Assembly (NCBI GenBank): GCA_963281255.1
Contig: OY725491.1
Coordinates: forward strand, 5,010,857-5,074,856
DNA length: 64,000 nucleotides
Direction: 5' to 3'
From: Aphrocallistes beatrix
Taxonomy: Eukaryota > Porifera > Hexactinellida > Sceptrulophora > Aphrocallistidae
The position numbers and the translations under genes were made by a program. Below the pieces are notes generated by a model. That model was not told where the DNA came from and made no database searches. It was given only the letters and a program-made list of their open reading frames with translations. Positions 1 through 64,000 of this stretch are shown here, in pieces. Position 1 is the stretch's first letter, and the number at the start of each line of letters is the position of its first letter.

Positions 1-620
1 TTTGGTGATTTTCAGAGGCCGTTTAGGGGCACTTCTAAGTGTTTTTACTGTAAAATTTTTCGCATAGAACTGAGATGTGAATGGGTTAATACGAAAAATT
101 TGGAATTTTTTCATGGAATGTTGGTACATTCCAGTGTTGCTATGGAAACGTGTTTTGGTCAGTTGGCGTTATATCTTGAAAACTTCAATGGCTACACATT
201 CGAATGTAATTCCATTTGATAGCGAATATACTACTTCCTATTAAGTGATAATATAATTTCGACGTCTAAATTCAATGGTTTACGAGATATTCGATAATGT
301 ACCATATTGGTCACATTTGATAAATTTTCGAATATCTCGTAAACCATTGAATTTAGACGTCGAAATTATATTATCACTTAATAGGAAGTAGTATATTCGC
401 TATCAAATGGAATTACATTTGAATGTGTAGCCATTGCAGTTTTCAAGATATAACGCCAACTGACCAAAACACGTTTCCATAGCAACACTGGAATGTACCA
501 ACATTCCATGAAAAATTCCAAATTTTTCGTATTAACCCATTTACATCTCAGTTCTATGCGAAAAATTTTACAATAAAAACACTTAGAAGTGCCCCTAAAC
601 GGCCTCTGAAAATCACCAAA
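1..620. repeat. Long foldback palindrome (about 293-bp arms, 35-bp loop)
   Basis: Bases 1-293 are repeated as a near-perfect reverse complement at 329-620, with a loop at 294-328. Only a few mismatches and one single-base indel (in the T-run near 116) separate the arms. The left arm is cut by the window edge, so the element may extend further left. No open reading frame is present. Arms this similar suggest a recent foldback or MITE-type insertion, or a recent inverted duplication. Confidence 0.9.
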
Positions 621-1283
621 TTTGTCACAAATATAACCTATTGCGCAACCATATGGTGACTAATCAAATTTTTAACATTGGATATGGGTACTTTGACACC
701 ATATTTATATATGCTGATAATACATTCCTAAGCTCTATTGTGCTTTGTAAATGATTTAAGGCAACTCATGTATTAGTTCAACGGTCTTCCTCCGCATCCC
801 TAGTCTCAAATCCGCAAGTTACTGTGAGGCCTTATATACAGTAGGCTATGCCAGAGGATTTTAAATGAAATACTTCATTTACTCTGAAAAAAACTCGATG
901 ACATTGTATAAAAAACTGAACAAAAAACTAGACTACGAGGGACTGTCCCCTCCGGCCTACTTTTAAAGATGTTGATCTGACCTCAGAAGTGAGGCCAAAT
1001 CCACCAATTAAATTGAAGCTGTCCTCGGCTAGAGGGGTATAATATAGTAATTCTTTTAGAAGGATTTAGTACGCATTGAATAATACTATATTGCGACAGT
1101 ACGAAGTATCAATTAAATTATGTGCTTTTAAGATTTATAGCTAGATGGTGGTGAGGCAGTGGGTCACTGGACCACTCTACTTTCATGGGAAAATATGAAA
1201 GCTCTACTCCTATGGCCCCATGTCCCACACACCCTGTAACGCCTGCAGCAAGCATCAATCTTAAATACTGAGTCAGTACATAC
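621..1283. other. Non-coding stretch downstream of the minus-strand SRCR exons
   Basis: No convincing exon was found here. The part near 660-740 resembles bases 15715-15795, so at least some of it is dispersed repeat. Further 3' exons of the SRCR gene may lie left of the window. Confidence 0.4.
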
Positions 1284-2698
1284 CTTCTTTACAATGGATC
1301 TCGATGTGTTCATTTGCGTTGCAATCATGTCCATTGCGAGTATTACATTCCAATAAGCTTGATTCATTGCCAATGCATATAATATCGTCGATGTGAAACT
1401 CATTTGTTGCCTGCGCTACTCCATAAGAAAAGGACTCCGCACGCCGAAATCCCAATTTCCTACACGCCACATCTGTTGCTGCCAAACTCCAGAAATCGTC
1501 GCAGATATGACCCCATTTATTTTGATAGAATATCTCCAGTAGTCCATTGTTTGAATTATTTGGTAGCCGAAGATCCCCATCATCTAAATAGTCAATAAAG
1601 CGTACATAGGTTAAGAAACTAGTATCTACATAATTACTACATGATACGAGAATAAATTCAATATCTTAATTCTTGATCCATTTGAATCTAACCATAAATT
1701 TTAGTAATATTGAAACAATATAGGATCAATAATAGACCAGTAATTTACAGAGATAAAGTCAGGATGGATTTTAATACAGAAACCTACCATATTGACAGGT
1801 GATGTTAATGAGCTGTTGGCAAGATGCGGGAAGTGTGGTGTACGTACAGTTGAGAATGTTAGTTTCATAGCCTCTACAACGAACATTATCAATCTCAGTT
1901 CCAAACACGAAGCGAGGGATTAATAGAGTTTGTTTTCCAGATCCATATCCCAATATTTTGCAAATGACATCGGAATTAATGCCATTCCATCCAGTGCCGC
2001 ATACAAATCCCCAACTGCCATCGAGATATACTCTCAGTAACCCGTTATCCAACTCAATGGCTCCTTCACCTAAAAGATATACTATTAAAATGCAATAATA
2101 TGCTAACGCATACGTATTACTATGCGTGTATCTCACAAAGCTAATTTTCAATTTTATTTCAACTTCAAAAGGGAGATGCCCTTATGACATGGACTACGTT
2201 CTACGTCTGTCCGTATGTGAGTATTTAAATGTCCGTATGAGAATTCATAAAAGGTGGGAAATTTTGAATTGCCATTTTATTGCAGAGTTGTGAACTCTTC
2301 GCTTAGATATTCAACGTGTAGGTAGAGTTACTACTTGATGCCTAGATATAATCAATATGCACAAGCAGCCAAAATTCTAGCGAAAATGACGAAATTTTGC
2401 CTTATTCCTGTGATTCTTAAAGCAGATTATATATACGTACTTTCCATCCTTATTGCACATAAAAAGTGGTTAGTTGGCAGATAGTTCGGCTCAAAATCTT
2501 TAGATTTAGTGTAAAAGAATTTTTTAAACCTCTCCATAAAAATTATTAGTCAAATCCTACCCTTTAGAGATATCGATCGAACGAAGTTGATGAAAGTATA
2601 ATTAATTGTTAATTAACATTAAACTTACTCTGTGTTTGAACCTCATTATTCAACCATCCAAAGATCAGCAAAGTTATGATGAGTAATTGTTTAGACAT
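1284..2698 (-). CDS. Secreted or membrane SRCR-repeat protein (5' exons; 3' end not found)
   Basis: Three exons can be read. Exon 1 (2698-2629) starts with ATG and encodes a hydrophobic signal peptide, MSKQLLIITLLIFGWLNN, ending at a GTAAGT donor. Exon 2 (2069-1788) and exon 3 (1583-1284) each encode one SRCR domain of about 95-100 residues. Their marks include GLLRVYLDGSWGFVC, VICKILGYG and NILNC in exon 2, and GLLEIFYQNKWGHICDD, VACRKLGF and SSLLEC in exon 3. Both acceptors (TTTTAG, TATTTAG) and donors (GTAGGT, GTATGT) fit, and all introns are phase 1, so domain exons could be shuffled or skipped without frame loss. SRCR domains are extracellular disulphide-stabilised modules of scavenger and recognition receptors. 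The last exons, and any membrane anchor, were not located. Confidence 0.85.
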
Positions 2699-3651
2699 TT
2701 AAAAGAGTCATTAACATTTGAGTTAGTCTAGTATATATATAGAGAGAGAGTTATATATAATTATATCTACATCTACACATATATATTGCAATAATTTCTC
2801 CGACACAGTACTAACAGTCTGTAATAAGATGTTATTCATCGGATATGAGCGTATTGTATTACAAATAAACCCATAATGTAGTGCACTGTATTGCTAATGC
2901 TAATAATAGAAAACAGGATAATTTAAAATTGCTTCTAGGCACAAGTGCTGTAAAGTAGATATTAATATATCAGCCTTTAGACTACTAGTCAAAACAATTG
3001 GATAATATTTCCACATTTCATTGATATATTCTGATAAAAATGAGGATAATTTAAATGAGAAAGCTTGGTCAATTGCATTCAACTCCAGTGTATAATATGG
3101 CTATTCCCCACCTGTGTTATCTACCTAAACGGATTTAGTTCTATTCTGGAAATTAAATTGCATTCTTTGGATTGCAATATTTTTGACAACTAATGGAATT
3201 AATGGAATTTATTTGCTAAAATAATGGTACATCCGTTTGCCTTGAATAAAATGTAACGAATGTAAGTGGCTCATTTATGCTTATTCGAAAATTTTGAGTA
3301 ACATTTCATTGAAAATATCTGATAGCCTAGCAGAGATGGCTCCAATTAGTCATTAAATTCAGTGTTTGCTTCAAATTAATAGATATATGCGTTTCACTGT
3401 AAGTCAAACAAACACTAATAACCAAGTATTCTGTTAAAATATAGTCGGAATTTTACCCGCATCTTTAAAAGGTTATGCAAGCAAAGTGTAAAATATATCC
3501 CATATTTGTTTTCAAAAGATGATAATGCCGTCTTAATTCCAAGATTAGTTGATGTTGTTAGTGAGAATAGTATTTCCAGACCTATTCACAAATATTCCTG
3601 TGTGGTAAGATTAACAGATTTCAACTATAGGCATTTATGTCCATCATTATA
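2699..3651. other. Upstream region of the SRCR gene, no gene seen
   Basis: AT-rich DNA with a short TATATATA/GAGAGAG tract at about 2731-2775, just upstream of the minus-strand start codon, where a core promoter would lie. No other coding signal was recognised. Confidence 0.35.
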
Positions 3652-3653
3652 TA

Positions 3654-3822
3654 CAGTAAACCTGTCTAAAACGGTCACCCAAGGGACTGTCGAAAAAGGA
3701 TCGTTCTGTTCACGTGGCCGTTATATAGAGGTTAATTAGTGTGGGGAAGTCAACGGCGGGACTGTTAATAGATAGTCATTATGTACAAGTGACCTCTATA
3801 TATAGAGAGCAGGTACCACTGT
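3654..3822. mobile_element. Short MITE with CAGT termini (pogo/Tigger-like)
   Basis: The left end reads CAGTAAACCTG and the right end, on the other strand, CAGTGGTACCTG. Both are flanked by TA. There is no coding capacity. CAGT ends and TA target sites are typical of pogo/Tigger-type elements. The mariner starts only a few bases to the right. Confidence 0.65.
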
Positions 3823-3829
3823 ATATTTA

Positions 3830-5163
3830 CTAGGGCGTTCAATAAGTCTTGCGGGTCATGGTATATTTCGCAGACTATAATAGTAAACTAATCGGTTTTC
3901 ATCTATAACACAACCTTATATCTTAGCTTGATTTACTGAAAATCTTAGCTTGATTGAATGAAAATTACAAATTTCTGATCAATTTATTCACACATCATTT
4001 CAACATACTGGTAAAATTATGGCTTCCAAGGATGACAATTTTAATCTGAAATGGAGAGCTTACATTGAGTTTCGCACAAAACTCCGCATCCAGCCGGTGC
4101 TCATCTACAATGAGTTGCAGGAGGTATTGTGCATGGACTGCCCTTCCAGATCAACGGTTGAGCAATGGGCTGCACGATTTCAGTCTGGAAATACAGACGT
4201 GTCAGATCTACCTCGATCTGGGAGACCGGTGTCCGTCAGCACCCCAGAGAATGTTGCTCTAATCGAGAGCAAAGTCAGGGAAGATAAGTGTATAACAATC
4301 GAGCAGTTAGAGCAGAGTATGGAGATTTCATCGGGGGCCATTCATTCCATTCTGACTACTCAGCTTGGTTTCCGATCCATTTGCGGTAAGTGGGTCCCAC
4401 ATAACCTCGGCGATCAACAAAAGCTCGCACGTGTAAAGACTGCCAAGAAACTCCTGGAAACCTATGACGGTTGTGATCCTAGACGCCTAGCTAAAGTTAT
4501 AACCGGGGATGAGACTTGGGTCTATTATTCAACCCCTTACAGCAAGTATAAAATGCGATCATGGGTGAGAGGGGACGAAAGACCGGCCCAAATTCCTAGG
4601 CCCGACTTCAGAAAACCGAAGGTCATGTACCCGATTTTCTTCAATAGTAGTGGAATAGTCTTGCAAATACCTTCTGAAAGTGGTAAAACAGTAAACGCAA
4701 CGTTTTTTACAGAGAAAGTACTTCCAAACCTAATCAAAAACGCGGAAGAGCTCCGAGCCAAGGCTAAAACGAGGGGAATAAAATTATTGATAGATAATGC
4801 TAGCTCCCATACAGCCAAGCTCACTAAAAATTTCTTGGAATCAGAGGGGTTAGATTTACTTCCCCACCCACCCTACTCACCAGACCTAGCTCCCTGTTAT
4901 TTTTGGCTATTCCCCAAGCTCAAAATCTACCTTCAGGCAGGGAACTTGAGCCGAAACAAACCCTCGGGTCGGCCCTGTACCACTGCTTCAAATCCATCCC
5001 CGAAGAAGAGTACAGAAATGCATTCATAAAGTAGGTGGAAAGATTGAAACGCTGTGTAGAATTAGGAGGGGGGTATTTCGAATAAATAATCCATTGAAAC
5101 ATATTCTATGACATTTATTTATTATTTTATGGTATGACCCGCAAGACTTTTTGAATGCCCTAG
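3830..5163 (+). mobile_element. Mariner transposon, 1.33 kb, both terminal inverted repeats present
   Basis: The left end CTAGGGCGTTCAATAAGTC and the inverted right end CTAGGGCATTCAAAAAGTC are imperfect terminal repeats of about 30 bp, each bordered by TA as expected for mariner target duplication. Length and single internal transposase frame match the family. The copy is dead (see the transposase entry). Confidence 0.92.
4019..5085 (+). pseudogene. Mariner transposase, inactivated
   Basis: The first 300 residues are open. They carry an N-terminal helix-turn-helix region (about residues 10-70, with the linker-like DLPRSGRPVS) and the DDE catalytic core: TGDETW around residue 164 and IDNASSHTA around 258. 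The third catalytic residue should be Asp in the SPDLAPxD signature, 34 residues after the second, but the sequence reads SPDLAPCYFW, so Asp has become Tyr. Near 4930-4950 the frame shifts, and the mariner-like C-terminus continues in another frame to about 5085, where a TAG replaces a Trp codon in the last stretch. Three independent lesions make activity implausible. Confidence 0.92.
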
Positions 5164-6103
5164 TATATGCTAAGGCTTGGTTTAAAATCTGACACGTTTT
5201 GAAACAATCAGACTAAATCAAACTGAATCAAACATATTATCTAAGTATATAAACTAGATATGTAAGTATTATAAATGGATATTAAACGGTTATAATTATT
5301 GCATTAACAAATTTAATTAAATGTCTACCAAAATTTGAGAGATCACTAACAAATCATATCTACTAAAATTAATGAAAATAACAACAGAAATAATGAAAAC
5401 TCTCACAAATTTTTGGAAAGTCTAACAAAATTGATACAATACCTTCTTTTCAGTCTTTGCACTAAGTCTTTTCACTAATTTTGTTAGATGATTTGATTTG
5501 AACAGAATTTTCATTAATTCTGTCTTTTCTGTAGTTTTGTTAGAGTTATAACAAATTTTGACAGTCATTTAATTATATTTGTTAGTGCCATAATTAGAAC
5601 CCAATATTAAATACATATACAGTTTAGTAATATTATTGAATAATACTCATTTTAATGCACTTTATCTCTGTACACTTTCTAAATAAAATAATAATTAATT
5701 ACTGATTGGCGAATTTCCTGATCACTTGTCGTAAAAGCATGAAATTCAATTTCAATATCCTCTTTGATTTCAATAATCCAAATATTGAAAGGTCGACCTT
5801 GATCCAATGCATATCGAAATTATTTACAGCATGATTGAGAAATACGTAATACTTAGTTTATCATGAATCTAAACAAAAACTAAGTATTATTAATACTTCG
5901 TAAAAACTAAGTATTTACTTAGTTTAAGTATAAGTATAAGTTTAAGTTTAAGTGTCACTGGAAAATTGATAATTTTCCATGGAATTTTGGTCCTAAGCTA
6001 AATGATGCCCAGTGAACAGTCCATTTCGCTATTGAGCTGGTTTCAGGTGAAATCAATCTATGATTGCTTTTGTTTAATACTCAATGCAAGTAATCTTAGA
6101 TAT
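5164..6103. other. Non-coding; contains a dispersed repeat and a short AAGTAT-rich tract
   Basis: No gene seen. 5850-5955 is built from ACTTAGT and AAGTATAAGTTTAAG repeats. About 5955-6100 is a reverse-complement copy of the repeat at 24766-24935 and 45211-45385, which lie upstream of the fucosyltransferase genes. Confidence 0.6.
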
Positions 6104-6670
6104 TAAAACACTAGGATTTATTTTTGTCCGAATTGATTGAAAAATTGGCAAGTCGTAGAGATACGAAAATTTGCATGTAGGTGTCAAATGATTAATCTAC
6201 GATTAAGTTCGAATATCTAAACGAATGTTCACACCTCTAAAAAATGTAAAACAATGTTTCACACCATTGTACGACACTATTGTAGGCTGTCAATGTTAGT
6301 AATACTTCAAAGCTATAACTTATATAGATGTCTCAATTTTATTATGGTGTATTGCAATTAAAAAAAAGCTTATGTGTACATTTTCACACCTTTATATACA
6401 TACTTTAACACCATTTGACGAATTTTGAAAATTATGCTAGAGACTAGCTTTCAACGGTTGACATGGGGTTTTTAGGAGGGTAGATTTCGAATATCATATT
6501 TTCAGTTCGATATGATAAACTTTTTGTTTATATTTGTTTACAATAGATACATAAAGTAAACAAATTACCAAAATAGGCTAGAGACTATCCTCCAACGGTA
6601 GACATGGGATTTTAAATCTATAATATTATATTTTCGGATCTATTTGAGAAATTATTTGTTAACTATATTT
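6104..6670 (+). repeat. Helitron-like family C repeat, 3' end missing
   Basis: The left end is ATATTAAAACACTAGGATT followed by GAATTGATTGAAAAATTGGC. The internal sequence aligns with 59625-60240. The GC-rich hairpin tail present at 60271-60341 is absent here, so this copy is 3'-truncated. Confidence 0.65.
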
Positions 6671-6844
6671 CTATGGAAATTGGCCCATTGCAATACCAAA
6701 TTTTCAGCATAGGATTAATTTTAAAAAAGTTTCGTGACAGACCCACTTTAATACTATTTATGTGGAGATATTCGTGGTGGTCGAATACTTTCGTTCAGGT
6801 ACTGTATGGTGAGCCAGTCTCTGAATTGGGGAAAAAATTAGGGG

Positions 6845-7235
6845 TTACAATCCCGGGATTTCGGGATTGATATTTATCTAATCCCTGGATTCAAGATATT
6901 TTCAATCCCGGGATTGTATCTTGCGAACAAAATTTTATGAATGTCAATTTGAGAAGTTTAGGGAAGGAATATATGTATTTAATTTGATTCTTGGAGAAAA
7001 CCCATTTATAGATTAGTGATACAACTTATACAAGTACTTGTAATCAACGTATATTCTTGTTGTTATTTAACACTAAATAATGAATTTGTAAGTTACCATC
7101 GTAAATAGATTATTGTTTCCAAGTAGTGTGATTATAATATAGATAAATTATAAGGAAATTGGTCTATTGTTGAAACATACGTAGAGTAAGATAGACATAC
7201 AACTAAAATTTCGGGACTCCGGGATTGAGAAGGGA
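6845..7235. repeat. Possible hAT-type MITE relic with AATCCCGGGATT motifs
   Basis: Repeated CCCGGGATT/AATCCCGGG units occur at 6850-6915 and about 7210-7230, around AT-rich DNA without reading frames. Clustered palindromic CCCGGG units near both ends are seen in some hAT non-autonomous elements. Ends and target duplication were not resolved. Confidence 0.35.
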
Positions 7236-7427
7236 ATCCAACTTTTTAAATACAAGTACATTCTCCTTTGGCATTTTGCATCCTTGATATGCTATTAATT
7301 GAACACTGTTATATAATAAGCTCACTAAAAAGGATTAAAGCATTTGATTTTCTTTATTTAGCTAACAGAGGTCTGTGGCTGAGAATCTCATAAAATTGGT
7401 TAAGTAGGCAAGGATAACGAACTAGTA

Positions 7428-7665
7428 TCAGATAAAAGAGGAATATTCGTTCAAAAAACATTCTAAAATTAGACATCCAATTCCAATTCCCATCAAACTT
7501 ATAATGACCTGAATCGAAACAGTTCTATCTCTCGTTGTTTGTCTGGTAATTAGCTCCCAGTACCTTTTAGTTACAGTTTTATTTTTTAGTGGAATGCCTA
7601 CACAGAAACTCAACTATCGTTTCAGAAGAGTCCGCATAAGGTTTACTCCCTTTTTGAAAATTTTA
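7428..7665. pseudogene. Scrambled relic of the multi-membrane-segment gene family
   Basis: Two fragments of the family at 10693 and 13244 meet here in opposite orientation. On the minus strand (about 7550-7430) a stretch including VIISLMGIGIGCLILE matches the AIIMSVIGVCIACFIF segment of the intact protein. On the plus strand (about 7551-7665) QYLLVTVLFFSG and KLNYRFRRVRIRFTPFL match its C-terminus (QYLLVTIVFFGR, KLKYRFGRVKTRFTP). An inversion with loss of the intervening segment explains the arrangement. No full frame remains. Confidence 0.7.
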
Positions 7666-7744
7666 TTGATTTACCAAATCAATATAAGCTTGATATTGTG
7701 ATTAATTGTTTTCTTTTGATAATAAAATCATTGTTTATCTGGAT

Positions 7745-7830
7745 ACCTAATTTACGTGACGGGACGAGTTAAGGCGCCTAATCCCCGGGACGGGACGGAT
7801 TATATCCGTAATTTCTGTCTCGTCCTAATA
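7745..7830. repeat. CCGGGACGGGAC-type repeat fragment
   Basis: CCTAATTTACGTGACGGGAC and CCCCGGGACGGGAC units occur here. The same units make larger arrays at 15105-15230, 41146-41367, 56425-56716 and 58660-58725. Confidence 0.6.
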
Positions 7831-7919
7831 ATTCATTGCCATCATGTATAGTGGTAAAAATGGGTGTATGTGGCATAAGGTGGCACTGATTGATAATTAC
7901 AAAAAGTTAGGAGTGAATG

Positions 7920-8110
7920 ATTAATTAGAAAAATTTAACTGTGACTAATTTGAATGCATATTATTCAAATCTGGAATCCGATTAGCTGTATCCCATACCG
8001 TTTAGAAGTAACCCTCTTCATGAATAGACCCATTTTAGTATTATTTGTATGTAAAATAATGAAGTTTTCAAATACTTTTGTCCCCTTGGTGTATTTTGTA
8101 TAAGAACAAA
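7920..8110. repeat. Partial copy of the MITE at 56741-57215
   Basis: Shares the CTCTTCATGAATAGACCCAT segment and the terminal TCAAATACTTTTGTCC with the MITE in the plus-strand SRCR gene. No coding capacity. Confidence 0.5.
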
Positions 8111-8310
8111 GAGAAAGTAGGTATTTTGAGTTTGAAATAATATGAAATGGCACGCGAGAGTGCTATTTTTATTTCGTGAGGGGGTGGGTAATTATTATTT
8201 ATTATTTGTCAGAATGAATGGGATAATGAAAGTGAGGATTCAATAATTTTATTCAAAGAAATATCAGCGACGAAACTTCCGGCGACGATCGACGAAACTT
8301 CAGTCAGTTA

Positions 8311-10648
8311 CATTACATTTTCTATTAAAAGTGTCAGTAGCGAACTGTCCATGTAGCGAACTTAGTTTAGTTTCTCCTGATCATCTTGAGGAACTTATTG
8401 TATCATATAACAGCACCCTATCCTCTATCTATGATCAGCATGCTCCTCCGCGATCCAAAACCATAGTCACCCGTCCCCGTGTCCCTTGGTTCACCAGTAG
8501 CATCAAGCAGGCCAAGCGAGCGAGAAGGAAAGCTGAACGGAAGTGGCGCCAGTCTAATGACTCTGACCATTTGGCTGAATTCAAGCATCAGAGGAATCTT
8601 GTGACTGACCTGATGAACAGGGAACGTCGCAGTTTCTATTCTGATTGGATCAGTCAGTCCTGTCATGACCAGCGCTCACTCTTCCGTAAGGCTAACTCAC
8701 TTCTCGGCTTACGCCAGCAACAGGTCCTACCACCGCATGCTGACAAGGCTGCTCTTTCTCAGGAACTCGCCAACTTCTTTGTTCTTAAGGTAGATAACAT
8801 GTGTTCCACCATTGATTCAAGTGCATCGTCGTCTTCCATTACCCCCTCAGATAATTCAAACATCGAATTCCAACATACTTTCCACCAATTCAAAGAATTA
8901 TCTGAGGAAGAAATTGTTTCCCTTGTTTCCTCTGCTCCTAATAAATCTTGCATCCTCGATCCTATCCCAGCATCCTTGGTCAAATCATCTCTACCCATCC
9001 TAGCGCCCATCCTTACGAAAATCGTAAATGGTTCCCTCTCCACTGGTCATTTTCCTTCTCCCTGGAAGCGCGCCATCATCTTGCCCAAACTTAAAAGACC
9101 AAATCTTGATCCCATCTTCTCTAACTATCGTCCACTTAGCAATCTTTCTTTCATTTCTAAGATCACTGAGAGGGCCGCTTCCATCCAGGTCGTGAATCAT
9201 CTTACATTACATCATCTCTTACCCGGGACGCAGTCTGCCTATCGTAAACACCACAGTACGGAGACTGCGCTCCTGAAGGTCACAAACGACATCCTCCTCA
9301 GCATGAATCGCCAACACGTATCTCTTCTGGTTCTTCTTGATCTTAGTTCAGCCTTCGACACCGTCGACCATACCATCTTACTCAACCGTCTCCAGTCTCA
9401 TTTCGGCATTTGCGGCTCTTCTCTGTCCTGGTTTGAATCTTACCTCCTGGTAGGACTCAATTCGTCTCGATTAAGGGTTCTAATTCCTCCAATATCCCGG
9501 TCCAACACGGAGTTCCTCAGGGTTCTTGTCTTGGTCCGCTTCTCTTTAGCCTCTATACTAGTCCTCTATTCGACCTCATTAGGTCCCACCTCCCCGACAT
9601 GCACTGCTATGCCGACGATACTCAGGTCTATCTTTCTTTTAAACCCGGTTCCATCTCTTCTGAAGAATCTGCTTTTTCCGCCATCCAATCTTGCATCTCC
9701 GCGATCCGTTCCTGGCTCCTCACCAACAAGTTGCTTATCAATGACACCAAGACTGAGTTCCTTATAATAGGGACTCGTCAACAACTATCTAAGGTTCAAA
9801 CTGATAGCATCTCTGTTGGTGAGTCGAGAATCTCTTCTTCCAAAGAAGTAAGGAATCTTGGAACTTGGCTCGACAATACCCTCTCAATGTCTACTCAGGT
9901 CAGCAAAGTTGCCTCCTCCTGCTTCTATTACATCTATAACATCCGGCGTATTAGAAAGTATCTCTCTAGGGAAGTCTGTGAAACTCTTGTCAATTCTCTT
10001 ATCATATCTCGTCTTGATTATTGTAACAGTCTCTTGTATGGTTGCCCCTCATCCCTCTTAGCTCGACTCCAGCGAGTCCAGAACAGTGCAGCCAGGCTTA
10101 TCTACAATGTCTCTCGTACCTTTTCGTCATCTCCTCTTCTTATTAACCTCCACTGGCTGCCTGTTAAACATCGTATCCTCTTCAAAATCCTCCTCATAAC
10201 TTACAAAGCCATCCATTCTCTTGCTCCGGACTATATCATCCAGCTCATACAGGTTAAGTCATCCAATCGTACTCTACGATCATCCAACGCCATCCTCCTT
10301 GAGCATCCTACTATCAAATCTTCCAAAACTCTGGGTGATCGTGCATTCACTTTAGCTGCGCCTGTTGAGTGGAATCTTCTGCCTCCGAGCATTCGGAATG
10401 CCCCCTCACTTCTTCTCTTCAAAAAACTCTTGAAAACTCATCTTTTCCGTATCGCGCACGACACATCCACTTAAATTAATTTCAATGCATATACATACCT
10501 TACAAGCATACATACACATACATACGCATACATACACATACATACATAACACACACCTACTTTTATTGAATTGTACAGCGCACTTGAACATATTAATATG
10601 GAATCTGCGCTATATAAATGTATATTATTATTATTATTATTATTATAA
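8311..10648 (+). mobile_element. L2/CR1-type LINE, 5'-truncated, with (ATT)n tail
   Basis: Markedly more GC-rich than its surroundings. The endonuclease half is missing and the element begins just before the reverse-transcriptase module. The 3' end shows an ACATACATAC microsatellite (about 10495-10555), then GCGCTATATAAATG and a run of ATT (10622-10648), typical of L2-like LINEs that prime on short repeats. It ends 45 bp before the start codon of the membrane-protein gene at 10693, so its insertion sits in that gene's promoter region. Confidence 0.85.
8331..10474 (+). pseudogene. LINE reverse transcriptase, frameshifted
   Basis: From 8331 the frame carries the RT N-terminal and finger region (PWFTSSIKQAKRARRKAERK, NYRPLSNLSFISKITER, QSAYRKHHSTETALL) and palm motif A in LLDLSSAFDTVDH. 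Around 9444-9449 one base is missing. The expected GRTQF and [16 protein letters not shown] block, the catalytic [10 protein letters not shown] and the conserved C-terminal domain ([17 protein letters not shown]) continue in another frame to a stop at 10474. The rest is well preserved, so this is a young copy with one visible lesion, besides 5' truncation. Confidence 0.88.
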
Positions 10649-10692
10649 AAGCAAATTCTTATCATAATACTACTACATTCAATTTGATAAAG

Positions 10693-11827
10693 ATGTTTAT
10701 TATTCAATCCAGAGAAAATATTCGCGAGGATGTAGATTACCTTTTCTTCATCTGTATACTCATTTTTGCAGGATTATCCACATTATGGAATATCTATTTC
10801 ATAAAAAGGATTTTGTATTTCGTTCGCGTGTACCGTGAGACCATTATAAAGGTTAAAACTGACATACTCGGCAACAACTCAGAGAAGGCACTCCTTCATA
10901 AAGTTGAGATAGTAAAGTACATGTTTTTGCTTGCGATTAATGTTATCGAGGTAAGTGTAGCATTAATTGATGAATTGAGATTGTGGATGTCTCATACACA
11001 GCAAAACAATGCTACAATTAATAATTGTTTGAATGGGAGTGCTATTTCTAACACAGATTTCCAATTTATCATTGGTAATCCAATAGCAGTAGTCTTCATG
11101 AGTGTTGGGCGAGTTGGACTTTTACTGACAATAGTGCTTGGAATTTGTTTGATGAAATACCTTGATTCCACTTACCATAACGTCAATGATCAGTCATTAA
11201 AGTTTAATAATCTCCATCCCGATTACATGTGTGATAGGGGCTCTGCTGGTTATCACAGGATCCATCCGCCAAACATTCGTCCCTCAAAAACTAGTATATC
11301 CCAGCATATCGCTGGTACATCTCGGCATTTGGATCAAACAAGCCCGCCAACTCTGCAAAACATTGAAGTGGTACTCTGTAGAGCTTAAAGTGAGAGGTCG
11401 GAGTCGTTATTTAGTGAGAAGAGCAGTCAAAAGCAGCAAACAGTTTAATATTATCAGTATTTTGTTGGGAGTTGGACTTATTTTTATAATTTTCGCTGAC
11501 AGCCTAAATAACTACTTTAGTTTTTTTGCTACAATTTTATACTGTCCAAATCTTGTGTCCCAAATCTATGGATTTACTGATTATGAACCTTTATTTACTA
11601 CCACCGCTCAAATCAATGATTTAACTCTCTGTAATAAGATTATTTCAGCAATCATTGCAACTCTGACTCTTGTTGCGTACTTAATTATTGGTGGACAGTA
11701 TATATCAGCTACAATTTTAATTTTCGGTCGTATGCTCATCGAGAAACTCAACTTTCGTTTTGGAAGGGTTCGCACGAGGTTCACTCCCAGCCTTACCAAC
11801 CCACTTCGCATTTCTAAAAACACTTGA
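10693..11827 (+). pseudogene. Multi-pass membrane protein, paralogue of 13244-14380, one frameshift
   Basis: The ATG at 10693 opens MFIIQSRENIREDVDYLFF. Hydrophobic segments follow in the same order as in the intact paralogue: IYFIKRI after segment 1, FIIGNPIAVVFMSVGRVGLL and GICLMKYLDSTYHNVN in the middle, and EKLNFRFGRVRTRFTP at the end. Near 11205-11215 the frame must shift by one base. Before it the paralogue-like reading is frame 1; after it IITCVIGALLVITGSIRQTF-like sequence continues in frame 2 to the stop at 11827. It is either a recent pseudogene or a consensus error in an AT-rich stretch. Downstream AATTAAA (about 11893) could serve polyadenylation. I cannot assign a named family. 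It is convergent with its paralogue. Confidence 0.8.
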
Positions 11828-12029
11828 GCAGAACTAGATTGAGTATTTACATTTTTGTGTGCATGTGTGTTTGTTTCTGTCATTTCGTTTTGAATTAAAG
11901 ATGTACATTTTAAATATTGTCCTAATTTTAGTATTGGCAGTGGCTAGTGCCAGAAGCGGATTTTTATTTTAAATCTTAAAGATATATTACAGACGGGAGA
12001 GGAATCCATTTTCAAAAACTGTAAATATA

Positions 12030-12203
12030 AAATCACTCTGGTTTATTTTCCTTATCGGTTTTTTCTTACTATTTCAGAATCTTAATTATCTAAAAAATTC
12101 AAAATCTATATTAATTTCCATCGTTTTTTTCTCACTATCGATTTTTTTCTTGCTGTTTGGGCCTGTAAAGAAATAGTAAGAAAAAAACGGTTTCGACTAT
12201 AGC
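12030..12203. repeat. MITE relic with TCGAAACCG end
   Basis: The right end, read on the minus strand, is TATAGTCGAAACCGTTTTTT. Internal CACTATCGATTTTTTTC units resemble 42649-42745, where the left end ACAGTCGAAACCGGG is present. The left end here is degraded. Confidence 0.5.
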
Positions 12204-12559
12204 TATTAGACTCACCCAAAATGCAAAAATTCCCTTATAAGGATTTTGAAGCAAAAATATACAATTGGTTTGCAAACTATTCTGAATTTGAAATATCGAA
12301 ATTTATATTTCGAATCCTTCAAGCGAGTATAACTGTTGATAATGAATGGACTTATAAATACTTTTAAAATAATTGTTGTTTAACAGGTGTATTAAGTATA
12401 ATACGCATTATACGTATTGTTTGCAATACATTATCAATTTAGATGTATTGCAAACCGAATTAATATTTAATTTGGAAAGAATTTGAGATAAACGGATGGG
12501 ATTTCAAATTTCAGCAATGCAAATTTCTGAAGTAGAAGTTAAACTATTATATTTTGAAA

Positions 12560-12935
12560 AATATAGTGCACATGATAGTCGTATGATAAACATGTTGAAA
12601 ACCGTTGGAGCTAGTCTCAAGCGTATTTTTCAAAATTCAACAAATTGTGTTAAAATATGTATATAAAGGTGCGAAATATACACAAACCTTTTTTATTGCT
12701 ATACACTTAGTATAATTGAGACATCTATAAAAGTTTTAGTTTTGAAGTATTACTAATAACGATGAAAGTCTAGAATAGTGTCGTGCAATGTTTCTATTGT
12801 GAGAGTGAAGCAGTACATAGTATTGTATAGAAAAGGTCTGAAAATTTGCTTTCCATTTTTTTTTGTAGAGGTGTGAAAATTTCGCTTAGATCTCGTTTTT
12901 AATCGTAGACTCATCATTTGACACCTACATGTCAA
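12560..12935 (-). repeat. Helitron-like family C repeat fragment
   Basis: Reverse-complement copy of the interior of the family at 6104-6670 and 59620-60341 (ACCGTTGGAGCTAGTCTC, TATATAAAGGTGCGAAA, CATTTGACACCTACATG). Both ends are missing. Confidence 0.6.
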
Positions 12936-13243
12936 TCTCTAAGTTAAGATTAATCTTACTCCGCAGTTAATATCCAAAACAAGTTATATTTAAACACTCT
13001 CGAATTTTTCAAAAATATTGGAATGGAGTACAGTTGATGTTGGAGATACAAGTAATCAAGGCTAAGGCGTATCATTATTGGAATAAAGTTACCTATTACT
13101 TATTGGGAGTTACAAAGGTTATTTTAATCAAGTTTAATAAATCAATTGCATAATAATAAAGACAGTACAGTATCAACCTATCCTTAATACATGAAAACAT
13201 TCATGCAGTTACTCTGCATGTAGTATATAATGCTTTAACATGT

Positions 13244-14380
13244 TCATGCAATAAGAAGTGGGTCTGTTAGCCTAGGCGTGAACCTAGTTTTGACTCTACC
13301 GAATCGATACTTCAACTTTCCCCAAACAATTCTGCCAAAGAATACAATAGTAACCAGTAAGTACTGCAATCCCATAATTGTGAAGGCGATTGAATAGAAA
13401 AATGCTAGGCAGTAGACTTCAAATACACTAGAGATACGAAGTGCTTCAATTTGCTGGTGTGTGGTAAGGAGTGGTTGATATAAAGGGGTTCCATAGAGAT
13501 AATGGAATAGACATGGGCCATAGAAAAGAATAGTTGCAGTTAGAAAAAAGTATTTCACTAAGATTCCACAGAAAATGAAACATGCAATACATACACCTAT
13601 GACACTCATGATGATTGCAAATTGGTTACGGCTACTTATTGATCTCCTTATGATCCATTTGTTCTTACTTCTAATCTTAAACTCCACGACTCTCCATTTT
13701 AAAGTGTTGTAAAATTTACGAGCATATTTCACCCAAATATAGAAGTAGGTCATTTCTATGATCGGCTCAAGAAATTTCTCTAAAATGAAAATTTGAGGAA
13801 TAGATCCAAATATTACAAGGACCGAAGTAATTACAGTTGTAAGTAGGAGAAAAGGCCTGATATAGAGAAAAGGTTTACTGTGAATGTCATGAAAGGTATC
13901 ATTAAGAAATTTCATGAGACAAATACTTAATGCTAAAGAGAAGATCATTCCAACTTGACCAATGCTCACAAGTACGGATGGTATCGGATTTCCAACAATC
14001 AATTGAATGTTGATATTGTTAAAATGTCCCACATGGTGTATCCTACAGCTGGCATTGTATTGAAAATCATGAATTTCATGAGGTGCCTGCATTCCGGCAA
14101 GTGTTGAACCGAATGTATACATTTGTATTGCAATAAATTCAGTGATATTAAGCAATAACAAAAATACATACTTGTGTATATCTGCCTTGTGATAAAGGGA
14201 AGTCTGTAAAACCGTATTGAAATGATCAGTTTTCTCTTGTTTTATACTTTCACGGTATAAATGGACGAAAATCATAATCCTTTTTATAAAATAGACATTC
14301 CAAACAAAGGAAAGCACAAAGAAAAGAGTGGCACTTATTAAAGTTAGTTTCACTCCTGAATTTTCAAATGCAATGATCAT
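13244..14380 (-). CDS. Multi-pass membrane protein of unknown function, intact, single exon
   Basis: A 378-residue open frame. Strongly hydrophobic segments lie at about residues 12-30, 70-95, 135-160, 175-205, 255-295 (probably two passes) and 320-350, giving seven or eight membrane crossings. Features shared with the plus-strand paralogue are WNVYFIKRI after segment 1, IVGNPIPSVLVSIGQVG, CLMKF plus DTFHDIH, YARKFYNTLKW, and the C-terminal KYRFGRVKTRFTPRLTDPL. The basic, conserved tail suggests a cytoplasmic binding surface. The ATG at 14380 follows a TATA-rich stretch. It could be a receptor, channel or transporter; no diagnostic motif lets me choose. A family of at least three copies in 7 kb points to local expansion. 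Confidence 0.85.
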   Translation of the reverse strand: MIIAFENSGVKLTLISATLFFVLSFVWNVYFIKRIMIFVHLYRESIKQEKTDHFNTVLQTSLYHKADIHKYVFLLLLNITEFIAIQMYTFGSTLAGMQAPHEIHDFQYNASCRIHHVGHFNNINIQLIVGNPIPSVLVSIGQVGMIFSLALSICLMKFLNDTFHDIHSKPFLYIRPFLLLTTVITSVLVIFGSIPQIFILEKFLEPIIEMTYFYIWVKYARKFYNTLKWRVVEFKIRSKNKWIIRRSISSRNQFAIIMSVIGVCIACFIFCGILVKYFFLTATILFYGPCLFHYLYGTPLYQPLLTTHQQIEALRISSVFEVYCLAFFYSIAFTIMGLQYLLVTIVFFGRIVWGKLKYRFGRVKTRFTPRLTDPLLIA

Positions 14381-15104
14381 TTTAACTATAAAATATTATA
14401 TACATAGAACACGATCGGAGGTCATTTTATACTCTTAAGATAATAGAAACAAGACCAAGGTAATAATATACGGATAGCAAGATGTGGTAGTTTTAGCCAG
14501 AAATTGAAATAATAAATGAACAGGTATCCATTAATGATGAAATTTTTAATCTCAAATTTTGTCTAATTTGATTTTTCAATTTCCTTAGGGAAATGATGTT
14601 ATAATAAGTAGAACTATAATTGAACTTTTACTTTCTGTTTCTACATTGAAATTGGCATTGTTCAATTTGAATTATTCTAGATAGAAATCTTTATGCAAAT
14701 ATGATATCTTTTACATATATTCTGAAAGTACTCTGTGGTCAATAGAACATTGGTTCAAATACTCTTTATTTGAGAAGCTTTTCAAACAATTGAAATTTAG
14801 ATGCAATGTTTCCACGATAAATGCTTTAGTTCTATAAAGGTTTCTTTAAATTTTACAAGCTTTATTCCAAAAATTGTAAAGTCCCTATTAAATACTGGGA
14901 TTCCATTATTTACTACAGTATCACAATGAAAACAGTTGTAGAGTATTTCTCAACCAGGATACATACAATTCGTTACCCTTACAATTCATGACATGATTAT
15001 ATGCGATCTAACATTGATTTAATAATGTGAACGGGATACCATGAATTTTTACAAATCGAAGTCGTTGAGGTATGCCTAATTCTTTCGACTGGACGAACAA
15101 GATA
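14381..15104. other. AT-rich intergenic DNA, no gene seen
   Basis: Upstream region of the membrane-protein gene. No repeat family or exon was recognised. Confidence 0.4.
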
Positions 15105-15232
15105 CCTAATTTCGGGGACGGGACAGAAAAGGTACCTAATTTCCGGGATGGGACGGGTTAAGATACCTATTTCTGGGACGGGACGCCGGACCAACCCGGA
15201 AAATCTAAGCACCTAATTTCCGGGACGAGACC
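15105..15232. repeat. CCGGGACGGGAC repeat cluster
   Basis: Tandem units of the form ACCTAATTTCCGGGACGGGAC-like sequence (about 40-bp spacing), separated by AAGATACC or AAAAGGTACC. Same family as 41146-41367 and 56425-56716, but only one orientation is kept here. Confidence 0.7.
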
Positions 15233-15637
15233 AAAGGACCTAATGATACAGTTGAGTCGATTCAGTGTAATTGTGACACCGAATAATCACGTCAACCATT
15301 TAAGTGACTGCATCTAAATACAGTTATTTCGTATTTTAGGGTGATATGGGGGGGGGACCTCCGAGATACGACAACCTCAGAGATTTGAACAAGCATCTAC
15401 TCTAATGATGTCGCATCTCAGCGGTAAGTGGTTGACAATTTTTCATTCTCCTTTTGGCATTTCGCATTCTTGATATGCTTTTAATTGAACAAATTATCAC
15501 TAAAATATAGAAAACGGACATATATAAAATGTCATAACAATCAAGCCAGCCCAATTTAGGGTGCAGAAATCCCAGTCCATTCCGTGATGGGGTTGTGGTA
15601 CCCCATGGTCTACTTAAAACGCGGCCGTGTATGTCAC

Positions 15638-15877
15638 CGAGAAGGCATGAAGAATAGAAGGCCAGTTTCAACACAGGTCAAAGTTTAATTAGACCGATAA
15701 TTCAATCACATGATGACATATCAAATTTTTGACAGCTGAATTGCATACCCTGATATGATGTTTGTATATGGTAATAATACATTTCTAAGGTCTATCGTTA
15801 CGGTTTTTGATTTAGCGGTCTAATTAAACTTTGAACTGCGTTGAAACTGGTCTTCTATTTTTTATGTCTTCTCGATG
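15638..15877. repeat. Inverted repeat with 57-bp arms
   Basis: 15638-15694 (from CGAGAAGGCATGAAGAATAG) is mirrored by 15820-15877 (ending TATGTCTTCTCG), with about 125 bp between. A related sequence occurs near 49553-49615. Probably a non-autonomous DNA element. Confidence 0.7.
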
Positions 15878-15899
15878 ACATGCATTCCGTTTCCTTATT

Positions 15900-15956
15900 A
15901 GCAACTTCGCTTAAGTTAAACTCGAGTTGCTAATAAGCGAATTCCACTGTATATCT
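15900..15956. repeat. Fragment of the GCTAATAAGC-type CAGT MITE
   Basis: TTGCTAATAAGCGAATTCCACTGTA matches the right end of the MITEs at 25711-25866 and 45538-45688. Confidence 0.55.
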
Positions 15957-16019
15957 CATAACATAGGCGCTACACTATGAATGATGAAAGAATGGTGAAG
16001 AATTTATGCCACCAACATT

Positions 16020-16985
16020 AACAGTTGACAACTTTAAGGTTCCTCACTTAACTAATCAAAATGAGCTCAATGATCTGGTGTGAGAGACTTAAAATTGACG
16101 AAAGATCAAAGTCAATCACTTGTTTCCAGATTGAAAGAGTGACACTTGCTGGAGGATACGAAAATATCCCATTTCAGGGCACGTCAAGAAGATTTCTCTC
16201 TTTGTTTTGGAATGCCAGACTTTCTTCACTATTATAACAACGTTGAAGGTTTGACGCAGTCACAAGGGATTCAACACAAACCATCAGAGTGAAGTATTTT
16301 TATTGACTCTTATAAGTACAGCCTCGATGCAGTCTTACTTCACAATGGCAATGGATTACTATATATCCCTATCGGCCGTTCAATACACATAAAAGAGTCT
16401 CATGAAAATAGGACTCTGTTATTGAAACAGATCAGATATGATTCTTATAATTGGTACATCTGTGGTGATCTAAACTTCTAAAGTAATCGGACGTTTGTTG
16501 GGCATGCAACCTGGAGTTACGAAATAACGTTGCTTCCTTCGTGAGTTGGACGGTCGAGCAAGGCAATCCTACTAAATAGTTAAAGAGTGGCCTCTCCGAC
16601 ATGAATTAACTTCTGATACAAGGAATGTAAGCTCTCAAGCCTTACTTGATCTGAAGAAAGTTATTTTACTTCGTCTCCATTGAAACTGGGTTCAATGGAA
16701 ACCTTTTGGTGGCAATGGTAAAATATAACAAGGAAGGTGGAGACTTGCAAATATCAAATCCAAATTTCCAAATGTCAGTGATGCAAAGATCAAGTAAAGA
16801 GTATTTGTTGTCCTCAGATTGGAACTCTTCAAAGATCTAAATTTTGAAGCAAGTCTGAATTCTGTAGAGAAAACTGCATGGATTTCATTCAAATTAATCA
16901 ATGAAATTTTCTTAGGAAACCAGAGATCACCGACTACGATTAAATTTGAAAAATGTGATGGTATCTCCATTTCATACCTAAATTA
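16020..16985 (+). pseudogene. Decayed copy of a widespread uncharacterised protein family (FLGN-type)
   Basis: Reading across several frameshifts and stops gives ordered blocks: ELNDLVRDLKLTKDQSQSLV with SRLKE (about 16058-16140), FIDSYKYSLDAVLLHNGNG (about 16300-16355), GRSIHIKESHENRTLLLKQI with WYICGDLN (to about 16482), and FLGNQRSP-like sequence near 16910-16935. Uncharacterised multi-copy proteins with the same block order (RLKEW, FIDSSK..LKAVLLHNGN, CGDLK, FLGN) are, from memory, common in cnidarian and arthropod genomes, where they behave like a mobile family. Function is unknown to me. This copy is clearly dead. Confidence 0.7.
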
Positions 16986-18480
16986 ATCTCTAAATTATTT
17001 ACACGTAATCATAGGAAAATTTAATGTTTCTATCCACCCAAGTTTAAAATTTTCCTTATTAAGTCTCTAATCTTTATCATAGTATGGTAACTATATTTGC
17101 TGATGCAATATTAAACTTAACCCATTTGATATGATTACTTTTCAAACATGATCTCCAGCACATCTTGCATTTGGAATATTACAAGTATATAGTATGAGTA
17201 TTTCTTCAACTCAATTGTATTATCATAAGACTAATAATCATCGAACTCGTATCATAAGATACTATTCCGAGTCTGTTGATTATTACTATAACTTTTAATA
17301 ATATTTCACGAGTTCAAGTGGAAAGGTTTGGGGGAAATATTTTATTTTGCAGACTATGCTGAAAGGTTGGAATATTTCAAGTAATAATAAACATTCTAAT
17401 GGCTTAAGAGATAAGTTTACAGAGGTTGAATAATCTAATAATGTATAATTATTGCTAAAAATACTTATTAAAACACTATATGAGTTGTGGTGATGCCAAT
17501 TCCTAACGTGAGATTTATGGGATGTAATCTTCTTAGCTAGTGTTAGGGAAGGTAAATATCCAAAGCATCGAGATATATTCAAAACTTTCTATATCCAATT
17601 TGAAATCTACATGGCAGAATAGACAGTATTAAAATACAGTCGAAATCGTTTTTTAGTTCTCTTGATTGCACTTTCTCGGCGACAAAAAAACGATAAATAA
17701 AAATTTCCAAATATTTCATAATGAAATAACATGAATATCAGAAGTCCGAAAATGAGGTCTATTATTTATAGTACGTAGTACACATAAATATATGCTTTTC
17801 GACTTCAGATATTTCTTTACTGATATTGTTTCGCGGCAAGTAGGAATATATCTACTTGGCGCAGTGCCATGTTGGAATTCCTACTTACCGCAGAAAAGTT
17901 GGAATCATATGCGCTGCGCAGAATTCCTCTTTGGCCCAAAGAAATTGAAATAATTTGTATTTTTGAAATATTCCTGTTTAGCGCTGCGCAATGTAAGAAT
18001 TACACATTATATGTATTTTTTAAAATTTATATTTTACCAGCAGCATCGGGGTTGGTTTCATAGTTAATCAAAAAATATATATAATCCATATAAATAAATA
18101 TACAATTAAAGTGGGACTATTTTGACAGAATTTGCAATCATAGATTACACCTCATAGATTTAATCAATTTAGAGATTAATTTAGGAGTAAATGGGTGATG
18201 GCATCACAGCGTAAATGATCATACATGTGATTTAAGATGTTGGACACTTTGGCTATATCTTGAATATTGCAATTATTTGGCACTACTCCTACTCCTATGA
18301 CAAAAATATCATTTTTACCAAATTAATAAAATTTATTTTCAATATTATTAACCAATTCATAATGCACAGTCTTATAAAGAAAAATGCTCGTGAAGTTATG
18401 TTAAATTTTTCTCAGCAATTCCAGGAGGTGACTGGTGAGTCATTAGGAATAACTTCACCTGGGCTGGAGGTTTTGATAAA
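16986..18480. other. No gene seen; one MITE fragment
   Basis: AT-rich. 17637-17710 begins ACAGTCGAAATCG and resembles the MITE left end at 42649. A 77-codon frame at 18260-18493 has no recognisable similarity and runs into the flanking repeat, so I do not call it a gene. Confidence 0.4.
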
Positions 18481-18570
18481 ATGTGTACATTAATATATCA
18501 CACATATAATACAACCATCATCAAAAAAAGATGACTCATTACTCTGTGATGATGTCATCATTAGACATCA
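18481..18570 (+). repeat. Helitron-like family B fragment, left part
   Basis: TATCACACATATAATACAAC with GATGACTCATTACTC matches the interior of family B (compare 37455-37560). The match stops at 18570 and resumes at about 21113, so the DNA between is an insertion. Confidence 0.75.
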
Positions 18571-18573
18571 AAT

Positions 18574-19549
18574 ATGCACAATAGCTCGCCCAATTGTGAA
18601 CCACACAAACTCCATAGCAGTCTTATGCTCAGATATTCTCCGCCCCCTCATTTCCCCAACAATCGAAAAGTGAAAATACCTAACTCCAGACATATTTAAA
18701 ACAATAGATGCACTCATGGCATATGGAGCACCATCAAAAATACACACAGGGGACATAGAGAAATTTTACCCGTCTAGCCCACACACCCTAATCATAACAG
18801 CATTCAATTACTACAACGCAACACGAAGAAGGGAACTACAACTGCTCAAACAGCTGCTAAAGTACAATTACCTAACCGACGGCAAAGATTTCTACCACTT
18901 AGGCACGAAAGGGATTCCAATGGGACTACCACTGACCCCGGAATTAGCGAGAATGTGCACAGCATACTTGTTGAAGGACTATGAACCACCCATAGGGCAA
19001 GCGTTAACATTATACTTCGATGATGTTGCAGCAACTTACCGCATCAATACGCTACCACTGAAACCATATAATTTGCTACCCACCATCGACAATACAAACG
19101 CAGGACGCAATATACGATATCACCAAAAAGGAATTTTTACCCTTTTTTTTTTTACTCAACAAAAATACCTTTTTACCCAACAAAAATACCGACAAGCCGT
19201 TCCCCTACATCCCCACTCCTTCCATCCGTCGACCAAGCTAGCAAAGAAGACCTACTTCGGTGCAGCATTCCGAGCCACTCAAATAGCGCACAACCCAGCA
19301 GAAGCGCTGGACTACATGCTGCGGAAATACCTGCCAGCTCTACAAAGGCTCGGACATGACTGCACCGAAGTAGTCGAAAACATGGTCCGGATCACATACT
19401 TTCCAAAGCGAACGGAGAAGAAAGACACAAAATATACCCCCAGCATAAAGTATCAATTTTCAGACACCAGACCGACCAAGTCTCAACTCCAGCCCTTCCA
19501 AAACAAGGAATATAAACTCCAACCAATAAACCAATGCCACCGATACTAA
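18574..19549 (+). pseudogene. Reverse transcriptase domain (Penelope-like?)
   Basis: Ordered RT motifs are visible: RPIVNHTNSIA at the left edge, GDIEKFYPS (motif A region), KGIPMGLPLTPELARMCTAY (motif B region) and LYFDDVAATY (motif C, with the YxDD catalytic pair). A TGA interrupts the frame near 18671, before the first internal Met, and the start of the protein is missing. A short in-frame duplication (TQQKY repeated, around 19153-19190) follows a run of T. Catalytic Asp residues remain, but the stop and truncation argue against activity. Confidence 0.65.
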
Positions 19550-20019
19550 AACTCCTGTGCTACGTACCAAGAAGAAATAACCCCAATCACTCAGTTTTCC
19601 CCTGCCCTAACTATAACTGTATAATGTGCAAGAAATACGAGAACATAGAAAACATGAACACAAACATTAATGTTCTGATTATACCCTGCCTACGGTACAG
19701 GAGCACATACATCTTATTCAAAAGGAACGAGGAGCGCATCAAACATGCCTACATAGGCACAACAAATCTGCAGAAAACAAATATCTGTAACGTGGGGAAG
19801 TATAACCGAATAAATATACACCTGGTGGAGCGAAAAAACATTGGATGGAAATACTTAGGACTGTACGGTGCAAAAGATAAAATGCCACAAGGCGAGAAAC
19901 CGAACAAACAAAACGAATGGGAAAATAAAATCAAACACAAATACCCCAAAGTAAGAATATATACAACGAAAGAACTAACGCGATTTTATGAGATATGCGA
20001 AATGTACAGCCCAGAGTAA
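19534..20019 (+). CDS. C-terminal part of the retroelement protein, separate frame
   Basis: 161 codons overlapping the RT frame by 16 bases, probably once continuous with it and now split by a frameshift. Contains CPNYNCIMCKKY, a CxxxxCxxC zinc-binding-like cluster, and HAYIGTT, faintly like the YIG of GIY-YIG nucleases found in many Penelope-like elements. The endonuclease reading is weak. Ends cleanly at a TAA. Confidence 0.5.
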   Translation: MPPILKLLCYVPRRNNPNHSVFPCPNYNCIMCKKYENIENMNTNINVLIIPCLRYRSTYILFKRNEERIKHAYIGTTNLQKTNICNVGKYNRINIHLVERKNIGWKYLGLYGAKDKMPQGEKPNKQNEWENKIKHKYPKVRIYTTKELTRFYEICEMYSPE

Positions 20020-20099
20020 AAACATCATCACTTTGTAAATCCACTTTTCAACGCCTTTTCTACACCCCGCATAAAAAACCCTAAATCCCCCCGCACTTT

Positions 20100-21112
20100 T
20101 ACAATCCCCAACTAAAAAAACATTAGCGCCCGCTCTTTTATATCATTTCTTTTTTTTAAATCGACCACTGTAACTTTTATAATTCACCATTGCAAAAACG
20201 CCTCTTACAAATCCGGTTCCACAGCAAAAACACCAAATCCGGCATCTTTAAAAACTACTCAAAAATAAAAATGCCCTTATTTGCACCAATTCGCAACAAA
20301 TCCAAACAAAAAACGCATGCTCACTGCAACCGGACAATGCAACAAAACAAAAATGCCTCCTTACATCCTCTGCGACTTGTTATCTCCACTAAAAACGCAT
20401 GCTTACCGTCCCTGGAATCTGTTCTCTACTACCATTAGCGCCCGCTCTTTTATATCATTTCTTTTTTTTAAATCGACAAATTTTTGTAACCTTTTATAAT
20501 TCAAGAAAATGAAAACTACAACAGAATCTAAACACAAAACCTACCACAACCTGTTGAGGATGAGCTAGTTACAGCTAAGCCACCGCTAGTGCAAATCATA
20601 ACTAGAGCAACTCTAGTAGCTACTAGCTAGCACTAATTATAACTCAACTACTGCATACCAAGAAGGACACTCTTATCATAAACTAACTCAACTCAACTAC
20701 AACATTCCAATGACAAACTCGACACAACCAAAACTACATTCTACTATTAATAAGATCCTAGCAACTACATTCCTAAAATTAACCCAGCTACTAGAAGACT
20801 ACACTGAAGAAATAAAGAAAAGAAATTCAAATTCAAACTCGACTCAGCTACTACGTAGCAGAAACTACATTTCTACTATTAATTAATCCAGCAACCACAT
20901 TCTCAACATTAACCAAGCTACTAAATAAAGAATAGAACAGAAAAGAAATAAAGAAAAACTAAAACACAGAACAGAGTCAACTACATTAAAGGCACAGTTC
21001 AATAGAAAGAAACAAATGACTAACGAACCTGAAGAGACTATAAAAGTCGAAAGATTTTAATTGTACTATCTTGTTCAAACTAACTTTACTGTAATTTTGA
21101 TTATTATTATTA
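20100..21112 (+). repeat. 3' region of the retroelement with direct repeats
   Basis: The motif beginning ATTAGCGCCCGCTCTTTTAT occurs at 20124 and again at 20435, 311 bp apart. Further right, a roughly 65-bp unit with ACTACATTCTACTATTAA at 20735 recurs imperfectly near 20862. Confidence 0.7.
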
Positions 21113-21190
21113 TTAAATTTAAAAATTGACAAATTTGGTAATTTTTCGTGTGATATCGATTATAACAGTAAGACATATCATAAAATAATT
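21113..21190 (+). repeat. Helitron-like family B fragment, right part
   Basis: AAATTTGGTAATTTTTCG plus GTGATATCGATTATAACAG continues the repeat broken at 18570. It lacks the hairpin tail. Confidence 0.7.
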
Positions 21191-23101
21191 TAGAATGAAT
21201 ACTTACTTCTAGATGTGTTGTTTATATCATTTGTATTGGATGGCGTTTATATTATTTTGATCGTATCTTTATGATTAGAATATATTGTAAATTGCTGGAT
21301 TCAGAATGATTTAATTGATGAAATTAACTAATTACTTTAGCATTATTTGGTCGATAAATTCGTGACATGTGAATGGGAATCTTAGTAGCTTTAGACATTG
21401 ATGGATTCTTGCGTGTAACGAGATGGCTTTCAGTAATTTCAGATATACTAGAGTAAGGTCCTAGTTACTTTCCCTCCTTTTTCGAAACCTGTTAACTTCT
21501 TCGCTTTTTGACATTCTGTACAAATATTAAATCACCCTCTTCGAATTCGGATCTAGCCAAACAAAGTATTCGCAATCAATATGTGTGGTATATCACGTGA
21601 CTGTGCCAAGTCATTTGATCAATGCAGTGACGCATCATGGAAACTAAGATTAGCCAAAATCAGTACCAAGTAGATTACGTCATGTCAGAAGAATGGTAAA
21701 CTAATCGAAAAATCAGTATAGGAAATATTAGTTCCATTTGTATCATGAGAAGATCATTGATGAGAAACTAACCAATTACGTATTACTTTGCGATCGCATG
21801 TTTTCTTTTGGCTGTTTTGTTCTTTCTTATATTGCTCATGGTAGATTCTCTCTCTCTCGATTTTCTTCAATTTGGTCAATCCATTCATTGTCGAGATTTC
21901 GCAACTCGTAATCATCTGTTCCTGTTTCTGTCTCCATTGGTGTTTGGTTGGTGGTCTAAATGTTAAAATGTGGAGTGTAAAAAACATTCTAAAAATTGGT
22001 TCTTAAAATGGTTCTTATAATCATATTTACTTGTATATATAGAAACATCCTATCCTAAATTTGTATTACCATTGGTTCATCATCAGATAGGTGATCTTTG
22101 TTAGTTATTTGGAGATACTTCAGTGGCACCAGTTATGAATTCCAGTAGGTTGAAAGGATCACTACTTCTGCCAAATATGAGTTTGAATGGGATATAATTG
22201 TAGATCTTTTGAATTGCATATTGACTGCAAAAACGGCTGTTTGAAGTTTGTCTGGCCATTCAGCATCTCTTTCATTCATCATTTTGTTGATTTTACTTAG
22301 ATAATTTGATTAGAATAAGTCAGCATTTATTATATTTATATACAACATACTTGTAATAACAATAATGATGATTCATAGCTACTTACGTTTTGAGGATTCT
22401 GTTGTGAGATTCAACTAATCCATTAGATTGTGCATGATAAGCGGTTGTCTTTCGATTTTCAACATTCAATCGTTCGTAAAGTTTATGAAAATCTTAGAAC
22501 CAATAAATAATTCTAAAATAAACCTAACCGTAGAATGCACACAGAGGACACAGTATCCCCGATCTCGCGGATATCTCCCAGTCATTTTCTATTCAAGTGA
22601 AGCTATATAAATACTGAGCATTCTACAGTAAAAACCAGCAGTTATTAAACCAATTAGGTATTCTTGAATCTTCACTAAAGGAATTTGATCTCAGTATAAA
22701 TACATGATCGACTCGGTATAAAAACACAATATCAGAATACATTTCAAGTCTCGTTCAAATCCGTTCAATCAGTACAAATTCACAATTAGAAGAGCCAATT
22801 TATCCTTACTATTAAAACTCGATTAATGTGTATATATGTGTATATATACTCGTACGTATATATATATATATAACTGTAACGAATTGATTGAAGAAACTAC
22901 CGGGCGCAGAAAGCTGATTTTTGGCATGTGGGAGTCTTTTGGCTATGACTCCAGTAAGTTCTGAGCTCAGAGCAAAATGTCGGCTCATCATGGAATTATG
23001 ACGTCATTGTCACATTTTTGAAAGTTAAGCAATACAGTTATTCGAGCATAACTCAGCCATTATAGGAGATAGAAGGCTGAAATTTTAATAGAATCTGTAT
23101 A

Positions 23102-24088
23102 CTACCGGGTGGTCCAAAAAAAGTGTACCCTACATATTTTTTTCAATTTTTGCCATTTATTTTAGGTTTTTGAAGCAATTGAACAATTTTTTATAAATAT
23201 AGACAAATTGGAACTGAGAAAACAATTCGAAATCATTATAGCTGTTTTGGTACGGTCGTTCAGAGCAGATGTTCCAGATGTCCTCCTTTCAGATTTATTA
23301 CTTTTCTTATGCGCATAGTAAAGTTCTGCATGACAGACTTCAAAATCGTTTTTTTAATCCCTCTGATAACGGTTCTGATGTTAGTTTTTAGCTCCTCCAG
23401 TGTCTTGGGGTTGTTATGGTATATCCTGTCTTTGATATAGCCCCATAAGAAAAAATCTGGAGGGCTCAGGTCGGGAGAATAAGGGGGCCACTGGATCTCA
23501 CACTTGCGACTGATGATCCTGGACAACAGACAGAGCCTTTGCCATGACCAGCCTGTTCTTCTTGTCCGTTTCTGTGAGCTTCTGATGAATGCTAATACGA
23601 TAGGGAAACAAGTTTAGGTCTTCTTTGGTAGCTCTCAACATCGTAGAGCGTGAGGAAGCCAGCTCCTGACACCTCCTCCTCGTCGATTTGTGAGGTGACT
23701 CTTGGACGGATTCTCGCAGGCGCTCAATAAACTTCTCATTCCGGTTTCTCTTCCGTCCTGAGTGACTTTTTCGACCAGGGGTTATCGAGTTAAGGTTCCT
23801 GACTGTCCCTTCTGTCCTAAACTTGGCTACCCACTTGACAATGAGAGATTTGTATGGTGGTTTAGGGGGGTTGAATTTGGTAACAAAATCACGTATCGCT
23901 GCATCGAAGCTTTACGTCTCCAAGTACTTCTCAACTGCGAATGCTCTCATTTCGACAGTCCACAGAGAGTTTTTCTTGGACATAGCTAGTAGTACTTGAA
24001 ATGTTAAAACGGTATTAAAGTTGAGACAAAAGTTGCAGTGTGGCTGGTCCAAAATATGTACGGGTACACTTTTTTTTGGACCACCCTG
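23102..24088 (-). mobile_element. Tc1/mariner-superfamily element, internally deleted
   Basis: Terminal inverted repeats CTACCGGGTGGTCCAAAAAA (left) and CAGGGTGGTCCAAAAAAAAG (right, minus strand) are flanked by TA on both sides. Under 1 kb long, it holds only parts of a transposase. Confidence 0.85.
23260..23983 (-). pseudogene. Transposase of the above element, core deleted
   Basis: The start MSKKNSLWTVEMRAFAVEKY shifts frame, then reads through a helix-turn-helix region with VKWVAKFRTEGTVRN and SGRKRN. The middle of the catalytic core is absent. The C-terminal frame (23526-23260) resumes with PPYSPDLSPPDFFLWGYIKD, which keeps the third catalytic Asp, and KTLEELKTNIR. The loss of the first two catalytic motifs makes it inactive. 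Confidence 0.8.
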
Positions 24089-24142
24089 TAAGATTGACAT
24101 ATTTAGAGATGATATCTCCCTTATAATTAACCAATGTCACCA

Positions 24143-24219
24143 CCAGGCGACCGAAAGGAGCCTCTGGCGGACACAAAGTGTCCGCCAGCCGCGCAGCGCA
24201 AGCAAGCGAAGCGCGCTTG
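24143..24219 (+). repeat. Three-hairpin GC-rich tail, copy 1
   Basis: Consecutive stems: AGGC..CC/GG..GCCT; GGCGGACAC/GTGTCCGCC with AAA loop; then GCGCAGCGC..GCGAAGCGCGC. Ends CTTG|T. Confidence 0.85.
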
Positions 24220-25300
24220 TTATGTACAAATTGCGAGACCAATGATGCATGAACTGTTCCGGATATAACCTGTCTGTCTATGGAACTGTTAAGCCAGTAT
24301 TAATTACCTTGGGAAGACTGCTTCTTAAAACAAGACATAAATTTTAAGTTTCTTCTCAATTTTCCTCCAGAACTCTTTGATAATGGCGACGTTACATTTT
24401 GATAGCACAATGTACGTACATTGCTTAAGAAACAACCACAATAATATCATTAGTTGCCATATTATTGTGGATAAAACAATTCCTTGGTAAATAGTATAAA
24501 ATAAATCAAAGTTTAAATTTAAACCTATAATTGTTATAAATAATTGTGTATTTTAAAAGAAACATAGTCAGATATGAATACTGAACTAAAGAAACATTTA
24601 AAGTGAAATCGATAAGAATTTGTGAAATTCATACAATTGTTGTTAATTACCTTGCTAGTGAATTCAGGTCCTTGATCATGTTAGGTTACTTTGGAAACAC
24701 CGAATGTTAAGTATTTAAATATCCTGCAATCTTTTCAAAACCTGTTGAGTTGTGCTACTATTATTCTCATTAGCATTGAGTATTAAACAAAAGCAATCAT
24801 AAATTGATTTCACCTGAAATCAGCTCAAAAGCGAAATGAACTGTTCACTGGGACTTGGCATCTTCAGCTCAGGACCAAATTTTATGGATAAATTGGTCCT
24901 CGTGGTCCAAAATTCCATGAAAAAGCACACAAAAATTTAGCAACTACTAATTACTCAAAACAACACTTATATAAACGAAAATATTTGAAGTCTGTAGTTC
25001 TCATCTATCGACACAATAACAAATTATCAACCTGAAGTCAGATATAATCCACGCGGTTTATTTAACATTCCAAATAACAGTCCTTGTTACTCTAACGCTT
25101 CGAGGAGGGCTCCCTTATTCGAAGATATTTTGATATTGCTTTTAGCTGCATCGCGAATGATTAAACTCATACTAAAGCTGAGACAAAATAACGATGGACA
25201 ATGTAGCTGTATTCCTTGGTCACGTGTAATCATAGAGCGTATCTTGTATCTGGTGAAATTGAATACATACACACAAGTAAAACCTTCTAAACTAAGTACA

Positions 25301-25482
25301 GTCAGGATCGCTTATTGTGAACCACCTGGGGACCAAAAATCTGTTCATAATAGAGATACTTTATATTAAGCGAACTTGATCCAATACAAATCCTATCTAG
25401 AAAATTAAATTGGGACCAGGAGGTTAGTTCATAATAAACGAATGTTCATATTAAGCGGGTTCATAATAAGCGAACCTGACTG
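25301..25482. mobile_element. CAGT MITE with GCTTATTGTGAACC ends
   Basis: Left end CAGTCAGGATCGCTTATTG, right end (minus strand) CAGTCAGGTTCGCTTATTAT, both bordered by TA. Non-coding and pogo/Tigger-like by its termini. Confidence 0.7.
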
Positions 25483-25710
25483 TATGTACATTTTTTCAGT
25501 CGGTAATTTTACGTCACAAAGGTCTGTGTTAGGATGGATGTGCTAGCTTTCTAACAGGGTTTAATTCGCTATCTAGTATTTAATTTCTGTTGTTTTCACA
25601 ATCAACTATGTCAGATCTCCGTTACGTTGCTAGAGATGGAGATATTGCGGGTACATTAAATAACTACAGTATATAAGTATAATACAGATAAAGAGCTTGT
25701 AAATATGTAC

Positions 25711-25866
25711 AGTGGAATTCGTTAATTAGCAACTCTAGTTTTGCCCAAAAATAGTTGCTAATACGCGAAGTTGCTAATAAGGGAACAGAATTGACACAAA
25801 ATCTTCACTTATGACCTGAAGATCGGTTGCTAATAGAGCAATATTGCTAATAAGCAAATTCTACTG
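25711..25866. mobile_element. CAGT MITE with TTGCTTATTAGCAA ends
   Basis: Left end CAGTGGAATTCGTTAATTAG, right end (minus strand) CAGTAGAATTTGCTTATTAG, flanked by TA. A copy at the equivalent position before the third fucosyltransferase (45538-45688) shows that it predates that duplication. Confidence 0.75.
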
Positions 25867-26180
25867 TATATCCATATATAGAAGAATGGCTAAGCTAAAC
25901 CCAATAACTACTGTAAAATTGCATACTATGTTTATTCATGATTGATTTAATCATATATGTATAATGCAGATGAAGAGTAACCATATATGTATAATGCAGA
26001 TAAAGAGTAAGCAAATATGCATTGATTGAATTCTCAACTAGCTTAAATACTGAATAACCAATCTACTTTATACAATTGCAATTACACTGACCATTTTTCG
26101 AATCATTATTACACTAACAATAGCAACAACTCGTTAATTGTTCAATTAATCGTGATAACTCATCCAACTTAAAGTGCTCA

Positions 26181-27296
26181 ATGGTGTCATCTACAATATT
26201 AGTGATCATCCTTCTCATCTGTTTAATAAGCCTTCATGATGCAATTCGTGTTAAGATAATACCCGAGTTTGTTTGGCAGGGCCATCATGCTAGAGTGCTA
26301 GAATGTGATATACCTTGTGAGTTTTCGGAAGAACCAGAAAATCCTGATGCCGAATTATACGTAGCGATCAATAATGAAGATGTCAAAAAATTCGTGGACA
26401 GTAAATCAGAACATCCACTAAAAATCATAGCTTCGGAGGAAGGCGAACATTACTATCATTTACTCAAACTCGAATATTTAAAACAACATTTTCAGGCTAC
26501 ATCTCTGATAAACAGACACTCAGACATTCCTTTGGTGTTGATGCCAGATATGGATATCGTCAAAGCCATGAAAGTATCCAAACGTGCCCAACCAAAGGCC
26601 AGTTTTGTGGCTGTTAATTGCGACCCAAAAAATAATCGCAACGACTATGTAAAGGCGATCGCTGAAGTAATAGGAGTGGATGCGCCTAGCAATTGTTTCA
26701 ACAATATGAAATGGCCTTTTTGTGAAGGAAGACCTTGCACTAAAGTAGAAATACTCCGCAACTATAAATTTAACCTCGCTTTTGAGAACGGTGATAGTCC
26801 TGGGTATGTAACAGAAAAAATCTACGACGCTTTCGAGGCTGGGGTTCTACCAGTTTACATGGGAACACGTGACGTAGCAGAAGCGGTACCTAAAGGCTCT
26901 TACATATATGTGTCAGATTTTAAGACACCCCAGGATGTAGCAAATTATTTGAAAAAGGTCATTCGGAATGAGACTTTGTACAGAAGCTATTTTAAGTGGA
27001 AATATAAGCATGATATTCTATTTGAAATGAGAAATCGGGCACTGTGGGAAGATGACAATTTTTGTCGCGTGTGTTATTATGTAGATGCAATGAAGCGAGG
27101 ATTTGGTTGGGACCGTATCTACCAAAAGGCTGTGGCTAGGATTCTACCATCCGAAGCATCTAATGAAAAATCTGACCATCCCGACAATGTTCCTTGTGAT
27201 TGCATACTGAACTATTCATCTTATTCCTTCTTTTTGCTTCTAATAGTGATAGTAGCCTTATTTTTCAAGAAGCTCTTTAGGAAGAGAATATGGTAA
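26181..27296 (+). CDS. GT10 fucosyltransferase-like enzyme, copy 1
   Basis: 371 residues in one exon. Residues 1-22 are a hydrophobic signal or anchor (MVSSTILVIILLICLISLHD). The catalytic domain carries the GT10 donor-site signature YKFNLAFENGDSPGYVTEK (about residues 195-213), then AGVLPVYMG and, near 295-300, the FCRVC cysteine pair typical of alpha-1,3-fucosyltransferases. These enzymes move fucose from GDP-fucose to glycan GlcNAc in the Golgi. Unusually, the C-terminus ends in a second hydrophobic segment (SYSFFLLLIVIVALFF) followed by the basic tail KKLFRKRIW, so the protein may be anchored at both ends. All family landmarks and the frame are intact. The ATG follows about 250 bp of upstream sequence conserved with the other two copies. 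Confidence 0.9.
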   Translation: MVSSTILVIILLICLISLHDAIRVKIIPEFVWQGHHARVLECDIPCEFSEEPENPDAELYVAINNEDVKKFVDSKSEHPLKIIASEEGEHYYHLLKLEYLKQHFQATSLINRHSDIPLVLMPDMDIVKAMKVSKRAQPKASFVAVNCDPKNNRNDYVKAIAEVIGVDAPSNCFNNMKWPFCEGRPCTKVEILRNYKFNLAFENGDSPGYVTEKIYDAFEAGVLPVYMGTRDVAEAVPKGSYIYVSDFKTPQDVANYLKKVIRNETLYRSYFKWKYKHDILFEMRNRALWEDDNFCRVCYYVDAMKRGFGWDRIYQKAVARILPSEASNEKSDHPDNVPCDCILNYSSYSFFLLLIVIVALFFKKLFRKRIW

Positions 27297-27914
27297 TCTT
27301 ACAGAAAATTTTGCTATTTGTGTGAATGTTTGTTCATTCCAGTAGTTTCAGTATAACATATCTCGAGTCAAAAGTTCTTCAATTCATTTGATTTATATGT
27401 TTAGTATCCGATTATTGAAATAAAGACATCCTTACATAAAAGAAATCACCTATAAATTTATACTTAGCATATCATACTTGTATCTTATTTTGCTAATTCA
27501 TATCCATTATTAAATACATCATTTGCAGTCTTGATTCATTACCATTTATTGGGGGCGGTTCCCGGGCGATGATATGTCCGAACGACAAAGTGTCCGGGAC
27601 AAATGTCCCGCGAGGAAGATGTCGCTATTCGATCCCGATGTATTAAAACCTTGGGTTTACCTTCTAAACTCAAGACGCTAACAATTTTGGCTGATTTTAA
27701 AATTGGAAAGCTCAAAAAAAGCAAATTATTATAACTCACATAGGGATCTCAAAATATGGCAAAGTAAAACGGAAAATAAAATCACGCAGACAAAACTAGT
27801 TCAGTAAAGCTAGGCAGCTAAAAGCCTACTACAAGTAATATACAAAAGCAATCAAATAAATGTTAACACAAATTTACAAGATGAGACTTTCCAATGAAAA
27901 TTCTATTCAAGTTT

Positions 27915-28121
27915 CAGCCAGTCACCATTTCCAGTTTAGATAGGTTAGAGTAGACTGGAGGGTTTTCTAGCGTATCATTAGTATAGACAGGGTTATCATA
28001 TCCTGTCATTTTTTCATCGGCTATCCCAGGTGTTGCAGCTTCAAAATCCTTTTTCTCTCCTGAGATAGCATTCTGATTATCCACGGTATTACAAGGAGAT
28101 GTCTATATATCTCAGATGGTT
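27915..28121 (-). pseudogene. Tyrosine-rich receptor-tail exon, copy 1
   Basis: After a TATTTAG acceptor the exon starts EPSEIY, then a small insertion shifts the frame. The rest reads VDNQNAISGEKKDFEAATPG, MTGYDNPVYTNDTLENPPVY and SNLSKLEMVTG before a TGA. Tyrosines in DNPVY (an NPxY endocytosis or PTB-binding motif) and PPVYSNL look like a signalling-receptor cytoplasmic tail. The exon lies tail-to-tail with the fucosyltransferase. Its upstream exons were not found, so it may be a detached gene end. Confidence 0.6.
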
Positions 28122-28225
28122 CTAAATAGAGAATATTTTATTCAAATATGTAGAGATGGGGATCGAGTTAAGTTGGTTACCAGAGGTGCATCTAGCCACC
28201 CCCTCAGGGGGTCAGCCCCTCTGAA

Positions 28226-28919
28226 AATATTTTGGACTTCCATTATCCCCCTCTGAGATTCGGAAGTCAATCACGCTCCGCAGTAGCTATCCCTCAAGGG
28301 GGGCTAGTATCCCCCTGTAATATATATCTTCTTAGTCCTCCTCTGAGTTTCAGGGCAGGCCCAACTCTTTGGTTTCATTTCGGAATCTTGACTACCTGAG
28401 CAATATCTTCGTTGAATTTGCATTCTTTCCAACATTTTGCTTACAAAACACTCTTCCATGAATCTACTTATTCTTATTTATTAGCAACGGTTAAATTAAT
28501 TTTATAATCATACCTGGATAAGCGGAACTATCACTTATCATTTTAATTTGCTTTTGCACTCAACCGTTTCCATCTATCAGTTGAGATATAGTTCGTTCAA
28601 TCTATGGTCAAAATTAAGAAATCACAATGTTCCCGATATCGAGGATGTCTTCCAGCCGTTTTCTATGGCACTGAAGCCATATAAATGCTGAGCATTCTAC
28701 AGTTAAATGCAATCAATACTTCTTACTAATTGGGGGTGCTCCACTTTGACCAAGTTTAGGCCTGTTTCAAAGGATTTTGACCACCTACGGATTCTGCCCA
28801 CCTATCAGCTAAACTGTGCTTGTACAGTCTGAAAATGACAATTAGACTATTTTAAACTTGGGTGTATATGGTTACATAGAGAAGAGTACAATTTCTAACT
28901 AACAATTTTACATTTCTAG
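28226..28919. other. Repeat-derived intergenic DNA
   Basis: 28226-28340 has GC-rich CCCCCTCTGAG/GGGGGCTAG inverted units, probably a MITE. About 28600-28740 copies the repeat at 22517-22660 and 30640-30770 (GAGCATTCTACAGT). No gene seen. Confidence 0.45.
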
Positions 28920-29089
28920 ATTTACATTTTGGAAGCGATTGAATATGATCAGATCAAGAATTTTCTTATGACCAACACCATTCCTTCGGGGTTCAAGAAG
29001 TATAAACGGAAGAATGTTATTCGTAAGTGCAGTGTGTATGGACTAGGAGAGAAAAATAACCTTTTCAAGGTGAGATACAATATAATTTA

Positions 29090-29511
29090 TGAGTGTTAAG
29101 TTAGCAGCGAATTTAGCAGCGAAAATGAGCAAGACATAGATGGTTATACTTCTGCTACCAGCCACTAGATCGAATGTCATTTGGTATATATCAATACTAA
29201 CCTAGGAGGTTTATGCCATTTCGATGGAGTTTGAATTTCATCCTGATCGACCCATCTGTAGCTGAGTTATAATGTGTTATAATAAATCGTACTAGATTTC
29301 AAACCTACATAAATATAGTGAAAAATGGTCATTTTTGCTAAGTCACTAGAAGCCTTACAGGGGTTATATTGGGATATCATTGAAATGACAGTAACTTCCT
29401 AGGCTATTATTAATATATACCAAATGACATCTCGATCGAGTGACTGGTTGAAGAAGTATAGCTTGTTATGTCGTGCTCGATTTTCGCTGCTAAATTCGCT
29501 GCTAGCACTCA
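29090..29511. mobile_element. MITE with roughly 100-bp inverted ends inside the integrase intron
   Basis: Left TGAGTGTTAAGTTAGCAGCG and right (minus strand) TGAGTGCTAGCAGCGAATTT lead into matching arms ending near ATGTCATTTGGTATATAT. TA-like flanks. A single arm of a related element occurs near 63475. Confidence 0.75.
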
Positions 29512-30123
29512 TATACTTGTATAATTTGCAATTTTGATTCTAATTTCTACTGTTCGGCCAATACCTTAACTTGTCGTAAACAAATATAAGTCACAATTTA
29601 TAAGACTGAATTTGAAAATTAATGAGAAATAATCTACTTGGGGATGACTTCATGCTAACCATGTTAGAGCGATCACATTGAAATTCAAAACCTGTTTTTG
29701 TGATCGGAATGGGAATGAAGCATTCCTCCAAGTTCCTCTCCGTTCCGAAGTTTTGGGTATAATTCAGCACCACCAGGATTAGACTCATACCGGAGCGACT
29801 ACTGAAGCCATTCATAAGAAATATACTTGACTTGGATTATACAAAGATGTTGATGACTATGCAAGAATTTTAAGGTAAAATATTATATATACACATTCAA
29901 CTTTTTATATTTCCGTGCTGAATTTTATTGTTGAGTGAAAACAGTGAAAACATGTCATCAGTGCCAATTGAACGCTCTACGAGAACTGCAACCAATCCCA
30001 CCACCTGAAGAACCTTGGGCCCATTGCGGGATTGATCTTGTGTGTGAGTTGCTGTCAAACTCTTTTGGATTTCATAACATACTTGCTGTTGTTGCTCGTG
30101 CCAAGAAAACTAACGCCTGACCA

Positions 30124-30199
30124 CAGGCGCCCAAAGGGCGCCTCCGGCGGACACAAAGTGTCTGCCAGCCACGCAGCGCAAGCAAGCGAAGCGCGCTTG
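30124..30199 (+). repeat. Three-hairpin GC-rich tail, copy 2
   Basis: First stem is a perfect GGCGCCC/GGGCGCC with AAA loop. The second carries GTGTCTGCC opposite GGCGGACAC, a G-T-tolerated change. The third is as in the other copies. It truncates the integrase exon to its left. Confidence 0.85.
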
Positions 30200-31069
30200 T
30201 ACACAATAATATGACAGCTAATGATATTATTGTGGTTGTTTCTTAGGCAATGTAAGTACATTATGCTATCAAAAATGTAACGTCGCCGTTTATTAAAGAG
30301 TTTTACTTAAGTAATGTGTGAAATTGAGAAGAAATTTTGTGCATGACTTAGAAAATTTGTGCTTTGTTATAAGAAGCAAACTAGTCTTCCCAAGGATATT
30401 AATACTGGCTTAACAGTTCCATAGACAGACAGGTTATATCCGGACCAGTTCATGCATCATTGGTCTCGCAATTTGTACAGAATAAATTGGATCTTCTAAT
30501 TGTGAATTTGTACTGATTGAACGAATTTGAACGAGACTTGAAATGTATTCTGATAATTAATTGTGTTCTTCTAACGAGTCGATCATGTATTTATACTGAG
30601 ATCAAATTCCTATAGTAAAGATTCAAGAATACCTAATTGGTTTAATAACTGCTGGTTTTAACTGTAGAATGCTCAGTATTTATATAGCTTCACTTGAATA
30701 GAAAATGACTGGGAGATATCCGGGAGATCGGGGATACTGTGTCCTCTGTGTGCATTCTACCGTTAGGTTTATTTTAGAATTATTTATTGGTTCTAGGATT
30801 TTAATAAACTTTACGAACGATCGAATGTCAAAAATCAAAAGACAACCACTTATCTTGCACAATCTAATGGATTAATGTTGAATCTCACTACAAAATCCTC
30901 AAAACGCAAGTAACTATGAATCATCATTATTGTTATTATGTTATAGATCAATATAATAAATGCTGACTTATTCTAATCAAATTATTTTATTCTTTTTAAT
31001 TATTATTCTAATCAAATTAAGTAAAATCAACAAAATGATGAATGAAAGAGATGCTGAATGGTCGGAACA

Positions 31070-31260
<191 letters not shown>

Positions 31261-31635
31261 CTGCCATGAGCAATATAAGAAAGAAGAAAACATGCGATCG
31301 CAAAGTAATACGTAATTGGTTAGTTTCTCATCAATGATCTTCTCATGATACAAATGGAACTAATATTTCCTAGACTGATTTTTCGATTAGTTTTACCATT
31401 CTTCTGACATGACGCAATCTACTTGGTATGGATTTTGGCTAATCTTAGTTTTCATGATGCGTCACTGCTTTGATCAAATGACTTGGTACCGTCACATGAT
31501 ATACCACACATATTGATTGCGAATATTTATGTTTGGCTAGATCCGAATTCGAAGTGATTGATTTAATCTTAGCACAGAATATCAAAAAGCGAAGAAGTTA
31601 GCAGGTTTCGAAAAGGAGGGAAAAGCTTTGGTGCA

Positions 31636-32110
31636 CAGTGGCGTAGGGAGGGGGGGTCCTGGGTGGCCTAGCCCCCCCCCCCCAATCCTGGCAGACTGAG
31701 TTTTTTTGTCAGGAACGGAGGACCACTACCGCTTCAAAAGCACCACAAAACATACATAGGGTCTACTAATACTTGTTTGATGTCTGTTACTTATTACTAT
31801 CTTATCTTTCCAGTTAATTAAATGTTTATTTAATATTGCAGCTGTTCGTTAATATTTTTGTGGAATGTTATGCTAACTAAATATTGCTTGCATTGTAACT
31901 ATGAGTGAAGCCAAGCGGCAATGCACTATGTTGCACTATTTTAGTATGGAAGCTGAAAGTGAATGCGCTCTCCCAGTTTCTGCTCCTGATCCGCCTATTG
32001 TAGACTGCAGTCCAATGCAGTGATTCAGTACCTGCATGAACAACCACCCAACAAAGAAAGTGAGACTACAGATGCGACAGTCTACATCGAGATGTGATAC
32101 GTATGCCGCG
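31636..32110 (+). mobile_element. hAT transposon 5' fragment with N-terminal coding piece
   Basis: Starts CAGTGGCGTAGGGAGG, a hAT-type terminus. An intron-like AATATTGCAG acceptor precedes an open piece at 31901-32023 beginning MSEAKRQCTMLHYF, like the N-terminus of hAT/ZMYM1-type proteins. A TGA then ends it, and the rest is missing before the fucosyltransferase copy. Confidence 0.6.
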
Positions 32111-32136
32111 CGCGCCTAACCCCAAAAATCATACGC

Positions 32137-33225
32137 CTAATTATGATCCATAAGATCAAATACGAGCAAAAAGAAGGAATAAGATGAATAGTTCAGTATG
32201 CAATCACAAGGAACATTGTCGGGATGATCAGATTTTTCATTAGATGCTTCGGATGGTAGAATCCTATCCACAGCCCTCTGGTAGATACGGTCCCAACCAA
32301 CTCCTCGCTTTATTGCATCTACATAATAACACACGCGGCAAAAATAGTCATCTTCCCACAGTGCCCTGTTCCTTTTTTCGAACTCAGTATCATCATGCTT
32401 ATATTTCCACTGAAAATAACTTCTGTACAAAGTCTCATTCCGAATGACCTTTTTCAAATAATTTGCTACATCCTGGGGTGTCTTAAAATCTGACACATAT
32501 ATGTAAGAGCCTTTAGGTACCGCTTCTGCTACGTCACGTGTTCCCATGTAAACTGGTAGAACCCCAGCCTCGAAAGCGTCGTAGATTTTTTCTGTTACAT
32601 ACCCAGGACTATCACCGTTCTCAAAAGCGAGGTTAAATTTATAGTTGCGGAGTATTTCTACTTTAGTGCAAGGTCTTCCTTCACAAAAAGGCCATTTCAT
32701 ATTGTTGAAACAATTGCTAGGCGCATCTACCCATATTACTTCAGCGATTGCCTTTACATAGTCGTTGCGATTATTTTTTGGGTCGCAATTAACAGCCACA
32801 AAACTGGCCTTTGGTTGTGCACGTTTGGATACTTTCATGGCTTTGACGATATCCATATCTGGCATCAACACCAATGGAATGTCTGAGTGTCTGTTTATCA
32901 GAGATGTAGCCTGAAAATGTTGTTTTAAATATTCGAGTTTGAGTAAATGATAGTAATGTTCGCCTTCCTCCGAAGCTATGATTTTTAGTGGATGTTCTGA
33001 CTTACTGTCCACGAATTTTTTGACATCTTCATTATTGATCGCTGCGTAAAATTCGGCATCAGGATTTTCTGGTTCTTCCGAAAACTCACAAGGTATATCA
33101 CATTCTAGCACTCTAGCATGATGGCCCTGCCAAACAAACTCGGGTATTATCTTAACTTGAATTGCATCATGAAGGCATATAAAACAGATGAGAAGGATGA
33201 TCACTAATATTGTAGATGACACCAT
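32137..33225 (-). CDS. GT10 fucosyltransferase-like enzyme, copy 2, altered C-terminus
   Basis: 362 residues, near-identical to copies 1 and 3 through the N-terminal anchor, the complete YKFNLAFENGDSPGYVTEK donor signature and the FCRVC pair. Differences include one extra residue near position 285 (KHDDTEFEKRN versus KHDILFEMRN). The match breaks inside the last hydrophobic segment: SYSFFLL is followed by VFDLMDHN and a stop, so the distal membrane segment and basic tail are lost. If the C-terminal segment anchors the protein, this copy should be held only by its N-terminus or be secreted. It is inverted relative to the other two, and about 200 bp of its 5' flank match theirs. Confidence 0.88.
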   Translation of the reverse strand: MVSSTILVIILLICFICLHDAIQVKIIPEFVWQGHHARVLECDIPCEFSEEPENPDAEFYAAINNEDVKKFVDSKSEHPLKIIASEEGEHYYHLLKLEYLKQHFQATSLINRHSDIPLVLMPDMDIVKAMKVSKRAQPKASFVAVNCDPKNNRNDYVKAIAEVIWVDAPSNCFNNMKWPFCEGRPCTKVEILRNYKFNLAFENGDSPGYVTEKIYDAFEAGVLPVYMGTRDVAEAVPKGSYIYVSDFKTPQDVANYLKKVIRNETLYRSYFQWKYKHDDTEFEKRNRALWEDDYFCRVCYYVDAIKRGVGWDRIYQRAVDRILPSEASNEKSDHPDNVPCDCILNYSSYSFFLLVFDLMDHN

Positions 33226-33566
33226 TAATCACTTTAAGTTGGATGAGTTATCACGATTAATTGAACAATTAACGAGTTGTTGCTATTGTTAGTGTAATAA
33301 TGATTCGAAAAATGGTCAGTGTAATTGCAATTGTATAAAGTAGATTGGTTATTCAGTATTTAAGCTAGTTGAGAATTCAATCAATGCATATTTGCACTCT
33401 TCCTCTGTTTTGTGCTATAATTAAACCAATCATGAATAAATCTCTTTAGAATATCTAATGCAATTTTACAGTTTACATATATTGGATTTCATCATAGCCT
33501 ACTCTATTCGTAGAATTATAATTGAACATGCATTTTTGCAAGCTCTTTATCTGCATTATACATATA

Positions 33567-34019
33567 CACTACCTGGCCTAAAGTATTGGAACACCATATT
33601 ATAAACAATACTAAAATGTGTCTCTCCATTGATGCCAATTCATTAAACCCACGACAGCTACTGAAAATCTGATATCAAATTCGAAATCTCAATTACTCAG
33701 TTTAGAAGTTTTCTCTTCGTCAATTATGCCTAAAGGGAATTAATATCGCTTGTGCCACCTTGATCCACTTGTTCCCATAATATATAATGGTGGCAAGTGA
33801 CGCATGGTGATACAGGTACGTACTAGCAATTGTGCTTTTGAAAGGATAATCTATATAGGAATCTTCTAGATTGATTTATTCGAGTGCGTATATTTCGAAA
33901 TTGATGTTAGATTTCATTAACTTGGGTGGTTTAATTGATTGGAGTACATAGATAGACCCATTTAGTATTAATTATGATGCAAAGCAATATGGCGTTCCAA
34001 TACTTTTGTACAGGTAGTG
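33567..34019. mobile_element. Tc1/mariner-type MITE, 453 bp
   Basis: Left CACTACCTGGCCTAAAGTAT, right (minus strand) CACTACCTGTACAAAAGTAT, with TA duplicated at both ends. Non-coding. Confidence 0.85.
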
Positions 34020-34139
34020 TATAATTGTAGTGATTAATGTACCCCGCAATCTACCCATCTCAGCAACGTAGCGGAGATCTGGCATAATTGATTGCCAAAC
34101 GACAGAATTCTACCTATAAATTCTACAGGCCCCCCACAT

Positions 34140-34465
34140 TCCTAATACGGCACTGGTTGAATCTCACGACAAAATCCTCAAAACTAAAGTAGCTATGAAT
34201 TATCATTATTGTTATTATGTTATACTATATAAGTATAGTAAATGCTGACTTATTTTAATCAAATTATCTAAGTAAAATCAACAAAATGATGAATGGAAGA
34301 GATGCTGAATGGCCAGACAAACTTCAAAGAGCCGTTTTTGCAGCCAATATGCAATTCAAAAGGTCTACAATTATATCCCATTCAAACTCATATTTGGCAG
34401 AAGTAGTGATCCTTTCAACCTACTGGAATTCATAACTGGTGCCACTGAAGTATCTCCAAATAATA
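34140..34465 (+). pseudogene. Integrase gene, copy III (fragments)
   Basis: 34145-34185 keeps the end of the Glu exon (AATCTCACGACAAAATCCTC). 34275-34460 is the next exon with DAEWPDKLQ and, after the same one-base shift as copy I, YNYIPFKLIFGRSSDPFNLL then EFITGATEVSPNN. It ends where the next MITE begins. Confidence 0.7.
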
Positions 34466-35179
34466 AACAAATCTTAGTTATTATGATCTTTAGAGATCGT
34501 AATTCGAATATTTTCAAAGATTTTAAAAGATTTTTCGAGTCTAAGACCTGGAACTATGTTTTGTATGGTGATTTTTATGAGGAAAAAATGTGCCTAACAT
34601 GTAACGAAAATCGAGAATCAGGGCCCACTGCTTTCCAAATGGTCATTCTAGAGTATTCAAATTCTAGGAAAAATTGGCTCTCACATTTTCCTCGAACACT
34701 CTAAATTTGTAGAATTAAAGGATGTTTATATCAGTACATATTGAGAACCATTTGGATCAGATTTTTGGTGATGTGGAAAAAAGTGCAATTTTGGGTGATT
34801 TTGCTAAATGTACCTAATTTGATCTAGTGAAATTATAACTTTCTCTTGTTTCTGATAATGAATTCAATGGATTTATGAAATAATTCTATGGTGAATAAAA
34901 GGTATCTGGTGCTAAATCGTCATAGTACATCGATTATGAAGACATTTTTTACAGAAGCAGTGACCTTGATTCTCGATTTTCGCTGCTTGCCAAGACACAT
35001 TTTTTCTCCATAAAATTCACCCTACAAAACACAGTTCCAGGTCTTAGACTCGAAAAATCTTTTAAAACCATCGAAAATATTCGAATTACGATCTCTAAAG
35101 ACCGTAATAACTAAGATTGTTTGAGTATAAAAAATTTTATACCTAATGAAGCTTGTATCAGAACTTATGAGCCACCCTG
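34462..35179. mobile_element. Long-armed MITE with mariner-like right end
   Basis: 34470-34590 and 35020-35120 are inverted copies. The right end, minus strand, is CAGGGTGGCTCATAAGTTCT next to TA; the left end is lost. A half-copy lies at 44905-45167. Confidence 0.7.
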
Positions 35180-35199
35180 TACAAGTACAAGTAAATCGT

Positions 35200-35960
35200 A
35201 GATATTAAATATATATATATATATATCTTATATATTAAAACTCTAGGATTTTTTTTTGTTTGTTTGTCCGAATTGATTGAAGAATTGGCAAGTCGTAGAG
35301 ATACGAAAATTGGCATGTAGGTGTTAAATGATGAATCTAGGATTAAGTTTGAAGATCTAAGCGAATGTTCACACCTCGCCGAGATAAGTGACAAAATGTG
35401 CTGACCAATCAAATTCGACTATTTTATAATGCAAATACATTAGAATAAAATAGTAGTAACTTATGCATACAATCAAAAGAACTATTTGTGATTGAAATTC
35501 ATTGGTTTATGTGAGAACCAATCAATTATCAGCCTTTTATAATGCCATTCATACGATTCTATCTCATATAAATGATTGAATACTGCTATTTTGAGTCTAT
35601 AATTTGATTGTTAACAACAATTAAAGTGTGTTATATGCTACGATCAATCAATTCGATCATAAAATAACTTTTAACGACATGGACTGGAATTGATTATTCA
35701 AGTAAAATAATCTTTAGCAATGTGAACTTTGTGTAGTCAAATAGCGCGTACATTCAGGATTAGTTGACTTAATACGAAGTAAATTATATTTAGCTCGAAA
35801 CAAAATTTCTGCTATAGTTCTGATTTTATTAATGTAACAGTAGACAAATGACAATCCAGCGGACTTAGTATAAAACAAGAAAGCGACGTATTGATTCTCT
35901 AATATCCCCAAGCGCCCACTGGGTAAATCTGCAGACACGCAGTGTCTGCAAGCCGCGCAG
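35200..35960 (+). mobile_element. Helitron-like family A element, 3' end truncated
   Basis: Begins TCTTATATATTAAAACTCTA, continues with GTCCGAATTGATTGAAGAAT, and ends within the hairpin tail: stem GCCC/GGG, then GCAGACAC/GTGTCTGC, then CCGCGCAG, where a family B fragment starts. No coding capacity. Confidence 0.7.
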
Positions 35961-36146
35961 AAAGCTGATTTTAGACATGTGGGAGTTTTTTGGCTATGGC
36001 TCCAGTAAATTCTGAGCTCAGACGAAAATGTCGACTCATCATGGAATTATGACGTTATTGTCACATTTTTGAAAGTTTAGCAATACAGTTATTCGAGCAT
36101 AACTCAGCCATTATAGGAGATAAAAAGCTGAAAATTTAATAGATCA
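35961..36146 (+). repeat. Family B fragment forming the loop of a giant palindrome
   Basis: AAAGCTGATTTTAGACATG through TAATAGATC matches the family B interior. It is bracketed by oppositely oriented family A copies. Confidence 0.7.
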
Positions 36147-36904
36147 CAAGCGCGCTTCGCTTGCTTGCGCTGCGCGGCTTGCAGACACTGTGTGTCTGCA
36201 GATTTACCCAGCGGGCACTTGGAGATATTAGAGAAATAATAAGTCACTTTCTTGTTTTATACTAAGTACGCTGGATTGTCATTTGTCTACGGTTACATTT
36301 ATGAAATCAGAACTGTACCAGAAATTTTGTTTCGTGATAAATATAATTTACTTCGTATTAAGTCAACTAATCCTGAATGTAAGTTCAATTTGAATACAAA
36401 AAGTTCACATTGCTAAAGATTATTATACTTGAATAATCAATTCCAGTCCATGTCGTTAAAAGTTATTTTATGATCGAATTGATTGATCGTAGCATATAAC
36501 ACACTTTAATTGTTGTTAACAATCAAATTATAGACTCAAAATAGCAGTGTTCAATCATTTATATGAAATAGAATCGTGTGAATGGCATTATAAAAGGCTG
36601 ATAATTGATTGGTTCTCACATAAACCAATGAATTTCAATCACAAATAGTTCTTTTGATTGTATGCATAAGTCACTACTATTTTATTCCAATGTATTTGCA
36701 TTATAAAATAGTCGAATTTGATTGGTCAGCACATTTTGTCACCTATCTCGGCGAGGTGTGAACATTTCGCTTAGATCTTCGAACTTAATCCTAGATTCAT
36801 CATTTGACACCTACATGCCAATTTTCGTATTTCTACGACTTGCCAATTCTTCAATCAATTCGGACAAACAAACAAACAAACAAACAAAAATCCTGTGTTT
36901 TAAT
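36147..36904 (-). mobile_element. Helitron-like family A element, complete tail
   Basis: Minus-strand start TATATTAAAACACAGGATTT (near 36904), end at the three-hairpin tail (36228-36147) and CTTG|T. Pairs along about 740 bp with the copy at 35220-35960. Confidence 0.75.
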
Positions 36905-36907
36905 ATA

Positions 36908-37454
36908 CAAGCGCGCTTCGCGCTTGCTTGCGCTGCGCGGCTGGCGGACATTTTGTGTCCGCCGGAGGCTCCCTTCGGTCGCCTGGAGTCACATTGGTTA
37001 ATTATAAGGGAGATAACATCTCTAAATATGTCTTTCCTACTGTGCTAATCGATATCACTCGAAAAATCACCAAATTTGTGAATTTAAAAATTTTTGATGC
37101 GTAATGATGACGTCATAACAAAGTGATGAGTCATCATTTTTTGGTAATAGTTGCATCATATGTGAGGTATGTTAGTACACAGATTCTATTAAAATTTCAG
37201 CCTTCTATCTCCTATAATGGCTGAGTTATGCCCGAATAACTGTGTTGCTTAACTTTTAAAAATGTGACAATGACGTCATAATTCCATGATGAGTCGACAT
37301 TTTGCTCTGAACTCAGAACTTACTGGAGCCATAGCCAAAAGACTCCCACATGCCAAAAATCAGCTTTCTGAGCCAGGCAGTTTCTTCAATCAATTCGTTA
37401 CAGAGATATATATATATATACACAAATAACAATCGAGTTTTAATAGTAAGGATA
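36908..37454 (-). mobile_element. Helitron-like family B element, both ends present
   Basis: Minus-strand start TCCTTACTATTAAAACTCG, microsatellite, TGTAACGAATTGATTGAAG, body, hairpin tail (36984-36908), CTTG|T. Its tail abuts the start of the next family A element. The body holds two TGACGTCA sites and one TGAGTCA site. Confidence 0.78.
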
Positions 37455-37707
37455 AGATGTATATTAATATATCTCACATATGGCACAACTATCATCAAAA
37501 AATGATGACTCATCACTCTGTTATGACGTAATCATTACGCATCAAAAATTGACAATTTTGGTGATTTTTCGTGCGATATCGATTGTAACAGGAGGACAAA
37601 TGTATTTAGAAATGTCATCTCCCATATAATTAATCAATGGTGACCACAGGCGCCCAAAGGGCGCCTCCGGCGGACACTTTGTGGCCGCCAGCCGCGAAGC
37701 GCGCTTG
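37455..37707 (+). mobile_element. Family B element, 3' half with hairpin tail
   Basis: Head-to-head with the previous copy. Ends in a perfect GGCGCCC/GGGCGCC stem, a GGCGGACAC/GTGGCCGCC stem with one mismatch, and a shortened third hairpin, then CTTG|T. Confidence 0.75.
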
Positions 37708-37741
37708 TATATTTATAAGAACCCATTTTAAGAACCAATTT

Positions 37742-37903
37742 TTAGAATGTTTTTTTTACACCCCACATTTTAACATTTTAGACCACCAACCAAACACCAA
37801 TGGAGACAGAAACAGGAACAGATGATTACGAGTTACAAAATCTCGACAATGAATGGATCGACATAATTGAAGAAAATCGAAAGAGAGAGAATCTGCCATG
37901 AGT
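37742..37903 (+). pseudogene. Integrase gene, acidic-linker exon fragment
   Basis: Reads METETGTDDYELQNLDNEWI then DIIEENRKRENL before a stop, matching the linker of copy I. A short GAGAGAGA run lies where copy II has its large GA expansion. No flanking exons remain. Confidence 0.55.
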
Positions 37904-37904
37904 G

Positions 37905-38134
37905 ACTGCACCATTAACAATTTTGCATAATTGTTGCTTTCATTTTAAACAATTATGTAAAACTGTTCATTTCACAACAATTATGCATAATTGTCGTATT
38001 AGATGAACAATTTTGCATAATTGTTGTGAAATGAACAATTTTACATATTTGTCGACAATTATGCATAATTGTTGATTTCGCAAATTTGTCCTAACATATA
38101 CACACATAAAGATTAATCGAGTTTTAATAGTACG
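37905..38134 (-). mobile_element. Helitron-like element with an array of AT palindromes
   Basis: Minus-strand start TCCGTACTATTAAAACTCG and a TGTGTGTATA tract lead into six or more versions of the palindrome AACAATTATGCATAATTGTT (37917-38081). No hairpin tail is seen before the integrase fragment. Confidence 0.55.
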
Positions 38135-38246
38135 GATATATATATATATACGTATATATATCTGTAACGAATTGATTGAAGAAACTGTCTGGCCCAGAAA
38201 GCTGATTTTTGGCATGTGGGAGTTTTTTGGCTATGGATCCAGTAAG
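38135..38246 (+). repeat. Family B 5' fragment
   Basis: TGTAACGAATTGATTGAAG to CTATGGATCCAGTAAGTC; then unrelated DNA to 38317. Confidence 0.65.
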
Positions 38247-38808
38247 TCTGGGCGCTTATTTATTTCGTGCACCCTTTTGATCCGGCGCTTATTTTTTTCA
38301 TTCGCTATTTATAATTACAAGCGCACTTCGCGCTTGCTTGCGCTGCGCGGCTGGCGGACACTTTATGTCCGCCGGAGGCTCCCTTCGGTCGCCTGGTGTC
38401 ACATTGGTTAATTATAAGGGAGATAACATCTCTAAATATGTCTGTCCTACTGTGCTAATCGATATCACTCGAAAAATCACCAAATTTGTGAATTTAAAAA
38501 TTTTTGATGCGTAATGATGACGTCATAACAAAGTGATGAGTCATCATTTTTTGATGATAGTTGCATCATATGTGAGACATGTTAGTATACAGATTCTATT
38601 AAAATTTCAGCCTTCTATCTCCTATAATGGCTGAGTTATGCCCGAATAACTGTGTTGCTTAACTTTCAAAAATGTGACAATGACGTCATAATTCCATGAT
38701 GAGTCGACATTTTGCTCTGAACTCAGAACTTACTGGAGCCATAGCCAAAAGACTCTCACATACCAAAAATCAGCTTTCTATGACCGGCAGTTTCTTCAAT
38801 CAATTCGT

Positions 38809-38812
<4 letters not shown>

Positions 38813-38871
<59 letters not shown>
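38813..38871. repeat. (TA)n microsatellite
   Basis: Almost 60 bp of TA, the usual 5' subterminal microsatellite of family B, lengthened at the nested insertion junction. Confidence 0.9.
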
Positions 38872-38872
<1 letters not shown>

Positions 38873-38874
<2 letters not shown>

Positions 38875-39640
38875 AGCGCGCTTCGCTTGCTTGCGCTGCG
38901 CGGCTTGCAGACACTGCGTGTCTGCAGATTTACCCAGTGGGCGCTTGGGGATATTAGAGAAACAATACGTCGCTTTCTTGTTTTGTACTAAGTACGCTGG
39001 ATTGTCATTTGTCTACGGTTACATTAATGAAATCAGAACTGTAGCAGAAATTTTGTTTCGTGATAAATAGAATTTACTTCGTATTTAGTCAACTAATCCT
39101 GAATGTAAGCTCAATTTGAATACACAAAGTTCACATTGCTAAAGATTATTATACTTAAATAATCAATTCCAGTCCATGTCGTTAAAAGTTATTTTATTAT
39201 CGAATTGATTGATCGTAGCATATAACACACTTTAATTGTTGTTAACAATCAAATTATAGACTCAAAATAGCAGTATTCAATTATTTATATGTAATAGAAT
39301 CGTGTGAATGGCATTATAAAAGGCTGATAATTGATTGGTTCTCACATAAACCAATGAATTTCAATCACAAATAGTCCTTTTGATTGTATGCATAAGTAAC
39401 TACTATTTTATTCCAATGTATTTGCATTATAAAATAATCGAATTTGATTGGTCAGCACATTTTGTCACCTATCTCGGCGAGGTGTGAATATTTCGCTTAG
39501 ATCTTCGAACTTAATCCTAGATTCATAATTTGACAGATACATGCCAATTTTCGTATCTCTACGACTTGCCAATTCTTCAATCAATTCGGACAAACAAACA
39601 AAAAAAAATCCTAGAGTTTTAATATATAAGATATATATAT
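38873..39640 (-). mobile_element. Helitron-like family A element nested in family B
   Basis: Minus-strand start CTTATATATTAAAACTCTAG, end in the hairpin tail (38948-38873), whose second stem is TGCAGACAC/GTGTCTGCA rather than GGCGGACAC/GTGTCCGCC. Both sides are (TA)n. Confidence 0.78.
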
Positions 39641-39689
39641 ATATATATATACACATACACAATAATCGAGTTTTAATAGTAAGGATGAT

Positions 39690-40405
39690 TCATAGCTACT
39701 TGCGTTTTGAGGATTTTGTTGTGAGATTCAACTAATCCATTAGATTGTGGATGATAAGCGGTTGTCTTTCGATTTTCGACATTCGATCGTTCGTAAAGTT
39801 TTTCAAAATCCTAGAATCAATAAATAATTCTAAAACAAACTTTCAAACTTTGCGAGACCAATGATGCATGAACTGGTCCGGATATAACCTGTCTGTCTAT
39901 GGAACTGTTAAGCCAGTATTAATATCCTTGGGAAGACTAGTTTGCTTCTTAACATAAATTTTCTAACGACATGCGCAAAGTTTCTTCTCAATTTTCCTCC
40001 AGAACTCTGATAATGGCGACGTTACATTTTGATAGCACAATGTACGTACATTGCTTAAGAAACAACCACAATAATATCATTAGTTGCCATATTATTGCGG
40101 ATAAAACAATTCCTTGGTACATAGTATCAAATAGATCGAAGTTTAAATTTGAACTTAAACTTTGATCTATAAAAAAATAATTGTTATAAATAATGTGTAT
40201 TTTAAAAGAAACATTCAGATATGAATATTGAACTAAAGAACATTTAAAGTGAAATCGATAAGAATTGGCGAAAATTCATACAATTGTTGTTAATTACCTT
40301 GCTAGTGAATTTAGGTTCTTGATCATGTTAGGTTACTTTGGGAACACCGAATGTTAAGTATGTAAATATCCTGTAATCTTTCTAAAACCTGCCGAGTTGT
40401 ACTGT
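39690..40405 (-). pseudogene. Integrase gene, copy IV (fragments)
   Basis: 40405-40298 repeats the DQG-type second-Asp exon and its GTAATT donor. 39800-39695 repeats the Glu exon, with ATCCACAATCTAATGG in the TAYHAQSNG region. 39845-40130 is the intron also found at 24225-24500. The copy stops where a family B element starts. Confidence 0.7.
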
Positions 40406-40690
40406 TGTATGACGGTTTACTTACCATGACCATTTACTTACCTCTATTACATGGACCAGGGATATATTCCAGCCATGACGGTTTACTTACCATATTTGTT
40501 ATGGCTTCACACTTTATACTTCCTAATACACAACTATTTTATTAGTATTCACATGTATTTCAGGAAAATGAAGTGCATTTGGTAAAATATGCTGGAACAT
40601 GACATCGGATATCATCATAATGTCTTATTAATTTTGTTATATCGATTTACTATTGAATAATTTCTGTATCTTTTCCCCTAATATTATTAG

Positions 40691-42189
40691 TATGGATATT
40701 TTGGATTATAATAACATTTTCCAATTCTTAAAGAATGGAATTATTCCCAAAGATTTGGCCTCGAAATCTGCTCGACAGACTTGGAAGACGCGGGCTTCTT
40801 CTTATAATTTGGTGAAGGGGAGAAGTTATTCAAGGTTATCTAAATATTATGTATATCATAGTGTCAATATTTATCAGCTATTTTCTTCCCCTTTAATTCT
40901 TGAATATCTCTATTAGATTCATAAATCAAATGGAAGAAATCGGTTGCTACGTTGTCCAACATCAGACGAGGTGCCGAATATCCTCAAACAGTATCATGAC
41001 CCGGAAGATTGTGGAATTAATGCTACCACCGATATGATCATGAAAGACTACGTGTGGAGAGGAATGCAAAAGGATATTCGCAAATATGTAAGTTCTCACA
41101 ATCTTATATTTTCAAGCACGAATTATATCTACAGTTGATACCGGCATGCCTAATTTCCGGAACGGGACGGGACCGTCCCGGAAAATCTAGATACCTAATT
41201 TCTGGGACGGGACGGCATCCCGTCCCGGAAATTAGGCATCTTAACTCGTCCCGTCCCGGAAATTAGGTACCTTTTCTGTCCCATCCCGGAGATAGGCATC
41301 TTGACTCGTCCCGTCCCGGAAATTAGGTACCTTTTCTGTCCCGTCCCGGAAATTAGGCATACCTAGTTGATACCGGCTATACAAACATCGCTGGGAGTCG
41401 AGAAAATGTTCTTATATCAGTACTGGCTAAGTCGGTATTAATCCTTAATTATGACAGTGCCTGAACTATATTAAACTATTCTATGGTGTATGGAACGTAG
41501 AAACCTGCGTTTTCTTATTTTAAGAAAATCAAATACAATTAAGTCAAAACGTTTTGAACATTGGAGGATGTCTCAAGTAACACTTTTCTCTCTATCAATG
41601 GTCATTTTGTTAAAAAAGTTCTTATAACCAAGTATTTTACTAAAACATATTCTTAATTAATCCGTTTCGTTGGATATGGTTCTTATACCATCGGCGCCGA
41701 ACCCAGGGGGTGGGTGGGCTCGAACATCTCTGGATTCAAAGATGATCCATATACACAAAAAAGAATTATGTCTGAGCCCCCTAAACTCTTCTAAATTGGT
41801 CAATAATTCGCAACTTCGGCACTTTATATCCGGTATTCTTTTAACTGGTATCCACTGTATTATGAATTTATTTGTAGATTAATAGTTGTCACTCCTGTCA
41901 AATGGCTACATCTAATCTACCAAAAATCAAGCTTAAATTGCAACCCATCCCAGCTCCCAGACTCCCTTGGCATCACATAGGGGTAGACCTAGTGACTGAT
42001 CTACCAACTAATTCCCAAGGCTACAAACATATATTAGTTGCTGTTTGTTATTTAAGTAAGTTTGTCGTTGCTCGACCTTTATTTACAAAGACAACACAAT
42101 CAGTAATTGATGTTCTGACTGAGATTTATCTCATTTTTGGTATCCCTGCTGTTATACAGCATGATTAGGGTAGAGAATTCACGAGTAAG
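40691..42189 (+). pseudogene. Integrase/transposase of the Ginger-like element, defective
   Basis: Three exons. 40691-40834 (MDILDYNNIFQFLKNGIIPK). 40917-41087, the zinc-binding region from QYHDPEDCGINATTDMI to QKDIRKY, where the expected second zinc-binding His after CG is Ile. 41878-42189, CHSCQ completing the zinc site, then LQPIPAPRLPWHHIGVDLVT with the first catalytic Asp. Acceptors (TATTAG, TTTGTAG) and donors (GTAAGT, GTGAGT) are good; the join of exons 1 and 2 is uncertain. A TAG follows HD in the second-Asp motif (HD*GREFTSK), and the Glu-bearing exon present in copies I, II and IV is missing. Three lesions make it inactive. Confidence 0.72.
41146..41367. repeat. CCGGGACGGGAC palindromic array
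   Basis: GGCATGCCTAATTTCCGG opens the array. Units face right up to about 41215 and then left (GTCCCGTCCCGGAAATTAGG, four copies), ending GGAAATTAGGCATACC. The whole is a composite inverted repeat inside the integrase intron. Confidence 0.85.
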
Positions 42190-42283
42190 GTGAGTCTATA
42201 TATTGATACAGTTAGTAAAACCTCTTTTCTCGCCAAATCAAGAAATCGTGACAATCTTTGCTTTAATAGATACGCGTATGCTG

Positions 42284-42498
42284 TATTTACTCGAATTTTA
42301 GCTGGGGCGATTATTATTTTTACCCTCTTTCCTGATGGAGGAGTATTATTTTGGGAAAAAGAGAATTTATAATGAATTTAATCAACCAAGTTATTCGATT
42401 AGTGGAAAGGAGCAATAATTAGCTATAAATCTTCATTCTAAGAGGGTTTAATACATTTTTAGCCAGCTCTTTCGTGGGGTGATTATTCGAGTAAATAC
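42284..42498. mobile_element. MITE with TATTTACTCGAAT ends
   Basis: TATTTACTCGAAT at 42284 and ATTCGAGTAAATA at 42486, with related GGGCGATTATTATT / GGTGATTATT subterminal sequence. Non-coding. Confidence 0.75.
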
Positions 42499-42648
42499 GG
42501 TCTATTATATAGTTTCTTTTTTTGGGGGGTGGCATAATATGCTGATAGAATTAATAATACAGTATATATGCACAGTCGGAGCAGCAGCGTAAAGAGCGAG
42601 GGAAAGGGGTGTTTTGGGGGAGGAAAAATTGTTGGAATATTTATTTAA

Positions 42649-42745
42649 AATACAGTCGAAACCGGGTTTTTTTTACACCGGGTTATCCTTACTATCGGTT
42701 TATTCTCACTATCGGTTTATCTTTACTATCGGTTTATTCAACCTT
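42649..42745. repeat. MITE left end with tandem ACTATCGGTTTATT units
   Basis: ACAGTCGAAACCGGG is followed by three copies of CACTATCGGTTTAT-like sequence. Related to 12030-12203. Confidence 0.6.
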
Positions 42746-42943
42746 ATTTTAATATCAGATCGATGCGTATGGGGTGCTAGAGAGGTGCACATCTAAAGGG
42801 GATATTGTGCAACGCTTTATTTAGCCAAAGTATTTTCAGCCCCCACCCCTAAATCCGAGCCTGCTCATATCTATTTAAACGATTGTGTCGACGATCAATT
42901 TTCATACTTTGAATATAGGAAGATTTTCCTCAAACTGTTCCAG

Positions 42944-44780
42944 ACATGTGCGAAGAACCAAACGATGAAAATAAAACGAGGAAAAGACAACGAGCTCCTC
43001 AAAAAGCTGAAATTGTAAAAAGAGATAACGAAACGTCCAAAGGTATGGTTTTTCTAATAAATATTTTGCTTTTCAAACTAGATATCACCTCAATCGGAAG
43101 TTACGGCTACGACCATTCAGATATTCTCATTTTTATTTCTGTTATTTGCGAAAATATTTTTCTGATTTTTCCTAATAAAATAGGATTATTGTTGGCCCCA
43201 AATTAGGAAACTCAAGTCGGAAAATCCCGACAAAATCGTGAAGTTAGGGCAACCTGAAATAAAATTGCAAGATAATTCGGTTTTAAAAGATTATGTATAT
43301 ATTTTAGATTGAGAAAGATGAGAGCAATTACACATACTGTATTTTTAAAAAAACTTTCATGAACGAATTATTAATTTTAAAGGTAAGGAATCAATCGTAA
43401 GCCTCTATCGTTACAAAACAGTGTCACTACATAGTATATTATAGGATGAGGTCATCAAACATATCAAACAGAAAACATACTTATCTGACCTCCACCAAGA
43501 GCTATCCAACACACCGGGAAAATGTCTAATATTGTCGAACTCCATCCTACCATACTTTCTGAAGGATTGCACCCCAATAGAAATGGTATTTATTGTTCTT
43601 TTGGTTTATAAATTGATTCAATATTTACATTTATAAAAATTAAATTCAGCGAGAAGAAGTTTGGGGACACTTACTGGAATGGACTAAAGCAGCTTACTAT
43701 TTTCTGGATACAACACCCTCTCTTAATCCTGTGGATTATGTGGACCATGTTCTATATGCAGCGGTACATATTATAATATACAGTGGACTTGTTCAATCCA
43801 CCAAATCCGTTTAATTAGGACTCGGGGAGATATGCTATTAAACCTTTAAATATTCATATTAGATGCAGGTCGTTGGAGTCTCTTTTCTATCATACAATAT
43901 GCATAAAAGAAAATATGAACAATTGTTACCCTAGGACCTAGGACATCTTATATTTTGTAAGTTATGTTCAGTCCGTGGTTGTACAAATCAGATCCGCTAG
44001 ATTCTTTGGATCGCGCGTACGGACGTTACACGCTGTCCATGCCTTAAGGCATCTCCCATAATAGATAGATAGGAGCTGCACATAAAATAATAACTTCTTT
44101 CAATTTAATACTTATATAAGAAATATTTACTTTTTAATCTCTTATTTATAGATAGTCGAGTTTCTGGAGAAAAATATCCTTGGAAAATATCTAAAAGATA
44201 ATACTCTCCCATCATACAAAATATTATCTCCAGATCCACAAAGCGATGAGCAACACTATACACCACCACAACCTAATTGGTTAAGATCAAAGTGTGCTCA
44301 ACTTGGCTTAACCCATGAAATCGCATTAATACAAGCATGCACTTATGTGAGGGAAGAATTAAAGAATGTCATACCGTTGGCAGAGCTACCAATTGTTGGA
44401 GATGGCAATTATTTGTTTCGTACCTTATCAGCCATCTTAACAGGGTCTCAAGATAGTTATTCAAAAATTCGCGCGAAAATTTGTCACTTTATGGTTACAG
44501 AAGGCGCAAGTTTTGTTTCCCGATACTTGGAGACAAAATTTGAAAAACTTACTACGCCTAGTGACTTTGAAAAATTATCAAATGCATTCGGATAAGATCT
44601 GGTGTACAGATGTTGAGATAATAACTTTTTCTAAAATGCTTAGTGTTGGCATATTCGTATCTAATCTCCACTCTCATCCCAGAAGAAAAGAATGTCATTC
44701 AACGTGGTATAGATATTGTTCCGACTACCACAAGTACAGCAATCCAGCTCTTTATTTAGCTAGGAATACAGACAATTCGT
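42944..44780 (+). pseudogene. OTU-type cysteine protease gene of the Ginger-like element, defective
   Basis: Exon-like blocks with good splice signals: 42944-43042 (basic, TRKRQRAPQKAEIVKRD), 43445-43585 (DEVIKHIKQKTYLSDLHQEL), 43650-43763 (REEVWGHLLEWTKAAYYFLD) and 44152-44780. The last has LPIVGDGNYLFRTLSAILTG, the OTU catalytic segment GDGNCLFR with the active-site Cys replaced by Tyr. A frameshift near 44575-44590 separates it from DVEIITFSKMLSVGIFV, the middle of the OTU fold; the C-terminal His region is not found. OTU enzymes remove ubiquitin. I recall OTU domains reported in some Ginger transposons, but could not check. Linking the first block to the rest is uncertain (phases do not fit directly). 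Confidence 0.65.
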
Positions 44781-44904
44781 GACAAGACAATTCGTGACGG
44801 ACAATTCGTGACAAGACAATTCGTGACAAGACAATTCGTGACAAGACATTTCGTGACAAGACAATTCGTGACATGACATTTCGTGACAAGACAATTCGTG
44901 ACAA
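44771..44904. repeat. Tandem repeat, 15-bp unit ACAATTCGTGACAAG
   Basis: About nine copies, some lacking AAG or with ATTTC for ATTC, directly after the OTU frame. Confidence 0.9.
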
Positions 44905-45167
44905 AGTCATGGAACATCGATTTTAGAGACATTTTTTTACAGAAGCAGTGGCCTGGATTCTCGATTTTCGCTGTGTGCCAGGACACATTTTTTTTTCTCA
45001 AAACTCACCATACAAAACATATTTCTAAGTCATAGAATCGAAAAATCTTATAAAATCATTGAGAATATTCGAATTACAATCTCTAAAGACCATAATAACT
45101 AAGATTGTTTGAGTTTAAGAAATTTTATACCTAATAAAGCTTGGGACAGAACTTCCAAGCCACCCTG
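44905..45167. repeat. Half-copy of the mariner-ended MITE
   Basis: Matches the right arm of 34462-35179, ending CCACCCTG next to TA. It lies immediately inside the right terminal repeat of the Ginger-like element. Confidence 0.65.
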
Positions 45168-45537
45168 TAATAGATGTAAGTAAATGGTCATGGTAAGTAA
45201 ACCGTCATACTATTATTCTCATTAGTATTGAGTATTAAACAAAAGCAATCATAAATTGATTTCACCTGAAACCCGCTCAAAAGCGAAATGAACTGTTCAC
45301 TGGGACTTGGCATCTTCAGCTTAGGACCAAATTTTATGGAAAATTAGTCCTCGTGGTCCAAAATTCCATGAAAAAGCAAGCAAAATTTAGCAACTACTAA
45401 TTACTCAAAACAACACTTATAGAAAAGAAAATATTTGAAGTATGTAGTTCTCATCTATCGACACAATAACTAATTTTCAACATGAAGTCTGAACTAATCC
45501 ACGCAGTGTATTAAATATTCAATTAAATATCAACTCA

Positions 45538-45688
45538 AGTTTTGCTAATTGAAATGGTTGCTAATACGCGAAGTTGCTAATAAGGGAACATAATTAACAC
45601 AAAAGCTTCACCTGGAACCTGAAGATTGGTTGCTAATAGAGCAATATTGCTAATAAGAGAGTTGCTACTAAGCAAATTCCACTGTATA
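45538..45688. mobile_element. CAGT MITE, degraded, upstream of fucosyltransferase copy 3
   Basis: GTTGCTAATACGCGAAGTTG and the right end AAGCAAATTCCACTGTA match 25711-25866. The left terminus is lost. Confidence 0.65.
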
Positions 45689-45955
45689 TCCATAGATAGA
45701 AGAATGGCTATGCTAAATTCAATAACTACTGTAAAATTGCTCTAAAAATCTTCTAAAGTGATTTATTCATGGCTGCCTAACTATATATGTATAATACAGA
45801 TAAAGAGTTAGAAAATATGCACTAATTGAATTCTCAACCTGCTTAAATACTGAATAACCAATCTACTTTATACAATTGCAAATACACTGACCATTTTACT
45901 CGTTAATTGTTTCTACTCAATTAATCGTGATAACTCATCCAGCTTAAAGTGATTA

Positions 45956-47059
45956 ATGGTGTCATCTACAATATTAGTGCTCATCCTTCTCATCTGTTTA
46001 ATAAGTCTTCATGATGCAATTCAAGTTAAGATAATACCCGAGTTTGTTTGGCAGGGCCATCATGCTAGAGTGCTAGAATGTGATATACCTTGTGAGTTTT
46101 CGGAAGAACCAGAAAATCCTGATGCCGAATTATACGTAGCGATCAATAATGAAGATGTCAAAAAATTCGTGGACAGTAAATCAGAACATCCAATAAAAAT
46201 CATAGCTTCGGAGGAAGGCGAACATTACTATCATTTACTCAAACTCGAATATTTAAAACAACATTTTCAGGCTACATCTCTGATAAACAGACACTCAGAC
46301 ATTCCTTTGGTGTTGATGCCAGATATGGATATCGTCAAAGCCATGAAAGTATCCAAACGTGCACAACCAAAGGCCAGTTTTGTGGCTGTTAATTGCGACC
46401 CAAAAAATAATCGCAACGACTATGTAAAGGCGATCGCTGAAGTAATAGGGGTGGATGCGCCTAGCAATTGTTTCAACAATATGAAATGGCCTTTTTGTGA
46501 AGGAAGACCTTGCACTAAAGTAGAAATACTCCGCAACTATAAATTTAACCTCGCTTTTGAGAACGGTGATAGTCCTGGATATGTAACAGAAAAAATCTAC
46601 GACGCTTTCGAGGCTGGGGTTCTACCAGTTTACATGGGAACACGTGACGTAGCAGAAGCGGTACCTAAAGGCTCTTACATATATGTGTCAGATTTTAAGA
46701 CACCCCAGGATGTAGCAAATTATTTGAAAGAGGTCATTCGGAATGAGACTTTGTACAGAAGTTATTTTCAGTGGAAATATAAGCATGATATTCTATTCGA
46801 AATGAGAAATCGGGCACTGTGGGAAGATGACAATTTTTGTCGCGTGTGTTATTATGTAGATGCAATGAAGCGAGGATTTGATTGGGACCGTATCTACCAG
46901 AAGGCTGTGGATAGGATTCTACCATTCAAGGGATCTAATGAAAAAAATTCAGATTACCCTCGTGATTGCATACTGAACTATTCATCGTATTCCTTCTTTT
47001 TGCTTCTAATGGTGATAGTAACCTTATTTTTCAAGAAGCTCTTTAGGAAGAGAATATAG
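45956..47059 (+). CDS. GT10 fucosyltransferase-like enzyme, copy 3
   Basis: 367 residues, single exon. It shares with copy 1 the N-terminal hydrophobic segment, the intact donor-binding signature YKFNLAFENGDSPGYVTEK, AGVLPVYMG, the FCRVC pair and the C-terminal hydrophobic segment with basic end (SFFLLLMVIVTLFF, KKLFRKRI). It is about four residues shorter because the spacer before the last segment differs (LPFKGSNEKNSDYPRDC versus LPSEASNEKSDHPDNVPCDC). Scattered substitutions elsewhere are conservative. About 240 bp of 5' flank and the 3' flank through the tail-exon copy are conserved with copy 1, so regulation may be shared. Confidence 0.9.
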   Translation: MVSSTILVLILLICLISLHDAIQVKIIPEFVWQGHHARVLECDIPCEFSEEPENPDAELYVAINNEDVKKFVDSKSEHPIKIIASEEGEHYYHLLKLEYLKQHFQATSLINRHSDIPLVLMPDMDIVKAMKVSKRAQPKASFVAVNCDPKNNRNDYVKAIAEVIGVDAPSNCFNNMKWPFCEGRPCTKVEILRNYKFNLAFENGDSPGYVTEKIYDAFEAGVLPVYMGTRDVAEAVPKGSYIYVSDFKTPQDVANYLKEVIRNETLYRSYFQWKYKHDILFEMRNRALWEDDNFCRVCYYVDAMKRGFDWDRIYQKAVDRILPFKGSNEKNSDYPRDCILNYSSYSFFLLLMVIVTLFFKKLFRKRI

Positions 47060-47526
47060 TAATCGCCGAAAATGTTGCTATTTTTGTGAATGTTTGTCCA
47101 TTCCAGTAGTTTCAGTATAACATATCTCGAGTCAAAAGTTTAGTTAATTCATTTGATATATGTTTAGTAGCCGATTATAGAAATAAAGACATCCTTACTT
47201 ACTTAAAAGAAATCACTTATAAATTTATACTTAGCATATCATATCTTATTTTGCTTATTCATATTCATTATTAAATACATCATTTGCAGTCTTGTTTAAT
47301 TTTCCATTTAATGGGGAGGTTCCAGCGAGGAAGATGCCTCTAATCGATCCCGATGTATTAGCTCCTTGAGTTGACTTCTTAAACTCAAGGCGCTAAGAAT
47401 TTTGGCCGATTTTAAAATTGGAAGCTCAAACTAGCAATTTAGTATGATACCTCACATAGGGATCACAAAATAGAGTAAAGCAAAACGAAAGATAAATTCA
47501 CGCAGAAAAAACTAGTTCAGTAAATC

Positions 47527-47763
47527 TCAGCTGCTAAAAGCGTGTACTTCAGTCATTATTTCCAGTTTAGATAGGTTAGAGTAGACTGGAGGATTTTCTA
47601 GCGTATCATTAGTATAAACAGGGTTATCATATCCTGACATTTTTTTCATCGGCTATCCCAGGTGTTGCAGCTTCAAAATCCTTTTTCTCTCCTGGATAGA
47701 GTTCGTAGATTGCATCCTGATTATCCACGGTATTATAAGGAGATGCATATATCTCAGATGGTT
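47527..47763 (-). pseudogene. Tyrosine-rich receptor-tail exon, copy 3
   Basis: After a TTTATTTAG acceptor the frame reads EPSEIYASPYNTVDNQ, DAIYELYPGEKKDFEAATPG and IADEK. A seventh A in the run near 47640 then shifts it, and MSGYDNPVYTN through KLEIMTEVHAFSS continues in the next frame to a TGA. Copy 1 (27915-28121) is intact where this one is broken, and the reverse. Five or more tyrosines in IYAS, IYEL, NPVY and PVYSNL contexts suggest a phosphorylated cytoplasmic tail. Confidence 0.6.
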
Positions 47764-47875
47764 CTAAATAAAGAATATTTGTTTCAAATATGTAGAGATG
47801 GGGATCGAGTTAAGTTGGTTACCAGGTTTGCATCTAGCCATCCCCTCGGGGGGTTAGCCCCCTTTTAAAAATATT

Positions 47876-49040
47876 AAATTATTTTATTGTTACGAATTCT
47901 ATTATTTGGAAATCAATTCTGCTATTTTGGATGTTTAACCTCTGATCAAGATTCTTTCATCAATGAGCTGAGCGTGAGTGCAACAGAAGAAACCTTTGGC
48001 AGTCAAGAGAAGCACACTATAATGACGGAAGAAGTACTGGCAGAAAATCTCAACACTCTCAACTCCAAGTTATATCAGCTCTCCTGGACAGCACACACCT
48101 ATCTCAATTCCATGAAAAACTCGCAACCAAAGCTGAATCGTTGAAACATCTGGATATCTTATACGCATACCATTCTCGACCTGAAGTGAGCTCAGAAAAA
48201 AAAACAAGTTGGACACTCTGTTTATCAATTGTACGAAGAATATAATAAAACTAAATTTGGCATAAACATCACATCAACCCAAAACCCCGAGAATACACAT
48301 TTGCTGTGCTTCTACCTTTTGTCATAATATTAATTTCCTCCAAAGAGGTAATTCACGTTGAGCTAGATTCCACACCAGAACCAGACATTCCTAATAAGGT
48401 ATTCACTTATGTAGATTTTAAATTACTTAATGGCAAGGAGAGTATATTAATATCTCGCAACTAAACACCTGCTCACTAGACAACATTCTTGCTATTCTAA
48501 CTTTATTTAAGAGAAACATGAATCCTGTAATTCAGCGGATCTACTCTCTCTGAAACTAAATTATATCCTATCATCTCCCTCATCAATGAATTCGATTTCG
48601 ACAAGGTCCGAGATCATATAGCAAACGCAATTGGGCTGCAAATCAGATGCATTGACATGATCAACCACTATAACTTCTTTGTTTCTGAGGCTCTTGTTAT
48701 CCAATATCTACAGAAACTTGAACTATGCAATGACAAATACAGAACATCATTTTACTGCCATCTTTGCGAAAACACATTTACTTCTACGTGCAAGCTAAGA
48801 GTCATTTATTGTGTGATTAGTAATTTAGAACATTCGATAAGTGCCAACTTCTTCCTCGAAAATGTAAACATTGTAGCACCACCGACACTTCTAAATTTGA
48901 GAGACTGTCGAGTAGATTTCTATTTATACCGCTACTTCTTACCATTGAAATCGGACATCTATCAAAACCCAGCGAACGCCTCCTTCTACCGAATATAAAT
49001 AAACAATTTACAATCAGCCACGAAGACAAGAAGGAGCCAT
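47876..49040 (+). pseudogene. Coding-like relic of unknown family
   Basis: Less AT-rich than its neighbours, with several open blocks in changing frames: EETFGSQEKHTIMTEEVLAE in 47887-48144, NSISTRS / INEFDFDKVRDHIANAIGLQ near 48580-48650, and a 113-codon frame at 48657-48998 containing FFVSEALVIQYLQKLELC and SFYCHLCENTF. It looks like an old protein-coding gene or transposon with several frameshifts. I do not recognise the family. Confidence 0.4.
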
Positions 49041-50210
49041 AACATCACGCTTCACTATTGACACATCCATTTTAAGTGTATTGCTGGAAAGGTAAAGCTA
49101 ATGACGAATCCATGCCGGGGCGAAACACAAGATTGGGATCAGAATAACAAGTGAGTTTAAAACGTGTTCATATGTTATTTGCTGGCCCTAAAATATGTCT
49201 GGTGTAGTACCTAAATGATATTATTCGATGCAAAATCTGTGTTGTCTGCCGAAATTCATTCTCCAATTTTAATATGTGTGCCCTGAATAAATAGAATTCT
49301 TCTGCTAATTTATCTTGGGTAATTTTCAAATTGTGTTCCCAAATAGTGGATTATCCCGATTACATTTTAGGCATAGTTAGCTAATGGCAGTTAGATGCCA
49401 CCCCTCATGTTGTCTGTTTACGATGAGTATGCCATTTACTCTCAAACATCGGTACACTCGACTCTTTGTACATTTGACGTCATACATTAAACTGTTGTAT
49501 ATTCAACTGTCATGCACTTCGTCATACATTATCCTGTCGGTACTGTATTGAAACTGGCCTATTTTTTATGCCTTTTCGGTGACATACACGGCCGTGCATG
49601 AAGTAGGCCATGGGTACCCAAAGCTAATTTGTTAAATTTTAGTAGGCACAGCCTTTGATATGGCGGTCTAGGCCGCATGTGCCGCATCCTGGCTACATAG
49701 GCTCTTTTTAAAATAGTCAGATTTATTAAGGAAATCTTTTAAAATATAATATAATTGTACTTGAGCTTAATCGTAACTAGAGTCCTAATAATTAGTCAGA
49801 CTATTATTTTAAACAAGGCAAGTATGAAATTGTGAATTTTAAAAGCGAAATTACAATTTTTGCATTGTCATTTTGTGCTAAAGTCAATTATTCACCTAAA
49901 TCTCACTTTCAAAGCCTACTATATCTTGCTGAATCCTTGAACAAATACCAAAAAAATTACACAGCTAAATGATATTTAAATACATTAATATTTGTATAAC
50001 TAAATTCAGTAGTATATAAGACTTATTTGAGTACACTGATTCTAAAACTCAATAATGCCAGCCTGAAAAAGTCCCTCACACCTTGGATGATGACACAATA
50101 CATGTCATCTCAGGAATTTGGAAGCACACTTCTAGCCCGTTTGTGAGGCGCTTTTTCTTACATCAATTAAAGTTTGTAGGATGAAAATTGTGGATCTAAA
50201 TTTTGGTTGT
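49041..50210. other. No gene seen; one repeat copy
   Basis: 49553-49615 resembles the arms of the inverted repeat at 15638-15877. The rest is AT-rich without recognisable content. Confidence 0.4.
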
Positions 50211-50402
50211 ATCATCATGATGACGTCAGCATAATTAATTAGCATAGTTTTGTATAGTCATCTACATTGAACACTTTCTACAGCATATGTTTATTTCTAT
50301 TTCCTATCATTTTAACTCTATTTGCCATTTATAATTATTGCTATGTCATCATGATGACGTCAGCATAATTAATTAACATAATTTTGTAGAGTCATCTATT
50401 CT
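50211..50402. repeat. Direct repeat centred on ATCATGATGACGTCAGCATA
   Basis: A unit of about 57 bp occurs at 50211 and again at 50345, each with the CRE-type TGACGTCA and GCATAATTAATTA. Confidence 0.85.
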
Positions 50403-50805
50403 GAACACTTTATTGAACAATTGTTTATCTTAAACTATTAAAATTTGACCTCTAATAGGCATTTATCATTAAAATTAGGCGATGATGACAAAGTTTTTAA
50501 TCGCAGTTGCTCAGAGGTCCTATGTCCAATGGATCTAGGAATTAAATAGGTTTTAGAGGGCCTCATATTTCACCAGTATTATCAATCTCAAGTTTCTAGC
50601 TCTTCTAGTTTTTGTGCAATAAGCAAAAGAATGAAATCACAAAATGCTACGTAATGATGATGATTTAGCATATATTGAAAACCGTATGAGGAGGTGCACA
50701 TCTACATATATGTCCGCAGCTTCACATAAGATTTCAGGGCGATATCTTTTAAACTCTATCTGTGCACCACTTACGGCGGCCGGCCGCACACCAGCACTCA
50801 TTTTA

Positions 50806-50876
50806 GTACTGTGCTACTATATTATTATATTGGATCATAGATCCAATATAATAATATAGGAAGCACACTAAAAATA
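50806..50876. repeat. Perfect 20-bp-arm hairpin within a longer imperfect stem
   Basis: CTATATTATTATATTGGATC, ATA loop, then its exact complement. Outer arms TAGTACTGTGCT / AAGCACACTA extend the stem imperfectly. Confidence 0.9.
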
Positions 50877-50927
50877 TATTATTTTTATAGAATATTCCGT
50901 GGTTAATAAATACACAAGTCCCCATAG

Positions 50928-51036
50928 AGTGCGTAAAAGTCCTATTTGCAATATATTTAGATCATACTAGGAGGATCCGGATTCTCCTCCTAGTAGAACC
51001 TAAATATGTTGCAATAGAAACTTTTCAACGTGATAA
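50928..51036. repeat. Second long hairpin
   Basis: Left arm AAAAGTCCTATTTGCAATAT..TACTAGGAGGAT pairs with ATTCTCCTCCTAGTA..GCAATAGAAACTTTT. Arms are about 45 bp with few mismatches and a very short loop. Confidence 0.85.
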
Positions 51037-51681
51037 TTCTTATTTAATGCTTCATCAAGTCGAGATATTCTTATTTCGTGGAAATTCTTTGGTGCGTACG
51101 GCTGGTACGGAAATCTCCCGTACCACTTTTGATAAAGGTCTGGCTCCACCGCACCTCATTTTTGTGCAGTTCCTATGTTAGGAGATATACCTATAAAACA
51201 TGGAATATACAACATGTAACTATCGCCCATTCTGAAATAAGTAGTGGACTGATTTGTACGATATGAGTACCTGATAAGATATCAAAGGCAAACAATAGTA
51301 TTTTACTTTGACATTTATCAAATACCTTTCAAATACTTGGTACGGAGCCGAACCAAATTTGAATAATATTTCCTCCGTACCACCTTCCGAGTAGGATTTG
51401 CAGCGCCTGTTATACCTTTAAATAATCATTTACAAATTTATATTATATTAAGCTTGAAGTAATGGAATTCCTTTCTCATCAACATTTGGACGTATTACAT
51501 CACTAAGAAGATTTAAAAGGATGATTGGTTACATGGTAATTCTCTCTGAAATATGATATACTTATCTTATCATGCATCTATAGAATCACAGAAATGAAAT
51601 TGATCTTTATTTATGCTCACACTTGCAAGTATATAATAGAATAATTGGAAGTTTATAAGTTTTGTCTAAGATTCACAAATC

Positions 51682-54600
51682 ATGGAAGTTTTAATGAAAC
51701 AAATTTATCACCGTTTTTTATGGATTCTAGCTTTGTGTTATTGGCTACACTACGCTCTTGTAAATGGGCAGAGTAAGTTAACTAGATATTGTAATCTGAT
51801 TTCTAATCATGTTTATATGTAGTTAAAACCATTTCAGTCGTAGGCTTATTTTACTGAATAATTAATTAATTAAATAATTTATCAACCAAATGAGGAATTT
51901 TCAAGTGACTATTTTTAATAATTTGTAACATCTCGATGTTAAGGGCTTTGAATTCTGAATAGTAAACAAATAATGGCGTAATTAGGGTGATAAATTAATA
52001 TAGACTTGAATACTGAAAATATTCGTTCAAAAATTCCGGCAGTTTTTTTAAAGATCACCTTCGATAAAATGTGCCTGACGTTATAAAAACGCCGAATTTT
52101 TTTATTGATTTCATTGTATTACTGGTCTACCATAACGTGCTAGTTGGAAGGTACCTTTTTCCATATTTTTGAGTTTACCCCTTAAAGTTTAGCGTATCTA
52201 AAATTTGAAGATAATTGAAGAGTTTTTGAAGCATTTAACAGTTGACTTTTACATATTTGATATTTTTGATATGGAGTTCAAACATGTTTTGGACCCTTTA
52301 GAGATTATATAATGCATTTGTTTATAAGAAAAGCCATTAAAATCCCTTAAAAATAGATCTATAGGATCGTTTCTTTCTATAACCCTCAGGGAATGGCAGG
52401 TTTAAAGGCAGATATCTAGCGATAATTGCACCTGAAATAAAATTATGATCTTTTTTAAAAAAAGGGTTCATATCCGATCATTGGTTCGTGAGTCATGACT
52501 ATTACTGAGTAATGTTCGGGAACAGAACCTCTCTAGGCCCCGAAATACCCCTGTGTCATATCTTAAAAAGTATTGAAGATAGATTATCCATTAAAATCTT
52601 AAATGGAAGGATATATACGATTATTATATAGGTTCCTCAAACATCCCTTTGTCAAAATATAATATTTCTCGACTTAATATTGACTTTATAGTAATACAGA
52701 TCCAATGGAGAACTTTGAATAAATTAAAAAATGGTGAATCTAATGAAGAAATATGTGTCCAAGTGAGGATACTATACTAAACAACCATTACAATTGTTGT
52801 TAATAATGTGTACAGAAAAAATTGGACACCTTTCATACTTATTTTGGAAGTACTGATCTTGGACCCTCTATATACGGTCAGAATCGCCATTTACGTTCCA
52901 AAAATCTCTCTATCTCTGAAGTATAAGTCCAAATTCTTAGTTTTCAATTACAAATATACAACTAATAATATGTGCTAGCGAAAAAAGGAAAAACCAGACT
53001 TTGAGACGCTGTATCTCAAAAACTAGAAATGATAGTCAAAAACGGTTTGGAATTTGTGAATAAATATATCTCTCCCAAATCGACTACGTGCCCACGCTTA
53101 ACATCTTAGATATCTCTCTTTTTAACATTGGCTGCAAGCCAAATCGAAGCATTTTTCGCGGGAGGTATCATTAAGTTGCTCTAATTGGACTTGGAATGTT
53201 GAAGTGAAAGTGAAAGTTAATTGAAAGTGAACTGAAAGTGAAAATGAAAGTGGGAAATTTCTATTTATACCTTTGACCCCAAGTCCAAGTAGAGTTAAAA
53301 TTCAATTATTAAGAATCCATCAATGGAAACTAATTGCATAAGAAAAAAGAATTTTCTAGATAAACCGAATCAAACAGATTACCTGGTCAGGCCCTACCAC
53401 CAGACTCAACCGAGTCTACCAGCAACAATCGGCTTTATATTCACCATGTGTTAAATTTCTGCTGAACATTAGATCAAAAGGATAATTTTAATTACATCAT
53501 TTCAAAAGAACAAGTTACACTTTAACCTTCTAGCTAGATAGTTAGAAAGTTTTATTAATTGACATGATGATGAGATCGTAGTAGAGATTAAATGAATAGT
53601 TTTTGAAATACAAGTACATAGATATTACATTTCCAATACATCATTTGAAATGTGAGAACTTGTTTATGGTTGTTGCAGTGCTTTTACCTTAGCAGGGATT
53701 GGAATAATGTCTCCTATTATAGTTTTATATAAAGTATTCATATTGTTTGGTAGAATCACAGGTGCAATGTTTTCTGCTGTAGAAATTTAGAATAACAGTT
53801 TCTTCTAATTAACATAGGAGAAGCCACTCAAAACTAGTCATTAAACTCACAACTAACCTAAATTCTCCTTTCTCAAATAAAGGTCCGTATTTTTCTTTGG
53901 AGAGAGGAGAATTTAGGTCGATCATGAATTTCATGCTGTTTACCTTTGAAGTATAATATTGATCACTTCTTTTATAAGTTAATACATAATAAATTGATCC
54001 TTGCTTACACTTACACTTGCAAGTTGGATAATCAATTGTTGACTTGTTTTCTAGAATTCTTTTGAGATTGATATTCAAGGAAGTTTTCATGCAGCAAAAG
54101 TGTCCAAATTTTGAGAGATTAATATGTTACATTATCGGTTTCTTTTCGCTTTTGTAAATTAAGAAATTAAGAAATTTAAAATACGGTTATTAAGTTTATA
54201 ATATTTTTCATCGTGTAAAAAAATTATCCTTAATATAAAATATTTATGAATTAACCTGGGTATTATATCAAATATTGCGTTGGGATTATAGAGTAATAAA
54301 AATAGAGCTATTAAGAAGTATTAATCATTCTTTTATCTTTTGAAGTATTACCTGATTGTTATTTTTCATAATGGATAATGCATCAGAACTGTGACATATT
54401 TGTTTATATTTTTTAAATTAGGTTACGGAGACCTCAGATTAAGTCAAGGTCATGAAGGCTTATTAGAGATTTATTACAATGGATGGGGATATGTTTGTGA
54501 AAGTGGTTGGGATTTCAAAGACTCAAATGTCGCTTGCAGAAGTTTGGGATATGGAAGCGCATATACCTATCGAACACGATATTCTCACCCTAACCAAACA

Positions 54601-57600
54601 ATTCAATTTAATATTAATAATGTCAATTGTAATGGGAATGAAAGCAACCTACTTGAATGTGATTTTTCAACGTCGGTCACATATTGCCGCTATTACAATC
54701 ATGTCTACTTAGATTGCAGTTTTGGTAAGTTATTGTATTTATTTTTAGGAAGAATGAGAATCATGTAAAATATTGCACCCAAGATAAATTACAGTAGAAG
54801 TCGCTTAATCGGACTCGGATAATCAGGACAATCTATAGGGAATGACTTTTATGTGCAAAAGTCATCAGATAATCGTGACGTAACTTCGGTTAATCGGGAC
54901 AAAACATGTCATAGTTCATCTATTCATCAAGATTTTTGCCCCAATTAAGCGATAAATATGTTGGTTTTCATCGTATAATCGGGATAAAAGAGCAAATTAT
55001 ACGATTAAAAGTTAATATCCTCGTTTAATCTGGAATGGGATCCGATTAAGCGATTGTAATTTTAAAGTGATTGGTCAATCAGAAAGACAAAATATTCTGC
55101 TAGGGTGGTGCAGTGGTTAGGGCGTTTGAATACCAAGACTTAGGTCACGGGTTCTAACATCTTCACGACTGTTCTGTGATTTATAATACATATTTTTATA
55201 TTTTTAATTTCTAAATCTATATCTGCAGGTTCTACACTTGCTAGCGCTGCACTGATAGCGAACACGATTTGTGTCCCCCTGAGTCACCCTTCAACTTCCC
55301 CTCTCACCAATTTGATAAATTTTAGTATATTAGATTATGAGGATAAGGAAAACTTTTGAGATTTCGAAAATGATCCAAAAAACTTTTAAAAAAGGTATGC
55401 GATTATCCTCGAATATGGTTGCCAGAATTTCTTACGACTAAACCCGGACAAATATATGCTAGTAACAAATTATTAATTCTTACTCTTATCTCAACATTTC
55501 CAGCTGCAAATTAACTATTAAGATATATTTTCAAATCATTTTAATTCAATTGTTATATTTAAGGATGCCACACAGCAGCATCGATATTCATAATAATTTC
55601 CTGGACGAGACAGATAAAATAGCTAATTTCGGTCCCGTTCCGGAAACTGACTATGTGTTGCCTGCTTTTATTTAATCTATTTAATTATCTATAGATCATT
55701 GTCAATCATATCTTTACGATTCTGGAAATTCAGCTCAAGTAGTTCAATATTTCAATGGACAGGATTGGTTCTATATATGCAAAGACAAATTCTCTGAGAA
55801 AAATGCCCATGTCATCTGCTATGAGAATTATGGAACTGAGGCACTTAACTATGCTTATGCTGAAGGCAGAAGTCTTTTATTCGGTTACTCATTCTATCCT
55901 TATCAACTAAAGTGTAAAGGTGATGAAGCTAGTATCTGCAACTGTCCTATTGAGAGACAGACATGTAGTTCTTTTGAAGCAGTGGAAGTATTCTGTAAAA
56001 AGCCAGGTAGACATGATTTGTCAATTTATTTTTGTGTAATCAAGTCTAAAATTTCGCTCGCTTGCTCTTTGCCCTTGTATCAGTATTAGTTTGTCCCTAA
56101 ACTGAGAGATTATTTGTACTTTCTACACTTTTCAAGACATGATAATCTTATAAATGAAAACGCTGAGGTTTTTCTTTGCTCGTTTGTTTAGTTGTTAACC
56201 CGAATTGATTGAAGAATTGGCAAGTCGTAGAGATATGAAAATTGGCATGTGGGTGATAAATGATAAATCTACGATTAAGATCTAAAAAGCGAAATTTTCA
56301 CACTTTTTCTATACAACATGGTATGTATTCTTAGAATTGATCCCAATAAGTGAACTGAGTGCACAATAAACTTATTTTTAACATTAACTCAGTATGGATT
56401 TTTTAAAAATATGTATTCATGCAAATGGGCATGCCTAATTTCCGGGACGGGACCGTCCCCGAAAATCTAGATACCAAATTTCCTCAACGGAATGGATCCC
56501 GTCCCGGAAATTAGGTATCTTAACCCGTCCTGTCTCGGAAATTAGGTATCTAAACTCGTCCCATCCCGGAAATTAAGTACATTTTCTGTCTCGTCCTGGG
56601 GGTTTAACCATCTCGACTCTCCCGTTCCGGAAATTAAGTACCTAGATTTTCCTGGATGGCCCTTTTCCGCCCCGTAAATTGGCATCTTAACCCATCCCGT
56701 CCCGTAATTAGGCATGCCCAGCAAATCTATTTTTACGTACATACACTATCCGGACAAAAGTATTTGCACACTTCATTATCTTACGTGCATTTAATACTAA
56801 ATGGGTCTATTCATGGAGATTAAAACTCCGAAGCGGTAAGTGATAAAACTAATCGGGTTTCAAATTCGAAATCTTCGCATTCGAATTAGTTATTGTAGGA
56901 TATTTCTAATCAATTATTAATGCCCAATGTTTTCAAATTATCAATCACTGCCATCTTGTGCCACATATGTCCCTTTATATCACTATATTGTGATGTACTA
57001 CCTCTTGTGGCACAGGTTGATAATTTTACTCATGGGTTGAGCAATTTATTAGAAATCTTCAACTATTACTAATTCGAATGTGAAGATTTCGAATCTTAAA
57101 TCAGACTCTTAATAGCTCTTAGAGTTTGAATACTTTTCCCTTCATGAAAAGACCCAATTTAGTACTATTTGTATGGGGAATAATATAGTGTACAAATACT
57201 TTTGTCCGATTAGTGTATGTGTATTCTTAATAGATTACTTGATGATTCGTTTAACCAAAAATCCCGAAGAATTTCTTCAAGCTTACATGGATTCTAGATG
57301 GCTATATGTTTGTGTGGTTATTGATGAATACGATACAAAAGAATATATTGATTACATTCAATCTATCTATTCTGAAACGATGGATCTTGCATGTAGAGAA
57401 CTTGGATACAGTAGAGCAAAATCTTTTGAATTGAACTTCAGTTTCAGATCATCCGAATCTGAGTTTTATTTGGTGTTAAGAGAATGCACTCAATATGATA
57501 CTAAAATCTCCAACTGTGTCGATACTGAATGGGGTTATTATCCCTATCATAGCAGGGCATATTGCCAAACTAGGATTTCTCTGAGATGCGAGGGTTAGTT

Positions 57601-60600
57601 AAGTACAATTAATTCTTCAACATTATATATTAGTCAATTATCCAATTAAAATAATGTTACTAATTTCTAGAGAGTTGCAATTCATTTTTGCCTTTCAATA
57701 TAACAACCGACTCATATGAACCCCTACAGATCTACTCAGACAAATCTTGGTTTTACATTTGCTTTGATGGATTCACTGAATACGATGCAGACGTGATTTG
57801 TAGAGAGACAGCATTCTCTAATGCTATATCCTTAGAAGCTCTTTCACTTGATCATTTCTTGCACTTACATTCTATCTCTCCCTACAAGTATAGTTGTACT
57901 GGAAATGAACTATCTATTTGTGCCTGCCCTTCAGAGAGATCTGTTTGTAATTCAAATACTGTTGTAAAGTTATCGTGTGCTATGCCAAGTAAGTTGAAAC
58001 AATTTATAATATGAAATAGTTATATATTATAACCTATACAAAATTTACAATATTGTATATTAATACTTTACTTTGACTTATTCCCCATTCAACCAATACT
58101 TAGTTCGGACACCATTTTTATATAGCTTCTCCACCCAAAATGACTCGGAATAAGTAAGTAAAATCCTTATTAAAGAATAGAGTATATTATTTATGTTCGT
58201 TATTCCCTATGAATTCATTGAAGGGTTAGGAAAATCTATTTTCACATATCTGCGTAAAAATACACAAAAACAGAGCAAAATTTCACACTTTTCCTCTACA
58301 TTATAATGACTTAATTCCCTAAAGAGCAAATCATTGCATGACACACAATAAACTGTGGTTGTCGAAATTTGTTCTAAAGTATATGTATAAGAGCTCGAAG
58401 GGTTGGTCTAGGCTTAAACTAGACAACAGGGTAGGAGTGAAAGGTGGCTTTAGGTCCGATGCTGCTGTAACAAGGAGAGAAACTTTAGGAATACTCAGTA
58501 GCTTGGGGGAATACACAGCTAACCAGCTGCATGTTTTGCGAGCTCCTAACCAGCTTCATGTCTAGAATTTCTTCAAGCTTACATGGATTATCAGTCAATT
58601 AAGATTAACTGTATCCCATACAGTTTTAAAAGTAATCTTCTTCATGAATAGACCTATTTAGTCCCGGAAATTAGGTATCTATATTTTCCTAGGCGGTCCC
58701 ATCACGTCCCGGAAATTAGACATGCCCGGTCTATTCTACTTGGTTAACGATCTTAAGCTGATCGTGTATTAATCCATTCGGTTATTGCTGCATCCTGGGT
58801 TATTTTACTGTGAGGTATTATATTTTGAGTTGGCTATGGATGATTCAATAATTAAGTTCGAATATCTGATTGAAATTTTCACACCTTTTCTATACAATAT
58901 ATGTATATGGCTTCGCTCTCAGAATAGAAATCATTGTACATTGCATTTGTTAAATGCTCTAAGCCACTTAATCGTAAAGATCCAATAGGTAATGTATGGA
59001 TAATATATTTTGTATTAAACAATGCTTTGTATTTAAGGATGACCTTAATTTCTTCGATTGTGGATAGCTAAGAACCGAAAATGAAACGTAAATCTTTTTA
59101 GTCTTATAATAATATATATAATATATATTATATAATTAATTGTGCTCCAATGATTCTGGTATTAAAATTTGAATTTTACTATCAAAGAACAGCGAATATT
59201 TTGAGACACACCTAACACCGATTTGAGGCACACTAATGTGCCGCGGCACACAGGTTGAGAATCACTGGAGTGTACTGTCATTGTTATTACTAATACTTCA
59301 AATAGTCTGGTGGCTTAAGGATCAAATTATTGAAATGTGGATTAAAGCATGAAATTTGGCACACTTAGTATACTTTTGAGCTCTTGAACAACTTTAGGAT
59401 GGGAACTACTCAATATTTTAACTTCCTGGCAAGATGGCGATCGTAAAAGAATTTATGACGTCATCAAAAATTTAAGAATTTTAGACTTTTACAGAGGCAT
59501 GGAAATTGGCACATTCATATTTCCTAGCTGCTTGGACAACTTTATTTAGGATGTAAAACGCGAAATAGTTTCACTTTCCCGGAAATATTGCGGCTCTGGC
59601 AATAATCGTCGGTTTTGCAATTATTAAAAGGATTTCTTTTTGTTTGTTGGTTTGGCCAATGATTGAAGAATTGGCAAGTCGTAGAATACGAAAATTGGCC
59701 AGTAGGTGTCAAATGATGAATCTATGATTAAGTTTGAATATCTAAGCGAAATTTTCACACCTTTTCTATACAATACTATGTAAGGTTTCACTCTCACAAT
59801 GGAAATCATTGTACGACACTATTGTAGGCTGCCATTGTTATTAATAATCAATAACTTATATAGATGTCTCAATTATATTATGGTGTATAGAAATAAAAAA
59901 GGTTATGTGTATATTTTCACACCTTTATATACATATTTTAACACCATTTGACAAATTTTAATGAAACTATGCTAGAGATAGCTTCCAATGGTTGATATGA
60001 GGTTTTTAGGGGTGTAGATTTCGAATAGCTTATCTTCTGATCGATATGATAAGTTAATTGTTCACTTTTGTTTACTATAGATACATAAAGTAAACCAATT
60101 ACAAAAATAGGCTAGAGACTAGTTTCCAACGGTTAACATTGGATTTTCAGGGGTGCAGATCTAGAATATTATATTTTCGGATCTATTTGAGAAATTATTT
60201 TTAACTTTTGTTCACAAAATTTATATAAATTAAACAAATTCGCAAAATAGGCTAGATTGAGTAACTCAATTCGCCCGCAGGGCGACTCTGCGGACACGAA
60301 GTGTCCATAAACCGCGCATCGCAAGCAAGCGAAGCGCGGTTGTTGCATAATAAATTTCCCTGAATATATAGTCAATATACTTGTCAAATTCCTGGAAATT
60401 GAAAGCTGAGCACGTATATATATCAATAAAAAGTTTATTTTAAATATTTAGATAGGATAAATATTTTTTTAAAAACTGCGATTTTTGGCGGAACCGCATA
60501 TTTTCAGAAATTTTTCATGTTTTGCATCCTGAAGTTGTTCAGACAGCTAGATACTATAAATGTGCCAGTTTCTATACCTCTGTGAAAGTCTAAAATGCTA

Positions 60601-62219
60601 CAGCCTTTTTAATTTTTGTTGACGTTTTTACTTTCGACATCTTTCTAATGCCGAAGTTTGAATTCTACAATATCTCTCCACTCATTACCGTAGCATTGAC
60701 GATTACCCGGTCTAATGCCGGATGCTACCCGATAAAAAAGACCGGGTACTACCCGGTAAAAAGCTTAGTGCTATTATGTACTGGTAATTGGCTGTTACTA
60801 ATTCCTCATGTAGATCAAGGGTTCACGGCCCATTTGGCTGACGGTAACGCTGGATCAGCTGAAGATACGGCCCGATTAACTGACTGAACGGCCCTGGATT
60901 ATTGTGGCCGGGCAGTCCAAGGGTAGGAAATAAAGTTTACGATGCCTATGTCCATAGGTATATCATTTCCTTTTAGCACGGCGAGCCGTATCTTGCAAAT
61001 AATTTGTAATTCTTGCATCTATTTTATTGTGCTCTTTTGAATTTTTTTGGATTACTTGGTTAATCAAAATTGAAAATTCATTCTCAATCTATAGTAAAAC
61101 CGGGGCATATCCATTATTAGATAATTAGCCCAGTAGCTTTCATCCAGAGAAGCAAATAGGTTAATGGGTCATGGGTTAACCTTGTAAATATAGTTAATAG
61201 AGGTGACAATTATACTGAAAGTTTGGAATACTACTAAGAGTCATATATATGTCTTCAGGTAGTAACTGCAATCATCAATTATGTTTTCGTCAGAATGGGT
61301 CAGAGTGGTCACATTTTAACATGAATGGGTCATATGGGTCATAGGTTACTCATTTGATGGGTCACATGGGTTATGGGTCACTTCATGTGACCCATTTGCA
61401 GCTCTTCTTCTATCCCAAGGCAATCACTTTAATAATTACTTTATACTCGGAAAATGTCGACTCGTAAACACGAGTTATAGACCGTTTATATTTTGGAATT
61501 TATAAACAAGCATTGTAACACTGTAGAATAATTGTTCCATATCTTATCAATATATTAAAATGCTAGGATTGTGTTTGTTTGTTCGATTTGATTGAAGAAT
61601 TGGCAAGTCATAGAGATATGAAAATTTGCATGTAAGTTCTAGTCTATGATTATTATGTTCGAATATGCGAAATTGTCACACCTATGCAAAAAATAGAGAA
61701 AATTGTTTCACATCTTTTTGTTGCAACTAATATACGTCCATATATATATTACAGTCAGATTGTGAAAGTTTTTGACGGATGGCTTAGATATATGTTTAAA
61801 AATCAAAATGGGGCAATTATCTCAGTATATTACATTGAAGTAATAAGTAATAAACTTGTATCATATAGAACTTGGAAGTACACGCCTCAGCCTTGATTAT
61901 TATGGAGACATAAAGATTTACAATGGAGAATGGAGGAGAGTCTGTGACAATGCATTTAATTTACTTAAAGCTGATATTATTTGCAGAAGTGCTGGTTTTA
62001 GAAAGGCTAGTTCTTACTACCAGCTCAACTTCGAAATTACTGGGCGAAACTTCCGATACCACTTCAGCTACTACCACATATTCCACAGTGGTAGCTCTAT
62101 CGGTGTTGTTCATTGTTTTGGAAATGAAACTAGTTTACTAGATTGCTCCTATTACAACATTTCTTCTGTACCTTATTATAGTAGCTGTAATTTTGTTAAT
62201 TTTGTTACCTGTGGAAAAG
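51682..62219 (+). CDS. SRCR-repeat receptor or secreted protein, at least six exons
   Basis: Exon 1 (51682-51772) is a signal peptide, MEVLMKQIYHRFLWILALCY and a few more residues, ending A|GTAAGT. SRCR or SRCR-like exons follow at 54422-54724 (GWGYVCESGW, VACRSLGYG), 55695-56006 (DWFYICKD, HVICYENYG), 57234-57593 (RWLYVCVV, DLACRELGYSRAKS), 57671-57988 (SWFYICFDGF, DVICRETAF) and 61869-62219 (EWRRVCDNAF, DIICRSAGFRKAS). All are entered and left in phase 1 with canonical splice sites, 303-360 bp each. Exons 3-5 keep the domain spacing but diverge from the classical pattern. A 28-bp mini-exon at 58126-58153 is possible but breaks phase. The 10-kb gene's introns hold a SINE, several MITEs and Helitron-like DNA; 58 to 61.8 kb may hide another exon. 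No membrane segment or stop exon was found. Confidence 0.75.
51773..54421. other. Intron 1 of the SRCR gene
   Basis: 2.65 kb with no recognised transposon. A GAAAGT-rich tract lies at 53201-53256. A 93-codon minus-strand frame (54090-53809) with the cluster CKCKCK and a possible GTTAGT donor has no recognisable similarity, so I leave it unassigned. Confidence 0.5.
54792..55057. mobile_element. CAGT MITE with CGCTTAATCGGA ends
   Basis: Left CAGTAGAAGTCGCTTAATCG. The right end GGATCCGATTAAGCGATTGTA is an imperfect mirror. Lies in intron 2. Confidence 0.6.
55103..55345 (+). mobile_element. tRNA-derived SINE
   Basis: GGGTGGTGCAGTGGTTAGGG matches a polymerase III A box, and about 40 bp later GGTCACGGGTTCTAACAT matches a B box, the spacing of a tRNA-like head. 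A tRNA-unrelated body with CTGAGTCACCC and a short AT-rich end follows. In intron 2, sense orientation. Confidence 0.7.
56425..56716. mobile_element. CCGGGACGGGAC palindromic MITE, complete
   Basis: Begins GGGCATGCCTAATTTCCGGG and ends, mirrored, TAATTAGGCATGCCC. Between are five to six units, facing right at first and then left. This is the most complete copy in the window and defines the termini. Confidence 0.85.
56741..57217. mobile_element. Tc1/mariner-type MITE directly before SRCR exon 4
   Basis: Left CACTATCCGGACAAAAGTAT, right (minus strand) CACTAATCGGACAAAAGTAT, TA flanks. The exon 4 acceptor TTCTTAATAG begins only about 10 bp after the element. Confidence 0.8.
58580..58725. repeat. 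Compound of MITE pieces
   Basis: TCTTCATGAATAGACC (as in 56741-57217) joined to GTCCCGGAAATTAGGTATC and CCCGGAAATTAGACATGCCC (right half of the CCGGGAC element). Confidence 0.65.
59455..60634. repeat. Inverted repeat (about 160-bp arms) flanking a Helitron-like element
   Basis: 59455-59617 is mirrored by 60470-60634, with shared TTTTAGACTTTTACAGAGG-like and TAGCTG..GACAACTT segments. The loop is the family C element. Confidence 0.7.
59620..60341 (+). mobile_element. Helitron-like family C element with hairpin tail
   Basis: Begins near GCAATTATTAAAAGGATTTC. The body matches 6104-6670. The tail (60271-60341) has CGCCC/GGGCG with GCA loop, GCGGACAC/GTGTCC, then GCATCGCAAGCAAGCGAAGC, ending GGTTG|T. 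The second stem is partly decayed. Confidence 0.75.
61160..61405. repeat. GGGTCA-rich tract
   Basis: At least nine GGGTCA or TGACCC units with AT spacers, including ATGGGTCATATGGGTCATAG. A decayed minisatellite, or a chance run of nuclear-receptor half-sites. Confidence 0.6.
61550..61690 (+). repeat. Short Helitron-like family A/C 5' fragment
   Basis: TATTAAAATGCTAGGATTGT then GATTGAAGAATTGGCAAGTC. Breaks off before the SRCR exon at 61869. Confidence 0.6.
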
Positions 62220-62739
62220 GTAGGCTATACTATATCAGATCTCTAAATATTTATTTATTTAAAAATCAAGTTAATATATTTCGAACCTATTCATTTGAAT
62301 CATAACAATAGTTAAAATAATTTTTATAATAAGTAATATGTACAGAATCTTACTTAAGTCTGGGGGAGAGACCCCGGGAGACGGAGGGGCAGATCTCCCC
62401 ATTTTTATATTTTTAACTCTACCCACCCAATATATCTTGATGCTGATATTTATTCCAAAGAAAATTAACTACGTATATATTTTACATTTATTCGATATCT
62501 CGAGTCTGAGGATATTTAAGTTTTACACATTATGTCAGTTATTTCTTTCTCATTAGTGATCGCAAACCACCCAAAGCGTGCTCGTTGTTTTCCTGTTCCT
62601 AGCAATGGTCAGGAATGAGGAAATTCCGATCTCAAATTTTTTGATCAACCGCATCGAGTGGCTTCTTGTTTTTCTTGGCTAGGTTCAGCGAGTACGAATA
62701 TGCTAATTAGGACGCTCTAATATATCATATTTGGAATAT

Positions 62740-63090
62740 ATTGAGATTTTACAACATTCCACTATATCTGATACTAATGTTTGGAATAGTACATAGTAAT
62801 ATCCGGATAATATCCGAATAGCAAAGTTATTACATTTATTCAGTATTCGGATGGTAATTAGTCTGATATCCAGATATTATTTGGAAATATGGCAAATAGG
62901 ATTAAAAAGTCTGAAGTTAGGCATCATTTTCCACGAACCTGCAATATAGCAAGATGCAACGCTTGCGATCCCGAAATTTCTTGTAAAGGCGGTTGTACAA
63001 GTGCAATGCGAAATCAAAGCATAAGATTAGTAACCAATTTGTTACTAAATAAGTTGTCAATTTTGCCGACCAAAATTCCCCCCCCCCCCT
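62740..63090 (+). pseudogene. hAT transposon relic with BED zinc finger
   Basis: ATCCGGATA/ATATCCGAATA units at 62795-62880 resemble hAT termini. The frame from 62889 begins MANRIKKSEVRHHFPRTC and contains CNACDPEISCKGGCTSAMRN, a BED-type DNA-binding finger (CxxC, KGG, TS; the usual final His region is lost). It ends in a poly-C tract. No catalytic core remains. Confidence 0.65.
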
Positions 63091-64000
63091 AGCTAAAATT
63101 GGTCGGGGGCAATTTTTGTACTATTTAATTGCTTACACTAAAGTAGTCCTCTCCTCATAGGATGTGATGACGCTACAATCACTCTAGGGCTAGGGGGTAT
63201 CTATAGGTTATTGCTTCACTTCATACATACGTATATACTAAGTCCTAGTTAGTATGTTGCAGTATTGTGGCGGAACTGTTGATAGTTTAATATAAAGTAT
63301 CGTGTATAAAACAGAGCATCCTAAATTGATTGAATTGACGCACTAAACACTAAACAAAAACTTAGGTGTTATATGTATATACTATCTACTAAGTCAATTA
63401 CTAGTACCTACTTTGCTTACGCCTGATAACGTCACCCCCTCTTGAATTTAGGGCTGCAGGATGCTGACTATTTACAAGTGTGAAGTTAGCAGCGAGATCA
63501 AGCGGTGAAATATGGAGGACCACATAGCGCTTAATTTCTCAGGCATCATGGGGTCAAACCTGTCGTGTGGCATAATCTAGTTTGGGGCTTCCTCTATTTT
63601 GATAGTTAGTGAATATCGCAACTCCTCATCCCACAATGACATTGCACCTTTGTATTTGAAATATGATTCAATATCCTAATTTTGAAAATTATGCTTCGAG
63701 GTGCTGATCAACGAGGCTGTCGTGTTCGGCGGTCACCTTCAGCCAGGTGGCAGCGAAGGTTTTCTGTAGCGAACTTGTCGATCGGGAATACTGTTTTACA
63801 TATCCTCTAATGGTTTTCGGGATGTCCAGACCTGCAAGAATGAAAATTTAGATTGCAGAAACGTACATAGCAGAGAAACTGGTGCTTAAAAATAAGTGGT
63901 GAGTGTAGGTCTAGTTACTTACTTACCAGAGAGGAAAGCAGCAGACTGTGAAAAGGGAGAGCCAGAATACATCCACAATTTTTGTTCCATTTGATCTCGT
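63091..64000. other. No gene seen
   Basis: A short element arm (AGTTAGCAGCGAGATCAAG) lies near 63485. Nothing else was recognised. Confidence 0.4.

Follow-up and report, generated by a model that had tools for sequence, protein, structure and literature searches.

A shared hairpin tail on three Helitron families of the sponge Aphrocallistes beatrix and its decayed copies inside autonomous relatives

Why do repeats that otherwise differ carry the same end? The question is raised by a window of 64,000 nucleotides of the hexactinellid sponge Aphrocallistes beatrix (contig C4, positions 5,010,857 to 5,074,856, in a genome of 100.5 Mb and 28 contigs), in which three families of repeats, A, B and C, share a 3′ tail of about 77 nt. 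The preferred reading, which is given a probability of about 0.85, is that the three families are non-autonomous Helitrons which two related RepHel lineages (groups I and II) mobilize in trans, that the shared tail is their terminator, and that bypass of this terminator has left fossils behind.

The shared tail in the window and in the genome

A script search of the window finds eight complete tails (Table 1). The first-pass annotation had counted nine copies of a module of about 76 bp, every one ending in TTG before a T. The ninth, at 35911 on the plus strand, is readable only to ..AAGCCGCGCAG and breaks off within the third hairpin, where it runs into a family B fragment from 35955, so the rule holds for eight of the nine. 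At this join (35954/35955) the A tail and the B fragment share GCGCAG, which suggests a microhomology-mediated recombination. The arms of the second stem read GGCGGACAC/GTGTCCGCC in family B and TGCAGACAC/GTGTCTGCA in family A, as had been annotated, and TGCGGACAC/GTGTCCGCA in family C.

Table 1. Features of the window, with positions counted from its first letter.
Feature	Position	Strand	Complete tail	Remarks
Family B element with extra middle sequence	22803-24219	+	24144-24219	5′ TCCTTACTATTAAAACTC, 3′ CGCGCTTG; occupied site AATTTA-element-TTATGT
Hairpin 1 of tail 24143	24145-24163	+		AGGC..GCCT outer stem, tandem G.A step; basis DNA fold
Hairpin 2 of tail 24143	24164-24188	+		CTGGCGGACAC/GTGTCCGCCAG; basis DNA fold
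Hairpin 3 of tail 24143	24190-24215	+		followed by terminal CTTG (24216-24219); basis DNA fold
Tail of 5′-truncated family B copy	30124-30199	+	30124-30199	
Family A element	35226-35954	+		intact 5′ end; tail broken in hairpin 3, joined to B fragment 35955-36143
Family A element	36147-36907	-	from 36147	first 5 bases TCTTA (37457-37453) severed by the B insertion 36908-37452
Family B element, complete, 545 bp	36908-37452	-	from 36908	inserted in a family A copy between TCTTA and TATATTAAAAC
5′-truncated family B copy	37458-37707	+	37646-37707	hairpin 3 shortened
Family B element	38318-38822	-	from 38318	extreme 5′ end lost in an AT microsatellite
Family A element	38873-39631	-	from 38873	carries the group I 5′ end
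Old family C element	59616-60342	+	60271-60342	group I-like 5′ region; C-type tail with GTTG in place of CTTG; 5′ limit approximate
Large near-perfect inverted repeats	1-620			213-bp arms 7 bp apart; 110-bp arms 400 bp apart
Mariner-like transposase	3962-5029			DDE_3, Transposase_1
Reverse transcriptase	8247-10474			looks non-LTR
Second reverse transcriptase match	18674-20019			below Pfam cut-off
Fucosyltransferase-like frames (Glyco_transf_10)	26124-27296, 32137-33228, 45953-47059	+, -, +		three closely similar frames, segmental duplication, one inverted; Pfam match checked for the 26124-27296 frame only
31-bp tandem repeats	41202-41352, 56481-56602			CCCGTCCCGGAAATTAGG..

The pattern of the third hairpin, with up to two mismatches, gives 3,771 forward and 3,878 reverse matches in the genome (7,649 together), such match counts being counts of patterns and not of complete elements. 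The reversed pattern, used as a control, gives 0 matches on either strand; the repetition of the tail is therefore real and not a product of chance. The 30 tail-pattern loci all lie within the first 2.6 Mb of contig C1, and the samples of 82 and 89 copies used below are thus not random draws. Among the 89 copies, a T directly follows the end of the tail in 86, and the terminus is CTTG in 80, the search pattern itself having contained CTTG. An apparent strand bias of the tails on the megabase scale was rejected as an artefact of the listing: locus L033 has an unlisted perfect copy on the minus strand, and a later listing mixes the strands.

Folding of the tail and selection on it

Single-stranded DNA folds were computed for thirteen distinct tails. 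Three hairpins are predicted for eight of them (z -3.5 to -5.4), comprising all six B-type tails (24143, 38318, 37645 for the tail at 37646-37707, L010, L022 and L076 of autonomous group I) and two C-type tails (60271 and L013). In 38318 the third hairpin is paired differently and a small fourth hairpin is added. In the complete A copy at 38873, hairpin 1 is weak (z -2.5); when a shorter piece of this copy is folded, two hairpins result (z -2.0). Other folds are preferred by the A copies 36147 (z -3.6) and L002 (z -2.6) and by the C copies L004 (z -1.9) and L080 (z -0.4). The multi-hairpin CTTG terminus that had been proposed for the whole group is supported for family B, for autonomous group I and for two of the four C tails folded, and not clearly for family A.

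Positions 5-6 and 14-15 of hairpin 1 read GA/GA in 32 of 82 copies and GC/GC in 21, the mixtures being limited to 2 GA/GC and 0 GC/GA, with other letters in 27. Tandem G.A mismatches are stable in DNA. Judged from these letters, the inner positions of hairpin 1 alternate in concert between tandem G.A mismatches and Watson–Crick pairs. As the A tails have a weak hairpin 1 or fold otherwise, family A has no clean hairpin at the first stem.

For stem 2, the 82 copies were aligned without gaps. Pair 9 is G-C in 62, T-A in 13 and unpaired in 7; in 63 readable rows of a genome-wide listing, the same pair is G-C in 52, T-A in 9 and broken in 2, and its left side is T in 807 of the 3,302 tails that match the stem-2 pattern genome-wide. 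Pair 6 is Watson–Crick in only 55 of the 82 copies. Among the 3,302 tails it is A-T in 109, A.C in 122 and G.T in 324, which leaves 2,747 with G-C. The A-T count is above the roughly 30 that independent arms would give, an excess that ancestry could also produce, and the change from G-C to A-T at this pair amounts to two CpG transitions. The tail of group I itself has C.T at pair 6 in eight of ten loci, T.T in L077 and G-C in L079. A GNA triloop rule for stem 2 was tried and rejected, the loops being AAA in 51, GAA in 12, GCA in 8 and other in 11 of 82 copies.

Covariation was assessed on 53 distinct stem-2 segments against 500 shuffles. Paired cells reach 88.7% against 85.3% in the shuffles, double-changed cells number 13 against 5.5 expected and the covariation score is 0.140 against 0.095; none of the 500 shuffles attains any of these values. 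Relatedness alone can cause the excess in both the double-changed cells and the score. No excess over the shuffles is seen in the two measures that shared ancestry affects least: pairs changed on both sides are 2 of nine against 2.7 expected (458 of 500 shuffles reach this), and further pair types are 8 against 8.7 expected (451 of 500). The stem-2 pairs said to have changed on both strands, at least two, are present, in a number no higher than shuffling gives. This two-pair covariation, the CpG route at pair 6 and the mismatch in group I lead us to rate selection on the fold, proposed in the first-pass annotation, as possible only.

A tail that is kept for its sequence and not for its fold, with all copies descending from one terminator and the stem differences due to drift, has a chance just short of even. 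The near-invariance of hairpin 3 among the aligned tails would be expected under it, as would the frequent lack of Watson–Crick pairing at pair 6, including the C.T of group I, the agreement of the double-changed pairs with the shuffles, and the preference of 4 of the 13 folded tails for other folds, one more having a weak hairpin 1. Harder to accommodate are the exchange of G-C for T-A at pair 9, with only 7 of 82 copies unpaired, the near lack of mixed states in hairpin 1, and the genome-wide predominance of G.T over A.C at pair 6, where both arms have the same mutational context. This last point is left as a hint and not taken as proof of folding, since a few successful source copies could explain it; in the alignment of 82 copies, the remaining G-C pairs of stems 2 and 3 show the two wobble kinds in about equal numbers (29 versus 26).

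It could also be postulated that the tail is an exchangeable terminator cassette with a selected, strand-specific fold, and that successive rounds of bypass and cassette adoption drive the turnover of the autonomous lineages, leaving a series of fossils. The signs of a selected fold would then be the Watson–Crick swap at pair 9, the switch in hairpin 1 and the tolerance of G.T over A.C on the transferred strand. We regard this combination as rather unlikely.

Ends, insertion site and autonomous partners

That families A, B and C are Helitrons with a common terminator can be followed further at their ends. The 5′ ends read TCTTATATATTAAAACTC in family A and TCCTTACTATTAAAACTC in family B, which confirms the shared 5′ end described earlier for these two. 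Among 29 copies with both ends, the preceding base is A in 28, the exception being the G of another tail, and the following base is T in all 29. A 5′ TC is present in 26, the search pattern having contained TC with one substitution allowed. Empty sites were matched for seven of the 29 among the sequences compared (the window and the fetched loci), and duplication or loss is seen in none of the seven. The empty paralogous site of the element at 22803-24219 lies in the window at 30542-30423 on the minus strand (120 bp, ungapped, 96.7%). Uninterrupted homologues of the 36908-37452 site lie in the window at 35211-35283 and 39646-39574 and in L004:756-866, at 79-83% and with gaps away from the junction. 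Five further sites, found with a stricter filter on joined-flank matches, are ungapped across the joined site at 75-97% identity (L006m994, L007p998, L008p1000, L018m240 and L035p995). For the other 22 copies there is no joined-flank match at all, or the matches are self matches, rich in AT or element-containing. Insertion between A and T without target duplication is Helitron insertion; together with autonomous Rep-helicase elements that bear the same ends, it strongly supports the Helitron-like nature first proposed for these repeats.

The 3′ ends are CTTG and depart from the strict Helitron form CTRR. They agree with the wider form CT[A/T]G given in the accessible text of PMC4289320, and as published Helitrons ending in CTTG exist, current usage does not demand the strict form. 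In place of a single hairpin of 16-20 nt about 11 nt before the 3′ end, the folds show as many as three hairpins, and the last of these closes 0-5 nt before the terminus. Different copies also abut head to tail. The junction GCGCTTG followed directly by TC.TTA.TATTAAAACTC has 186 matches genome-wide (95 + 91, up to two mismatches), and its control has 0.

A genome search with the Rep domain PF14214 gives 106 matches, and four of these lie in open frames that are 1,531 to 1,970 aa long. Twenty Rep domains that were compared form two groups, with 62-77% identity between groups, and in both the Rep domain shares one ORF with PIF1 and Pif1_2B helicase domains (Pfam). The HUH motif PHAHILI and a Walker A motif are present in the autonomous protein, and the group II protein matches Helraiser (7lcc) over 1,044 residues (E 9e-210). 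A group I copy on contig C7 begins directly after an A with TCTTATATATTAAAACTC (also given as TCTTATATATTAAAACTCTAGG) and ends about 9.5 kb away with CACTTG, followed by T. The first ~350 bp of group I are 90-96% identical to family A of the window, and a shorter 5′ match (133 bp, 88%) is found with the old family C copy. The first ~500 bp of group II are 88-90% identical to family B, and its 5′ region matches the element at 22803-24219 in 22865-23104 and 24088-24205. The search for an autonomous Rep/helicase element with the same ends, as had been suggested, yields two Helraiser-like lineages, of which group I shares the 5′ end of family A and terminates in this tail. For group II, no tail is found in three collinear loci (L066-L068), which still match at the end of the stretch, 1.5 kb past the query.

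Two side features of the autonomous elements may be recorded. Tandem arrays lie 3′ of the helicase ORF in L059-L062, with units of ~37 bp in group I and 77 bp in group II. Downstream of RepHel in group II (L066:1500-3602), aligned copies contain short exon-like stretches bounded by ..AG and GTAAGT, which may be captured host exons.

An assignment to Helentron/Helitron2-type elements (HINEs), which have asymmetric terminal inverted repeats, a 5′ hairpin and another target preference, is very improbable. Its attraction lies in an OTU-like match at the C-terminus, of 30.7 bits and over the cut-off in group I and of 21.4 bits and under it in group II, the OTU domain being associated with Helentrons in the accessible text of PMC5148889. 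The elements described here have a 5′ TC and insert between A and T, and not at the non-A/T target of Helentron/Helitron2; their best solved relative is Helraiser, a Helitron1; no endonuclease domain is among the Pfam hits to the four protein pieces that were scanned; and neither asymmetric inverted repeats nor a 5′ hairpin are seen at the 5′ end, as judged by eye. Cut-and-paste MITEs, in which the hairpins would be terminal inverted repeats, resemble these repeats in being short and high-copy with GC-rich palindromic ends, and can practically be dismissed, as the empty sites without target duplication contradict cut-and-paste, the 5′ and 3′ ends are dissimilar and an autonomous RepHel with the same ends exists.

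Fossil terminators and comparison with known Helitrons

Decayed tails lie inside both autonomous lineages. The loci concerned are the best 12 of 41 matches to a group I query and the best 10 of 41 to a group II query, both queries having contained the fossil stretch. In the 3′ regions of group I (L070-L079), a dead C-type tail, ..CCGTGCAAAC or a close variant, is present in all ten loci read. It is followed by ~120 bp of a 5′-truncated family B copy, and the tail of this copy forms the present end, with a functional CTTG followed by T in eight of the ten; L072 ends early in hairpin 3, and L077 has A next. The flanking sequence beyond this end differs among the loci. Two non-autonomous relatives were also read: L080 has a working C tail at the position of the dead one of group I, and L081 has the fused layout. 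In the leaders of group II (L082-L091), a B-like stretch with a decayed tail, without CTTG and without GCGCTTGT, is present in all ten loci read. In L086 and L088 other sequence stands in for the portion further 5′, and L088 retains no more than roughly the final 70 bp in front of the tail; L090 shows an internal deletion, and in L087 the letters further 5′ are N. About ten further group II matches start only after the fossil stretch. Rep domains found independently by the PF14214 search lie at matching places: five of the ten group I 3′ regions sit 6.5-7.5 kb downstream of one, and nine of the ten group II leaders sit 0.7-2.5 kb upstream of one.

Both layouts are what bypass of a terminator would leave, the order of events being read from the layout. 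Nested insertion followed by decay would produce the same arrangement without any read-through, provided that the fused unit never moved as one; the fused unit is present at ten places in each group, which argues against nested insertion alone. Under the preferred reading of trans-mobilized families with a common terminator, transposition would proceed by analogy with Helraiser. The transposase would nick between A and TC, the top strand would be unwound 5′ to 3′, the hairpins would stall the helicase, and the enzyme would cut after CTTG and join the strand at another site between A and T. Family A would enter this process with a group I 5′ end and family B with a group II 5′ end, family C resembling group I at both ends. 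All families would use variants of one terminator of about 77 nt, with two or three hairpins and a CTTG end, the use of this tail by group II being putative. Where the terminator has decayed, the complex would read through to the next one. In group I this would have carried it past the dead C-type tail to the 5′-truncated B copy that now supplies the end. In group II, the dead B tail within the 5′ leader suggests that a B element became the front of the lineage. What this genome adds is that both autonomous lineages themselves appear to be products of bypass and of the adoption of neighbouring ends.

To our knowledge, the recognition of the Helitron 3′ end and its failure, which leads to the capture of flanking DNA, are known mainly from one rebuilt bat element. 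Terminators number in the thousands in the present genome, their autonomous partners have long open frames, and both lineages still contain dead terminators, so that the features of the terminator that matter can be asked from sequence. Hairpin number, position and fold are testable in an existing assay. The decayed internal tails would serve as a record of elements overrunning old stop signals and adopting new ones.

CTTG ends, abutting Helitrons and bypass are already published. A three-hairpin, multi-hairpin or covarying Helitron end was not found in the literature searched, which was mostly outside subscription journals and did not include Repbase. As far as the accessible text of PMC5148889 describes them, Helentron/Helitron2 elements and FoHeli resemble the present elements in their terminal hairpins and RepHel, and differ in their asymmetric inverted repeats, in hairpins at both ends in some, and in their target. 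HELPO2 of Pleurotus is likewise a Helitron with a CTTG end, AT insertion specificity and a subterminal palindrome; in the available description of this fungal element there is one hairpin, whereas up to three are found here (PMC4289320). Head-to-tail G/T junctions between different, abutting Helitrons have been published for maize and bats (PMC2267711, PMC5876387), the accessible maize text giving one adjacent case (PMC2267711) against the 186 junction matches in the sponge. The closest parallel is Helraiser/Helibat of Myotis, which shares the RepHel protein, the 5′ TC, insertion between A and T and a hairpin near the 3′ end (PMC4778049, PMC5876387). According to the available parts of the same papers, Helraiser has one 19-bp palindrome 11 nt from CTAG-3′, compared with the up to three hairpins here, the last 0-5 nt from CTTG. 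Bypass and the adoption of neighbouring ends have been shown for Helraiser (PMC4778049), and new 3′ ends through bypass, abutting Helitrons and ends taken from neighbouring 5′-truncated copies are, on the preferred reading, common to the bat and sponge elements (PMC4778049, PMC5876387). In the bats, as reported in the accessible text, new ends occur in 39 of 395 non-autonomous copies (PMC4778049), whereas in Aphrocallistes beatrix the decayed terminators lie inside both autonomous lineages.
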